Below are positions 1 through 34,129 of a stretch of 34,129 bases of DNA, piece after piece. How positions within the stretch are numbered: position 1 is the first letter of the stretch; every line of letters begins with the position of its first letter. A program made the position numbers and the translations under genes. The notes under the pieces were generated by a model. The model worked only from the letters and a program-made list of their open reading frames with translations. It ran no database searches and was not told the DNA's origin. The DNA comes from a virus, in IMG/VR virus record IMGVR_UViG_3300037459_000197, positions 1 through 34,129 of that record. One strand, 5' to 3'.

Positions 1-15
1 CATTCAATTTCCTCC
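1..15 (-). CDS. start codon and ribosome site of a minus-strand gene that leaves the window
   Basis: On the minus strand an ATG occupies bases 3-1, preceded by a perfect GGAGG at 11-15 with seven bases between them. Only the start codon lies in the window, so the product is unknown. A copy of the dispersed palindrome is centred 60 bases upstream, at 63, which suggests this gene begins a new transcription unit, probably more tail genes. Confidence 0.6.
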
Positions 16-55
16 AAACCAAGAGCGTACACAGCGCGGCCACCTGAAGCCAACG

Positions 56-70
56 CCCCAACGGTTCGGG
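56..70 (-). promoter_or_regulatory. dispersed palindrome, copy 1
   Basis: The plus strand reads CCCCAACGGTTCGGG, one mismatch from the perfect core CCAACGGTTGG. Its centre (63) is 60 bases from the start codon at base 3. It lies between the end of the secreted-protein gene (156) and the next gene. It is likely a protein-binding site controlling that gene. Confidence 0.6.
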
Positions 71-155
71 ACACGGGAGGACGATCACGAATCCTTCGCC
101 GAGAATGTCGATCCCACTTAGCAGCGGAGTTGCATCCGGGCACTCGCAACCGATG

Positions 156-548
156 TCAGTTGGCGAGCAACACAGCGGGCAAGGGGGCGGGAAGAGGGGC
201 GGGGGGAAACGTCGCATTCGCGGCCATCACCTCCGAAGTCAACCCATCGGCGTTCGCACAGCTCACCCTCGCGGGTGCGGGCGGTTGCCCGACACGATCG
301 GCAACCGAAAACACGATCCGGGTTCCGACGGGTACATCAAGAGTGGTCTTCCCATCGGGTACCTCTGCGCCGTCGATCACCGGGACGCAAGTCGTCGGCA
401 CGTTTATCGGCGTGCAATAGGCCAGCGTACCGTCCTCACCGGGCCACACGTTTGGGCCGGAGAGCGGCGGAGGGTCTACGCATTCGGGGTCGATCGCGTA
501 TGCGTTGGACGCAAGTAGCAGGGACGCAATCAAGATCGCTGTTCGCAT
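156..548 (-). CDS. small secreted protein with signal peptide, unknown function
   Basis: This is a 130-residue product. The ATG at 548 has GGAGG four bases upstream, so I rejected a longer upstream extension. Residues 1-18 form a typical cleaved signal peptide: RT, then the hydrophobic run AILIASLLLA, then the AYA cleavage site before IDPEC. The mature part has five cysteines (CVDPP, YCTP, TTCVP, VSCAN), is rich in proline and beta-prone segments, and ends in a PAPLPAPLPA tail. It should be exported to the periplasm or outside the cell. It is the last gene of the small-gene train before the palindrome at 56-70. I do not recognise a family; a superinfection-exclusion or lysis-related role is only a guess. 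Confidence 0.8.
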   Translation of the reverse strand: MRTAILIASLLLASNAYAIDPECVDPPPLSGPNVWPGEDGTLAYCTPINVPTTCVPVIDGAEVPDGKTTLDVPVGTRIVFSVADRVGQPPAPARVSCANADGLTSEVMAANATFPPAPLPAPLPAVLLAN

Positions 549-568
549 GATTCCTCCAGGGCAGTTTT

Positions 569-841
569 TCACTCGCCATCTGTCACAGCGGCACGTCGCG
601 CTAGCGCCTCTGCTATCGCCCACTCGGCCACACCCTCTCCGGATGGGCAATATTGGATCATGAATGCCTCAATGACCATCTCAAGATACTGCTCACGCTC
701 GCGTAGCTGCTCTGCTTCTGTCTTGAGGCGGTCGAGCTCTCCGTCTCGCCCTTGGAGAATTCTCGCAGCCAGTGCAACGTCCTGTCGATTCGCAACGATC
801 GTGCCAGCCTCTTTCATCGCCTTTCCGAATAGGTCTTCCAC
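569..841 (-). CDS. small coiled-coil protein, unknown
   Basis: This is a 90-residue product starting with GTG at 841, with GGAGG about nine bases upstream. The middle (about residues 30-60, GRDGELDRLKTEAEQL) is charged and heptad-like, so a coiled coil is likely. The C-terminus is Ala-rich and helical (AIAEALARRAA). It has no signal peptide or membrane helix. It sits 14 bases downstream of the preceding gene in the small-gene train. The wording GRDGELDRLKTE resembles GRDEELNRLKVE of the 52-residue gene at 3049, so the two may share an origin. Confidence 0.8.
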   Translation of the reverse strand: MEDLFGKAMKEAGTIVANRQDVALAARILQGRDGELDRLKTEAEQLREREQYLEMVIEAFMIQYCPSGEGVAEWAIAEALARRAAVTDGE

Positions 842-855
842 CTACGCCTACCTCC

Positions 856-1059
856 TCACGCTATCCCGTGTTCGACGATCAGCCAAGCGGGGACTTCGAT
901 CTCCTCGGCCTCTTCGTCGATGTCGCATTCGGATTTCGGGAGGCAGATCGGCTTCGCGATGTCCGGGAACTTGAGAGTCCACGCCCTGTGGGTGTCGATG
1001 AGGATCCGTTCGTAGGGGACCCACTCGGCTTCGCGATCGTCGTTGGGGGATCTACTCAC
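856..1059 (-). CDS. small acidic protein, unknown
   Basis: This is a 67-residue product. Its GTG start at 1059 overlaps the stop of the gene upstream in a GTGA, the coupling seen throughout this operon. The middle is acidic (DIDEEAEEIEVP), and it has no membrane segment or zinc motif. The N-terminal half (EWVPYERILIDTHRAWTLKF) looks globular. I recognise no family. Confidence 0.75.
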   Translation of the reverse strand: MSRSPNDDREAEWVPYERILIDTHRAWTLKFPDIAKPICLPKSECDIDEEAEEIEVPAWLIVEHGIA

Positions 1060-1412
1060 GGGAGCTTCACCACAGCGACGCCTGCACCGTCCACAGCTTT
1101 CCGGAGCGCCTCCGTGACCGCGCCCAACTCTTTCTCCGTTGTGGAATGGTCGAGCAGTGTGAGCGCGTCGATTACTTCCGCGATCTTAATGACCCGCAAC
1201 TCGAGCCGCCTCGCCCGCAGCTCCCAATCCTGTTCCGTCGTGATCGGGTCCGGTCGGATGTGCCGCAGCCACAGAAGTTCCGCTTCTTCACGCGACACCC
1301 AGTCGTCTCCGACAGTCGCGCCGCACTCACACCGCGCGATGTAATACGTTCCGCCAGGAGCGTCGGCGGAGAGCGGGTCGAACTTGTGGTCTTCGATCTC
1401 AGTCACGCTCAC
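1056..1412 (-). CDS. small protein with CxCGA...W..H motif, unknown
   Basis: This is a 118-residue product. I chose the GTG at 1412 because it overlaps the upstream TGA as GTGA; an ATG at 1430 is the alternative. The reading frame runs further upstream, but only as a shadow of the neighbouring gene. Near residue 25 it carries ARCECGATVGDDW followed by EELLWLRHI-like spacing. This resembles the CSCGW...W..H mini-domain of the genes at 1409 and 29195, so a small metal-binding fold is plausible. The rest is helical (RRLELRVIKIAEVIDAL). Confidence 0.8.
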   Translation of the reverse strand: MSVTEIEDHKFDPLSADAPGGTYYIARCECGATVGDDWVSREEAELLWLRHIRPDPITTEQDWELRARRLELRVIKIAEVIDALTLLDHSTTEKELGAVTEALRKAVDGAGVAVVKLP

Positions 1413-1945
1413 TGTGGACTCTCGATCCATTCGACGAGCGCCGAGAGCGCCCGCGCGGCGAGGATCAGCAGCGCTTCGTCCGTGTCCTCTCCACCCGCCC
1501 ACCGATCTTGAAGCGCGGAGACTTGCGCCAACTGATTTTGGAACAGGATTTTCAGCTGCTCCTCGCGGGTGTGGTGCGGGATTACGTGGATCGTTTGGAG
1601 ACGGCCGACGGTGCAGGAGCAACGCAAGTTTTCGGCTATTTCTGGGCGGAGCGGCTCAAGCGGGATCTTCACCCCCAATGAACGCGCCAACGCGACCGTG
1701 TCGTCTCCGTGATCGTTGCACACTTCATCCGGTTCTTGCCCGGGATAGTGCCTCCGGAACGTTACCCGCTCGTTGCACATCTCGGGTTCTACTCGTGTCG
1801 GCATAACGTGGTTCCCCCACCCTCTCTCGGCCTGCGCTTTCGTTCCCCAAGGTGACTTCGACCAGCCGCACGAGCACCCCGCGAGGTACTTAAGCCCGCC
1901 GGTCCCGCTGCATTTCGCTGGTGTAAATGCGTGGTCACCGTCCAT
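1409..1945 (-). CDS. CSCGW-motif protein, unknown
   Basis: This is a 178-residue product with ATG at 1945 and GGAG seven bases upstream. Residues 1-45 hold a mini-domain: a first Cys (KCSGTGG), then LAGCSCGWSKSPWGT and, after a helix, W..H (ERGWGNHV). This layout is found in many small phage proteins and suggests zinc binding. A central stretch contains further cysteines (MCNERV, VCNDHGD, RCSCTVG). The C-terminal 60 residues are helical (LAQVSALQDRWAG, AARALSALVEWI). It overlaps the next gene by four bases. The function is unknown. Confidence 0.85.
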   Translation of the reverse strand: MDGDHAFTPAKCSGTGGLKYLAGCSCGWSKSPWGTKAQAERGWGNHVMPTRVEPEMCNERVTFRRHYPGQEPDEVCNDHGDDTVALARSLGVKIPLEPLRPEIAENLRCSCTVGRLQTIHVIPHHTREEQLKILFQNQLAQVSALQDRWAGGEDTDEALLILAARALSALVEWIESPQ

Positions 1946-2185
1946 CTAGACTCCAAAAACGTTGTGAGAGTGCGGTCCGGTGTCGTGCGCTTCGAACGTG
2001 CAGTCGTCGTCTGGGCACGAATCCACCGGAACCGAACACGTGGAGAACGACGGGAGTTCACCCGCTGCGATGTTGCGAAGTGGCACCGACGAGCCCGTGT
2101 CTCGAGCGTGTTCGTAGCAAACGAGATCGGGTGCGCGAGTCGCCCAGAGACGACGAAAGATCGGCGTGTTGCTGCACGTTCTCAT
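1946..2185 (-). CDS. small Cys/His protein with GPH motif, unknown
   Basis: This is a 79-residue product whose ATG at 2185 overlaps the upstream stop (ATGA). The C-terminus reads CSVPVDSCPDDDC, then FEAHDTGPHSH. The C...C....C...H..GPH arrangement is shared with the protein at 23272 (CLHEPGHTGPHS). Such a motif is likely to bind a metal. No family is recognised, and the start is supported mainly by coupling because the ribosome site is weak. Confidence 0.75.
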   Translation of the reverse strand: MRTCSNTPIFRRLWATRAPDLVCYEHARDTGSSVPLRNIAAGELPSFSTCSVPVDSCPDDDCTFEAHDTGPHSHNVFGV

Positions 2186-2406
2186 CGCGAGTCGTCCACG
2201 TCCGCCCGGGTGAGCGGCGCGAGTTCCTCTTCGGTGAGTTCGAATGCCTCGATTGTGAAGCGCTCCGGCTTGCCCGCTATGTGTAGCTTGTCGATCCAGT
2301 CCCGGAGAAACAGCACCACGTCGTCACCACTTCCCAAGTGAAGGTCCGTGAAGTTCTCGCGTTGCTCGTCGTCGGTGAGTTTCGCCGTTATGTGGAACAC
2401 CCTCAT
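2182..2406 (-). CDS. small acidic protein, unknown
   Basis: This is a 74-residue product. ATG at 2406 overlaps the TGA of the upstream gene (ATGA); the long upstream extension of this frame is a shadow. The sequence alternates beta and helix (MRVFHITAKLTDDEQ, VVLFLRDWIDKL, FTIEAFELTEEEL) and is strongly acidic at its end. It has no cysteines or membrane segment. The function is unknown. Confidence 0.8.
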   Translation of the reverse strand: MRVFHITAKLTDDEQRENFTDLHLGSGDDVVLFLRDWIDKLHIAGKPERFTIEAFELTEEELAPLTRADVDDSR

Positions 2407-2669
2407 GAGTCGAGCCCCTTCGGATCGCGCTTGATGTAGTTCTCTCCGCTCGCTGGCATTTCCGCCACTTCCGCAACACCCATCCACATAGCGAGCGCCT
2501 CCATTGTAGTAACAGCGACACCTTCCAGCCTTCCCTTCGTCACCTCGGCAGGAATGCCGCCGCCAAGATCGGCGCGCTTCACATCCTGGGCAGTGGCGAG
2601 CGCGTTTTCGAGAATACCCATAAGGTCGCCCGGTTGACCGGGAACGAGGATCGGTTTCGTGTCGCTCAT
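2403..2669 (-). CDS. small protein, unknown
   Basis: This is an 88-residue product with ATG at 2669 overlapping the upstream stop (ATGA). It has a helical middle (LMGILENALATAQDVK and MEALAMWMGVAEVAEM) and a charged end. It has no recognised motif. It is co-transcribed with its neighbours in the small-gene train. Confidence 0.8.
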   Translation of the reverse strand: MSDTKPILVPGQPGDLMGILENALATAQDVKRADLGGGIPAEVTKGRLEGVAVTTMEALAMWMGVAEVAEMPASGENYIKRDPKGLDS

Positions 2670-3052
2670 GACAGCGCCTCGCGGGCGGCGGCGAGGGCGT
2701 CGGGTTTGGTGGCGAATTTCGCGTTGCTCCACCCGCCAAAGAGAGCGGACTCGTTGGTACCTTCAGGCTTCCTACGCCACCGGTAGAGCCCATTTCCCGA
2801 AAGCGCAACCTCAATCTCCGGCTTCGCGTCGAGCAGGATGCGGCCGTCGCCACCACAAGGACAGAGACGCTTGTGAGTCACGGTAAAAAGCTTCTCGTCA
2901 GAGACGGGTTTACCCTCACACTCCCGGTACGCGATCTTGCCGCGCCCGGAGCAGTCGAGGCACGGTGTATCTCCGTCGTATTGAAGTCCTGTGCCATAGC
3001 ATGCTGTACACTTCGCATCCTTGATGCGCGCGTCGATGAAGTGGAGGCTCAC
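2666..3052 (-). CDS. DnaJ-type Cys-rich zinc-finger protein
   Basis: This is a 128-residue product. The GTG at 3052 forms a GTGA with the stop of the preceding gene. It carries two CxxCxGxG units, CTACYGTG and CLDCSGRG, 16 residues apart (Cys to Cys), and a degenerate third, CPCGGDG. This is the pattern of the DnaJ central zinc-finger domain; the J domain itself is absent. Stand-alone CxxCxGxG proteins occur in phages, but their targets are mostly unknown. The C-terminal 50 residues (GNGLYRWRRKPEG, LFGGWSNAKFATKPDALAAA) look like a separate small beta/alpha domain. Confidence 0.85.
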   Translation of the reverse strand: MSLHFIDARIKDAKCTACYGTGLQYDGDTPCLDCSGRGKIAYRECEGKPVSDEKLFTVTHKRLCPCGGDGRILLDAKPEIEVALSGNGLYRWRRKPEGTNESALFGGWSNAKFATKPDALAAAREALS

Positions 3053-3207
3053 AAGGAGCGTCCCCACACGAAAAAAGCCAGCAACGCGACAACCAGCAAT
3101 GCGGTACGAACACGCCTGTTGGATGCAACGGTCCTTCTTGCCACCTTCGCGCGGAGCTGCTCATTCTCGACCTTGAGGCGGTTGAGTTCTTCGTCGCGCC
3201 CTTCCAT
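3049..3207 (-). CDS. 52-residue coiled-coil plus membrane-anchor protein
   Basis: This small gene has ATG at 3207 and TGA at 3049-3051. The ATG overlaps the upstream stop (TGATG), and its own stop overlaps the next GTG (GTGA), so it fits the operon exactly. Residues 1-25 are charged and heptad-like (GRDEELNRLKVENEQLRAK), followed by basic residues and a hydrophobic helix (ALLVVALLAFFVWG, about residues 36-49). It is probably an inner-membrane protein with a cytoplasmic coiled coil. A holin or spanin partner is possible but unproven. Confidence 0.75.
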   Translation of the reverse strand: MEGRDEELNRLKVENEQLRAKVARRTVASNRRVRTALLVVALLAFFVWGRSL

Positions 3208-3629
3208 CACTTCACCAGCCGGAGCGCCGGATCGTCAGCGTCGCTCGGTTGGTCGGAGACGCATTGCGCGAATTGACCGGTCATCGAATAGAGGGCCGCA
3301 GCCGCGATGATGCGAATCCCGACGTTCAGTAGGTCGGTGCCCATTTCGCCGAACGCTTCCGCGTGTTCCTTGAGTGTCCATTCGGAGGCGTTTCCCTGCT
3401 CTTGCGCACGGAGTTCTGTCGCCTCTATTTGTTCCTCAATCTCATGTAGCAACTGCCGCGCCACAATGGGCGGGTTTTCGGTACCGTGGTCTTTCAGTAG
3501 TTCGGAAAGGAACTCCGCGAGAATGGACGCCGTAGAATCACCTACGCGTTGCGGAGTCGAGAGATCGGAGAGTACGACCTCAATTGTAAACGGGACGGTG
3601 CCCCGCTTTGCTTCTTTGCCATTGTCCAA
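3207..3629 (-). CDS. helical protein, unknown; first gene after the palindrome
   Basis: This is a product of about 140 residues. The frame is open up to 3692 but has no ATG there. The best start is TTG at 3629, with GGGGA seven bases upstream; the palindrome at 3637-3653 would then lie just outside the gene. The sequence begins with a beta segment (TVPFTIEVVLSDL). It continues with long helices (ILAEFLSELLKDH, LLHEIEEQIEATELRAQEQ) and a hydrophobic stretch (LLNVGIRIIAAAALYSM). It follows the tail tube gene where tail assembly chaperones often sit, but it does not look like one and has no frameshift partner. Confidence 0.65.
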   Translation of the reverse strand: MDNGKEAKRGTVPFTIEVVLSDLSTPQRVGDSTASILAEFLSELLKDHGTENPPIVARQLLHEIEEQIEATELRAQEQGNASEWTLKEHAEAFGEMGTDLLNVGIRIIAAAALYSMTGQFAQCVSDQPSDADDPALRLVK

Positions 3630-3636
3630 CGTCAAA

Positions 3637-3653
3637 TCCCCAACGGTTGGGGA
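3637..3653 (-). promoter_or_regulatory. dispersed palindrome, copy 2 (perfect 17-base arm form)
   Basis: TCCCCAACGGTTGGGGA is the longest copy, with eight-base arms around a central G. It lies in the 87-base gap between the tail tube stop (3717) and the next gene start (about 3629). It marks the boundary between the morphogenesis operon and the small-gene train. It probably controls an internal promoter. Confidence 0.7.
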
Positions 3654-3716
3654 GTGACGCGATCCGCGTAACGAACCGCGCCACCCCGTCAATCAGGGGA
3701 CACTAGCGAATCCGGA

Positions 3717-4883
3717 CTAGGGTTGCTCCGGGTACCATTCGATGGTGCCAAACGGCGTCGTTCCGCCGTTATCGAGCAGCTGGATCGCTAGTGCGCCGAT
3801 TGCGAACGTGTCTCGAGAGAATGGCAGCGCGTCATCGGTGAGCCGGACTTGCGCTTTCGGCACGATCCAAATCAAGTTCCGACCCGTGTTCGTGAGCAGG
3901 CGAATCCGGACCTTGCACGGGAAGACGAATTGCGTGAACGGCGGGAACGTGCTGTGATTCACAACCGTGTGGTCGTAGTCGGCTTCCATCGGCTGGAAGG
4001 ATTTGAGTTCGAGGATGTTCGCAGGACTCGGATCGCCGCCCGCGAACTGGAGCGGGAGCATCCGCACCCGGCCTTGGATGTAGTCGACGACGAAGTCGGT
4101 GTTCTCGGCGAACGAGTGTCCCGGCTTGTAGGTCGCGATGACGCTGGTTCCGACAGCAAGGTCAGTCGGGGTACCCGTTACGTTGAACTCCAATTCACCC
4201 GCGGTCGTCGTGCTGTCCCCGAAGTCGGACACCTCAACCGCGAGCGCCTCCGCTGCCGCGACACCGATCCCGACGATATCGCCGGCCCCCGGACCCGCGG
4301 GTGCGTCGTATACGGTTGTCACGCCCGCGAGCGTCGTGACTGCGATCTCCGTCACGTCGTCATGGTCGAGCGGCTTGAAGTCGACAGCGAAGTCTCCGAG
4401 CGTGCCCCCACCGATGGTTGCGGTTGCCGTGCCAAGCGCTTCGTCGGTGATCTGACCGCACGTGACGGCGGTGATTGTCTCGACGATATCCGGATTCGCA
4501 AGGTCGAGGAAGTCTTGATTGTCGGCAGTGAGCATGAAGGGATCGTCGGCCAAAGATGGAGTAGACGCACCTACGGCAGTCAGGGCGTTGCCGGCGAAGA
4601 ACAGCCGCGTGTTGTTCTCATCCCAATTGAACACACCGACGTTCAAGGTCGAGTCGAACGATCCGACGAGTTCTTTGACCAACACGTCGACACCGCTTTG
4701 CGCGGATCGGAGCTGTTTGAACGCGAGTTCCTTCGCGAACTCTGCGTTTTCGACGATTCCGAGATTTCGGAAAGGCTCGTGTCCGCCCGCCGACAGTTCG
4801 AGCGCGATATCCACGAATGGCATTCCGTGAACGAGGTTGTCCTCTGTGACCGTATCGGTGGGACGCGGGATGATTGAAGTCAT
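3717..4883 (-). CDS. major tail tube protein (putative)
   Basis: This is a 388-residue product with ATG at 4883 and a GGGGG ribosome site five bases upstream. The fold is beta-rich. The N-terminal part has VNAEFAKELAFKQL-like and SFDSTLNVGVFNWDENN segments, the phrasing typical of tail tube proteins near the subunit contact helix. Near residue 260, DFVVDYIQGRVRMLPL resembles the conserved insertion-strand segment of this family. The middle (about residues 150-245) is Gly/Thr/Ala-rich and looks like an extra Ig-like insertion. The protein would polymerise into the tail tube; no sheath gene is seen. It follows the tail terminator gene, as in many siphoviruses. Confidence 0.75.
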   Translation of the reverse strand: MTSIIPRPTDTVTEDNLVHGMPFVDIALELSAGGHEPFRNLGIVENAEFAKELAFKQLRSAQSGVDVLVKELVGSFDSTLNVGVFNWDENNTRLFFAGNALTAVGASTPSLADDPFMLTADNQDFLDLANPDIVETITAVTCGQITDEALGTATATIGGGTLGDFAVDFKPLDHDDVTEIAVTTLAGVTTVYDAPAGPGAGDIVGIGVAAAEALAVEVSDFGDSTTTAGELEFNVTGTPTDLAVGTSVIATYKPGHSFAENTDFVVDYIQGRVRMLPLQFAGGDPSPANILELKSFQPMEADYDHTVVNHSTFPPFTQFVFPCKVRIRLLTNTGRNLIWIVPKAQVRLTDDALPFSRDTFAIGALAIQLLDNGGTTPFGTIEWYPEQP

Positions 4884-4892
4884 GTGACCCCC

Positions 4893-5336
4893 TTATGAGA
4901 ATGCGAATCGTCCGGAAAGGACGGTGAAATCTTGTGACACCACGTTGCGTCCACCGAGCGCTGTATCCACGTCGCGCCCTAGTGGATTCGGCAGATTGAT
5001 CGCGGTGATTTGTGCAATCGGGACTCCGCGGACATTTCCCTGGAACAAGTGTAGAAACCGGTGGATGTCCTTGGCGCGTTCCAATGCGTTCTCCGACGAG
5101 TTGTCACCGCCGCGACGCGTGACGACCTTGATACCGATCTCCTCGGAGACGGTGAGTTCGGCTGATCCACCAACCCCATCGAGCAGAATGGTGATCGTGG
5201 CGTCTGGCGACTCGGGTTGTTCGTTGATGAAAATGTCTGTCCCGAACACACCGAAAGAAGCCGCGACCAGTTCGTCTCCGCCGCGCCCCCCCAACACCAG
5301 CGCTTCCGCCACTGCGCGTTCGATTCCGAAACCCAT
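4893..5336 (-). CDS. tail terminator / minor capsid-type completion protein (putative)
   Basis: This is a 147-residue product with ATG at 5336 sharing its A with the upstream TGA. The middle (PDATITILLDGVGG, then VTRRGGDNSSENALERAKDI) has the strand-loop-helix layout of phage tail terminator proteins, which show an aligned P..a..l.dtgG segment, a V.vR strand and a helix of A..I. residues. The C-terminus (VVSQDFTVLSGR) fits the final strand. Position between the HK97 gp10-like gene and the tail tube gene also fits. This is a fold-level guess, not a strong match. Confidence 0.65.
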   Translation of the reverse strand: MGFGIERAVAEALVLGGRGGDELVAASFGVFGTDIFINEQPESPDATITILLDGVGGSAELTVSEEIGIKVVTRRGGDNSSENALERAKDIHRFLHLFQGNVRGVPIAQITAINLPNPLGRDVDTALGGRNVVSQDFTVLSGRFAFS

Positions 5337-5773
5337 CACCTGCCCCGCTTGGTTTTCTTGATGGCTTTCTTCATCGACTTCGCTAGCAGGGCATTCCAAC
5401 GCGCTTGATGTCGTTCGAGCGGTCGCGAGAGGAAGCCGGGGCCGACCTTCCCGTCCCCCATTCTCGGTCTCTTCCGTCTCGAAACCGGTCCGAGGTTGTA
5501 CGTCCCATTGTGTAGGAAGTTGAAATACTTCGCCGTCTCCGGTGTGGTTCCGAACTCAACCTTGAACACGACTCGACCGCGAGATTGAACAGTCCGGGTG
5601 ATCTTTCCGGAATTCTCCATCGCCTTCGTGAGTCGTGGACTCAACGCGCGCGCCCGTTGCAACAGTTCCCGGGAGTTCGCCTCCATTTGCGCGGCCACCG
5701 ATTTCGGAGCGGTCTTCGCAATGCGATCGAGACGAGCGGAGAACTTCTGGAATGAACGAATTCGCTTAGCCAC
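5336..5773 (-). CDS. HK97 gp10-like head-tail completion protein (putative)
   Basis: This is a 145-residue basic product. GTG at 5773 overlaps the upstream stop by eight bases. It has an N-terminal helix (KFSARLDRIAKTAPKSVA) followed by RELLQRARALSPRLT, a strand (VVFKVEFGTTPETAKY) and FNFLHNGTYN. The order 'helix - ARaLsPr - beta - Y..f.h.GT' is that of HK97 gp10/minor-tail-completion proteins. The C-terminus is strongly basic (KSMKKAIKKTKRGR). It acts at the neck or tail end during joining. Confidence 0.7.
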   Translation of the reverse strand: MAKRIRSFQKFSARLDRIAKTAPKSVAAQMEANSRELLQRARALSPRLTKAMENSGKITRTVQSRGRVVFKVEFGTTPETAKYFNFLHNGTYNLGPVSRRKRPRMGDGKVGPGFLSRPLERHQARWNALLAKSMKKAIKKTKRGR

Positions 5774-6128
5774 CGACGTCCAACTCCAAGTGATGAAGAA
5801 CAGTCCCTTTCCAGAACGGGTTCACAGAGACGACTTCGCGCTCCGGTGTCGCGGCACCCCTCCAGTCGGTGTGCGTGACGAAATCACCATTCACCACGTC
5901 GAGCGCATCGAGGTCGCTGTCCACCGGGTCGATGAAGAACCGGCCCGTGATAGCGACCGTGACCGACTCGGCGTTCGTCCTGAGTTGAGATTCCACCGGT
6001 TCGTAGAAGCCCGACAATCCGGAAGCCTGCGTCGTGCGGCTCGCGATGTCACCGCCGGGCCCTCGGACGACCCGAATAATCGAAATGTCTGTGAGTTGTT
6101 TCAGCGGAGAATCGGAGATTCGCCCCAT
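5766..6128 (-). CDS. head closure-type connector protein (putative)
   Basis: This is a 120-residue product with ATG at 6128 overlapping the upstream TAA (TAATG). It is beta-rich, with alternating strands (ISIIRVVRGPGGD, SVTVAITGRFFIDP, REVVSVNPFWKGTVLHHLEL). Size, fold impression and the place between adaptor and gp10-like genes fit a head closure (stopper) protein. No strong motif allows a firm call. Confidence 0.6.
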   Translation of the reverse strand: MGRISDSPLKQLTDISIIRVVRGPGGDIASRTTQASGLSGFYEPVESQLRTNAESVTVAITGRFFIDPVDSDLDALDVVNGDFVTHTDWRGAATPEREVVSVNPFWKGTVLHHLELDVGG

Positions 6129-6577
6129 TAGTCGATCGCGTTCGGGTCAAGGTCCGCGCCTGAAGGGTTCGCGAACTGCCCCTTTCTGAAATCCGGCTGG
6201 ACAAGATCGGTGTCTTTCCGATCCACTTCCTTGCGATCTTTGCTGATCCCACCCACGAACATCGCTACCGGTAGGATCGCTGTCTCCGAGTAGCCAGCCC
6301 GGACGCGAAGCCGCTTCGCCATGTCCCGATAGTTCTCAGTGAGCTGCGAATTACTGAGAGTCGTGTTGCCGATCTTCTCGTCGACACTTTGCGCAAACGA
6401 AACCGCGAGGACGTCGGCCGCCTTGGAAGCCGCGAATAGAGTCGGTCCGCCTTGAGCGATATAGAACTCGATCTCGTCGTCCGATATTCGAGCACTGGAG
6501 CAAACCGTGTCGCCGATCTCGAATCGAACTTGATCTTTCGCAGAAGTGGCTGGATCGCCGCTGTAGGTCGCTTGCAC
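6128..6577 (-). CDS. head-tail adaptor protein
   Basis: This is a 149-residue product. GTG at 6577 has GAGG seven bases upstream. The N-terminus YSGDPATSAKDQVRFEIGDT, followed by an ISDDEIEFYI-type helix, is the signature opening of head-tail adaptor (connector) proteins of siphoviruses. These bind under the portal. Residues 45-95 are helical (AASKAADVLAVSFAQSVD, LTENYRDMAKRLRVRAG). The C-terminal 40 residues are charged and probably disordered. Confidence 0.85.
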   Translation of the reverse strand: MQATYSGDPATSAKDQVRFEIGDTVCSSARISDDEIEFYIAQGGPTLFAASKAADVLAVSFAQSVDEKIGNTTLSNSQLTENYRDMAKRLRVRAGYSETAILPVAMFVGGISKDRKEVDRKDTDLVQPDFRKGQFANPSGADLDPNAID

Positions 6578-6586
6578 GCCAGCCCT

Positions 6587-7276
6587 CTACTCGTCGTCCC
6601 CCGCGTCGGGAGACTCGCTCGCTGTGTCCGTTTCTGGCTCGGTGTCGGCGTCGGTGGAGTCCACTGCGGCAGTGGACTCGTACAGGTCGACTTCCGGCTG
6701 CGTGTCGGCGTCCGATTCCTCAGCATCCGGCTCGCTGCTCGCGTCTGCATCCGGCCCCACGGCGTCCGTATTGCCCGACTGTTCTTCGAGCGCAGATTCC
6801 ATCACATCGAGCGCGTCTGGTTCGGCTTCTGGTTCTCGTCTACGCCGTAGGGGACGGCCGCCGGTTGCACCCGCTTCAGACCTCCCCTGATCTTCCACGG
6901 CAGCGCTGGCGACCGTCGCCCCGACAGCCCCACCGAAATAGACGAGTTCTCGGATCTCTTTCCCGTCTGCGTCACGCAAACCAGTGTACACAAGGCGGCT
7001 TCCACGTCCTGGGCTCTGCACTCGGACCTCCCTCACGCGCTCGTCGAACGGGATCTTCAACACACGCAGTTGGCGACGCGACTCCGGATGCGCTCCACCG
7101 TTCGCCATAATCTTGAGAACGACTCCGGATTCGATCCGGTTTCGCAGCTTGCGACCAAAGACCGCTTCCGCGAATTCCGGATCAATCGGAGTCCCGCGCG
7201 GTAGCATCGTGTGCCCAGCCGCCAAGATATTCGGGACTCCGCATCGCCGGCCAGCGAAGTATTGAGCCTCAGCCAT
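6587..7276 (-). CDS. structural-region protein with long acidic tail, unknown
   Basis: This is a 229-residue product with ATG at 7276 and GGGGAG upstream; the 60-codon extension upstream is a shadow of the capsid gene. Residues 1-130 look globular (NILAAGHTMLPRGTPID, VLKIPFDERVREVRV, RLVYTGLRDADGKEI). From about residue 145 there is a basic patch (RPLRRRREPE). After it come about 80 residues made almost only of D, E, S, T, A and P. Such an acidic tail could be disordered and bind basic surfaces. Lying just after the capsid gene, it may be a capsid accessory or neck protein. No family is recognised. Confidence 0.75.
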   Translation of the reverse strand: MAEAQYFAGRRCGVPNILAAGHTMLPRGTPIDPEFAEAVFGRKLRNRIESGVVLKIMANGGAHPESRRQLRVLKIPFDERVREVRVQSPGRGSRLVYTGLRDADGKEIRELVYFGGAVGATVASAAVEDQGRSEAGATGGRPLRRRREPEAEPDALDVMESALEEQSGNTDAVGPDADASSEPDAEESDADTQPEVDLYESTAAVDSTDADTEPETDTASESPDAGDDE

Positions 7277-7296
7277 CGTTGCTCCCCGTGCTGCTG

Positions 7297-8265
7297 TTAG
7301 GCGACCACGTCCAGGAAGAAGTAGCCGAGTTCTGCGGCGACCAGTTTCTGATCGAATGCGAATGCGGCCTCGATGATGTCGCCTTCGACTTTCTCGTCCC
7401 GGAACTTCTTGATCCGAGGACCTTCGGCCGCGCCGCTGAACAGGCCCGTCCAATTGAACGTGTACCCGAGCGACGGTCGCCGTAGTCCAGGCGACGGCTG
7501 GCGGTATCCAACAAGAACGTGCTTGCCAGCGATGAACGCGGTTGCTTCCGTCCCCTCTTCGGCGCCCGAGTTCACGACCGCGCGGGAAACCATGAATTCA
7601 TCTACCTCGAACAACTGAGCCAGCAGTGAGGTCGCGATGATCGCAGGGCCTTGGGTGTACTTGATGCGGTCGAGGATGTCAGGGTGCTGGGACAGTTGCT
7701 CCCATACCGGTTGCCCTGCGAGGATGAAGTTCGGACGGAAACCTGTTGCGCCTTCCACGGTACTCATCGCGGTGGCGATGTCTCCGTGAGGATCGCCAGT
7801 CACGCCGGCATCCCACAGCGTCGCAGGAGTGAACGTCGTTCCCCAAACACCACCGACGAAGTGGTCCGTGTGCCAAAGCGCTTCTCGACGAGTGAGGAGT
7901 TGCTGTGTCACGAACTCCATTGCTTCTTCGTCGGGGTTCTGCTCGTCGTCCGCCTCGGTCCGATCTTCGTCGGTGACGATGTAGGCGAAATCGTAGCGCC
8001 GACAGAAGAACGTCGATCGGGAGATCCGGAATCCACCGACAGCGGCGGGGGTACCGTTCGCCCGCTCTTCGGCCTGATCGCGAAGGAAGTCGGCGCGATC
8101 GTACTCGGTGTATTGGTTCCCGCGCTGCTTTGTATTGACGATCGGGAAAACCCGCGCGGCGATGTACTTGGTTTGGTCTTGAATCCAAGCAATCGACAGC
8201 GTGGCGAGCGGCCGGTTGACGTGCCGATCTCCAGATGTCGGTAGTGATTTTCGAATGCGGCCCAC
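7297..8265 (-). CDS. major capsid protein
   Basis: This is a 322-residue product. GTG at 8265 has GGAGG seven bases upstream. Characteristic segments are KYIAARVFPIVNTKQRGNQY near the N-terminus and LWDAGVTGDPHGDIATAMS. GFRPNFILAGQPVWEQLSQH and HPDILDRIKYTQ then follow; this last block is the spine-helix/P-domain wording of a large family of HK97-fold capsid proteins. The C-terminus (IKKFRDEKVEGDII) fits the last strands. No prohead delta domain is fused to it; the scaffold seems to be the C-terminal part of the protease at 8775. It forms the icosahedral shell. Confidence 0.92.
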   Translation of the reverse strand: MGRIRKSLPTSGDRHVNRPLATLSIAWIQDQTKYIAARVFPIVNTKQRGNQYTEYDRADFLRDQAEERANGTPAAVGGFRISRSTFFCRRYDFAYIVTDEDRTEADDEQNPDEEAMEFVTQQLLTRREALWHTDHFVGGVWGTTFTPATLWDAGVTGDPHGDIATAMSTVEGATGFRPNFILAGQPVWEQLSQHPDILDRIKYTQGPAIIATSLLAQLFEVDEFMVSRAVVNSGAEEGTEATAFIAGKHVLVGYRQPSPGLRRPSLGYTFNWTGLFSGAAEGPRIKKFRDEKVEGDIIEAAFAFDQKLVAAELGYFFLDVVA

Positions 8266-8331
8266 GAGCGACCTCCCCTTGATTCTGTTCGAGCGGTGTA
8301 GCGCCCACGATCGAGCGCGGTTGAAACTCTG

Positions 8332-8712
8332 TTACGCGGCTGCGTCCTTGCCGCCGGGATACAGTCGGACGGACCCGACTTCATTGAGCCCAGCGCCGCT
8401 CCGAGTCATGCCCAGCGCTTGCACGCCTGCACCCGGAACCAGCGTGATCGCGCGCCCCGCGCCGTCGGACATCACTTCTACACCCGCGGCAACGGTGGCG
8501 CCGAAGAAGACTTTTGAGATCCCCGAATCCATGAGCTCGCAAGCCTGGGTATTCTCCGGGTTGTTCTGGAGAACACCGATCACCTTGACCGACGAAGAGG
8601 TCGCCAGGATCGCGTTGGCACCAGACACCGTCATGAAGCGATGCAGACCGGTCGTCGAAAGATCGGCTCCAGCAATCGCGGTGTACTTGAATCCGTTCGA
8701 GAAACTCGCCAT
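8332..8712 (-). CDS. capsid decoration/cement protein (DUF2190-like)
   Basis: This is a 126-residue product with ATG at 8712 and GGGAG six bases upstream. It is Gly/Ala/Val-rich and beta-strand based, with AGADLSTTGLHRFMTVSG, VKVIGVLQNNPENTQ, FGATVAAGVEVMSDGAGRA and GMTRSGAGLNEVGSVRL. The pattern 'G..v.....G...IGV......G..v.v...G' is that of DUF2190-type capsid cement proteins, which are coded just before the capsid gene. It would bind the outer shell and stabilise it. Confidence 0.8.
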   Translation of the reverse strand: MASFSNGFKYTAIAGADLSTTGLHRFMTVSGANAILATSSSVKVIGVLQNNPENTQACELMDSGISKVFFGATVAAGVEVMSDGAGRAITLVPGAGVQALGMTRSGAGLNEVGSVRLYPGGKDAAA

Positions 8713-8774
8713 TGGTTCTCCCTTCGATCGGTACTTCGGTTCTCAGAGAATGAACGCGTCCGGAAGCGTCTCCG

Positions 8775-10805
8775 CTAGTGAGCGCCTTCGGTGGCTTCTT
8801 TCAGTAGTTCGGGGTTTGCGTCACACGCCATCTTGTAAGCCTTGGCGATGTTGAGCGTGGGAGTTGCGGTCTGGTACGCCTTCGCGATCGTCCGCAACTG
8901 AGTGTCGGCGTCCGCCTCACCGTCGTTCGTGATCTCGGTCCCGATCTCGTCGAATGCAGCCGACGCAGCTGCGTTGGCAGTCGTGAGGATCTCCACGGTT
9001 GCATCGAGTTTCCCGGCTGCGTCCTGCTCGACCAGATAGTCGGTCATCTCGTCTTCGCTCTTCGCGATGTGCGGGAGAGCCTTGGCGATCTCGCGCATTT
9101 CCTTTGAGCGTGCTGCCTTGGAGAGCGTCACGATCACAGCCGCGGAGTCCTTCGCAGACTTGTCCGCGTCGGATGCGGTCTTCAACGCCTTCTCGACGAG
9201 TACTCGAGCGGCTTCAGGGAGTGCCTTCAGCATCTTTGCGTCGTCGTCCGGCTTCGGGTCCGGCTCGGGATCCTTGTTCTCCGCGGCCTTCTTCAGCTCG
9301 ACGGCTTCGGCTTCCAAGACGAGGATTCGATCTTCCGCGGTGCCGGCCTCGAGTGCGCGGTCCCATGCTTTCTTGAACGCGGCTTTCTGGTCGTCGGTGG
9401 TGAACATGTCGTCCCCTTCGTTGAGAGCCGCAATGAGCCACGCGGCGATTGAATCGACTTCCGCTTCCTTTGGAAACGCCTTCATGATGGTGCCAGCGAA
9501 CAAGCCGGGAAGATCCTGCTTCATATCGGATGCGAACTGCTCGACGCTCTCGGCGATCAACCCTTCGACGTCGCGGTCGCCGCCTTCGGCTTCCGTCTCG
9601 GGGTGGAAGAGGATCTCCCCCACCGAGATCGAGAGCGCGAAGATGCGATCGTCGATCAGGATCGAGACATCCGACGCGCGGAAATCTTCGATCACCTCGT
9701 CGAACAGCCGCGGTTCGCTCAAGTGCTTCTCCAACTTCCGAGCCAATTCCGTTTCTAGTTGCGCAGCCTTCATGATTTGAGGGACTTCGGCAACCCATTC
9801 CCGCGTTGCGCTCTTCAGGATGGCGGGTGCGTTGCACCGGCCCGCACCGGGATTGGACCGGAGCCAAGCCCGCAGAACGCGACTCTTCATCACCGGGAAA
9901 AAACTTTCGAATGGACCCGAATTTCCCGACCTCTCGCACGCCCTGAGAGACGAAACAGCCTTCCCGATCGTGTACCGATTGGGCGAATCCCACACCCCGA
10001 AGTCGCTCAACAGCTTCGGAAGCTCAGTGATGGCCGGCTGTCCGGACGCCTTTTCGATGTTCGGAACGTTCACAGTCAACGCGTGTTGGTGCCCATCGGC
10101 GATCTCGGTGAAGCCGCTCCACATATCGCCGGATTCCAGCTGCCGGTCGATCTTCACATCGTGAGCGTGCCCGTCTGACTCGCCAGTACGTCGCGTACCC
10201 GACGCGATCGGAGGATCTTCGAACGAGAGGGAGTGGGTGTGGCCGTTCGTGTCTCCAGTGGTGGATACGAACGCCTTGAAGATCGTTTCCGTACCCTCGG
10301 GGATCGGAGCGCGGTCGCCGTAGCCTCCGATCGAGAACATGGAGAGGTCGCCCTTCTTGACCTTCAACCACGCGTCGTCGGAGACCACTTCGAACCCGAC
10401 GAGCCAACCAACCATGCCCAGATCGACGCCGAGAGCCTTCTGGACTTCCAGCGTCATTGGCACGGACGCCACCGGAACGGCAATGTCGAATAGTTCGTGA
10501 GTGTCGCTGGAGCCACGGAAGGACTTCAGGTACCGGTGCGCAGCCTGCTCCATTTCAGCTTCTTCGATGCAATCGCCTTCGAAGTCGCGAACAGGAATAC
10601 CGCCTTTCGAAATTACGGTCGCCCACCCATAGACGATCCGCTTGTCCGTATCCGTCTTGAAGATTTCGACGCGCTTGCTCCAGCGCTCCTTCGGGTGCTC
10701 GGTTCCTTTCGCCTTGAAGAACAGAAAATCAGCGCTCGCGTTGAGCCCCTGCCCGCAAAAGGCAATCTCGTCGATCACCATGTTTCGAAGCCAGTGAAGT
10801 TCCAT
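8775..10805 (-). CDS. head maturation protease (XkdF-like) fused to scaffold, with GHxH insert
   Basis: This is a 676-residue product with ATG at 10805 and GGAGG six bases upstream. Residues about 45-165 resemble the XkdF-type phage protease domain: IFKTDTDKRIVYGWATVI, the HRYLK...SSDTHE region (candidate catalytic H103) and KGDLSMFSIGGYG (candidate serine S155 or S158). Residues 185-242 contain three GHxH motifs (GHTH 188, GHAH 212, GHQH 238), an insertion with possible metal sites. Residues 255-480 are an unrecognised helical region. The rest is Ala/Lys/Glu-rich with coiled-coil character (VELKKAAENKDPEPDPKPDD), as expected of a scaffold. A fused protease-scaffold that digests itself during capsid maturation is known in other phages. 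Confidence 0.85.
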   Translation of the reverse strand: MELHWLRNMVIDEIAFCGQGLNASADFLFFKAKGTEHPKERWSKRVEIFKTDTDKRIVYGWATVISKGGIPVRDFEGDCIEEAEMEQAAHRYLKSFRGSSDTHELFDIAVPVASVPMTLEVQKALGVDLGMVGWLVGFEVVSDDAWLKVKKGDLSMFSIGGYGDRAPIPEGTETIFKAFVSTTGDTNGHTHSLSFEDPPIASGTRRTGESDGHAHDVKIDRQLESGDMWSGFTEIADGHQHALTVNVPNIEKASGQPAITELPKLLSDFGVWDSPNRYTIGKAVSSLRACERSGNSGPFESFFPVMKSRVLRAWLRSNPGAGRCNAPAILKSATREWVAEVPQIMKAAQLETELARKLEKHLSEPRLFDEVIEDFRASDVSILIDDRIFALSISVGEILFHPETEAEGGDRDVEGLIAESVEQFASDMKQDLPGLFAGTIMKAFPKEAEVDSIAAWLIAALNEGDDMFTTDDQKAAFKKAWDRALEAGTAEDRILVLEAEAVELKKAAENKDPEPDPKPDDDAKMLKALPEAARVLVEKALKTASDADKSAKDSAAVIVTLSKAARSKEMREIAKALPHIAKSEDEMTDYLVEQDAAGKLDATVEILTTANAAASAAFDEIGTEITNDGEADADTQLRTIAKAYQTATPTLNIAKAYKMACDANPELLKEATEGAH
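10083..10244 (-). repeat. three GHxH motif repeats inside the protease-scaffold gene
   Basis: Codons 188-241 of the protease gene encode GHTHSLSF, GHAHDVKI and GHQHALTV, each a GHxH followed by a short strand and spaced 24-26 residues apart. Similar GHxH hairpins occur in phage fibre proteins, where they bind metal ions. Here they sit directly after the protease core. Confidence 0.7.
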
Positions 10806-10820
10806 TGGTGCCTCCGGTTG

Positions 10821-11243
10821 CTAGAAGTAATCGATCTCGTGATGTACGAACACTTCCACGGTATCGGCCGCAGACACTCCAACGGAGTCGTCCACTCGGA
10901 TCACGTCGCCAGCCAGCGCGACAAACTCTGGCATAATTACCCGATAAGTATTGTCAGCATCGGGCACTCCTGGAACCGTTTCGATGGAGACATTCGGCGC
11001 GAACAAGCCTTGGATCACGTCATCCGCCGTGATGTCAACCGCCACTTCTCGAGCGAGCTTTTCGGCCCCGCCAACCCGCAGCGACACACGGACAAATCGC
11101 GTCCCCACGGTGGCGTCTGCGGTGTAGGTGAAGCTGATCACCTTGACTAGCCACCGCTCGCCAGCGGGGACCGTGATGTTGCCGGGAATTACCGCGGTGG
11201 CGAAGATGGTTCGTTGGGTGTCGCGTCGATCCTGTCTAGACAT
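10821..11243 (-). CDS. small beta-rich structural protein, paralogue of the next gene
   Basis: This is a 140-residue product with ATG at 11243 and GGGGG upstream. It is beta-strand rich (AVIPGNITVPAGERWLVKVI, TRFVRVSLRVGG, NTYRVIMPEFVALAGDVIRV). The block VPAGERWLVKVISF aligns with VPQNRRWLVKTIEV of the gene at 11308, and the order of strands after it is similar. The two look like ancient duplicates. Their position between MuF and the protease suggests virion proteins such as decoration or head-fibre subunits, but no family is recognised. Confidence 0.8.
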   Translation of the reverse strand: MSRQDRRDTQRTIFATAVIPGNITVPAGERWLVKVISFTYTADATVGTRFVRVSLRVGGAEKLAREVAVDITADDVIQGLFAPNVSIETVPGVPDADNTYRVIMPEFVALAGDVIRVDDSVGVSAADTVEVFVHHEIDYF

Positions 11244-11278
11244 CGCTGCCCCCTGTGAGGCGAAACGCCCCGTTCAAC

Positions 11279-11295
11279 CGTAACGCTGTGTTACG
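11279..11295. repeat. short inverted repeat between the two paralogues
   Basis: CGTAAC-GCTGT-GTTACG forms a six-base stem with a five-base loop in the 64-base gap between the paralogous genes. There is no T-run after it, so it is not a clear terminator. It may be an mRNA processing or stability element, or chance. Confidence 0.3.
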
Positions 11296-11307
11296 CTTGG
11301 GCGAGTA

Positions 11308-11718
11308 TTACCGTCCCCGCTCCGTGTCCGCAAACACTCGAATGTGAAATCGGTCTCCAGCGGGGTCGATGTTGTTCAAATCGAAGCAGTTGACCGACTC
11401 TTCTCCCACGCAAACGATTTCACCGATCGCATGCGAGAACACTTGGTCAGGAACGGAGGAAGAATTGGGTACACCCGTGGCAATCGTTCCAAGCATCGCC
11501 AGTGACGCGCTCGTGCTGAAGGGGCACCGAACCTCCTTAATCACCAGAGCGCCTCGCGTAAACTGCGTCACTTGGCGCCGATTCCCCGGGACAGCGCTGG
11601 TTAGCATTCTTACCTCGATCGTCTTTACCAGCCATCTGCGGTTTTGGGGTACCTCCACCGATGCTTTAGTGGGAACGTCTCTGAGTTCTCCAATTTGGAA
11701 GTCTCGGTTTCTCGGCAT
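11308..11718 (-). CDS. small beta-rich structural protein, paralogue of the previous gene
   Basis: This is a 136-residue product with ATG at 11718 and GGAG about six bases upstream; the longer frame upstream is a shadow of the MuF gene. VPQNRRWLVKTIEV matches VPAGERWLVKVISF of the gene at 10821. It has several cysteines (EVRCPF, IVCVGEESVNCF) not shared by its paralogue. It starts eight bases after the MuF stop and is surely co-transcribed with it. It is probably a minor virion component. Confidence 0.8.
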   Translation of the reverse strand: MPRNRDFQIGELRDVPTKASVEVPQNRRWLVKTIEVRMLTSAVPGNRRQVTQFTRGALVIKEVRCPFSTSASLAMLGTIATGVPNSSSVPDQVFSHAIGEIVCVGEESVNCFDLNNIDPAGDRFHIRVFADTERGR

Positions 11719-11726
11719 TCTGACTC

Positions 11727-12662
11727 CTACGCGGCTTCGGCTCGCCGCAATGTGTACTCCAAATAACACTTGCAAAGAATGTGGATCGGTGGTTCGAAAT
11801 AGCCTTGAAAGCTTTCCCCCATCGGCGCAATCAGTCCGTCGAGAGGTTCGCAGATAGGGCACGGATCGGAAGTCACCCACATCCGCATCACTTGGTCCTT
11901 CGACAGTCCCTCTTCGGCAATTCGAACTTCCCACATTCCACGCTCGCCCGCGACAAGTGCCTTTTGCATTTCGTGCTTCGCAAGCATCTCCCCGCGTTGT
12001 AGCATGAGCCTCTTTCGGTACCGCTGTATTTCGCGTTCTACCGCGCGGGATTCTCCAGAACGACCAGACGCGCGGGCTGTATCTCGGACCTTCTTCCCGA
12101 AGTTGTTCACCGCTCTGGTTTGCTTCCGAGTCAGCCCGACTTGATCCGCGATCTTTCGCGCTGCTTGGTCTGGTGTTAGTTGTTCTGTAATGGCCTGGGT
12201 CAGGGTATCTGCGACACCCTCGGCTGTGGTCTTTCCGAGCCGTGCAACGAGTGCGCCCGTCTCGTTCTCGATGAACTGGACTGCGAACTGTTCGACAAGA
12301 TCAAGTGGTAACGAACCGATCGGTACCGTCGCTTTGATGATCTCTTCGCGTCCGAACTGGTTGGCCAACTCCGCACCGGCTCGGATGCCTGCACCAAACT
12401 GGATTGAGATCACGTTATGGAGTAGTGAATCGAACCGCGCGATTTGGAGCGCGTCTAGCATCGCCAACGGGCCGACGCCCGCCTCGAACGCCTCCGCCAC
12501 GCGATCCAAATCAATACCCTTTCGGAACACATTCACCGCAGCCAACCAGCCATCTGCGAAGTCTTCCGCCAGACGCGCGCGCGCGTCAAAGGTCTCCTTA
12601 CGCTCCGAGAACTGCTTTCGAACTCGGATTCGAGGGTTAGTGATTCTGAATGCGAGACTCAC
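11727..12662 (-). CDS. MuF-like minor head protein
   Basis: This is a 311-residue product. GTG at 12662 forms a GTGA with the stop of the P-loop gene. The N-terminal two thirds are helical. A conserved stretch (TEQLTPDQAARKIADQVGLT, then a long basic helix to MLAKHEMQKAL) leads into the C-terminal signature WVTSDPCPICEPLDG ... PPIHILCKCYLEY. The Cys/His set at the end is the hallmark of the phage MuF/SPP1 gp7 head morphogenesis family. These proteins bind the portal and enter the capsid interior. The first 30 residues have a diverged second copy at 13215. Confidence 0.93.
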   Translation of the reverse strand: MSLAFRITNPRIRVRKQFSERKETFDARARLAEDFADGWLAAVNVFRKGIDLDRVAEAFEAGVGPLAMLDALQIARFDSLLHNVISIQFGAGIRAGAELANQFGREEIIKATVPIGSLPLDLVEQFAVQFIENETGALVARLGKTTAEGVADTLTQAITEQLTPDQAARKIADQVGLTRKQTRAVNNFGKKVRDTARASGRSGESRAVEREIQRYRKRLMLQRGEMLAKHEMQKALVAGERGMWEVRIAEEGLSKDQVMRMWVTSDPCPICEPLDGLIAPMGESFQGYFEPPIHILCKCYLEYTLRRAEAA

Positions 12663-13087
12663 TTTAAGGCTCCCGGTGGAGTGTCGTGCGCGCCTAAGAT
12701 TTCGACGCCGCGATCAATGAGGATGGGCCGTACCTCATACCAAACAGTGAAGCAGCCGCGAGCCATGCCAAACCTGCCACCGTCGAGTGTTTGGAATGGG
12801 TGGTCCATCCACAACACTGCGTCGCACGGTTTGCCCATCGGAGCGCGCTTGAGCCATTTACGCAGCGCACGCACGGTCGCAACGCCCTCGATGATCCAAG
12901 GTCCTGGACGGTCGAACCATTCCGATACCTCAAGGCTGGCCGCGGACCATTCATGCGTTGAGATCAGGTCGTCGGTATGTAGTACTCTGGCGCCAGAAAT
13001 CGCAGCCAGCGCCGAGGATTTCGTCGTCTTGCCCCCGCTCGGAATGCCTGCGATCACGAGACGGTCGATTCCCCCTAGCTGTTCCAT
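12659..13087 (-). CDS. P-loop NTPase / nucleotide-kinase-like protein
   Basis: This is a 142-residue product with ATG at 13087 and GGAG five bases upstream. Residues 14-21 form a Walker A loop (GIPSGGKT) directly after the first strand (RLVIAG). HTDDLI near residue 37 could be the second strand and acidic switch, and PWIIEGVATVRALRKWL fits the 'EG...R..l' segment of small kinases. CDAVLWMDHPF is a third strand. It has no membrane or export signal, so it should be cytoplasmic. The substrate is unknown. Finding it between portal and MuF is unusual and is linked to the duplicated MuF start around it. Confidence 0.8.
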   Translation of the reverse strand: MEQLGGIDRLVIAGIPSGGKTTKSSALAAISGARVLHTDDLISTHEWSAASLEVSEWFDRPGPWIIEGVATVRALRKWLKRAPMGKPCDAVLWMDHPFQTLDGGRFGMARGCFTVWYEVRPILIDRGVEILGAHDTPPGALK

Positions 13088-13215
13088 ATACACTCCGAAG
13101 ACTTGGTGAGAGTACTGCGACGGCCTGCGCGAGCCTCGAACGTCTCGACACGTTCCCGTGTCTTCTGGATCGGGACGCGGATCGTTGGGGGAGTTATTTG
13201 GAACGCGAGACTCAC
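13075..13215 (-). pseudogene. truncated duplicate of the MuF gene start
   Basis: GTG at 13215 forms a GTGA with the stop of the gene at 13212, and the frame runs 46 codons to TAG at 13075. Its first 30 residues match the MuF N-terminus: MSLAFQITPPTIRV against MSLAFRITNPRIRV, then ERVETFEARA against ERKETFDARA with a one-codon indel. After that the similarity stops. The first 15 bases differ at one position between copies. It looks like the leftover 5' end of a MuF gene displaced by recombination. It could still be translated as a short peptide. Confidence 0.75.
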
Positions 13216-13493
13216 ACACCCTCCCAGTTGCCACAATCACAAACGTGGAGGTCGCATGGCAGCACACCGAAGACTTGTAAGCCTGGCAAGACGGAATCGC
13301 AGCCGTGCTCAACTTCGATAGTTACGGTTCCGTCATCCCCTTCGTCGTAGGAGTTCACCCAGTAGTGACCGCGTTCGCCAGATCCGCGCAGGCATGTGGT
13401 TGGCGGGCATTGGCGAATGGCCTCCTGAACGCGCTCGGGCCGCTCTTCGTACCAAGCCCAATTGGCCATGTCTTGACATAGGGCCTCGATCAT
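13212..13493 (-). CDS. small Cys-rich protein between portal and MuF, unknown
   Basis: This is a 93-residue product. ATG at 13493 directly follows the portal TGA, with GGAGG nine bases upstream. It contains Trp-rich ANWAWYEERPERVQ and a beta segment (GTVTIEVEHGCDSVL). Cysteines cluster at the end (LPCDLHVCDCGNWEG), which may bind zinc. Its stop is fused to the duplicated MuF start by a GTGA. The family is unknown. Confidence 0.8.
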   Translation of the reverse strand: MIEALCQDMANWAWYEERPERVQEAIRQCPPTTCLRGSGERGHYWVNSYDEGDDGTVTIEVEHGCDSVLPGLQVFGVLPCDLHVCDCGNWEGV

Positions 13494-15026
13494 TCACTCG
13501 CCCTCCTCATCGTCGTCGTGATCCGAATCGTGGTCGGTATTCTCGTCGTCGTCGTCATCCGGATTCCCGCCCGCCAGTGCGATTTCCATCTTCCGCCGGT
13601 TCTCGTCGCGCTCTTGCTCGCGCTGCCGATCAGCTTCGATGCGCTCTTCGGAGATCGGAGGCAAGCCAGCCGCTAAACGGAGGACGTTCTCCAACTCGTT
13701 GTCAGGGAATAGCGGGGCGCCCGCTCCAGCCATCTTCGAAATGTAGTCCCCGAGCTCTCCAAGGTCGATCGTCTCGACTTCACCGTGCACGAGTTGGGGA
13801 AGCTTCTCGAGCCGGAACGAATTCATATCGAATAGTCTCGGGACGGCGAACCGATTGAACACGTTCGCAATGGCATCGATCCAACTCGACACGGCGACAC
13901 CGAATAGATTGGTCTTCGAACTCGCGAGCGCAAACGAGCCAACTGCTGATTGTCCGAGCATGAGAAAGTCGGCCATGATCGAACCAGCCATCGACTTCTG
14001 ATATCGGAGGATGATCTCGCCGGTATTGAAGTTGCGATTCCCGCCGGTGGACAACAGGGTCAAGTCGAATAGCTTGTTCCCTTTGTCGTCGTAAGCGAGC
14101 GGGAACATCACGCCTTCTTTCTCGTCACGCTTGATTTGCGTAACGAGCTTCTTCATCTGGTCCGCCATCGCGGTCACTGCTGGATCAGTGGAATTGGTGT
14201 CGAGATAGTTGGTAGGCACCCAGACGATAGGCAAGCCTGCCAGGTCTCGCTCGACTCCGATCCCTTCGTAGACTTGGATCCGGTTCAAGAAGTACCAACT
14301 TAAGTAGGCGTTTCGAAGGATGCTTCTACCTTCTGGATTTCCTTTCGTTGATTCGGTGCGGAACAACAGCGTCCGGTTGCAAGGGAGGAACCGCTCTCGC
14401 CAATTGGGGAGCGCGACTTGCCAAGCCCCTTGTAGCTCCCCGTGTTCGTTGTCGAACTGCCAACGCTGAATGGTCTCTTGAGCGCGAATCGGTAGCTTCC
14501 GCCAGCCTACGCGCCCGTCGTCAAACTGTGAATTCGTCGTCGGATCAACGGTTGCGCCGCGACGTACCTTGTAGACCTCTTCGTGTAGGGAGTGACCGAA
14601 GACGAGAAACGAGAGGACCGAATCGATCGTGTCGGACCACGTCTCCGACATATCTCCCATGTTGGTTTCGAGAAACTCAGCGGCTTCCAAGTCTTGGGGT
14701 GTGTCTCCGCCCGCTTCGACGTTCCAGGACACTTGGCGAATCAACATCTTCACAGCGAACAGCATCGCGCCAACCGTTGCGTCGTTGTCGCGCATTTCGA
14801 TGAACGTCTTCTTTCCGATGTCACCTCGGAGCGCGCTCAAAAACTCTTCGTCGATGTAGCCCGAATGTTGCTTCAAGCCCGTCGCGCCGATCTCTTCGAA
14901 ATTAGAGAACGAGTCGGCGCCCACGATGTCGTTCGTCGGCAGCGCTTTCTTGAACGCTTGCCCGGCTGCGCTATCGACTTTCGCAAACCGGCCCGTGTTC
15001 CCGTCTCGAACTACGTGTTGACTCAC
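13494..15026 (-). CDS. portal protein (DUF935/gp29-type)
   Basis: This is a 510-residue product. The true start is GTG at 15026, overlapping the terminase stop as GTGA; the 100 residues upstream in this frame are a shadow. Typical portal segments are MLFAVKMLIRQVSWNVEAG, FLVFGHSLHEEVYKVRRG and LPCNRTLLFRTESTKGNPEG, then GRSILRNAYLSWYFLNRIQ with GIGVERDLAGLPIVWVP. This wording is characteristic of the DUF935-like portal family. The C-terminus is highly acidic (PDDDDDENTDHDSDHDDDEE). It forms the dodecameric DNA gate at one capsid vertex and docks the terminase. Confidence 0.93.
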   Translation of the reverse strand: MSQHVVRDGNTGRFAKVDSAAGQAFKKALPTNDIVGADSFSNFEEIGATGLKQHSGYIDEEFLSALRGDIGKKTFIEMRDNDATVGAMLFAVKMLIRQVSWNVEAGGDTPQDLEAAEFLETNMGDMSETWSDTIDSVLSFLVFGHSLHEEVYKVRRGATVDPTTNSQFDDGRVGWRKLPIRAQETIQRWQFDNEHGELQGAWQVALPNWRERFLPCNRTLLFRTESTKGNPEGRSILRNAYLSWYFLNRIQVYEGIGVERDLAGLPIVWVPTNYLDTNSTDPAVTAMADQMKKLVTQIKRDEKEGVMFPLAYDDKGNKLFDLTLLSTGGNRNFNTGEIILRYQKSMAGSIMADFLMLGQSAVGSFALASSKTNLFGVAVSSWIDAIANVFNRFAVPRLFDMNSFRLEKLPQLVHGEVETIDLGELGDYISKMAGAGAPLFPDNELENVLRLAAGLPPISEERIEADRQREQERDENRRKMEIALAGGNPDDDDDENTDHDSDHDDDEEGE

Positions 15027-16480
15027 CGCGCACCCCCGACGTTCCAATGTGAAGCCTTGCCCAGGCCCTGATCCAAGTTCATCCCAGACGGGACGAACCC
15101 TTCTGGCATCAATTTCGTCACGCCCCAAACGAGCGCGTCCAGCCTGTCTGGGGAAGGTTGATTTGGCTTGCCCGGTTCCCACTGGCAGAGTTGATCTTCC
15201 ATGATTCGGAAGTGCTCCCAACCCGTCAAGCCAGATCTGGGATCCCGCTTGGCTACGTGATGTACTCGCCCCTGTTCGTAGAGCATAGAGACAGGTTCGG
15301 CGCGCGGCGCCTTCCCGCGACTCGCCCATACCATCTCGAACGATAGAAGCGGGTCGATGTTGTGGATGATCGTTCGAATCAAGTCTCCGCCGTTGTTGCC
15401 CTCTCCGATCACCCGATCGGCCCGGAACTCATGGTACGCCTCGATGGTCTTCCGTCCCCAGTTGTTCGGAGTGTCCCGCAACGAGTAGTCATCCAACACA
15501 TAGAAGTGGGCTACGGGGTGCCCCATGCGATCCGGGAGGTACGCCATGCCGACGATGATGATTCCCGTCTCGGCTCCATCGTCAGTCGGTCCGCCCCCAC
15601 CTACGGACGGATCAACGGCAACGAACAGTTGCAACAAATCCGGGTGTTCAGTAACGCGGTTATTGTCGATCCATTCGCGTTTCCACAACGCGCCTTCGGC
15701 TTCGTCGAGAATGCGCGCGTATAATTCCTGTTCGCCTTTCGCTGTCCCTTCGAACCTACGAAGGATCCGTGCAAGCCATTTGTCCGGCAAGTTTTGTTGA
15801 TTGTCGTAAGTCGAACCGCCAGTGACGACGCATGTGGGATCGGCGATCAGATCCTTCAGGAGAATGGTCGGACGCGGTGTCGTGGTCGCGACTAATTGCG
15901 GGTGATCACCGAGCCGTAATCCCAGCAGTAGATTGTCGTAGGTCTCGATCGCGTATTTCCACGACGCAAGTTCGTCCGCCCAACCGTAGTGATGCTGAGG
16001 ACCGCGCAATAGGTCCGGCTCTTCGGCGGTGTAGCAATGCGCTTCGCAACGGAGTTTCCGATCGCCATCAATCCAAGTGAGTTTCCGTTTCGACGGTTCG
16101 TATTTGGGTCGGAGTTTCGGAGGCGAGATCGCCAGCAAGCCCGACTCGCCTTCGACCATCGTGTCTCGCACATCGGGAGCGGTGCGGCCAACGAGCGCGA
16201 GCCGGACCACTTCGGGGCTCGTCAGAGCGTCTTGCGCTTTCGATCGCAACCACTCGCCACCCGTCCGGGTCTTTCCGAACCCACGTCCCGCATTGACTAG
16301 CCAGATATCCCACTCGCCTTCTGGTTCGCATTGCTCCGGACGTGCGAACGCGCCTTCCCAATTCCACAGTTCGTGGATGTGATTCGCGATCGACTGTTCC
16401 CCAGTCTGGCGAACCATCTGGAGATACTCGGGAACGTCCTCAGCGTCGAGCATTGAGAGCGCGTCGAGCAAGCCGGACAC
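15023..16480 (-). CDS. terL: terminase large subunit (packaging ATPase and nuclease)
   Basis: This is a 485-residue product. GTG at 16480 shares a base with the upstream TAG (TAGTG); the frame upstream of it is a shadow. The ATPase domain shows Walker A NAGRGFGKTRTG near residue 64 and Walker B YGWADELASW near 165, followed by the coupling motif ATTTPRP. The RNase H-like nuclease domain shows its acidic residues in LFVAVDPSVGG, VIGEGNNGGD and SPDRLDALVWG. All essential motifs are present, so it should be active. It cuts and pumps DNA through the portal. Confidence 0.97.
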   Translation of the reverse strand: MSGLLDALSMLDAEDVPEYLQMVRQTGEQSIANHIHELWNWEGAFARPEQCEPEGEWDIWLVNAGRGFGKTRTGGEWLRSKAQDALTSPEVVRLALVGRTAPDVRDTMVEGESGLLAISPPKLRPKYEPSKRKLTWIDGDRKLRCEAHCYTAEEPDLLRGPQHHYGWADELASWKYAIETYDNLLLGLRLGDHPQLVATTTPRPTILLKDLIADPTCVVTGGSTYDNQQNLPDKWLARILRRFEGTAKGEQELYARILDEAEGALWKREWIDNNRVTEHPDLLQLFVAVDPSVGGGGPTDDGAETGIIIVGMAYLPDRMGHPVAHFYVLDDYSLRDTPNNWGRKTIEAYHEFRADRVIGEGNNGGDLIRTIIHNIDPLLSFEMVWASRGKAPRAEPVSMLYEQGRVHHVAKRDPRSGLTGWEHFRIMEDQLCQWEPGKPNQPSPDRLDALVWGVTKLMPEGFVPSGMNLDQGLGKASHWNVGGAR

Positions 16481-16806
16481 TACAGACGGTCTTTCCAAAC
16501 GATAATCAGATCGTCTTCGATGTGATTCAATCCCTCTTCCATGATCGTGTGGATCCGGATGCGATCCCCGTTTGACCAAGACGAGAAGTCGTGAGCGAGG
16601 TTGCCGCGATATTTGCCATTCGAAGCGCCGACGAAAGCGAGATTGATTGGAGATCCGATGATCGGTTCGCCTGTGGTTTCGAGGTCGAACACGCTAGCCG
16701 TATGGATCGTCGCCGCAACGAGAAACGCTCCGACAATCTCGTCGCGGAAGAGATCAAACACGATCGACTTGGACGTTCCGATTTGCAGTTCACACGTCTT
16801 GATCAT
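16480..16806 (-). CDS. small beta-sandwich-like protein, unknown
   Basis: This is a 108-residue product with ATG at 16806, GGAGG upstream and an ATGA overlap with the fibre-like gene. The strands FDLFRDEIVGAFLVAATI, ETTGEPIIGSPINLAFVG and NGKYRGNLAHDF resemble the N-terminal beta-sandwich seen in some phage baseplate or fibre proteins ('G.pv.g......g..G.Y'). It may partner the fibre-like protein coded before it. The identification is weak. Confidence 0.75.
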   Translation of the reverse strand: MIKTCELQIGTSKSIVFDLFRDEIVGAFLVAATIHTASVFDLETTGEPIIGSPINLAFVGASNGKYRGNLAHDFSSWSNGDRIRIHTIMEEGLNHIEDDLIIVWKDRL

Positions 16807-18353
16807 GTTCCCTCCGGGCAAATGTCGAGTGAGCCTGTTGTGGATGCCACGATGTCTAGCGAGCCAGACGCGGCTTCGGCCGTGTTGAGTTTCCCGCTCG
16901 ACTGGTCCGCCATATCGAGTTCCCCTGTTGATAGATCCGCCATGTTGAACTTACCCGTTGCAGTGTCTGCCATCGACAGATCGCCGGCCGTGCAAACAGC
17001 CGAAGGGTTCCAACTGATCTTCAGCCGAAATAGGTCGGCTTCCCGTTCTTTGTCCGCATCGATCTCATCGAAAGCCAGAGCGAAGCCGATCGGGTGCGGG
17101 GAGATCTTCTCCGACGCGTACTCGGGTCGATCGATATACGCTTGGATGAGTGCCGTCACGTCCATCGAGAATTCGACACCCGGCGTCACAAATGCCGGGG
17201 TCGCTACCGCGAACGGACCCGCGCGCGGTGCCGGCCAAACTGTCGTCGGGCTGTTCGGCGCAGCGTCTCGAACCGTACCGGCCAGCACACTGCCGTCGCT
17301 GGCGTGGGTGTGGGGGAAGTCGTAGCCTGAGATGTAGCCAGTCCCCGTAGCGAACCCAGGACCGACAAACGAGTTCGGCGCTGCCCTCGACGTCGCGGTC
17401 GATACCGCGCACGCGTGACTGTTCTGATCGCCCGCAGGAGCGCGGGATGCTGGTGCCAGTAAAACCTTGACGTAGCGGTCTCCGCCAGCCCCCCAATTGA
17501 CCCGTTCAATCATCGCAACGTAGCGGCCCTCGGAAAGAACCGGCGGAGAGACCACCCATAAGAGACTCTTTTGGGCTGGAGTAATCGGGAGCGTGGATAC
17601 ACCGAGTTCGCCAGAAGATGCCCCAACCGGTCCGAGTGTCGGATCAGGCGCATCGTTCGACCCATCGTCCTCTACACACCGATAGATCGTGGCCGTGATA
17701 TTTTCACCTACAGAGAATGACCCGAATCGGCCCAGCCAGAACGTAACGGCTGTCAAGGTAGTGCCACCCGCTCCGACTTGGAACGAGTTGCCGACTCGAT
17801 TCGCACCGGTAAGAGGTGTGCGGCCCATCTGGAGAGTGACCGAGCCGGACGCTGGCTTATTCCCAGTACCGTCTATCGGACCGGGGCCGGGGGATCCAAA
17901 GGCTTCAAACCCGAAGCCTTGTAGCCCGTGCATGAACGAAGATCCGATGTGCGCTTCGATCTCCCATCTTCCGTTTGGGTCGAACTCCAGCATCGATAAC
18001 TGCGTGTCGAACAGGCTCAACTGATCGGAAGCGGTGTCAGACGATGCACGGAGAATCAGCTCGGCGCTCGAGATGATAGAGCCCGGATCGGGCGCGAAGT
18101 CCGCGTCTGAAGGAAGGCTGCCGTCGCCCGTCTTGTCGGCCCAATTGATTCTGGCTAAAGCCGTGTTGATGATCCCCGTCGATTTCAAGCTACCCCAACT
18201 CATGAAGAGGTTCGGTGCTTCGACGATGTTGCTCGCCATTGTTGAGGACCCAGCGTCGCCACCCGATATCGGCTGCGCACTGAAGCCAAATGCGCCTTTA
18301 GCTGCTAGTCCGGTGAACTGTTCCCAGATGACATCAGTACCCGAGGCACTCAC
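16803..18353 (-). CDS. fibre- or decoration-like protein with C-terminal decapeptide repeats
   Basis: This is a 516-residue product. GTG at 18353 overlaps the upstream stop (GTGA). The long beta-rich body (residues 1-455) includes a jelly-roll-like block (NSFQVGAGGTTLTAVTFWLG, then ENITATIYRC, RYVAMIERVNWG), resembling carbohydrate-binding or fibre modules. The last 59 residues are six ten-residue repeats with consensus xLxMADxxTG. Such repeats probably make a small beta solenoid or trimeric stalk. Lying between the two terminase genes is unusual for a fibre gene. It is likely a virion surface protein. Confidence 0.75.
   Translation of the reverse strand: MSASGTDVIWEQFTGLAAKGAFGFSAQPISGGDAGSSTMASNIVEAPNLFMSWGSLKSTGIINTALARINWADKTGDGSLPSDADFAPDPGSIISSAELILRASSDTASDQLSLFDTQLSMLEFDPNGRWEIEAHIGSSFMHGLQGFGFEAFGSPGPGPIDGTGNKPASGSVTLQMGRTPLTGANRVGNSFQVGAGGTTLTAVTFWLGRFGSFSVGENITATIYRCVEDDGSNDAPDPTLGPVGASSGELGVSTLPITPAQKSLLWVVSPPVLSEGRYVAMIERVNWGAGGDRYVKVLLAPASRAPAGDQNSHACAVSTATSRAAPNSFVGPGFATGTGYISGYDFPHTHASDGSVLAGTVRDAAPNSPTTVWPAPRAGPFAVATPAFVTPGVEFSMDVTALIQAYIDRPEYASEKISPHPIGFALAFDEIDADKEREADLFRLKISWNPSAVCTAGDLSMADTATGKFNMADLSTGELDMADQSSGKLNTAEAASGSLDIVASTTGSLDICPEGT
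16806..16982 (-). repeat. six decapeptide repeats at the end of the fibre-like gene
   Basis: Codons 458-516 read DLSMADTATG, KFNMADLSTG, ELDMADQSSG, KLNTAEAASG, SLDIVASTTG and SLDICPEGT. The unit decays towards the C-terminus. The 30-base period is visible in the DNA, which would allow slippage and length variation between related phages. Confidence 0.85.
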
Positions 18354-19138
18354 CGGCTCGCCTCTAGTTCATCGATCTCAGGCTCGTCGATTGGATCGAC
18401 ATCGAAGTCGGTTACTCGCAGGCGCTTCCTTCCCGGCTGCGTCGGGTCATCCCTCGATGAGAGCTTGAGCGCCGACGCGCGCTCGAGTGTCTCAAGACGC
18501 TCTCTGGCAAACTGTATGATTCGCGTATCGAGTCGGCTGCCGACCTCGATCGTTGGCGCTGTCGCTTGAACGATGTCGAGCATTCGCCCATCGCGGAGTG
18601 CCATCATTCGATTGCGTTGCACGAATGCCTGTACGAGATCGATCGAGAGGTTCGCGATCTCGCGTTCGTTGAGACCGAGCAGCGCTGGGAACCATCCGGT
18701 CCGGATCTTGATCACGCGGAGACCGTCGTCGACGATCCGGATCGCGTACCACTGCCATGCCCCCACGAACGAACCGTTCTGTTCGATGGCGAAATTCAAC
18801 GGATCCACGTCCCCGCGGAAGATCTCCACGGTGTGGCGCAACCGATCCAGCTCCTGAAACTTCGCGATCTCTTCCGCCAGCCGTTCTGGCTGGATCGTCA
18901 ATTCTCCAGTCTCTGGGTTGGACTCGTTCCCAGAAGCATTCCACGCGCGCGATCTGGCGAGAATAGAATCTCGACGCAGCGTCGATGTCGTACGGCACAG
19001 AAGATCGCGCGGGGCGATCGTATCGGCGAACTCCACGAACGCAGCTCCAGCGGCCATTCGCAACCCGGTGTCTGTCCGAGTATCGGTGAATTGATACCCG
19101 AGCAATTCGAACGGTTCGACGATCGGTAGCGCGGGCAT
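18350..19138 (-). CDS. unknown protein between the terminase genes
   Basis: This is a 262-residue product. ATG at 19138 shares its A with the TAA of the small terminase gene. The middle is helical and charged (PERLAEEIAKFQELDRLR), followed by a beta part (SFVGAWQWYAIRIVDDGLRV) and another helix (IANLSIDLVQAFVQRNRMM). The C-terminus is basic, then acidic (RKRLRVTDFDVDPIDEPEID). It has no membrane or signal segment. It is probably a virion or packaging-related protein judging by position, but I do not recognise it. Confidence 0.75.
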   Translation of the reverse strand: MPALPIVEPFELLGYQFTDTRTDTGLRMAAGAAFVEFADTIAPRDLLCRTTSTLRRDSILARSRAWNASGNESNPETGELTIQPERLAEEIAKFQELDRLRHTVEIFRGDVDPLNFAIEQNGSFVGAWQWYAIRIVDDGLRVIKIRTGWFPALLGLNEREIANLSIDLVQAFVQRNRMMALRDGRMLDIVQATAPTIEVGSRLDTRIIQFARERLETLERASALKLSSRDDPTQPGRKRLRVTDFDVDPIDEPEIDELEASR

Positions 19139-19749
19139 TATTCACCCGAGCCATTGGCACCATTGGAACCCGAGCCGTTCGACCCTTCGTCTCCCGTCCG
19201 AGAGAACGTCTTCGGCTGCTTGTTGCGGAGGAACGACAGCAGTTGGCGCTCGATCGCAGGCATGTACTCGATGTCGAGTTCGAGCGGCTTCCCGTCCTTA
19301 CCAGTGAGCTCGATCGGTCGAACGTCGCGCTGCCCAAGGTGTTGCTTTCCAAGCCAAATCAACATCGTCGGAGCGCCGCGCCCTCGACTGATTGCTGTTT
19401 GATACTGTTCGGCTCGAAGGGAATGAACCATCGTGTTCGCGCCCGCCGCGTAGGCGATCGCGCAAGGGTGTTGGTCTTCCGGTTCCTTGTTGTCGTCCCA
19501 TGCGATTAGCCGTTCGAGAGTCCGCTTTCCTACACCGAGGATGATCGCCATCGTCTCTACGGTGTTGCGAACTAACGCCAACTCTTGTAGGGCAGCCAAG
19601 CCCAGATCATCCCACACGAACGGCGGGCGTCCGCCAGTCGACTCGCCTTTCTCGGCGCGAGGCGTCTTCCGCGCTTGGTGTAGCTCGACCTTCGAAGGCT
19701 CTCGCGGCTTCTCCTCTGTGTCGGCTGTCGTCTTTTTCTTCTTTGCCAT
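19138..19749 (-). CDS. terS: terminase small subunit (putative)
   Basis: This is a 203-residue product with ATG at 19749. A lysine-rich start (AKKKKTTADTEEKPREPSK) is followed by GRPPFVWDD and a helix-turn-helix region (LVRNTVETMAIILGVGKRTLERLI, residues about 55-80). Then QYQTAISRGRGAPTMLIWLG leads into KQHLGQRD, wording typical of small terminase and related phage DNA-packaging initiators. The end is a Gly/Ser/Asn-rich linker. It would recognise the packaging site and load the large subunit. It is the first gene of the morphogenesis operon and diverges from the gene at 19855. Confidence 0.8.
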   Translation of the reverse strand: MAKKKKTTADTEEKPREPSKVELHQARKTPRAEKGESTGGRPPFVWDDLGLAALQELALVRNTVETMAIILGVGKRTLERLIAWDDNKEPEDQHPCAIAYAAGANTMVHSLRAEQYQTAISRGRGAPTMLIWLGKQHLGQRDVRPIELTGKDGKPLELDIEYMPAIERQLLSFLRNKQPKTFSRTGDEGSNGSGSNGANGSGE

Positions 19750-19787
19750 AGCTCCACCCTTTTACGGATCCGCCAAAAGCTACCGAA

Positions 19788-19802
19788 TCCCAACCGTTGG
19801 GA
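19788..19802 (+). promoter_or_regulatory. dispersed palindrome, copy 3
   Basis: TCCCAACCGTTGGGA lies between the divergent terS start (19749) and the plus-strand start at 19855. Its centre (19795) is 60 bases from 19855 and 46 from 19749, so it could regulate both the morphogenesis operon and the plus-strand pair. Confidence 0.7.
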
Positions 19803-19854
19803 ATTAACCACGGTGCATCGGATCACGCTACCTTGTGGCTATGGAGAAAAGCCA

Positions 19855-20247
19855 ATGAGCAAGAAATGCACTTGCGGCAAGATGATCGAATTCGTCAAGG
19901 TCGGCGACAAGACGATCCCGTGCGACCCAAGTGCGCCGATCTACGAGATAACACCGGGCAAAGTCGAGGGGACGTTCGTGGGTGAGCGCACGGCCGAACA
20001 ATTGCCAGGCATGTTCGATCTATTCGCGTCGGAATACTGGGTGAGCCACTTCAACACCTGCCCAGACGCCGGCGCGTACAGCCAGGCCAAGGGCGAGCGG
20101 CTAGAGCAGCTCGCGCGCCTGCTGTCGGCCGTCGATAGCGTGCTCGGGGCCGAGACCGATGGCCAGGAACTTGCGGCAGACGAGGCCCTCGCGAAGCTGT
20201 TCGAGTCGCTGACCGTACTGCGACTCGCTCGGGAGCTCCTGAAGTGA
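19855..20247 (+). CDS. small Cys-rich protein, unknown
   Basis: This is a 130-residue product with ATG at 19855 and GGAG eight bases upstream. The N-terminus reads CTCGKMIEFVKVGDKTIPCD and a third Cys group follows near residue 70 (HFNTCPDA); this 'CxC..i.FV.....iPCD' wording is typical of small phage proteins that probably bind zinc. The C-terminal half is helical and Leu/Ala-rich (RLEQLARLLSAVDSVLG), richer in CTG/GGC codons than neighbouring genes. It is the first gene of a short plus-strand unit diverging from the terminase operon. Confidence 0.85.
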   Translation: MSKKCTCGKMIEFVKVGDKTIPCDPSAPIYEITPGKVEGTFVGERTAEQLPGMFDLFASEYWVSHFNTCPDAGAYSQAKGERLEQLARLLSAVDSVLGAETDGQELAADEALAKLFESLTVLRLARELLK

Positions 20248-20423
20248 GCCCGATGAAGAATGAAGCGCCGAAGATCGTCGCGACGGTGTCGGTGCGCGCT
20301 GAGTGGCACGAGCTGCTGAAGGCGGTCGAGGCAGTGCTCGTCTTCGAGCCGTTTAGTCGCACCGAGCCGCTGGCGCTCAGGACGGCACTCAGCAGACTCC
20401 GCGAGGCGCGAGAATCTCTGTAG
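20244..20423 (+). CDS. small helical protein, unknown
   Basis: This is a 59-residue product from GTG at 20244, which overlaps the previous stop (GTGA); an ATG three codons later is the alternative start. The sequence has a strand (KIVATVSVRAEWHELL) and then helices (LKAVEAVLVF, LRTALSRLREAR). The strand-helix-helix order hints at a ribbon-helix-helix-like regulator, but that is speculative. It ends at TAG 20421-20423, after which no gene follows for 700 bases. Confidence 0.75.
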   Translation: MSPMKNEAPKIVATVSVRAEWHELLKAVEAVLVFEPFSRTEPLALRTALSRLREARESL

Positions 20424-21119
20424 GGAACCTAGATGGATTGTTTACGAGCTCCACGACAATCGAGAAACGCTTGTGATTCCGCGTGTGTTGGGGATCGAAA
20501 ATCGAACTTCTTTCGACAGGTAGAGAAATCGCCTTCCGGTTTTCTTCCTGTCACGCGATTACGTCTACACGGGGGCGGGTCCGGACTCTCCCGGTTAGGG
20601 TTGGGGTTTCCCGTCGGATCCGCTCCCCGGCCCCCAAAACGTCAAAGGCTCCGACCCCCGAAGGGATCGAAGCCAGATCGACACTCTGTCCTGAATGACT
20701 AGGGGATGAGAGGTTGGACAATAGGTGAGAGCCGACGTTCTGTGTTCTGATAGCGCGCTGTGAGGGAATCGCCAAGGGTTGGGGATTCGATTGGGGCGAA
20801 TAGGACGCGAAAGCCAAGAATTGGGCTGGGAGCGACGATCGGCCGCCAGCGAGCTACCCAGCTATCCGGGCGCTACTATCCGTCTGCGGTCCAGCGTGGG
20901 TGATCCCACAGGGGGCGAGGCTCCGAGGCGTCTATAGGAGCCTTCCACAAAGTGCGCGCAAGTGCACCGACGTTGGGGCGAAGCCGTGAGGGCAAGTGAT
21001 CCGGGGATTAGGCCCGGTGAGAACACAGGACACGGGTAGCGCCGGCACCGAGTCGGAATGCGCCCAACCGCCGATCCGGGTCCGTGACGACAAACCGTCG
21101 TCTTTGGTGGCCGGGTGTG
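20424..21119. other. about 700 bases without a credible gene
   Basis: This gap separates the plus-strand pair from the end of the minus-strand operon. Open frames inside it have low-complexity, frame-shadow-like translations and no ribosome sites. It contains several small hairpins: GTGGG-TGAT-CCCAC near 20898, GGCTCC...GGAGCC around 20920-20943 and GACGAC-AAACC-GTCGTC near 21086. It also holds G-runs (20575-20625) and one poor copy of the dispersed palindrome (20772). It may hold terminators for both convergent units, a replication origin, a packaging site or a structured RNA. Confidence 0.55.
20772..20784. promoter_or_regulatory. weak match to the dispersed palindrome
   Basis: CCAAGGGTTGGGG differs from the core CCAACGGTTGG at one arm position, which breaks the symmetry. 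It is in the gene-free region with no start codon at the expected distance. It may be chance; the same 11-mer also occurs inside a gene at 21889. Confidence 0.25.
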
Positions 21120-21338
21120 TCAACCCTCGCGCGGCTCCTTTTCCTCGAAGCCGAGCTGCCGCCGAATCGCGTTGCATTCGTTGAACAAATCCAGGTCTTC
21201 GGGCTCGATGTTGTGGCTAAATTCGCCGATCAAGTTGTATTCCAACTTCTCGACGAGATCGAGCAACACAGCGATTAGCTCTGCCCCCGCACCGTCATCG
21301 ATCGCGCGTTGAACGGCTCGCATTGATCTATTCTTCAT
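21120..21338 (-). CDS. small helical protein, unknown
   Basis: This is a 72-residue product with ATG at 21338 and GGGGAG eight bases upstream. A GTG at 21347 overlapping the upstream stop is an alternative. It is all-helical by appearance (MRAVQRAIDDGAGAELIAVL, then LVEKLEYNLIGEFSHN) and acidic near the end. It is the last gene of the long minus-strand unit that starts near 25765. The function is unknown. Confidence 0.8.
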   Translation of the reverse strand: MKNRSMRAVQRAIDDGAGAELIAVLLDLVEKLEYNLIGEFSHNIEPEDLDLFNECNAIRRQLGFEEKEPREG

Positions 21339-21343
21339 GACGG

Positions 21344-21622
21344 TCACTCCCCTTGGATCCACTCCAACCCGCGATCTCGAGCGAGCCACTGTGGCACCCA
21401 GATTCCACCCCGGTTCGGGTTGTGCACGAATTTCGTTCGCGGGATCCACACCCAGTCGTCCCGGCGGACCGCTGAAACTCGGAAACAAATCGACGACTTG
21501 GAAAACGCAACCGGTAGCCCGGACACGCGGACGAAAACCCAACCGTCGGGGATCGTCGGGATCACGGGATCGCGCTTAGGCTTCCTAACGGGCTTGCGTC
21601 GGCTGCGCGGCTTGCGGCTCAC
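21344..21622 (-). CDS. small basic protein, unknown
   Basis: This is a 92-residue product. GTG at 21622 overlaps the upstream stop (GTGA). The first 20 residues are strongly basic (SRKPRSRRKPVRKPKRD), which suggests nucleic acid contact. The rest is beta-rich and aromatic (DGWVFVRVSGLPVAFSKS, DDWVWIPRTKFVHN, GIWVPQWLARD). No family is recognised. Confidence 0.8.
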   Translation of the reverse strand: MSRKPRSRRKPVRKPKRDPVIPTIPDGWVFVRVSGLPVAFSKSSICFRVSAVRRDDWVWIPRTKFVHNPNRGGIWVPQWLARDRGLEWIQGE

Positions 21623-22017
21623 GTCTTCGGATCTTCCGCGTACAACTTCAACTCCCCACGCCACGATCCACCGAATTCCACACACAGCGGATCGGATTTC
21701 GCTTCAAAGCTCCGGCAAACATCCGGCCGCTTTTCGTAGTTCGAACACCGCCCGTCGTCGTCGAGCCAATCGCAGGAGAAACTCCAGCGCGCCGAGTGTG
21801 GCTTTCGCTTGCCATTGTGAGTGTAGAAAAACGCGCGGTGGACCGGGTGGAACTGCGGGACAGGCTCGAACGTCATCCCGCGTTCGCTCCAAGGGTTGGT
21901 GCCCGCGTGGACGTGCTTCGCGACTTCGCGCGATGGCATCCAATACGGGAACTCGAGACCGAGAACGAAGCCTCGACAGCACGCGCCGGGGTCGCTGCAC
22001 GTGTCGCACGCGCTCAC
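21619..22017 (-). CDS. YkgJ-type cysteine-cluster protein (putative)
   Basis: This is a 132-residue product from GTG at 22017 (GTGA overlap); the frame upstream is a shadow. The N-terminus CDTCSDPGACCRGFVLG and the later FSCDWLDDDGRCSNYEKRPD..CRSF form the CxxC...CC...C...C.iY..RP..C..F pattern of the YkgJ family. This family is thought to chelate zinc or an iron-sulphur cluster. Phage members are of unknown function. Confidence 0.85.
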   Translation of the reverse strand: MSACDTCSDPGACCRGFVLGLEFPYWMPSREVAKHVHAGTNPWSERGMTFEPVPQFHPVHRAFFYTHNGKRKPHSARWSFSCDWLDDDGRCSNYEKRPDVCRSFEAKSDPLCVEFGGSWRGELKLYAEDPKT

Positions 22018-22226
22018 GGGCGCCGCCCCTTGCGTTCCACTCTCTCCGCGAGCGAGTCCAAATAGCGTCGAACTTCGCGCTCCCACTCCGTTTCGCTGTC
22101 GCCGAAGATCCTCGTTCGGCTCCAAATGGCATCGAATTTCCCCGAGTCGACCCCGCTTCGGATCTCGCGCCCGATGATCTCGCGGATCTCTTGTCTCGTG
22201 GATCGGGACAGATTGAAATGTCTCAC
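22014..22226 (-). CDS. small charged helical protein, unknown
   Basis: This is a 70-residue product from GTG at 22226 (GTGA overlap). It begins RHFNLSRSTRQEIREIIG, continues with charged helices (ETEWEREVRRYLDSLAERV) and ends with a basic tail (RKGRRP). It has no cysteines or membrane helix. The function is unknown; coupling on both sides supports it as a real gene. Confidence 0.75.
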   Translation of the reverse strand: MRHFNLSRSTRQEIREIIGREIRSGVDSGKFDAIWSRTRIFGDSETEWEREVRRYLDSLAERVERKGRRP

Positions 22227-22429
22227 GGGTAGCTGGATTCGACATGGACGAGCCACCAAAGCGCGCCGCCCCCAATTGTGACGGTTCGAACGAAGACCCA
22301 CGCCAGTTCTCGGATCGCTTTCCACGGGAGCGGCTTCGGTCCGATCGGTTCATAGGCTCTGAATTCGTCCGCTCCGGAACGCGCTCTCGCTTCGGCTCGA
22401 ATGTCCACGTGCGGAACGTTCGCTCTCAT
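22223..22429 (-). CDS. small membrane protein, unknown
   Basis: This is a 68-residue product with ATG at 22429 overlapping the upstream stop (ATGA). Residues about 43-63 are hydrophobic (AWVFVRTVTIGGGALWWLV), a likely membrane helix near the C-terminus. The N-terminal half is charged and probably cytoplasmic. The function is unknown. Confidence 0.7.
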   Translation of the reverse strand: MRANVPHVDIRAEARARSGADEFRAYEPIGPKPLPWKAIRELAWVFVRTVTIGGGALWWLVHVESSYP

Positions 22430-22698
22430 TCGGGCTCCGTTGGGAGGACTGTTCGAATTTCGCGCGGCGGGATGTCTCCGCACCATTGCTCGAGGATCCC
22501 CACCACGGCATCGGAGATCGTCCGACCCTCGGGAGTCGCGCGCGACAAACGCTCGTGAAGCTCTACCGACACGAGTAGATCAATCGGGAGCTTCCCGGGT
22601 GAGCGGCTCTCGTATTCCGGGGCCTTTGGCGCCTCCCGTTTCACCGCACGCGCCAGCCCCTCCATTGCATCAACGAATTTGTCTCCCCAATCGGTCAT
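22426..22698 (-). CDS. small protein with possible ribbon-helix-helix domain
   Basis: This is a 90-residue product with ATG at 22698 (ATGA overlap). Residues about 36-75 (LPIDLLVSVELHERLSRA, then GRTISDAVVGILEQW) have the strand-helix-turn-helix spacing of ribbon-helix-helix DNA-binding proteins such as CopG. If so, it is a small regulator and a candidate binder of one of the palindromic sites. The N-terminal helix is amphipathic. The assignment is tentative. Confidence 0.75.
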   Translation of the reverse strand: MTDWGDKFVDAMEGLARAVKREAPKAPEYESRSPGKLPIDLLVSVELHERLSRATPEGRTISDAVVGILEQWCGDIPPREIRTVLPTEPE

Positions 22699-23012
22699 CG
22701 CCCCTCCACTGCGGGTGCCGCGACCGTTTCGGCGAACTCACCATCACGGATTGAACTCGGGATGATCAGCCCGGTTACAGGCTGTCGGCTCAATAGCTTG
22801 TAGCTCTTCGGCTGCCCGTGGGTTCCGATGTATTTCGTGTGGTTCTTGAGCCAAGCCAGCGCGATCTCTTCCAACTCTGAGACAACGAGAATCCGAGACC
22901 GTACGCGCTGCTCCCCGGTTTTTTCCGTGGTGTCTTGGTCAACGTGGCGCCGGATATCCTGCGTCCATTCCATCTCGAATTCAAACACGTACAGCCGTTC
23001 GATTGCGCTCAT
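22695..23012 (-). CDS. small protein, unknown
   Basis: This is a 105-residue product with ATG at 23012 (ATGA overlap). It begins with a beta segment (LYVFEFEMEWTQDIRRH), has a basic strand (RVRSRILVVSELEEIALAWL) and ends with mixed structure. It has no cysteine or membrane segment. I recognise no family. Confidence 0.8.
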   Translation of the reverse strand: MSAIERLYVFEFEMEWTQDIRRHVDQDTTEKTGEQRVRSRILVVSELEEIALAWLKNHTKYIGTHGQPKSYKLLSRQPVTGLIIPSSIRDGEFAETVAAPAVEGR

Positions 23013-23275
23013 TTTTTCTCCACCACAGACCGCTGCGCCGCGAGTTCACGGAGTGATCCGCCTGGAGCGTCGCGATCAGGATCCACCGTGGTCCGCTGAA
23101 CGGCTTCCGCCGCAGCCTCCATTCGCTCGACCAGTTCTTCGAAGTGCCGGAGGAACATCCGGAATGATTCGTCAATTCCGTCAGCCGTCCGGCTCATCGA
23201 GTCGGCCGCACCTACGATACTCCGACTTGCACGCGCTACGTCTTCGGCTCCCAGCAATGTCACGTAGTCGCTCAC
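23009..23275 (-). CDS. small helical protein, unknown
   Basis: This is an 88-residue product from GTG at 23275 (GTGA overlap). It is nearly all helical, with DVARASRSIVGAADSMSRT and MFLRHFEELVERMEAAAE likely forming a coiled coil. The function is unknown. Confidence 0.75.
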   Translation of the reverse strand: MSDYVTLLGAEDVARASRSIVGAADSMSRTADGIDESFRMFLRHFEELVERMEAAAEAVQRTTVDPDRDAPGGSLRELAAQRSVVEKK

Positions 23276-23544
23276 TCGCCCTTCTCCTCGTCGGAATGCG
23301 GTCCGGTGTGCCCGGGTTCATGGAGGCAACCGTCCAAGTTGCAAAACAGGGGTGGCATGGGCGCTGGCTTGTTCTGCTCGATGAGCGTGTCGAGGCGTTC
23401 GCAGACTTCGGCGCAACACATCACCATGTGTCCGCCTAAGGTCGTCATCAGTTCCTCTATCGGTTGCTTTGTGAAGTTTCCCTCCGCGGCTAGGTCGAGC
23501 AGGCCCTGGCCGATCAACAGCAGTTCTTTCGTTGTCTTCGCCAT
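23272..23544 (-). CDS. small Cys/His protein with GHTGPH motif, unknown
   Basis: This is a 90-residue product. ATG at 23544 (TGATG overlap) has GGAGG seven bases upstream and is preferred over GTG at 23547. The N-terminus is helical with a CC pair (MVMCCAEVCERLDTLIEQ). The C-terminus ends FCNLDGCLHEPGHTGPHSDE. This C...C.H..GHTGPH motif recurs in small phage proteins and, in shorter form, in the gene at 1946. It is likely a metal site. Confidence 0.8.
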   Translation of the reverse strand: MAKTTKELLLIGQGLLDLAAEGNFTKQPIEELMTTLGGHMVMCCAEVCERLDTLIEQNKPAPMPPLFCNLDGCLHEPGHTGPHSDEEKGE

Positions 23545-23780
23545 CACGTCACCTCCAATGGTTCGAGTTCTAAGAGCAATCGTTGAAAGTCCTCGCTGTG
23601 ATGCTCAGAGATCGGCTTCCGCCCGTACCCGGCTACCGTCTCCTGTCCGCAGCCTTCACACTTCCACTTGTCACCTTGCCAAATCTGATACGGGGTGTCG
23701 GGGTCGGCCATCGTGACGACGTGGAAGCTGTTCTTCTCACATTTCATCACACGTTTACAGGGTACGCATACCGGTTGCAT
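23544..23780 (-). CDS. zinc-ribbon-like small protein, unknown
   Basis: This is a 78-residue product with ATG at 23780 overlapping TAA (TAATG). Two CxxC knuckles, CVPCKRVMKC and CEGCGQE, lie about 45 residues apart, which is the layout of a zinc ribbon. The intervening part contains YQIWQGDKWK. The C-terminus is helical and acidic. It may bind nucleic acid or protein; no family is recognised. Confidence 0.8.
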   Translation of the reverse strand: MQPVCVPCKRVMKCEKNSFHVVTMADPDTPYQIWQGDKWKCEGCGQETVAGYGRKPISEHHSEDFQRLLLELEPLEVT

Positions 23781-24007
23781 TATCCTGCCTCCACTCTCAT
23801 CTCCGACACAGCAACCGCCATCTGGGTCCAATAGGTAATCTGCGACCGAAGCGATTGCTCCTTCTTGTCGTATTCGTAAACGATGACATCGAGTACGAGA
23901 CGGTCGTGTGCAAACGCGTCTCGAATTCTCTGCGCCGGGGTAGATGCTTGACACATCGTAGACTCGTCGAGTGCGGTCCTGACGGCTTCACATTGCTCAC
24001 AACTCAT
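23780..24007 (-). CDS. small helical protein, unknown
   Basis: This is a 75-residue product with ATG at 24007 (ATGA overlap with the ATPase gene). It begins MSCEQCEAVRTALDES with a CxxC, and the rest is helical (QRIRDAFAHDRLVLDVIV, TYWTQMAVAVSEMRVE). It directly follows the ATPase gene and could be its partner. The function is unknown. Confidence 0.75.
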   Translation of the reverse strand: MSCEQCEAVRTALDESTMCQASTPAQRIRDAFAHDRLVLDVIVYEYDKKEQSLRSQITYWTQMAVAVSEMRVEAG

Positions 24008-25491
24008 ACAGCCTCCACCAACGCCCCATCCTCGATCACGAACACACCTGCTTTCCCTTCATAACCGCGGTTGACCTCGATCCAAAATTGAAAATCGTTA
24101 GCGACAGCGAACTCCGTAACGATCTCCATCGACTCGTCATCGAGCACACTGCCGTCGCGAATCAGGAGGACATTGAGGCCGTCATTGGTTGCAACACCGA
24201 TCGCCATCGAAACGCGGATCCGCTGTGCGCGGCTCGCCTGTTCGAACGGGAACCTGTTGAAATAGACTCCTCCCTTGCGGAGCTCGAGTCCCTCGATCGG
24301 GTATTCCACGGCTTCGGTTGCTTCGCGAATCTGCTTCGTCAACGCTTCGTGTCGGGTGTCGAGCTTCTTCCAGATCTCTCCCTTGGCGTCGGCTTCCTCC
24401 ATCCGATCGGCGCGTTTCTCGTTGGCCCGGATCTCTTCGTTCGAGGCTTCCACGCCATCGAGTTCGGATTGGATGTCAGCAACGTCCGAAGACTGCTGGC
24501 CGTGATCTTCCCACCACTGTTCTAGTTCGGACTGGGACTGCAGCAGGGCTCGGCGGATCACGCTCAGATCGGTGATATCTTCTTCGATCCGTACCCCGTG
24601 GGAGACGTGATCCTCGCGGAGTACTTCCAATTCTTCCTCCAATCTCTCGCCGTGGGCAACGTGCGACGCACGGAGTTGGTCAATTTGCTCGTCGATCCGG
24701 ATCCCGTGGGCCTCGTGCTCGTATTGCAGTCGTTCGGTTTCTGATTCCAGCCTCTCCCCGCTGGTCACGTGCAACGCGCGACTCGCTTCGCACTTGGACT
24801 CGTTCGCTCCCAAGTCGCTACCCAGTCTCTGAATCTGCCCCATTTTCTCCTGCCGTCGGGTCTCGGTCGCGACCGCTTCCGCCATCCGCGCCCCGATCTC
24901 CGACACCGACACCAACTCCGCGGGAGCGTTGGGGAACAGCGGCAGATCCTCCGCGATCGCCTTCGCCTTCCGATGATCCTGCCCCGCTGTCGTGCGACGC
25001 TCGAACACGTCCGCTTGTTCGGTCTCCATCGCTTCGACATCTAGCCCGACCAATTCGCGGAGAGTCCGCGCGCAATCGAGCTTAGCCATATTCGCGAACG
25101 CCAGCGGATCGAATGCAAGCAACCCGTAGAGACGGTCGAGCATCTCCTGTGGCTTGGAGATCAGCTTCCCCTCTCCGTCGCGAACGATCAGCGTTGTTCG
25201 GTATTCGCCGGGAATGTCGGTCCGTGTGAATGTACGGGTGATGTCGAATTCACCTAACTTGATGCGGATCTCCGCTTCGTTCTCTCCCTCGCGGATCGGC
25301 TCAGCGGGGCAGAGCTTCTTTCCGCCGATGGCGAACGCGATGGAGTTCATGAACGAGGATTTTCCCTCCGCGTTCTCACCACCGATCCAAATCACGTCGG
25401 TGTCGGGCGTGACGCTGATCGCGCGAACCTTCATAATATTAGATACCTCGAGCCGTGCGATCTTCAATGCCTGGGGGGCTGCTGCTGTCAT
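24004..25491 (-). CDS. RecF/SMC-like AAA ATPase with coiled-coil repeats
   Basis: This is a 495-residue product with ATG at 25491. The N-terminus has the RecF/SMC/Rad50 layout: LKIARLEVSNIMKVRAISV, then Walker A GGENAEGKSS (K44) and the FDITRTFTRTDIPGEY strand region. Residues about 150-395 form a long coiled coil containing four tandem 18-residue repeats (241-312). The C-terminal half-domain has a FEQASRAQRIRVSMAIG signature helix and Walker B-like NVLLIRDGSVLDDES. It is shorter than bacterial SbcC or Rad50 and has no CxxC zinc hook. It probably acts in phage DNA recombination or repair; no nuclease partner is recognised beside it. Confidence 0.88.
   Translation of the reverse strand: MTAAAPQALKIARLEVSNIMKVRAISVTPDTDVIWIGGENAEGKSSFMNSIAFAIGGKKLCPAEPIREGENEAEIRIKLGEFDITRTFTRTDIPGEYRTTLIVRDGEGKLISKPQEMLDRLYGLLAFDPLAFANMAKLDCARTLRELVGLDVEAMETEQADVFERRTTAGQDHRKAKAIAEDLPLFPNAPAELVSVSEIGARMAEAVATETRRQEKMGQIQRLGSDLGANESKCEASRALHVTSGERLESETERLQYEHEAHGIRIDEQIDQLRASHVAHGERLEEELEVLREDHVSHGVRIEEDITDLSVIRRALLQSQSELEQWWEDHGQQSSDVADIQSELDGVEASNEEIRANEKRADRMEEADAKGEIWKKLDTRHEALTKQIREATEAVEYPIEGLELRKGGVYFNRFPFEQASRAQRIRVSMAIGVATNDGLNVLLIRDGSVLDDESMEIVTEFAVANDFQFWIEVNRGYEGKAGVFVIEDGALVEAV
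24556..24771 (-). repeat. four 54-base tandem repeats in the ATPase coiled coil
   Basis: Codons 241-312 encode HVTSGERLESETERLQYE, HEAHGIRIDEQIDQLRAS, HVAHGERLEEELEVLRED and a fourth unit starting HVSHGVRIEEDITDLS. Each is 18 residues. Units two to four start with HxxHG and all share a [RI]L/I-E-E heptad core. Copy number may vary between relatives. Confidence 0.85.
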
Positions 25492-25745
25492 GATTTTGAT
25501 TCTCCTGATTGGGTTGTTCCAACGTCTCCCTGCTGCTTCCATGCCCACACGACGTCCTCACCATCCCCGCCGAGCTTCTCGTAGAGACCGTAGAACTCGG
25601 CGAATATCGTTCCGGAAGGGCAGTTCGTGGCCCATCGGTCTGCGGAATTGCGGATTAGCGCTTTCAGGAAGGACATCTCACCTCCGGTCAGCTCGACCTC
25701 AACGGTGGGTCCATGAAACATGCGAGTGGCATGGGCGGTACTCAC
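25488..25745 (-). CDS. small protein upstream of the ATPase, unknown
   Basis: This is an 85-residue product. GTG at 25745 overlaps the stop of a 7-codon leader (GTGA); no ATG is available further upstream in this frame. It contains FHGPTVEVELTGGEMSFLKA, then RNSADRWATNCPSG and WAWKQQGD. It is coupled to the ATPase by an ATGA. The function is unknown; because it is produced just before the ATPase it may be an accessory factor. Confidence 0.75.
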   Translation of the reverse strand: MSTAHATRMFHGPTVEVELTGGEMSFLKALIRNSADRWATNCPSGTIFAEFYGLYEKLGGDGEDVVWAWKQQGDVGTTQSGESKS

Positions 25746-25765
25746 GACGCGTTCCCAATCTGCAT
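25742..25765 (-). CDS. seven-residue leader peptide MQIGNAS
   Basis: ATG at 25765 follows a perfect GGAGG (25771-25775) at ideal spacing, then six codons and TGA overlap the GTG of the next gene. The next gene has no strong ribosome site of its own, so translation of the leader probably delivers ribosomes to it. The palindrome centre (25825) is exactly 60 bases from this ATG. Confidence 0.55.
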   Translation of the reverse strand: MQIGNAS

Positions 25766-25819
25766 TTTCGCCTCCGTGACTCTGGAGTGTAAGTGGTTGG
25801 TTGTGTCATTGCTCTTCGG

Positions 25820-25833
25820 CCAACGGTTGGGGA
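25820..25833 (-). promoter_or_regulatory. dispersed palindrome, copy 4
   Basis: CCAACGGTTGGGGA lies between the divergent starts at 25765 (minus leader) and 25882 (plus). Its centre is 60 bases from the leader ATG and 57 from the plus-strand ATG, so it could control both. Confidence 0.7.
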
Positions 25834-25881
25834 ACTGGAGGGCTTCCGGCGCGCTTTTCGAAATGCGGTAAACTGTGCCCG

Positions 25882-26145
25882 ATGTGCGATCGAATCGTCT
25901 TGACACCGGAAGCCGCCTCGGCACTCAACGAAGTGTTGATCGAGATTCGGGAGCGGCTTTGGGCGGAGGCTTGCTCTGCTATCGACGATCGGTTCGGAGC
26001 GGGGTCGGCTCGCATGTTCGTGAACCTGGGGACCATCTCGGGCGTTACTCGTGAGACCGTTTCCGCCGCAATTCGCGACGCAGCGTCCTCGCCCGCAACT
26101 CCCGAAAAGCCGCACGATACCCAGGCTCGCTTTCCCGCCTCTTGA
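25882..26145 (+). CDS. lone plus-strand small protein, possible DNA-binding regulator
   Basis: This is an 87-residue product with ATG at 25882 and only a weak ribosome site. It is helical: PEAASALNEVLIEIRERLWA, then FVNLGTISGVTRETVSAAIR near residues 45-65, which has helix-turn-helix spacing. It is the only plus-strand gene in a 10 kb minus-strand block and diverges from a palindrome, the usual position of a regulator beside its own operator. Its last 101 bases overlap the gene at 26045 tail to tail. The regulator role is inference. Confidence 0.65.
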   Translation: MCDRIVLTPEAASALNEVLIEIRERLWAEACSAIDDRFGAGSARMFVNLGTISGVTRETVSAAIRDAASSPATPEKPHDTQARFPAS

Positions 26146-26332
26146 GGTCGTACCTGTTGGGTAGAAACTCCGTCACTTCGAGCGGAGAGAGCCTCTCTAC
26201 GTGGCCCCGGTGTGAGCGGTCGGATTGATGAAAATCTCCCGCCTCCGCGTGATTGGCGACGACACACACGGCAAGAGCGATGATCGCGAGACAGAACGCT
26301 ATCCACAGCGTGAGCGCTGCGGGCGTGCTCAC
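26045..26332 (-). CDS. small membrane-anchored basic protein, unknown
   Basis: This is a 95-residue product from GTG at 26332 (GTGA overlap). Residues 5-26 are hydrophobic (AALTLWIAFCLAIIALAVCV), a signal anchor or uncleaved membrane helix. The rest is basic, with RYDLKRRESEPGYRAAF and a run of arginines at the end (RTLRRELRRKRSHE). Its 3' end overlaps the plus-strand gene by 101 bases. It could be an inner-membrane lysis accessory or exclusion protein. Confidence 0.7.
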   Translation of the reverse strand: MSTPAALTLWIAFCLAIIALAVCVVANHAEAGDFHQSDRSHRGHVERLSPLEVTEFLPNRYDLKRRESEPGYRAAFRELRARTLRRELRRKRSHE

Positions 26333-26541
26333 GAGTTCCCCCGCTCCTGGAACACCGGATCGCCTGCGTGGTCGTTGCCGATGAGTTCGTCTCGCTCGGG
26401 TAGCGGCTGTGCGGTTTTGGACAGCCAACGCCTGACTTTCTCGACCTCGTTGCGCAACTTGGCGTTTTCGGCTCGCAATTGCGCGATAGTTTCATCATCT
26501 CTGACCTGCGAGTCACTCCTGATCGGCAGGCTATCGCTCAT
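26329..26541 (-). CDS. small coiled-coil protein, unknown
   Basis: This is a 70-residue product with ATG at 26541 (ATGA overlap). Residues 17-43 are a clear heptad stretch (TIAQLRAENAKLRNEVEKVR). The C-terminus is short and acidic. It is coupled to the membrane-anchored protein after it and may bind it. Confidence 0.75.
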   Translation of the reverse strand: MSDSLPIRSDSQVRDDETIAQLRAENAKLRNEVEKVRRWLSKTAQPLPERDELIGNDHAGDPVFQERGNS

Positions 26542-26789
26542 GATTCATCCCGCGCTGGCTTCGCCTCGAATACCGTCTCTGGTTCACCAGCAATGGGCCG
26601 TGCAGTCATGTGATCGAAGCCCAACTCATCCCCCAAGACTTTCCATGCAGAATTTGCACTCTCTTGGGGTGACCGTGGTGTGCCGCATTGCAGCATGATC
26701 ATTGGCGTTGGCTTACATGCCTCTAACAACTTGGTGTGTTGCTCTGGTGTCATTTCGAATCTTTTCATCTCGCTAGTGTCCACCATCAT
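26538..26789 (-). CDS. conserved small phage protein, unknown function
   Basis: This is an 83-residue product. ATG at 26789 has GGAG five bases upstream. The text FEMTPEQHTKLLEACKP, then LQCGTPRSPQESANSAW, KVLGDELGFDHMTARPI and a final beta segment, is a layout I recall from many hypothetical proteins of proteobacterial phages. The function is unknown. The preceding small frame (26786-26884) overlaps its start by four bases. Confidence 0.85.
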   Translation of the reverse strand: MMVDTSEMKRFEMTPEQHTKLLEACKPTPMIMLQCGTPRSPQESANSAWKVLGDELGFDHMTARPIAGEPETVFEAKPARDES

Positions 26790-26884
26790 CGGTTCTCCCT
26801 CCCATACTCGCGCTGTGCGCAGTAGTTGCACATGCGGTCGCTGACGAATACGGGCCAGTAGAGGATAACCCGTTCCGTTGTCAC
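26786..26884 (-). CDS. possible 32-residue CxxC peptide upstream of the conserved gene
   Basis: GTG at 26884 opens a frame of 32 codons ending in a TGA that overlaps the next ATG (ATGA), exactly the local coupling pattern. It contains YWPVFVSDRMCNYCAQREYG with a CxxC. An internal ATG at 26833 would give 15 residues and lies 68 bases from the palindrome centre. It has no good ribosome site, so it is uncertain. Confidence 0.4.
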   Translation of the reverse strand: MTTERVILYWPVFVSDRMCNYCAQREYGRENR

Positions 26885-26894
26885 TTTCTCGTCG

Positions 26895-26907
26895 CCCAAC
26901 CGTTGGG
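26895..26907 (-). promoter_or_regulatory. dispersed palindrome, copy 5
   Basis: CCCAACCGTTGGG lies between the stop of the zinc-ribbon gene (26933) and the next gene start (26884 or 26789). It probably marks a new transcription start inside the minus-strand block. Its central base is in the orientation opposite to most copies relative to the gene it precedes. Confidence 0.65.
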
Positions 26908-26932
26908 AATTCTTGAGGGCTTTTCGGCGCGG

Positions 26933-27424
26933 CTACCGGCTAAATTCCGCCCATAGTTTGGTTCGCGCCCCTTCGATACAGCGGCGCGCCTTCCACTCGG
27001 TCCAACGCTCGCGCCGTCGCCATCGCTTGTTCGCCTCCGCAGCAACGCGGTTGTAGGGTTTGACTCCGGCCCACAAATGCAGCTCGAGATACAAGCGAAC
27101 TTCCCACAGAGTCAGAATGTCCAGGCGTTTCCGGAGCCCCGCCAGTTCCGAAATCCGGTCTGGAAGAATCGTAGGGGTTCGGGCCGGCGTGGACGATCGG
27201 AACCGACTCCACACACCCCACGCTGCCCCACAGGTCGCACACACCCACGCGCCAGAACCATCCTCCACCGACCATCGGCGTTGGCGCTTTCGGCACCGTG
27301 GTGCGGAACAGCGGACCGCGAAAGACCACCCTTCTTCGGCGCTCGGTGTCGCGGGTCGCGGGGAGGCTACGAGTTGCCCCAGTTCGAGGTAGCGCCAGAA
27401 GATTTCGTCGGGTCCGGAGATCAT
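26933..27424 (-). CDS. zinc-ribbon plus helical protein, possible transcription regulator
   Basis: This is a 163-residue product with ATG at 27424. An overlapping frame (26940-27461) looks like a shadow because it is low in structure and rich in Arg/Pro. Residues 38-72 contain CSAPRCRKRQRRW and WVCATCGAAWG, a two-knuckle zinc ribbon. The C-terminal 70 residues are helical (RKRLDILTLWEVRLYLELHL, then RRRERWTEWKARRCIEGA), resembling late-gene regulators of the RinA/ArpU sort only in general layout. The palindrome is 25 bases upstream of its ATG. Confidence 0.75.
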   Translation of the reverse strand: MISGPDEIFWRYLELGQLVASPRPATPSAEEGWSFAVRCSAPRCRKRQRRWSVEDGSGAWVCATCGAAWGVWSRFRSSTPARTPTILPDRISELAGLRKRLDILTLWEVRLYLELHLWAGVKPYNRVAAEANKRWRRRERWTEWKARRCIEGARTKLWAEFSR

Positions 27425-27443
27425 GCACGGCGAAGCTACTTCT

Positions 27444-27456
27444 CCAACGGTTGGGA
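27444..27456 (-). promoter_or_regulatory. dispersed palindrome, copy 6
   Basis: CCAACGGTTGGGA fills most of the 33-base gap between the upstream stop (27458) and the zinc-ribbon gene start (27424). Being so close to the ATG, it could act as a repressor site over the promoter or as a hairpin in the mRNA leader. Confidence 0.65.
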
Positions 27457-27457
27457 A

Positions 27458-27730
27458 TCAATCCGGAGCGTCCATCCCGAGAAATCCTCGGATCTTGTCA
27501 GCACCATTTCCCGCCAATGCTTGCGCCGCCGCCACCGACTGCGGATCGCCGCATTTCAACTCTATCTGAATCGCCTTCAGCAATCCGACAGTCACGACGC
27601 ACAGCTCTTGACGCAATTCAACCTGTTCCAACGCGCGCCTCGCCGACTTCGCGCCGGAGACGGACCACCCAAGACCGAAGCAAATCGAGCCACCGACCCA
27701 CAGCCAGAATACGAACTCTAAATCACTCAT
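27458..27730 (-). CDS. small membrane-anchored protein, unknown
   Basis: This is a 90-residue product with ATG at 27730 (ATGA overlap). Residues 4-24 are hydrophobic (LEFVFWLWVGGSICFGLGW), a signal anchor. A helical soluble part follows (RRALEQVELRQELCVVTVGL, then AAAQALAGNGADKIRGFL). It pairs with the similar membrane protein coded immediately upstream. The function is unknown. Confidence 0.8.
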   Translation of the reverse strand: MSDLEFVFWLWVGGSICFGLGWSVSGAKSARRALEQVELRQELCVVTVGLLKAIQIELKCGDPQSVAAAQALAGNGADKIRGFLGMDAPD

Positions 27731-28116
27731 CGTCTCTCCAAGAGAATCCGGAACGTCGTCTCTGGCGGACCCAGTGTCACGCCCACGCGTCCTTCCGAGT
27801 AGGCGATCAGAATACCACGCGCATTTTCCAGACTCTTGTTGGCTTCAGTCAGCGCGGGAACCACTTCGGCTAACTCTCCTTCAGGCTCCTCGATGGAGTG
27901 TCGAGCGAACCCCACCGACAGTCCGACGGATTGCAGTCGTTCGAGCGTTTCCGCCACGATCCAATCGAACATCGCGTCTGGAATCTCTTGAAATTCCAGA
28001 GCATCTTTCAACAACTGCGCGCGCCGAAGCTTGATCCCCCGCACCACTCCCCACCGGTAGCAAGCTGCCGCCGCCACGAACCAGCCTCCAAGCGCGACCC
28101 AAACATCCCAATCCAT
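27727..28116 (-). CDS. membrane-anchored protein, unknown
   Basis: This is a 129-residue product with ATG at 28116 and AAGGGG upstream. Residues 5-24 (VWVALGGWFVAAAACYRWG) form a membrane anchor, then a basic stop-transfer (IKLRRAQ) and a long helical part (FDWIVAETLERLQSVG). It ends with a beta segment (GVTLGPPETTFRILLERR). Its layout matches the next gene: anchor, basic patch, helix. Confidence 0.8.
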   Translation of the reverse strand: MDWDVWVALGGWFVAAAACYRWGVVRGIKLRRAQLLKDALEFQEIPDAMFDWIVAETLERLQSVGLSVGFARHSIEEPEGELAEVVPALTEANKSLENARGILIAYSEGRVGVTLGPPETTFRILLERR

Positions 28117-28118
28117 CC

Positions 28119-28451
28119 CTACCCCTTCGGCTTACGCCTGATCGTCACCGGTTCACCCTTGCGCACTTCGCCACGCTCTCGCGCGAGTGTTCGAGCCGCG
28201 TCCGTGATCTCTTTCACCAAAACCGCCGCCCGTTCCGCCCCCTCCAACGGACATTCGGGCGCTTTCCCCTCACTGCCACCAGACAACCAGGAATCGTATG
28301 CCCGCACCTTTGAAACGCATTTCGCACAGTGATTCACGACTTCTGTTCCAGGTCCGCGCGGATCGGATCGCATCTTGATCGGGACACCGCACCACAAGCA
28401 GCGTGGGCGGGTCGGGACCGGCTCGGCCTCAGCGTGAGTCTGCCGCGCCAC
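28119..28451 (-). CDS. small zinc-knuckle protein, unknown
   Basis: This is a 110-residue product from GTG at 28451 (TAGTG overlap). It carries CLWCGVPIKM and, after 15 residues, HCAKCVSK, a two-knuckle zinc ribbon, plus a later Cys (PECPLEG). The C-terminus is helical and basic (VKEITDAARTLARERGEVRK). A nucleic-acid or protein-binding role is likely but undefined. Confidence 0.8.
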   Translation of the reverse strand: MARQTHAEAEPVPTRPRCLWCGVPIKMRSDPRGPGTEVVNHCAKCVSKVRAYDSWLSGGSEGKAPECPLEGAERAAVLVKEITDAARTLARERGEVRKGEPVTIRRKPKG

Positions 28452-28990
28452 TATTCAATCGTCCCCACGGTAATCGAAACGCACTGACCCACGGCAACCT
28501 GATCCGCCTCAATCGTGATCGCGTCGACGGGTCGCGGATCCTCCATCGGGAACGCGAGGCAAAACGCATTCCGCCCGTCTGGTCCGCGGACGCATTCGAA
28601 GACACGAATCGATGACACCGCGGGAGGCTTCGGCCAGAGGTCGGGGCGCTCGTTCAACCAATTCTTCAGCGCGAGCGCTTCCGCCGAGTGCGGGCCGTCG
28701 GTGGCGATGCGGACTTCTGGCTCCAGCTCCGTGATCCGCCACGCCACACCCCACACTGTGGGTTGGAAGATTCGCCTTTCAGTCGTGTGCCAATACCGCG
28801 TGAATGCCGGCAGCCACTCCGGGGAGATCGGCGGCGCATCCGATTGGCTCATGTCGCAAGGGAGGTAGCAGCGCTTGCACGCTCCCACCCGTTCGAGCGG
28901 AGTCCAGACGAACATCCTCGGCTTGATATCGCAGCAAGGGCATGCATCTTCGAGGATGATTCCCGTTCCCTGTCTGACTACGTTCGACAC
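28451..28990 (-). CDS. zinc-ribbon protein with beta-rich C-terminus, unknown
   Basis: This is a 179-residue product from GTG at 28990 with GGGGG five bases upstream. An N-terminal ribbon (ACPCCDIKPRMFVW ... ACKRCYLPCDM) is followed by a globular part (PEWLPAFTRYWHTTERRIF) and a strand-rich end (SSIRVFECVRGPDGRNAF, DAITIEADQVAVGQCVSI). No family is recognised. Confidence 0.8.
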   Translation of the reverse strand: MSNVVRQGTGIILEDACPCCDIKPRMFVWTPLERVGACKRCYLPCDMSQSDAPPISPEWLPAFTRYWHTTERRIFQPTVWGVAWRITELEPEVRIATDGPHSAEALALKNWLNERPDLWPKPPAVSSIRVFECVRGPDGRNAFCLAFPMEDPRPVDAITIEADQVAVGQCVSITVGTIE

Positions 28991-28991
28991 A

Positions 28992-29195
28992 TCAACCCCC
29001 GATCGCCTTCACTATGGATTTGATCAATTCGTCCCCGCCCTGGTTGATCCCTTCGCCAACGGATAACGCGGTGTCGGCGAACTCCGACGAGAATGGATCG
29101 ACGCCTTCGCGGATCTTTCTCAAGCAGCATTCGTACCACTCGATTTTGAGTTCGGCTCGCTCGAGCGCCTTTGCCATACCGTCGTTGCTCGCCAT
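28992..29195 (-). CDS. small helical protein, unknown
   Basis: This is a 67-residue product with ATG at 29195 overlapping TGA (TGATG). It is helical: KALERAELKIEWYECCLRKI with a CC pair, then GEGINQGGDELIKSIVKAI. The function is unknown. Confidence 0.75.
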   Translation of the reverse strand: MASNDGMAKALERAELKIEWYECCLRKIREGVDPFSSEFADTALSVGEGINQGGDELIKSIVKAIGG

Positions 29196-29398
29196 CAACC
29201 TAGCGCCCCCAACACTTCGCGACGCCCTTTCGCTATCGCTTGCTTCCGATGCTTTCGCCAGCGCTGCTCGGCGTCCCTTTTGTTACCCGTCGCCGCGTCC
29301 GACCACCCGCACGAGCAACCCGCGCTCCAGTCGATCCGGGTTTTCGTGAATGATAATTTCGGCGCGTCGTGTCGCCTCGGTGTGTTGTTATGCTCCAT
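29195..29398 (-). CDS. CSCGW-motif small protein, unknown
   Basis: This is a 67-residue product with ATG at 29398, overlapping the upstream gene by 11 bases. It carries WSAGCSCGWSDAATGNKRD and then EQRWRKHRKQA. Thus C-x-C-G-W plus a later W..H, the same mini-domain as the gene at 1409 (LAGCSCGWSK ... GWGNHV). The C-terminal tail is basic. It is probably a small zinc-binding fold. Confidence 0.8.
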   Translation of the reverse strand: MEHNNTPRRHDAPKLSFTKTRIDWSAGCSCGWSDAATGNKRDAEQRWRKHRKQAIAKGRREVLGALG

Positions 29399-29702
29399 CG
29401 TCGATTCCCGCGCCCCGCCGCAAAACATCCGCCGCGTTGTCCATCATCGCTTCGGCTTGCTCCAACGAGAGATACGGGTATCCGGTCCCACCGTTCAAGT
29501 AGTTGCAGCGCCGCGCGGCCTCGTCGGCCGTGTCGTGCTCCGACTCGGGAAAGAAGTCCGCGTCGGTCGCATCGGTCGTCGGCCTAAAGACTCCCGGAGT
29601 TCGAGGCAGAAAATTCGGGAGTGTCGCCCCCTCCGGCTTATAGTGACCGACGGTCCATAGCTTGTTCCCTTGGTGGCTCTCGCTCAAGATGTAGACGAAC
29701 AT
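29388..29702 (-). CDS. small protein, unknown
   Basis: This is a 104-residue product with ATG at 29702 and GGAGG four bases upstream; the long extension upstream is a shadow. The N-terminus is beta-like (MFVYILSESHQGNKLWTVGH). The middle is Pro/Thr-rich. The end (RCNYLNGGTGYPYLSLEQ) is followed by a helix. It looks like a small folded domain of unknown role. Confidence 0.8.
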   Translation of the reverse strand: MFVYILSESHQGNKLWTVGHYKPEGATLPNFLPRTPGVFRPTTDATDADFFPESEHDTADEAARRCNYLNGGTGYPYLSLEQAEAMMDNAADVLRRGAGIDDGA

Positions 29703-29965
29703 TCTTCCTCCGTTGTGACGATCTTGCGCTTGCGGGCAACGCTCTCGTGTACGGTGAACCACGTTTCGAACGGAGGGGGTGGCCCCATATAGCACGAGCG
29801 GCCCATGATCAGCATCAAGTTCCAGAGCTGCGTGCGGAAGACTCCCCCGACTTCGACGTGCGGCGGTTCCATTCTCAGCCATTCGTAGTGCGCCCGGATC
29901 GCGCGAACGCCGCGTTCTTGCAGCACGACCTCGCACTGGTCGTTCATATTCACCTGGACGGTCAC
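29684..29965 (-). CDS. small beta-rich protein, unknown
   Basis: This is a 93-residue product from GTG at 29965 (GTGA overlap), overlapping the next gene by 19 bases. The sequence (VTVQVNMNDQCEVVLQERGV, then LWNLMLIMGRSCYMG and PFETWFTVHESVARK) looks globular. I recognise no family. Confidence 0.75.
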   Translation of the reverse strand: MTVQVNMNDQCEVVLQERGVRAIRAHYEWLRMEPPHVEVGGVFRTQLWNLMLIMGRSCYMGPPPPFETWFTVHESVARKRKIVTTEEECSSTS

Positions 29966-30219
29966 GCCCACTTGACCGCATCGGCCGCCAGCTTCTGGAC
30001 CCACTCGCCGTGAACCTCTTCGGGCTCTTGATCGCAAATGATCTCGATCGCGCGCTCCATGAGATCGTCCACCGATGCGCCCACTTCGTCCGCGAGGAGT
30101 CGGACCGACGCCGCGACTTCAGATCCAGCCGATTCTCGGATGATCTCCATCGCCCGCCGCGACGCTATGTCTACTCGCTCGTCCTGTCTACGAACTGCGA
30201 TACTGACTGCCTGTTCCAT
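29962..30219 (-). CDS. small helical protein, unknown
   Basis: This is an 85-residue product with ATG at 30219 and GGGAG seven bases upstream. It is helical and charged throughout (ASRRAMEIIRESAGSEVAAS, then LADEVGASVDDLMERAIEII). The pattern is compatible with a small dimeric DNA-binding or antitoxin-like protein, but no motif is decisive. Confidence 0.75.
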   Translation of the reverse strand: MEQAVSIAVRRQDERVDIASRRAMEIIRESAGSEVAASVRLLADEVGASVDDLMERAIEIICDQEPEEVHGEWVQKLAADAVKWA

Positions 30220-30291
30220 CCTGTTCTCCCTTGCGCGCGATTACCACGCCCATGTTGTCCGCTACGGACGGACGTTTCCCCGACTTGAGAA

Positions 30292-31284
30292 CTACTTGAG
30301 CAACGAGACCAACGCCTTCGCCCGCGCTGTGCGATTCGCGCCCAATAGTGTCGAGTCCAGGTGGCGAGCGGCCTTCTCGGGTCCCCAACCATCGGAGTCC
30401 TTCGCGATAGCCAACGCCTTCTTGTGGTGATCAAGGAACTCTGAGAGCCCGTTGAATGCGTCCCAGCCGCTCTCTCCGCGGTTGCCCGCCCCCTCGCCAA
30501 AGTAGCGGACGATCGTATCGACATCGGCCTTCTTGCCCTTGTCCGTGCCGCGCGGATTGATCTCATCCATCAACGCTTTCGCCCAGTTCCGAACCTTCTG
30601 GACGCTCATCTTCCGAGCTTCCAGGGTCGCGGCGATCGAAGCGAAGCCATCGTATAAAGCGTCCAACTCGAGCAGCGTTGAATCCGCTTCGGCTGCGCGC
30701 CCTTCCGCGTTGCCAGTGTGCCGGATCTTGATTTCGCTCTGTAGTCCGTGGATCTGAGCGAAGTTCAACGTGTTCTGGCACACGTCGCGAACCGGGGTGA
30801 GCCCGCACGAGCGCGCGCGCGAGTCCCCGTGGGTATTGACGAACAGCGCGTACTTCGTAATCTCGTCGTCGTCGGCCCCGATTCGCTTCACCATCATGGA
30901 TCCGAGCTTCGCGAGCACCCATACCACCCGCCCGCCACGGAGCGAGCCGGCTGTCTCAAACGTGAGTTCGCCGCGCTCCTGGAGTAACCCAGCGACCATC
31001 AAGTTTACATCGTTCTGGATGATCGAGTAGCGGTCGCCAACGGTCGCCTTCGCGATGGCTTCGACTTTGCCGTCTGGGAATGTCCGTACGAGCGAGAACA
31101 CGTCTTCCACCGGGACCGCTTCATCGGGCGACAGCACAGCCATGATCGGCTGTAGCGAGACCGTCCAATCGATCTTCGCACGTCGGGCCATCGTCGCCGC
31201 GCTGGGATTGTCTGTGAATCGCTCTCCGAGTCCATGCCACGGGACTTCGTTCCGGTACGCCGTCGTTTCGACTTCGTGCGACAT
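30292..31284 (-). CDS. DUF932 / phage-plasmid-like TIGR03299 protein
   Basis: This is a 330-residue product with ATG at 31284 and GGAG five bases upstream. The opening ETTAYRNEVPWHGLGERF is the signature of the DUF932 family. It is followed by IDWTVSLQPI, VGDRYSIIQN and LTPVRDVCQNTLNFA-type motifs. These proteins are common in phages and plasmids; their function is still unclear, though links with recombination and single-strand annealing have been proposed. It is the first gene of the long minus-strand block, and a palindrome is centred 61 bases upstream. Confidence 0.92.
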   Translation of the reverse strand: MSHEVETTAYRNEVPWHGLGERFTDNPSAATMARRAKIDWTVSLQPIMAVLSPDEAVPVEDVFSLVRTFPDGKVEAIAKATVGDRYSIIQNDVNLMVAGLLQERGELTFETAGSLRGGRVVWVLAKLGSMMVKRIGADDDEITKYALFVNTHGDSRARSCGLTPVRDVCQNTLNFAQIHGLQSEIKIRHTGNAEGRAAEADSTLLELDALYDGFASIAATLEARKMSVQKVRNWAKALMDEINPRGTDKGKKADVDTIVRYFGEGAGNRGESGWDAFNGLSEFLDHHKKALAIAKDSDGWGPEKAARHLDSTLLGANRTARAKALVSLLK

Positions 31285-31339
31285 CGGCTCTCCGTTCTAA
31301 CGTCGATGCGACTTACGCCGCGTGGTCACTCCCTATCGA

Positions 31340-31350
31340 CCAACCGTTCG
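31340..31350 (-). promoter_or_regulatory. dispersed palindrome, copy 7 (one mismatch)
   Basis: CCAACCGTTCG on plus reads CGAACGGTTGGTCGATA on minus. Its centre is 61 bases from the DUF932 start at 31284. The flank ACGGTTGGTCGATA is shared with the copy at 31484, which faces the opposite way, so this gap looks like a symmetric divergent promoter pair. Confidence 0.6.
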
Positions 31351-31454
31351 CGCACTTGATCGATAGTTCCGAACCGTTCAATTGTACCCGCTCTGAGCGA
31401 ATGGAGTCAACGAATTTCGCCGACCGGCAACACTTGTGCAAGCCAAGGGTATCG

Positions 31455-31465
31455 CCAACGGTTGA
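31455..31465 (+). promoter_or_regulatory. dispersed palindrome, copy 8 (one mismatch)
   Basis: CCAACGGTTGA lies 30 bases centre to centre (about three helical turns) from the next copy at 31484. This spacing would allow cooperative binding of two dimers on the same DNA face. Confidence 0.55.
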
Positions 31466-31483
31466 GCGAAAGCACTACAGTTT

Positions 31484-31495
31484 CCCAACGGTTGG
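31484..31495 (+). promoter_or_regulatory. dispersed palindrome, copy 9, with possible -10 element
   Basis: CCCAACGGTTGG is followed by TCGATATAGTAAGG. TATAGT (about 31499-31504) is a plausible -10 box, which would put the palindrome in the -10/-35 spacer, the classical operator position. The next start codon is at 31536. Confidence 0.6.
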
Positions 31496-31535
31496 TCGAT
31501 ATAGTAAGGGAGACACAGCAACAGGGAGCGAGACA

Positions 31536-31622
31536 ATGACACTTCGAAAATTCGTCGGCTTTGCAATCTTCACCGCGGTTGTTCTTCGGGCGATCCTCGC
31601 GAGCGCTGGGAGCTTGCTGTAA
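31536..31622 (+). CDS. 28-residue membrane peptide
   Basis: ATG at 31536 has GGGAG seven bases upstream and the frame ends with TAA overlapping the next ATG (TAATG). The peptide begins MTLRKF and continues with a single hydrophobic helix (VGFAIFTAVVLRAILASA). Basic N-terminus plus helix predicts an inner-membrane peptide with its N-terminus inside. Good ribosome site and coupling support a real gene. The role is unknown. Confidence 0.65.
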   Translation: MTLRKFVGFAIFTAVVLRAILASAGSLL

Positions 31623-31990
31623 TGGTACGCGTATTCCGGTGCACACAGGGCAACTGGTATTGGGCGACGGACGCGAGTGATCCGGTCGGACCGTTCGACG
31701 AAGCGGACGAGGCGGAAGACGCTGTCCGGAACAACCTGGAATTTCTATTCGAGGCTGCTCGAATATTTCTCGAAGAGGAAGAGCTGGAACTCTACGAAAT
31801 GGCGCTAGGGGTCGCGCTCGACTTCGCGAAGGAACTCGGCTGGACAGCCGGCGCGGACTCACAGTTCGTCCGATGGCTGCTGATCCATCAACCCGGACTC
31901 GGGAGTAACGCGACGCTACGAGAACGGCTGTTCGTAACATGGCACAGAGCGCGGGCGCACGCTGAGCAGCTCGTTATCGATTCAGAATGA
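31622..31990 (+). CDS. acidic helical protein, unknown
   Basis: This is a 122-residue product with ATG at 31622 overlapping TAA. The N-terminus VFRCTQGNWYWATDASDPVG looks like a small beta hairpin. The rest is acidic and helical (FEAARIFLEEEELELYEMAL, then FAKELGWTAGADSQFVRWLL). It is coupled to the methyltransferase by ATGA, so it may be an accessory factor of it, or simply co-expressed. Confidence 0.8.
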   Translation: MVRVFRCTQGNWYWATDASDPVGPFDEADEAEDAVRNNLEFLFEAARIFLEEEELELYEMALGVALDFAKELGWTAGADSQFVRWLLIHQPGLGSNATLRERLFVTWHRARAHAEQLVIDSE

Positions 31991-32943
31991 CAGCTCTATA
32001 CAATGAAATCGGACCCTTTCCAGCTCGGTGGCTCGAGAACCTCATCGCTGCCGATCTGATCGCAACCGGGAGAGTCGACGCCCGGAGTGTCGAAGAGCTG
32101 CGTGCAATCGACTTGCGCGATTGCAACCAATTTCATGCGTTCGCCGGTATTGGCGTGTGGTCGCACGCGCTACGGTTGGCGGGCATCCCGGATTCGTTCG
32201 AAGTCTGGACAGGATCCTGCCCCTGCCAGCCATTCAGTAACGCTGGACGTCGAAAAGGAACGGACGATGACAGGCACCTCTGGCCCGAGTGGCTCCGCCT
32301 CATTGAGCAGTGCGGACCTCCAATCATCTTTGGAGAGCAAGTTGCGAGCCGAGCTGGGCGGGATTGGTTGTCCAATGTACGTGCTGACTTGGAAGCATTG
32401 GGATATGCCGTCGGGGCCTCCGATTTGTGCGCTGCGGGCGCGGGCGCCCCGCACATCCGTCAGCGCCTCTACTTTGGAGCGGTCCGGTTGGCCGACTCCG
32501 GTAGCGAACGACGACAACAAATCAGTCGAGGCCCATCTGAGGATGAAAACCCGGATGGGAGAGCGGGACGGAACGTGGGCGAGGCGAACAGCGATCACAT
32601 CGCTTCAAGTGATGGCAAAAGCCGCGGCGTGGGTGACACCAACAGCGCGCGACCACAAGGATGGAACCTCGGTGGGGACAGCCCCGATCAACGGATTGCT
32701 GGGGGGGATGGCATGGCTAGCTGGGTCCGATGCTCAGATGGCAGAGCTCGGCCCATTGAACCCGGCACATTCCCGCTGGCTCCTCGGACTCCCAACCATG
32801 TGGGACGACTGCGCGCCTACGGAAACGCGATTGTCCCGCAAGTAGCTGCCCTGTTCGTACGATCCTTTCTCGATGCAGTCGGAGCCTGTTACGAACCTGA
32901 GCCCGGGGCCGACTGTCACGCCCAACTCCCTTTCAACTTCTGA
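31987..32943 (+). CDS. C5-cytosine DNA methyltransferase
   Basis: This is a 318-residue product with ATG at 31987 (ATGA overlap). Motif I FAGIG is at 52-56. Motif [11 protein letters not shown] carries the catalytic Cys80, and the ENV motif is replaced by FGEQVAS (E117). The QxRxR region is HIRQRLYF (156-163) and motif X is [11 protein letters not shown] (277-287). The order and the C-terminal GTFPLA...[12 protein letters not shown] wording match a phage Dcm-like family. Residues 170-270 are low in structure, so the target-recognition region is short. It probably protects phage DNA from host restriction. The same DNA has a second recognisable frame (32267-32845). Confidence 0.92.
32267..32845 (+). 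CDS. overlapping +1-frame protein inside the methyltransferase gene
   Basis: This is a 192-residue product from ATG 32267 (AAGGA about nine bases upstream); the frame is open from 32087. It does not read like a random shadow. [65 protein letters not shown] and [20 protein letters not shown] are motifs I recall from a recurrent family of phage and bacterial proteins annotated near or over such methyltransferases. The WxTPxAxD unit occurs twice. Whether it is translated, or only a conserved mirror of the methyltransferase codons, is open. Confidence 0.5.
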
Positions 32944-33221
32944 TCGATCTCCGCGATTCGCCGCTTTCCATCTTCGATCTTGTCGTGCCACTTTCTTCTT
33001 TTCTTGAGTGCGCCAACCGTCTTTTCGTATCGTCGCCAGGTCGGGAGGTGCGCCACTAGTTCCGCGCTCTCTTCTTTGATATCGCGGAGTTCCAAAACAC
33101 CCATTCCCATCAGAAAATCCTCAACAGTAGGAGCTGCGAAATACCCAGTGGGACAGCCTTGAATATGGACGACTACACACCGTTGCGCAGCAATCTCACG
33201 CCGTCCCACCGGGTGCCACAC
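32916..33221 (-). CDS. small protein with basic coiled-coil end, unknown
   Basis: This is a 101-residue product from GTG at 33221 without a clear ribosome site. The N-terminal part (QRCVVVHIQGCPTGYFAAPT, then EDFLMGMGVLELRDI) looks folded. The C-terminus is a charged helix (RRYEKTVGALKKRRKWHDKI). Its last 28 bases overlap the methyltransferase end tail to tail. A palindrome is centred 51 bases upstream. Confidence 0.7.
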   Translation of the reverse strand: MWHPVGRREIAAQRCVVVHIQGCPTGYFAAPTVEDFLMGMGVLELRDIKEESAELVAHLPTWRRYEKTVGALKKRRKWHDKIEDGKRRIAEIDQKLKGSWA

Positions 33222-33255
33222 TGACTAACACGAGACTCAGGGCGCTGCAACAGCA

Positions 33256-33582
33256 TCACTCTTTCCCCAACGGTTGGGAGCCTTCCTCCGCCTCTTCGCT
33301 CCGCCTCTTCGCTTCCCGGACGAACTCCAGAAGGGCCGCCGCCGTCGCATCCTCCGCGGTTGGTCTACCGCGAGCCCGCGACCAGTCGTCTATTTTCGAT
33401 TTGAGCGAGTCTCGTCTGGCGTAGTACGACTCGACTAGATTGCGCTCCGCCTTTCCGCTCGAGACCAGCGCGAGTAACCGCCGCCCCGACTGCCACGCGG
33501 TCAGCGCCATCGTCCACAGCCAATCGACGAACAGCCCCCACACGATCTTGATACGCCACCCGCGCTGTTGCTCCACGCTCAA
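33256..33582 (-). CDS. small protein with hydrophobic segment, unknown
   Basis: This is a product of about 108 residues. TTG at 33582 overlaps the upstream TGA (TTGA) and has GGGG five bases upstream; GTG at 33576 is the alternative. Residues about 13-32 (KIVWGLFVDWLWTMALTAW) may be a membrane helix. The rest is charged and helical (RNLVESYYARRDSLKSKID, then LLEFVREAKRRSEEAEEG). The palindrome at 33265 overlaps its last codons, so it must serve the next gene. Confidence 0.7.
   Translation of the reverse strand: MSVEQQRGWRIKIVWGLFVDWLWTMALTAWQSGRRLLALVSSGKAERNLVESYYARRDSLKSKIDDWSRARGRPTAEDATAAALLEFVREAKRRSEEAEEGSQPLGKE
33265..33279 (-). promoter_or_regulatory. dispersed palindrome, copy 10
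   Basis: CCCCAACGGTTGGGA lies within the last codons of the gene at 33256, and its centre is 51 bases from the next start (33221). It encodes the C-terminal QPLG of the upstream product, so the site is kept even where it overlaps coding sequence. Confidence 0.65.
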
Positions 33583-33809
33583 TGGAACCCCGTGATCCAG
33601 TCTCGAAGCTCCCGCCACTCGATGGTCTCGTCGCGCCTTCTCGCCATTTTCATACCGAGCGCTATATCAACATGGTCTCGGGTTTCGTCATGCCTCCCCA
33701 TGTCGTATAGCATCGACGCGAGCGCATTCTGGTAGCAATCCCGACCACCGCGTTGCAGCTCAGCGAGAGCTCGGCCTTTACACCAGTCGATGTGCTCCTT
33801 CCGGTTCAC
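33579..33809 (-). CDS. conserved small phage protein, unknown function
   Basis: This is a 76-residue product from GTG at 33809 (GTGA overlap). The text RKEHIDWCKGRALAELQRGG, then NALASMLYDMGRHDETRDH and IALGMKM, ending LRDWITGF, is a pattern I recall from many small phage proteins ('EHl.WCK.RAl..l..Gd...A.aSm.sDl.kH.eT..H'). The function is unknown. It is coupled to the nucleotide pyrophosphohydrolase-like gene. Confidence 0.85.
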   Translation of the reverse strand: MNRKEHIDWCKGRALAELQRGGRDCYQNALASMLYDMGRHDETRDHVDIALGMKMARRRDETIEWRELRDWITGFH

Positions 33810-34129
33810 GCCTTCTTACCGTGCATGTACGGACGCTTCGAGTTGATCGCCATCTTCTCGAACAGCGCGGTTTCGATATCGACGTCCCATTCCGCCGCGT
33901 TGTCGAGCATCCTGATTAGAACGTCCGCGCATTCTTCGGCGATGTTGTCTTGATCCTTCCGCGCGATCCCGTCCGCCAGCTCGACCAACTCGGTTACGAC
34001 CAACATGATCCGACCGCGCCGGAAGTGTGTCTCGTCGTCGATCCTTCCGAGTTCGCACAGCTTTACCGGCTCGGATCCCCTCTCCGTCTCCGCGACATTC
34101 GACGCTGTTTCAACGCTCCGGAATAAGAT
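33806..34129 (-). CDS. MazG-like nucleotide pyrophosphohydrolase, C-terminal part
   Basis: The frame is open from the window edge (34129) to TGA at 33806, giving at least 107 residues; the start is outside. An internal ATG at 34006 is not the true start, because the upstream sequence continues sensibly. The core VTELVELADGIARKDQDN, then IAEECADVLIRMLDNA, gives the E..E(11-13)E..D metal-binding pattern of the MazG/all-alpha NTP pyrophosphatase fold. The ending EKMAINSKRPYMHGKKA is the usual end of small MazG-like proteins in phages. It should hydrolyse (d)NTPs and may adjust nucleotide pools or counter alarmone signalling. Confidence 0.85.
   Translation of the reverse strand: MLFRSVETASNVAETERGSEPVKLCELGRIDDETHFRRGRIMLVVTELVELADGIARKDQDNIAEECADVLIRMLDNAAEWDVDIETALFEKMAINSKRPYMHGKKA

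Follow-up and report, generated by a model that had tools for sequence, protein, structure and literature searches.

What recognizes the odd palindrome CCAACSGTTGG, which occurs in seven exact copies in the 34,129-base virus record analyzed here (the window, taken at its full length)? An order-3 Markov simulation yields a chance expectation of 0.055 perfect cores per window, and no 5-1-5 palindrome arm exceeded four copies in any simulated genome; the runner-up arm in the window itself has two. When up to two mismatches were allowed, 26 matches were found versus 9.0 ± 2.7 in dinucleotide shuffles, with none of 100 shuffles reaching 26. Among 92 control loci of at least 10 kb each, the commonest palindrome was present in at most five copies, and the five-copy locus is a contig bearing the same motif (G008, see below). 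The idea of a chance repeat or compositional artefact, to which the 59% G+C content of the phage might lend itself, is refuted by these counts, and a chance origin was rejected on the seven copies found versus 0.055 expected.

The sites and their sequence conservation

In total, 11 putative sites were identified: seven perfect, three with one mismatch, and one weaker.

58-68, minus strand: one-mismatch site, centre 63, CGAACCGTTGG on the minus strand; 60 bases before the ATG at 3; score 20.2; best weak neighbour at +30
3640-3650, minus strand: perfect core, centre 3645; gap between the structural genes (ending at 3717) and 3207-3635
19790-19800, no strand assigned: perfect core, centre 19795; divergent gap between the small-terminase-like gene 19138-19749 (minus) and 19855-20247 (plus)
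25820-25830, no strand assigned: perfect core, centre 25825; divergent gap, 57 bases before 25882 (plus) and 60 before the ATG at 25765 (minus); weak neighbours at -30 and +30
26896-26906, minus strand: perfect core, centre 26901; immediately downstream of the gene for P0001, within a leftward array
27444-27454, minus strand: perfect core, centre 27449; 33-bp gap, 25 bases before the P0001 ATG at 27424
31340-31350, minus strand: one-mismatch site, centre 31345; 61 bases before the DUF932 gene, 30 bp from 31375
31370-31380, minus strand: weaker site, centre 31375, CGAACCGTTCA on the plus strand; score 11.0; on the presumed start point of a leftward promoter
31455-31465, plus strand: one-mismatch site, centre 31460; 30 bp from 31490
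31485-31495, plus strand: perfect core, centre 31490; 46 bases before the ATG at 31536, with TATAGT starting 10 bases past the centre
33267-33277, minus strand: perfect core, centre 33272; overlaps the 3' end of ORF 33256-33576

The seven perfect cores and the three one-mismatch copies (at 58, 31340, and 31455) reported in a preliminary description of this DNA were all borne out; its positions ran 0-3 bases early because a longer word had been taken. Absent from it were the weaker site centred at 31375 and four further one-mismatch copies (14770, 20772, 21539, and 21889), which lie in genes or weakly annotated stretches.

The AAC/GTT triplets are kept in 22 of 22 half-sites and positions 4-7 tolerate change, as expected of two protein half-contacts. 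A TYCCC extension is present on the upstream arm of six of the seven perfect sites and on the downstream arm of two, although these numbers are small and the divergent sites are ambiguous in orientation. A literature search found no paper naming the motif as a regulatory site, and the six containing its letters looked unrelated by title. A reading of the palindrome as a methylation site was considered and rejected.

Position of the sites relative to genes and a predicted promoter

Genes were called with a codon model trained on large open frames and were named by PHROGs, Pfam, and NCBIfam.

3717-19749, minus strand: structural block (terminase, portal, MuF-like, protease, major head, connectors), leftward from site 19795; limits set by the small-terminase-like gene (19749) and a probable tail-tube gene (3717)
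24004-25491, minus strand: SMC/RecF-like ATPase, leftward from site 25825; first gene of the leftward array 25491-21120
30292-31284, minus strand: DUF932 / TIGR03299 gene, downstream of paired putative operators; first of the leftward array 31284-26538
31987-32943, plus strand: DNA (cytosine-5) methyltransferase, rightward from the divergent gap 31285-31535
33806-34129 plus 1-3: MazG-like pyrophosphatase, an open frame continuous across the record ends

Sites precede the structural block, both leftward arrays, the methyltransferase unit, and the pyrophosphatase gene, and they are also found within the leftward arrays (27449, 26901, and 33272). Site 27449 lies where 27458-27730 is separated from 26933-27424, and site 26901 lies between 26933-27424 and the following gene of the same array. 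Because of these three intra-array copies, the statement that every copy begins a unit does not hold, and action at all early and late promoters was too strong a claim. The non-coding share of the record is 12.4% by our own gene calls, and nine of the 11 sites fall there; of the other two, 33272 overlaps an ORF end, and the 46-aa call that contains 25825 is doubtful.

Centre-to-start distances are 60, 60, 60, 61, 46, 46, 25, 16, and 10 bases. The 60/61-base spacing described earlier is correct for starts 3, 19855, and 25765 (60) and 31284 (61), but it is not a fixed distance, since other starts are at 46 (19749 and 31536), 25 (27424), 16 (the ATG after 33272), and 10 (the TTG at 3635). Although a good Shine-Dalgarno sequence precedes the start at 25765, the frame opened there reads MQIGNAS-stop (7 codons) and overlaps the GTG opening 25745-25488.

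The divergent gap 31285-31535 contains four sites arranged as two pairs (31345/31375 and 31460/31490), each spaced by exactly 30 bp. Among the seven remaining sites, two (63 and 25825) likewise have their best-scoring neighbour within 15-45 bases at exactly 30 (p ~0.02, a hand estimate). The same gap contains a promoter-like sequence:

31381-31410, minus strand: sigma-70-like promoter TTGACT-18-TACAAT, 10/12 consensus matches (a consensus match only)

This is the sole 10/12 match in the window; it points left, and its predicted start falls on the 31375 site. Promoter-like sequences number three in a 15-kb stretch versus 3.6 expected, no more than in shuffles, and the meaning of TTGACT-18-TACAAT therefore rests on its position. 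On the rightward side, the -10-like TATAGT beyond site 31490 is accompanied by no clear -35. From their sequence and arrangement, the paired sites and the promoter overlap look like cooperative operators.

On balance, we favor the reading that a single dimeric DNA-binding regulator, probably a phage product, uses the sites as its dispersed operators. That a single dimeric protein is involved had already been proposed, and it still best accounts for the odd palindrome, the invariant AACSGTT core, the location in non-coding DNA, the pairing at 30 bp, and the overlap of one site with a sigma-70-like promoter. Counting against the reading are the wide spread of distances to starts, promoter-like sequences no more numerous than in shuffles, the lack of a recognized repressor or integrase, and the occurrence of the palindrome in an unrelated phage contig (G008). 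A dimer would read the palindrome through CCAAC half-sites, the AAC-S-GTT core being presumably indispensable. Within gap 31285-31535, two dimers may bind each 30-bp pair (about three helical turns) cooperatively. The leftward pair, which covers the predicted start of transcription from the sigma-70-like promoter and the bases transcribed first, would repress it; for the rightward pair, just upstream of TATAGT, either repression or activation is conceivable. The same protein may damp initiation or block elongation at the single sites, which precede the structural block, the ATPase block, and the pyrophosphatase gene or lie within the leftward arrays. If bound at its sites, a single regulator would probably switch most of the phage genes together. 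The motif offers a concrete and cheap handle on how early, late, and accessory genes are coordinated in this lineage.

Candidate binding proteins and alternative functions

HTH_3, RHH_1, resolvase, and integrase domains were not detected in the record, and no repressor was identified by comparison with PHROGs, Pfam, and NCBIfam. Two candidates were picked out by eye:

26933-27424, minus strand: P0001, 163 aa, favored regulator candidate; four zinc-ribbon-like cysteines and an HTH-like C-terminus
22426-22698, minus strand: 90-aa protein, second candidate; ribbon-helix-helix-like, no family match

Both had been named in the preliminary description and may still be considered, on these by-eye resemblances; for its third candidate, the product of 25882-26145, a DNA-binding domain was not detectable. 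P0001 matches Pfam Zn_Ribbon_Prim at E 0.01, below the cut-off, and its gene is flanked by sites, 27449 before its ATG and 26901 just past its end. Single-sequence AlphaFold models were too poor for use (pLDDT 43 for P0001 and 54 for the 22426 product), and sequence searches against solved structures returned noise only. That P0001 is the regulator is a weak guess, possible though doubtful, and the most speculative part of the proposal. Tape-measure, tail-tip, and replication genes, present in relatives, were not seen in this record, which may therefore be partial or an unusual head-only element; the regulator gene could be missing from it. The motif itself could serve as DNA bait for fishing out the regulator of an uncharacterized phage lineage in which a repressor is not recognizable.

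No relatives turned up in protein-based scans of IMG/VR for the DUF932, major head, and P0001 proteins, whereas a terminase search returned seven contigs at 39-44% identity. Neither the motif nor a comparable palindrome is present in these seven distant terminase relatives. An unrelated phage contig of 55,271 bases (G008) contains four perfect and two near copies with the consensus TTCCCAACSGTTGGGAA. Five of its six copies are in the last 3 kb, one of these in the gap before a small-terminase-like gene, and the copies adjoin arrays of Fur-box-like palindromes. In longer single-site scans of viral contigs, only G008 had more than two copies, the others checked having at most two perfect ones. 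One such coincidence is not surprising, as many phages may have private palindromes. A scan of viral contigs for a two-copy pattern mainly recovered coding tandem repeats, together with an unrelated peptide repeat that is also spaced by 30 bp; it is therefore uninformative on the motif.

The same palindrome in G008, which has no detectable protein in common with the window, possibly reflects a shared host protein. The phage would then have taken over sites that serve a global regulator of its host (LexA-like or other), and the state of the host would time its genes; the lack of a recognized phage repressor in the record and the Fur-box-like arrays of G008 are both consistent with this. Cellular genomes give a different picture. 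The 13-mer was present in at most four copies per genome in ~1,170 genomes of Pseudomonadota, Actinomycetota, and the Tabrizicola class, groups that were picked via a Burkholderia genome (phylum), a Mycobacterium genome (phylum), and a Tabrizicola genome (class), that may not be the host's, and in which degenerate sites would escape; a reversed control pattern reached up to six. In the three richest genomes, 11 of 11 copies fall in open frames. The 17-base ideal matched 95 times in the genome collection versus roughly 120 expected, by our own arithmetic for uniform base composition and 257 billion bases. Most of the 47 matches inspected are in long open frames, several lineages having one in the same conserved gene. 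A host regulon in the sampled groups is thus disfavored by these sequence counts, and we regard a host regulator as unlikely overall.

The sites might instead be activator boxes, at which a phage activator recruits RNA polymerase to early and late promoters, the palindrome replacing the -35. The position of TATAGT 10 bases past centre 31490 with no -35 would fit, as would the 60/61-base spacing at four starts. The spacing nevertheless varies from 10 to 61 bases, one site coincides with the predicted start of a promoter whose -35 and -10 are both good, and some sites are within 25 bases of start codons, too close for upstream activation. Activation as the general function is decidedly unlikely.

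Two right arms, those of sites 3645 and 33272, terminate in GGGGA a few bases ahead of a start codon. This raises the idea that the palindrome acts in translation or as an RNA element, in the manner of the cluster K start-associated sequences, and that its right arm GTTGGGGA is also used as a ribosome-binding sequence. For most sites the distance to a start is 25-61 bases or longer, and strict dyad symmetry with a conserved AACSGTT and no pair-preserving changes is better explained by a protein dimer, making such an element very improbable. Several sites have a change in one arm only, which breaks self-pairing and argues against an RNA hairpin; this variant was rejected.

Sites for partition, replication, or packaging that are merely located in gaps would likewise be dispersed, intergenic, and partly paired. 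The sites here track gene starts, and no par or replication genes were recognized among the proteins scanned against PHROGs, Pfam, and NCBIfam, so that such a role is most improbable.

Comparison with known dispersed operators

Under the favored reading, the sites are comparable to the SPBRE/MrpR system of SPbeta or to mycobacteriophage stoperators, with the difference that they are palindromic. The operators of lambda CI are odd 17-bp partial palindromes, bound by adjacent dimers on one DNA face and clustered at two control regions. The sites described here resemble them in their odd-length dyad form, in their adjacent pairs (31345/31375 and 31460/31490), and in the divergent control region, but they are genome-wide and 30 bp apart. 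No CI/Cro-like HTH_3 regulator was found beside the control region, and no CI/Cro homologue was found.

Cluster A mycobacteriophages such as L5 have 20-30 stoperators, the elements with which the sites had been compared. Each is a 13-mer lacking symmetry, to which a monomeric protein with an HTH and a Stoperator domain binds to block elongation (PMC6550527, PMC9283540). The comparison holds for placement, as both are a single genome-spread motif in promoters and short within-operon gaps; a mild orientation with transcription is possibly shared too. It fails for the family, stoperators being asymmetric and monomer-bound (PMC9283540), whereas the window has 11 palindromic 5-1-5 sites, no HTH_3 match, and no lysogeny genes that could be seen.

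In SPbeta, the 15-bp SPBRE motif is bound by MrpR at ~ten promoter or intergenic regions of one phage; it was found by sequence long before its protein, a master repressor with a tyrosine-recombinase fold (PMC10516654). The likeness, one motif at about ten promoter or intergenic regions, is an analogy of layout only; the sequence is different and the motif here is a strict odd palindrome. At the sequence level, no protein in the record matched Pfam Phage_integrase (PF00589), so that no counterpart of MrpR was recognized. The palindromic symmetry and the lack of a recognized HTH_3 or recombinase-type protein argue against filing the sites as stoperators or SPBRE. Dispersed operators as such are familiar, but the word, the protein that would own it, and the phage lineage are all new. 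The fullest version of the proposal, in which a regulator of an undescribed family (P0001, zinc-ribbon-like and HTH-like) binds a genome-wide palindrome at promoters and inside operons as a dimeric, palindromic counterpart of stoperators, with an origin independent of the systems in mycobacteriophages and SPbeta, is rather unlikely. A dimeric genome-wide operator system, if true, would mean that dispersed operators evolved more than once.

Short conserved repeats near many gene starts are also known from cluster K mycobacteriophages, whose SAS/ESAS elements are asymmetric 13-mers located 3-7 bp from the starts of non-structural genes only (PMC3203893). Most centres in the window are 25-61 bases from starts, and the sites are symmetric.

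Gene content and ends of the record

Terminase, portal, protease, major head, connector and probable tail-tube genes were recognised in the window, which is the whole record. Tape-measure, tail-tip, lysis and replication genes, which are present in the distant terminase-related phage contigs (the relatives), were not recognised anywhere in it. The record is thus either partial or a satellite-like, head-only element. A MazG-like frame (33806-34129 and 1-3) stays in frame across the two ends, and the ATG at 3 is preceded by a good Shine-Dalgarno sequence; together these suggest a circular record, although it has no end repeat.

Two further reading frames

16803-18353, 516-aa protein between the small- and large-terminase genes
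25765-25742, minus strand, frame of seven codons (MQIGNAS) preceded by a strong Shine-Dalgarno sequence

The 516-aa protein has no family match, and the relatives inspected carry at most short genes in this interval. The stop of the MQIGNAS frame overlaps the GTG of the next frame; MQIGNAS is a possible leader peptide.

Palindromes in other viral contigs

At the end of the phage contig G008 (L241, 12660-12930), about seven Fur-box-like palindromes of the GAGAATCATTCTC type form an array at intervals of ∼35 bp, with variable palindromic spacers and with TTCCCAACSGTTGGGAA interspersed. It may be a decoy for a host regulator, or a control array. CAACSGTTG words also occur 30 bp apart within an unrelated coding repeat of viral contigs:

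L016, L021, L034, L044, L045, L079, L081, L116 and L123, coding repeat with these words
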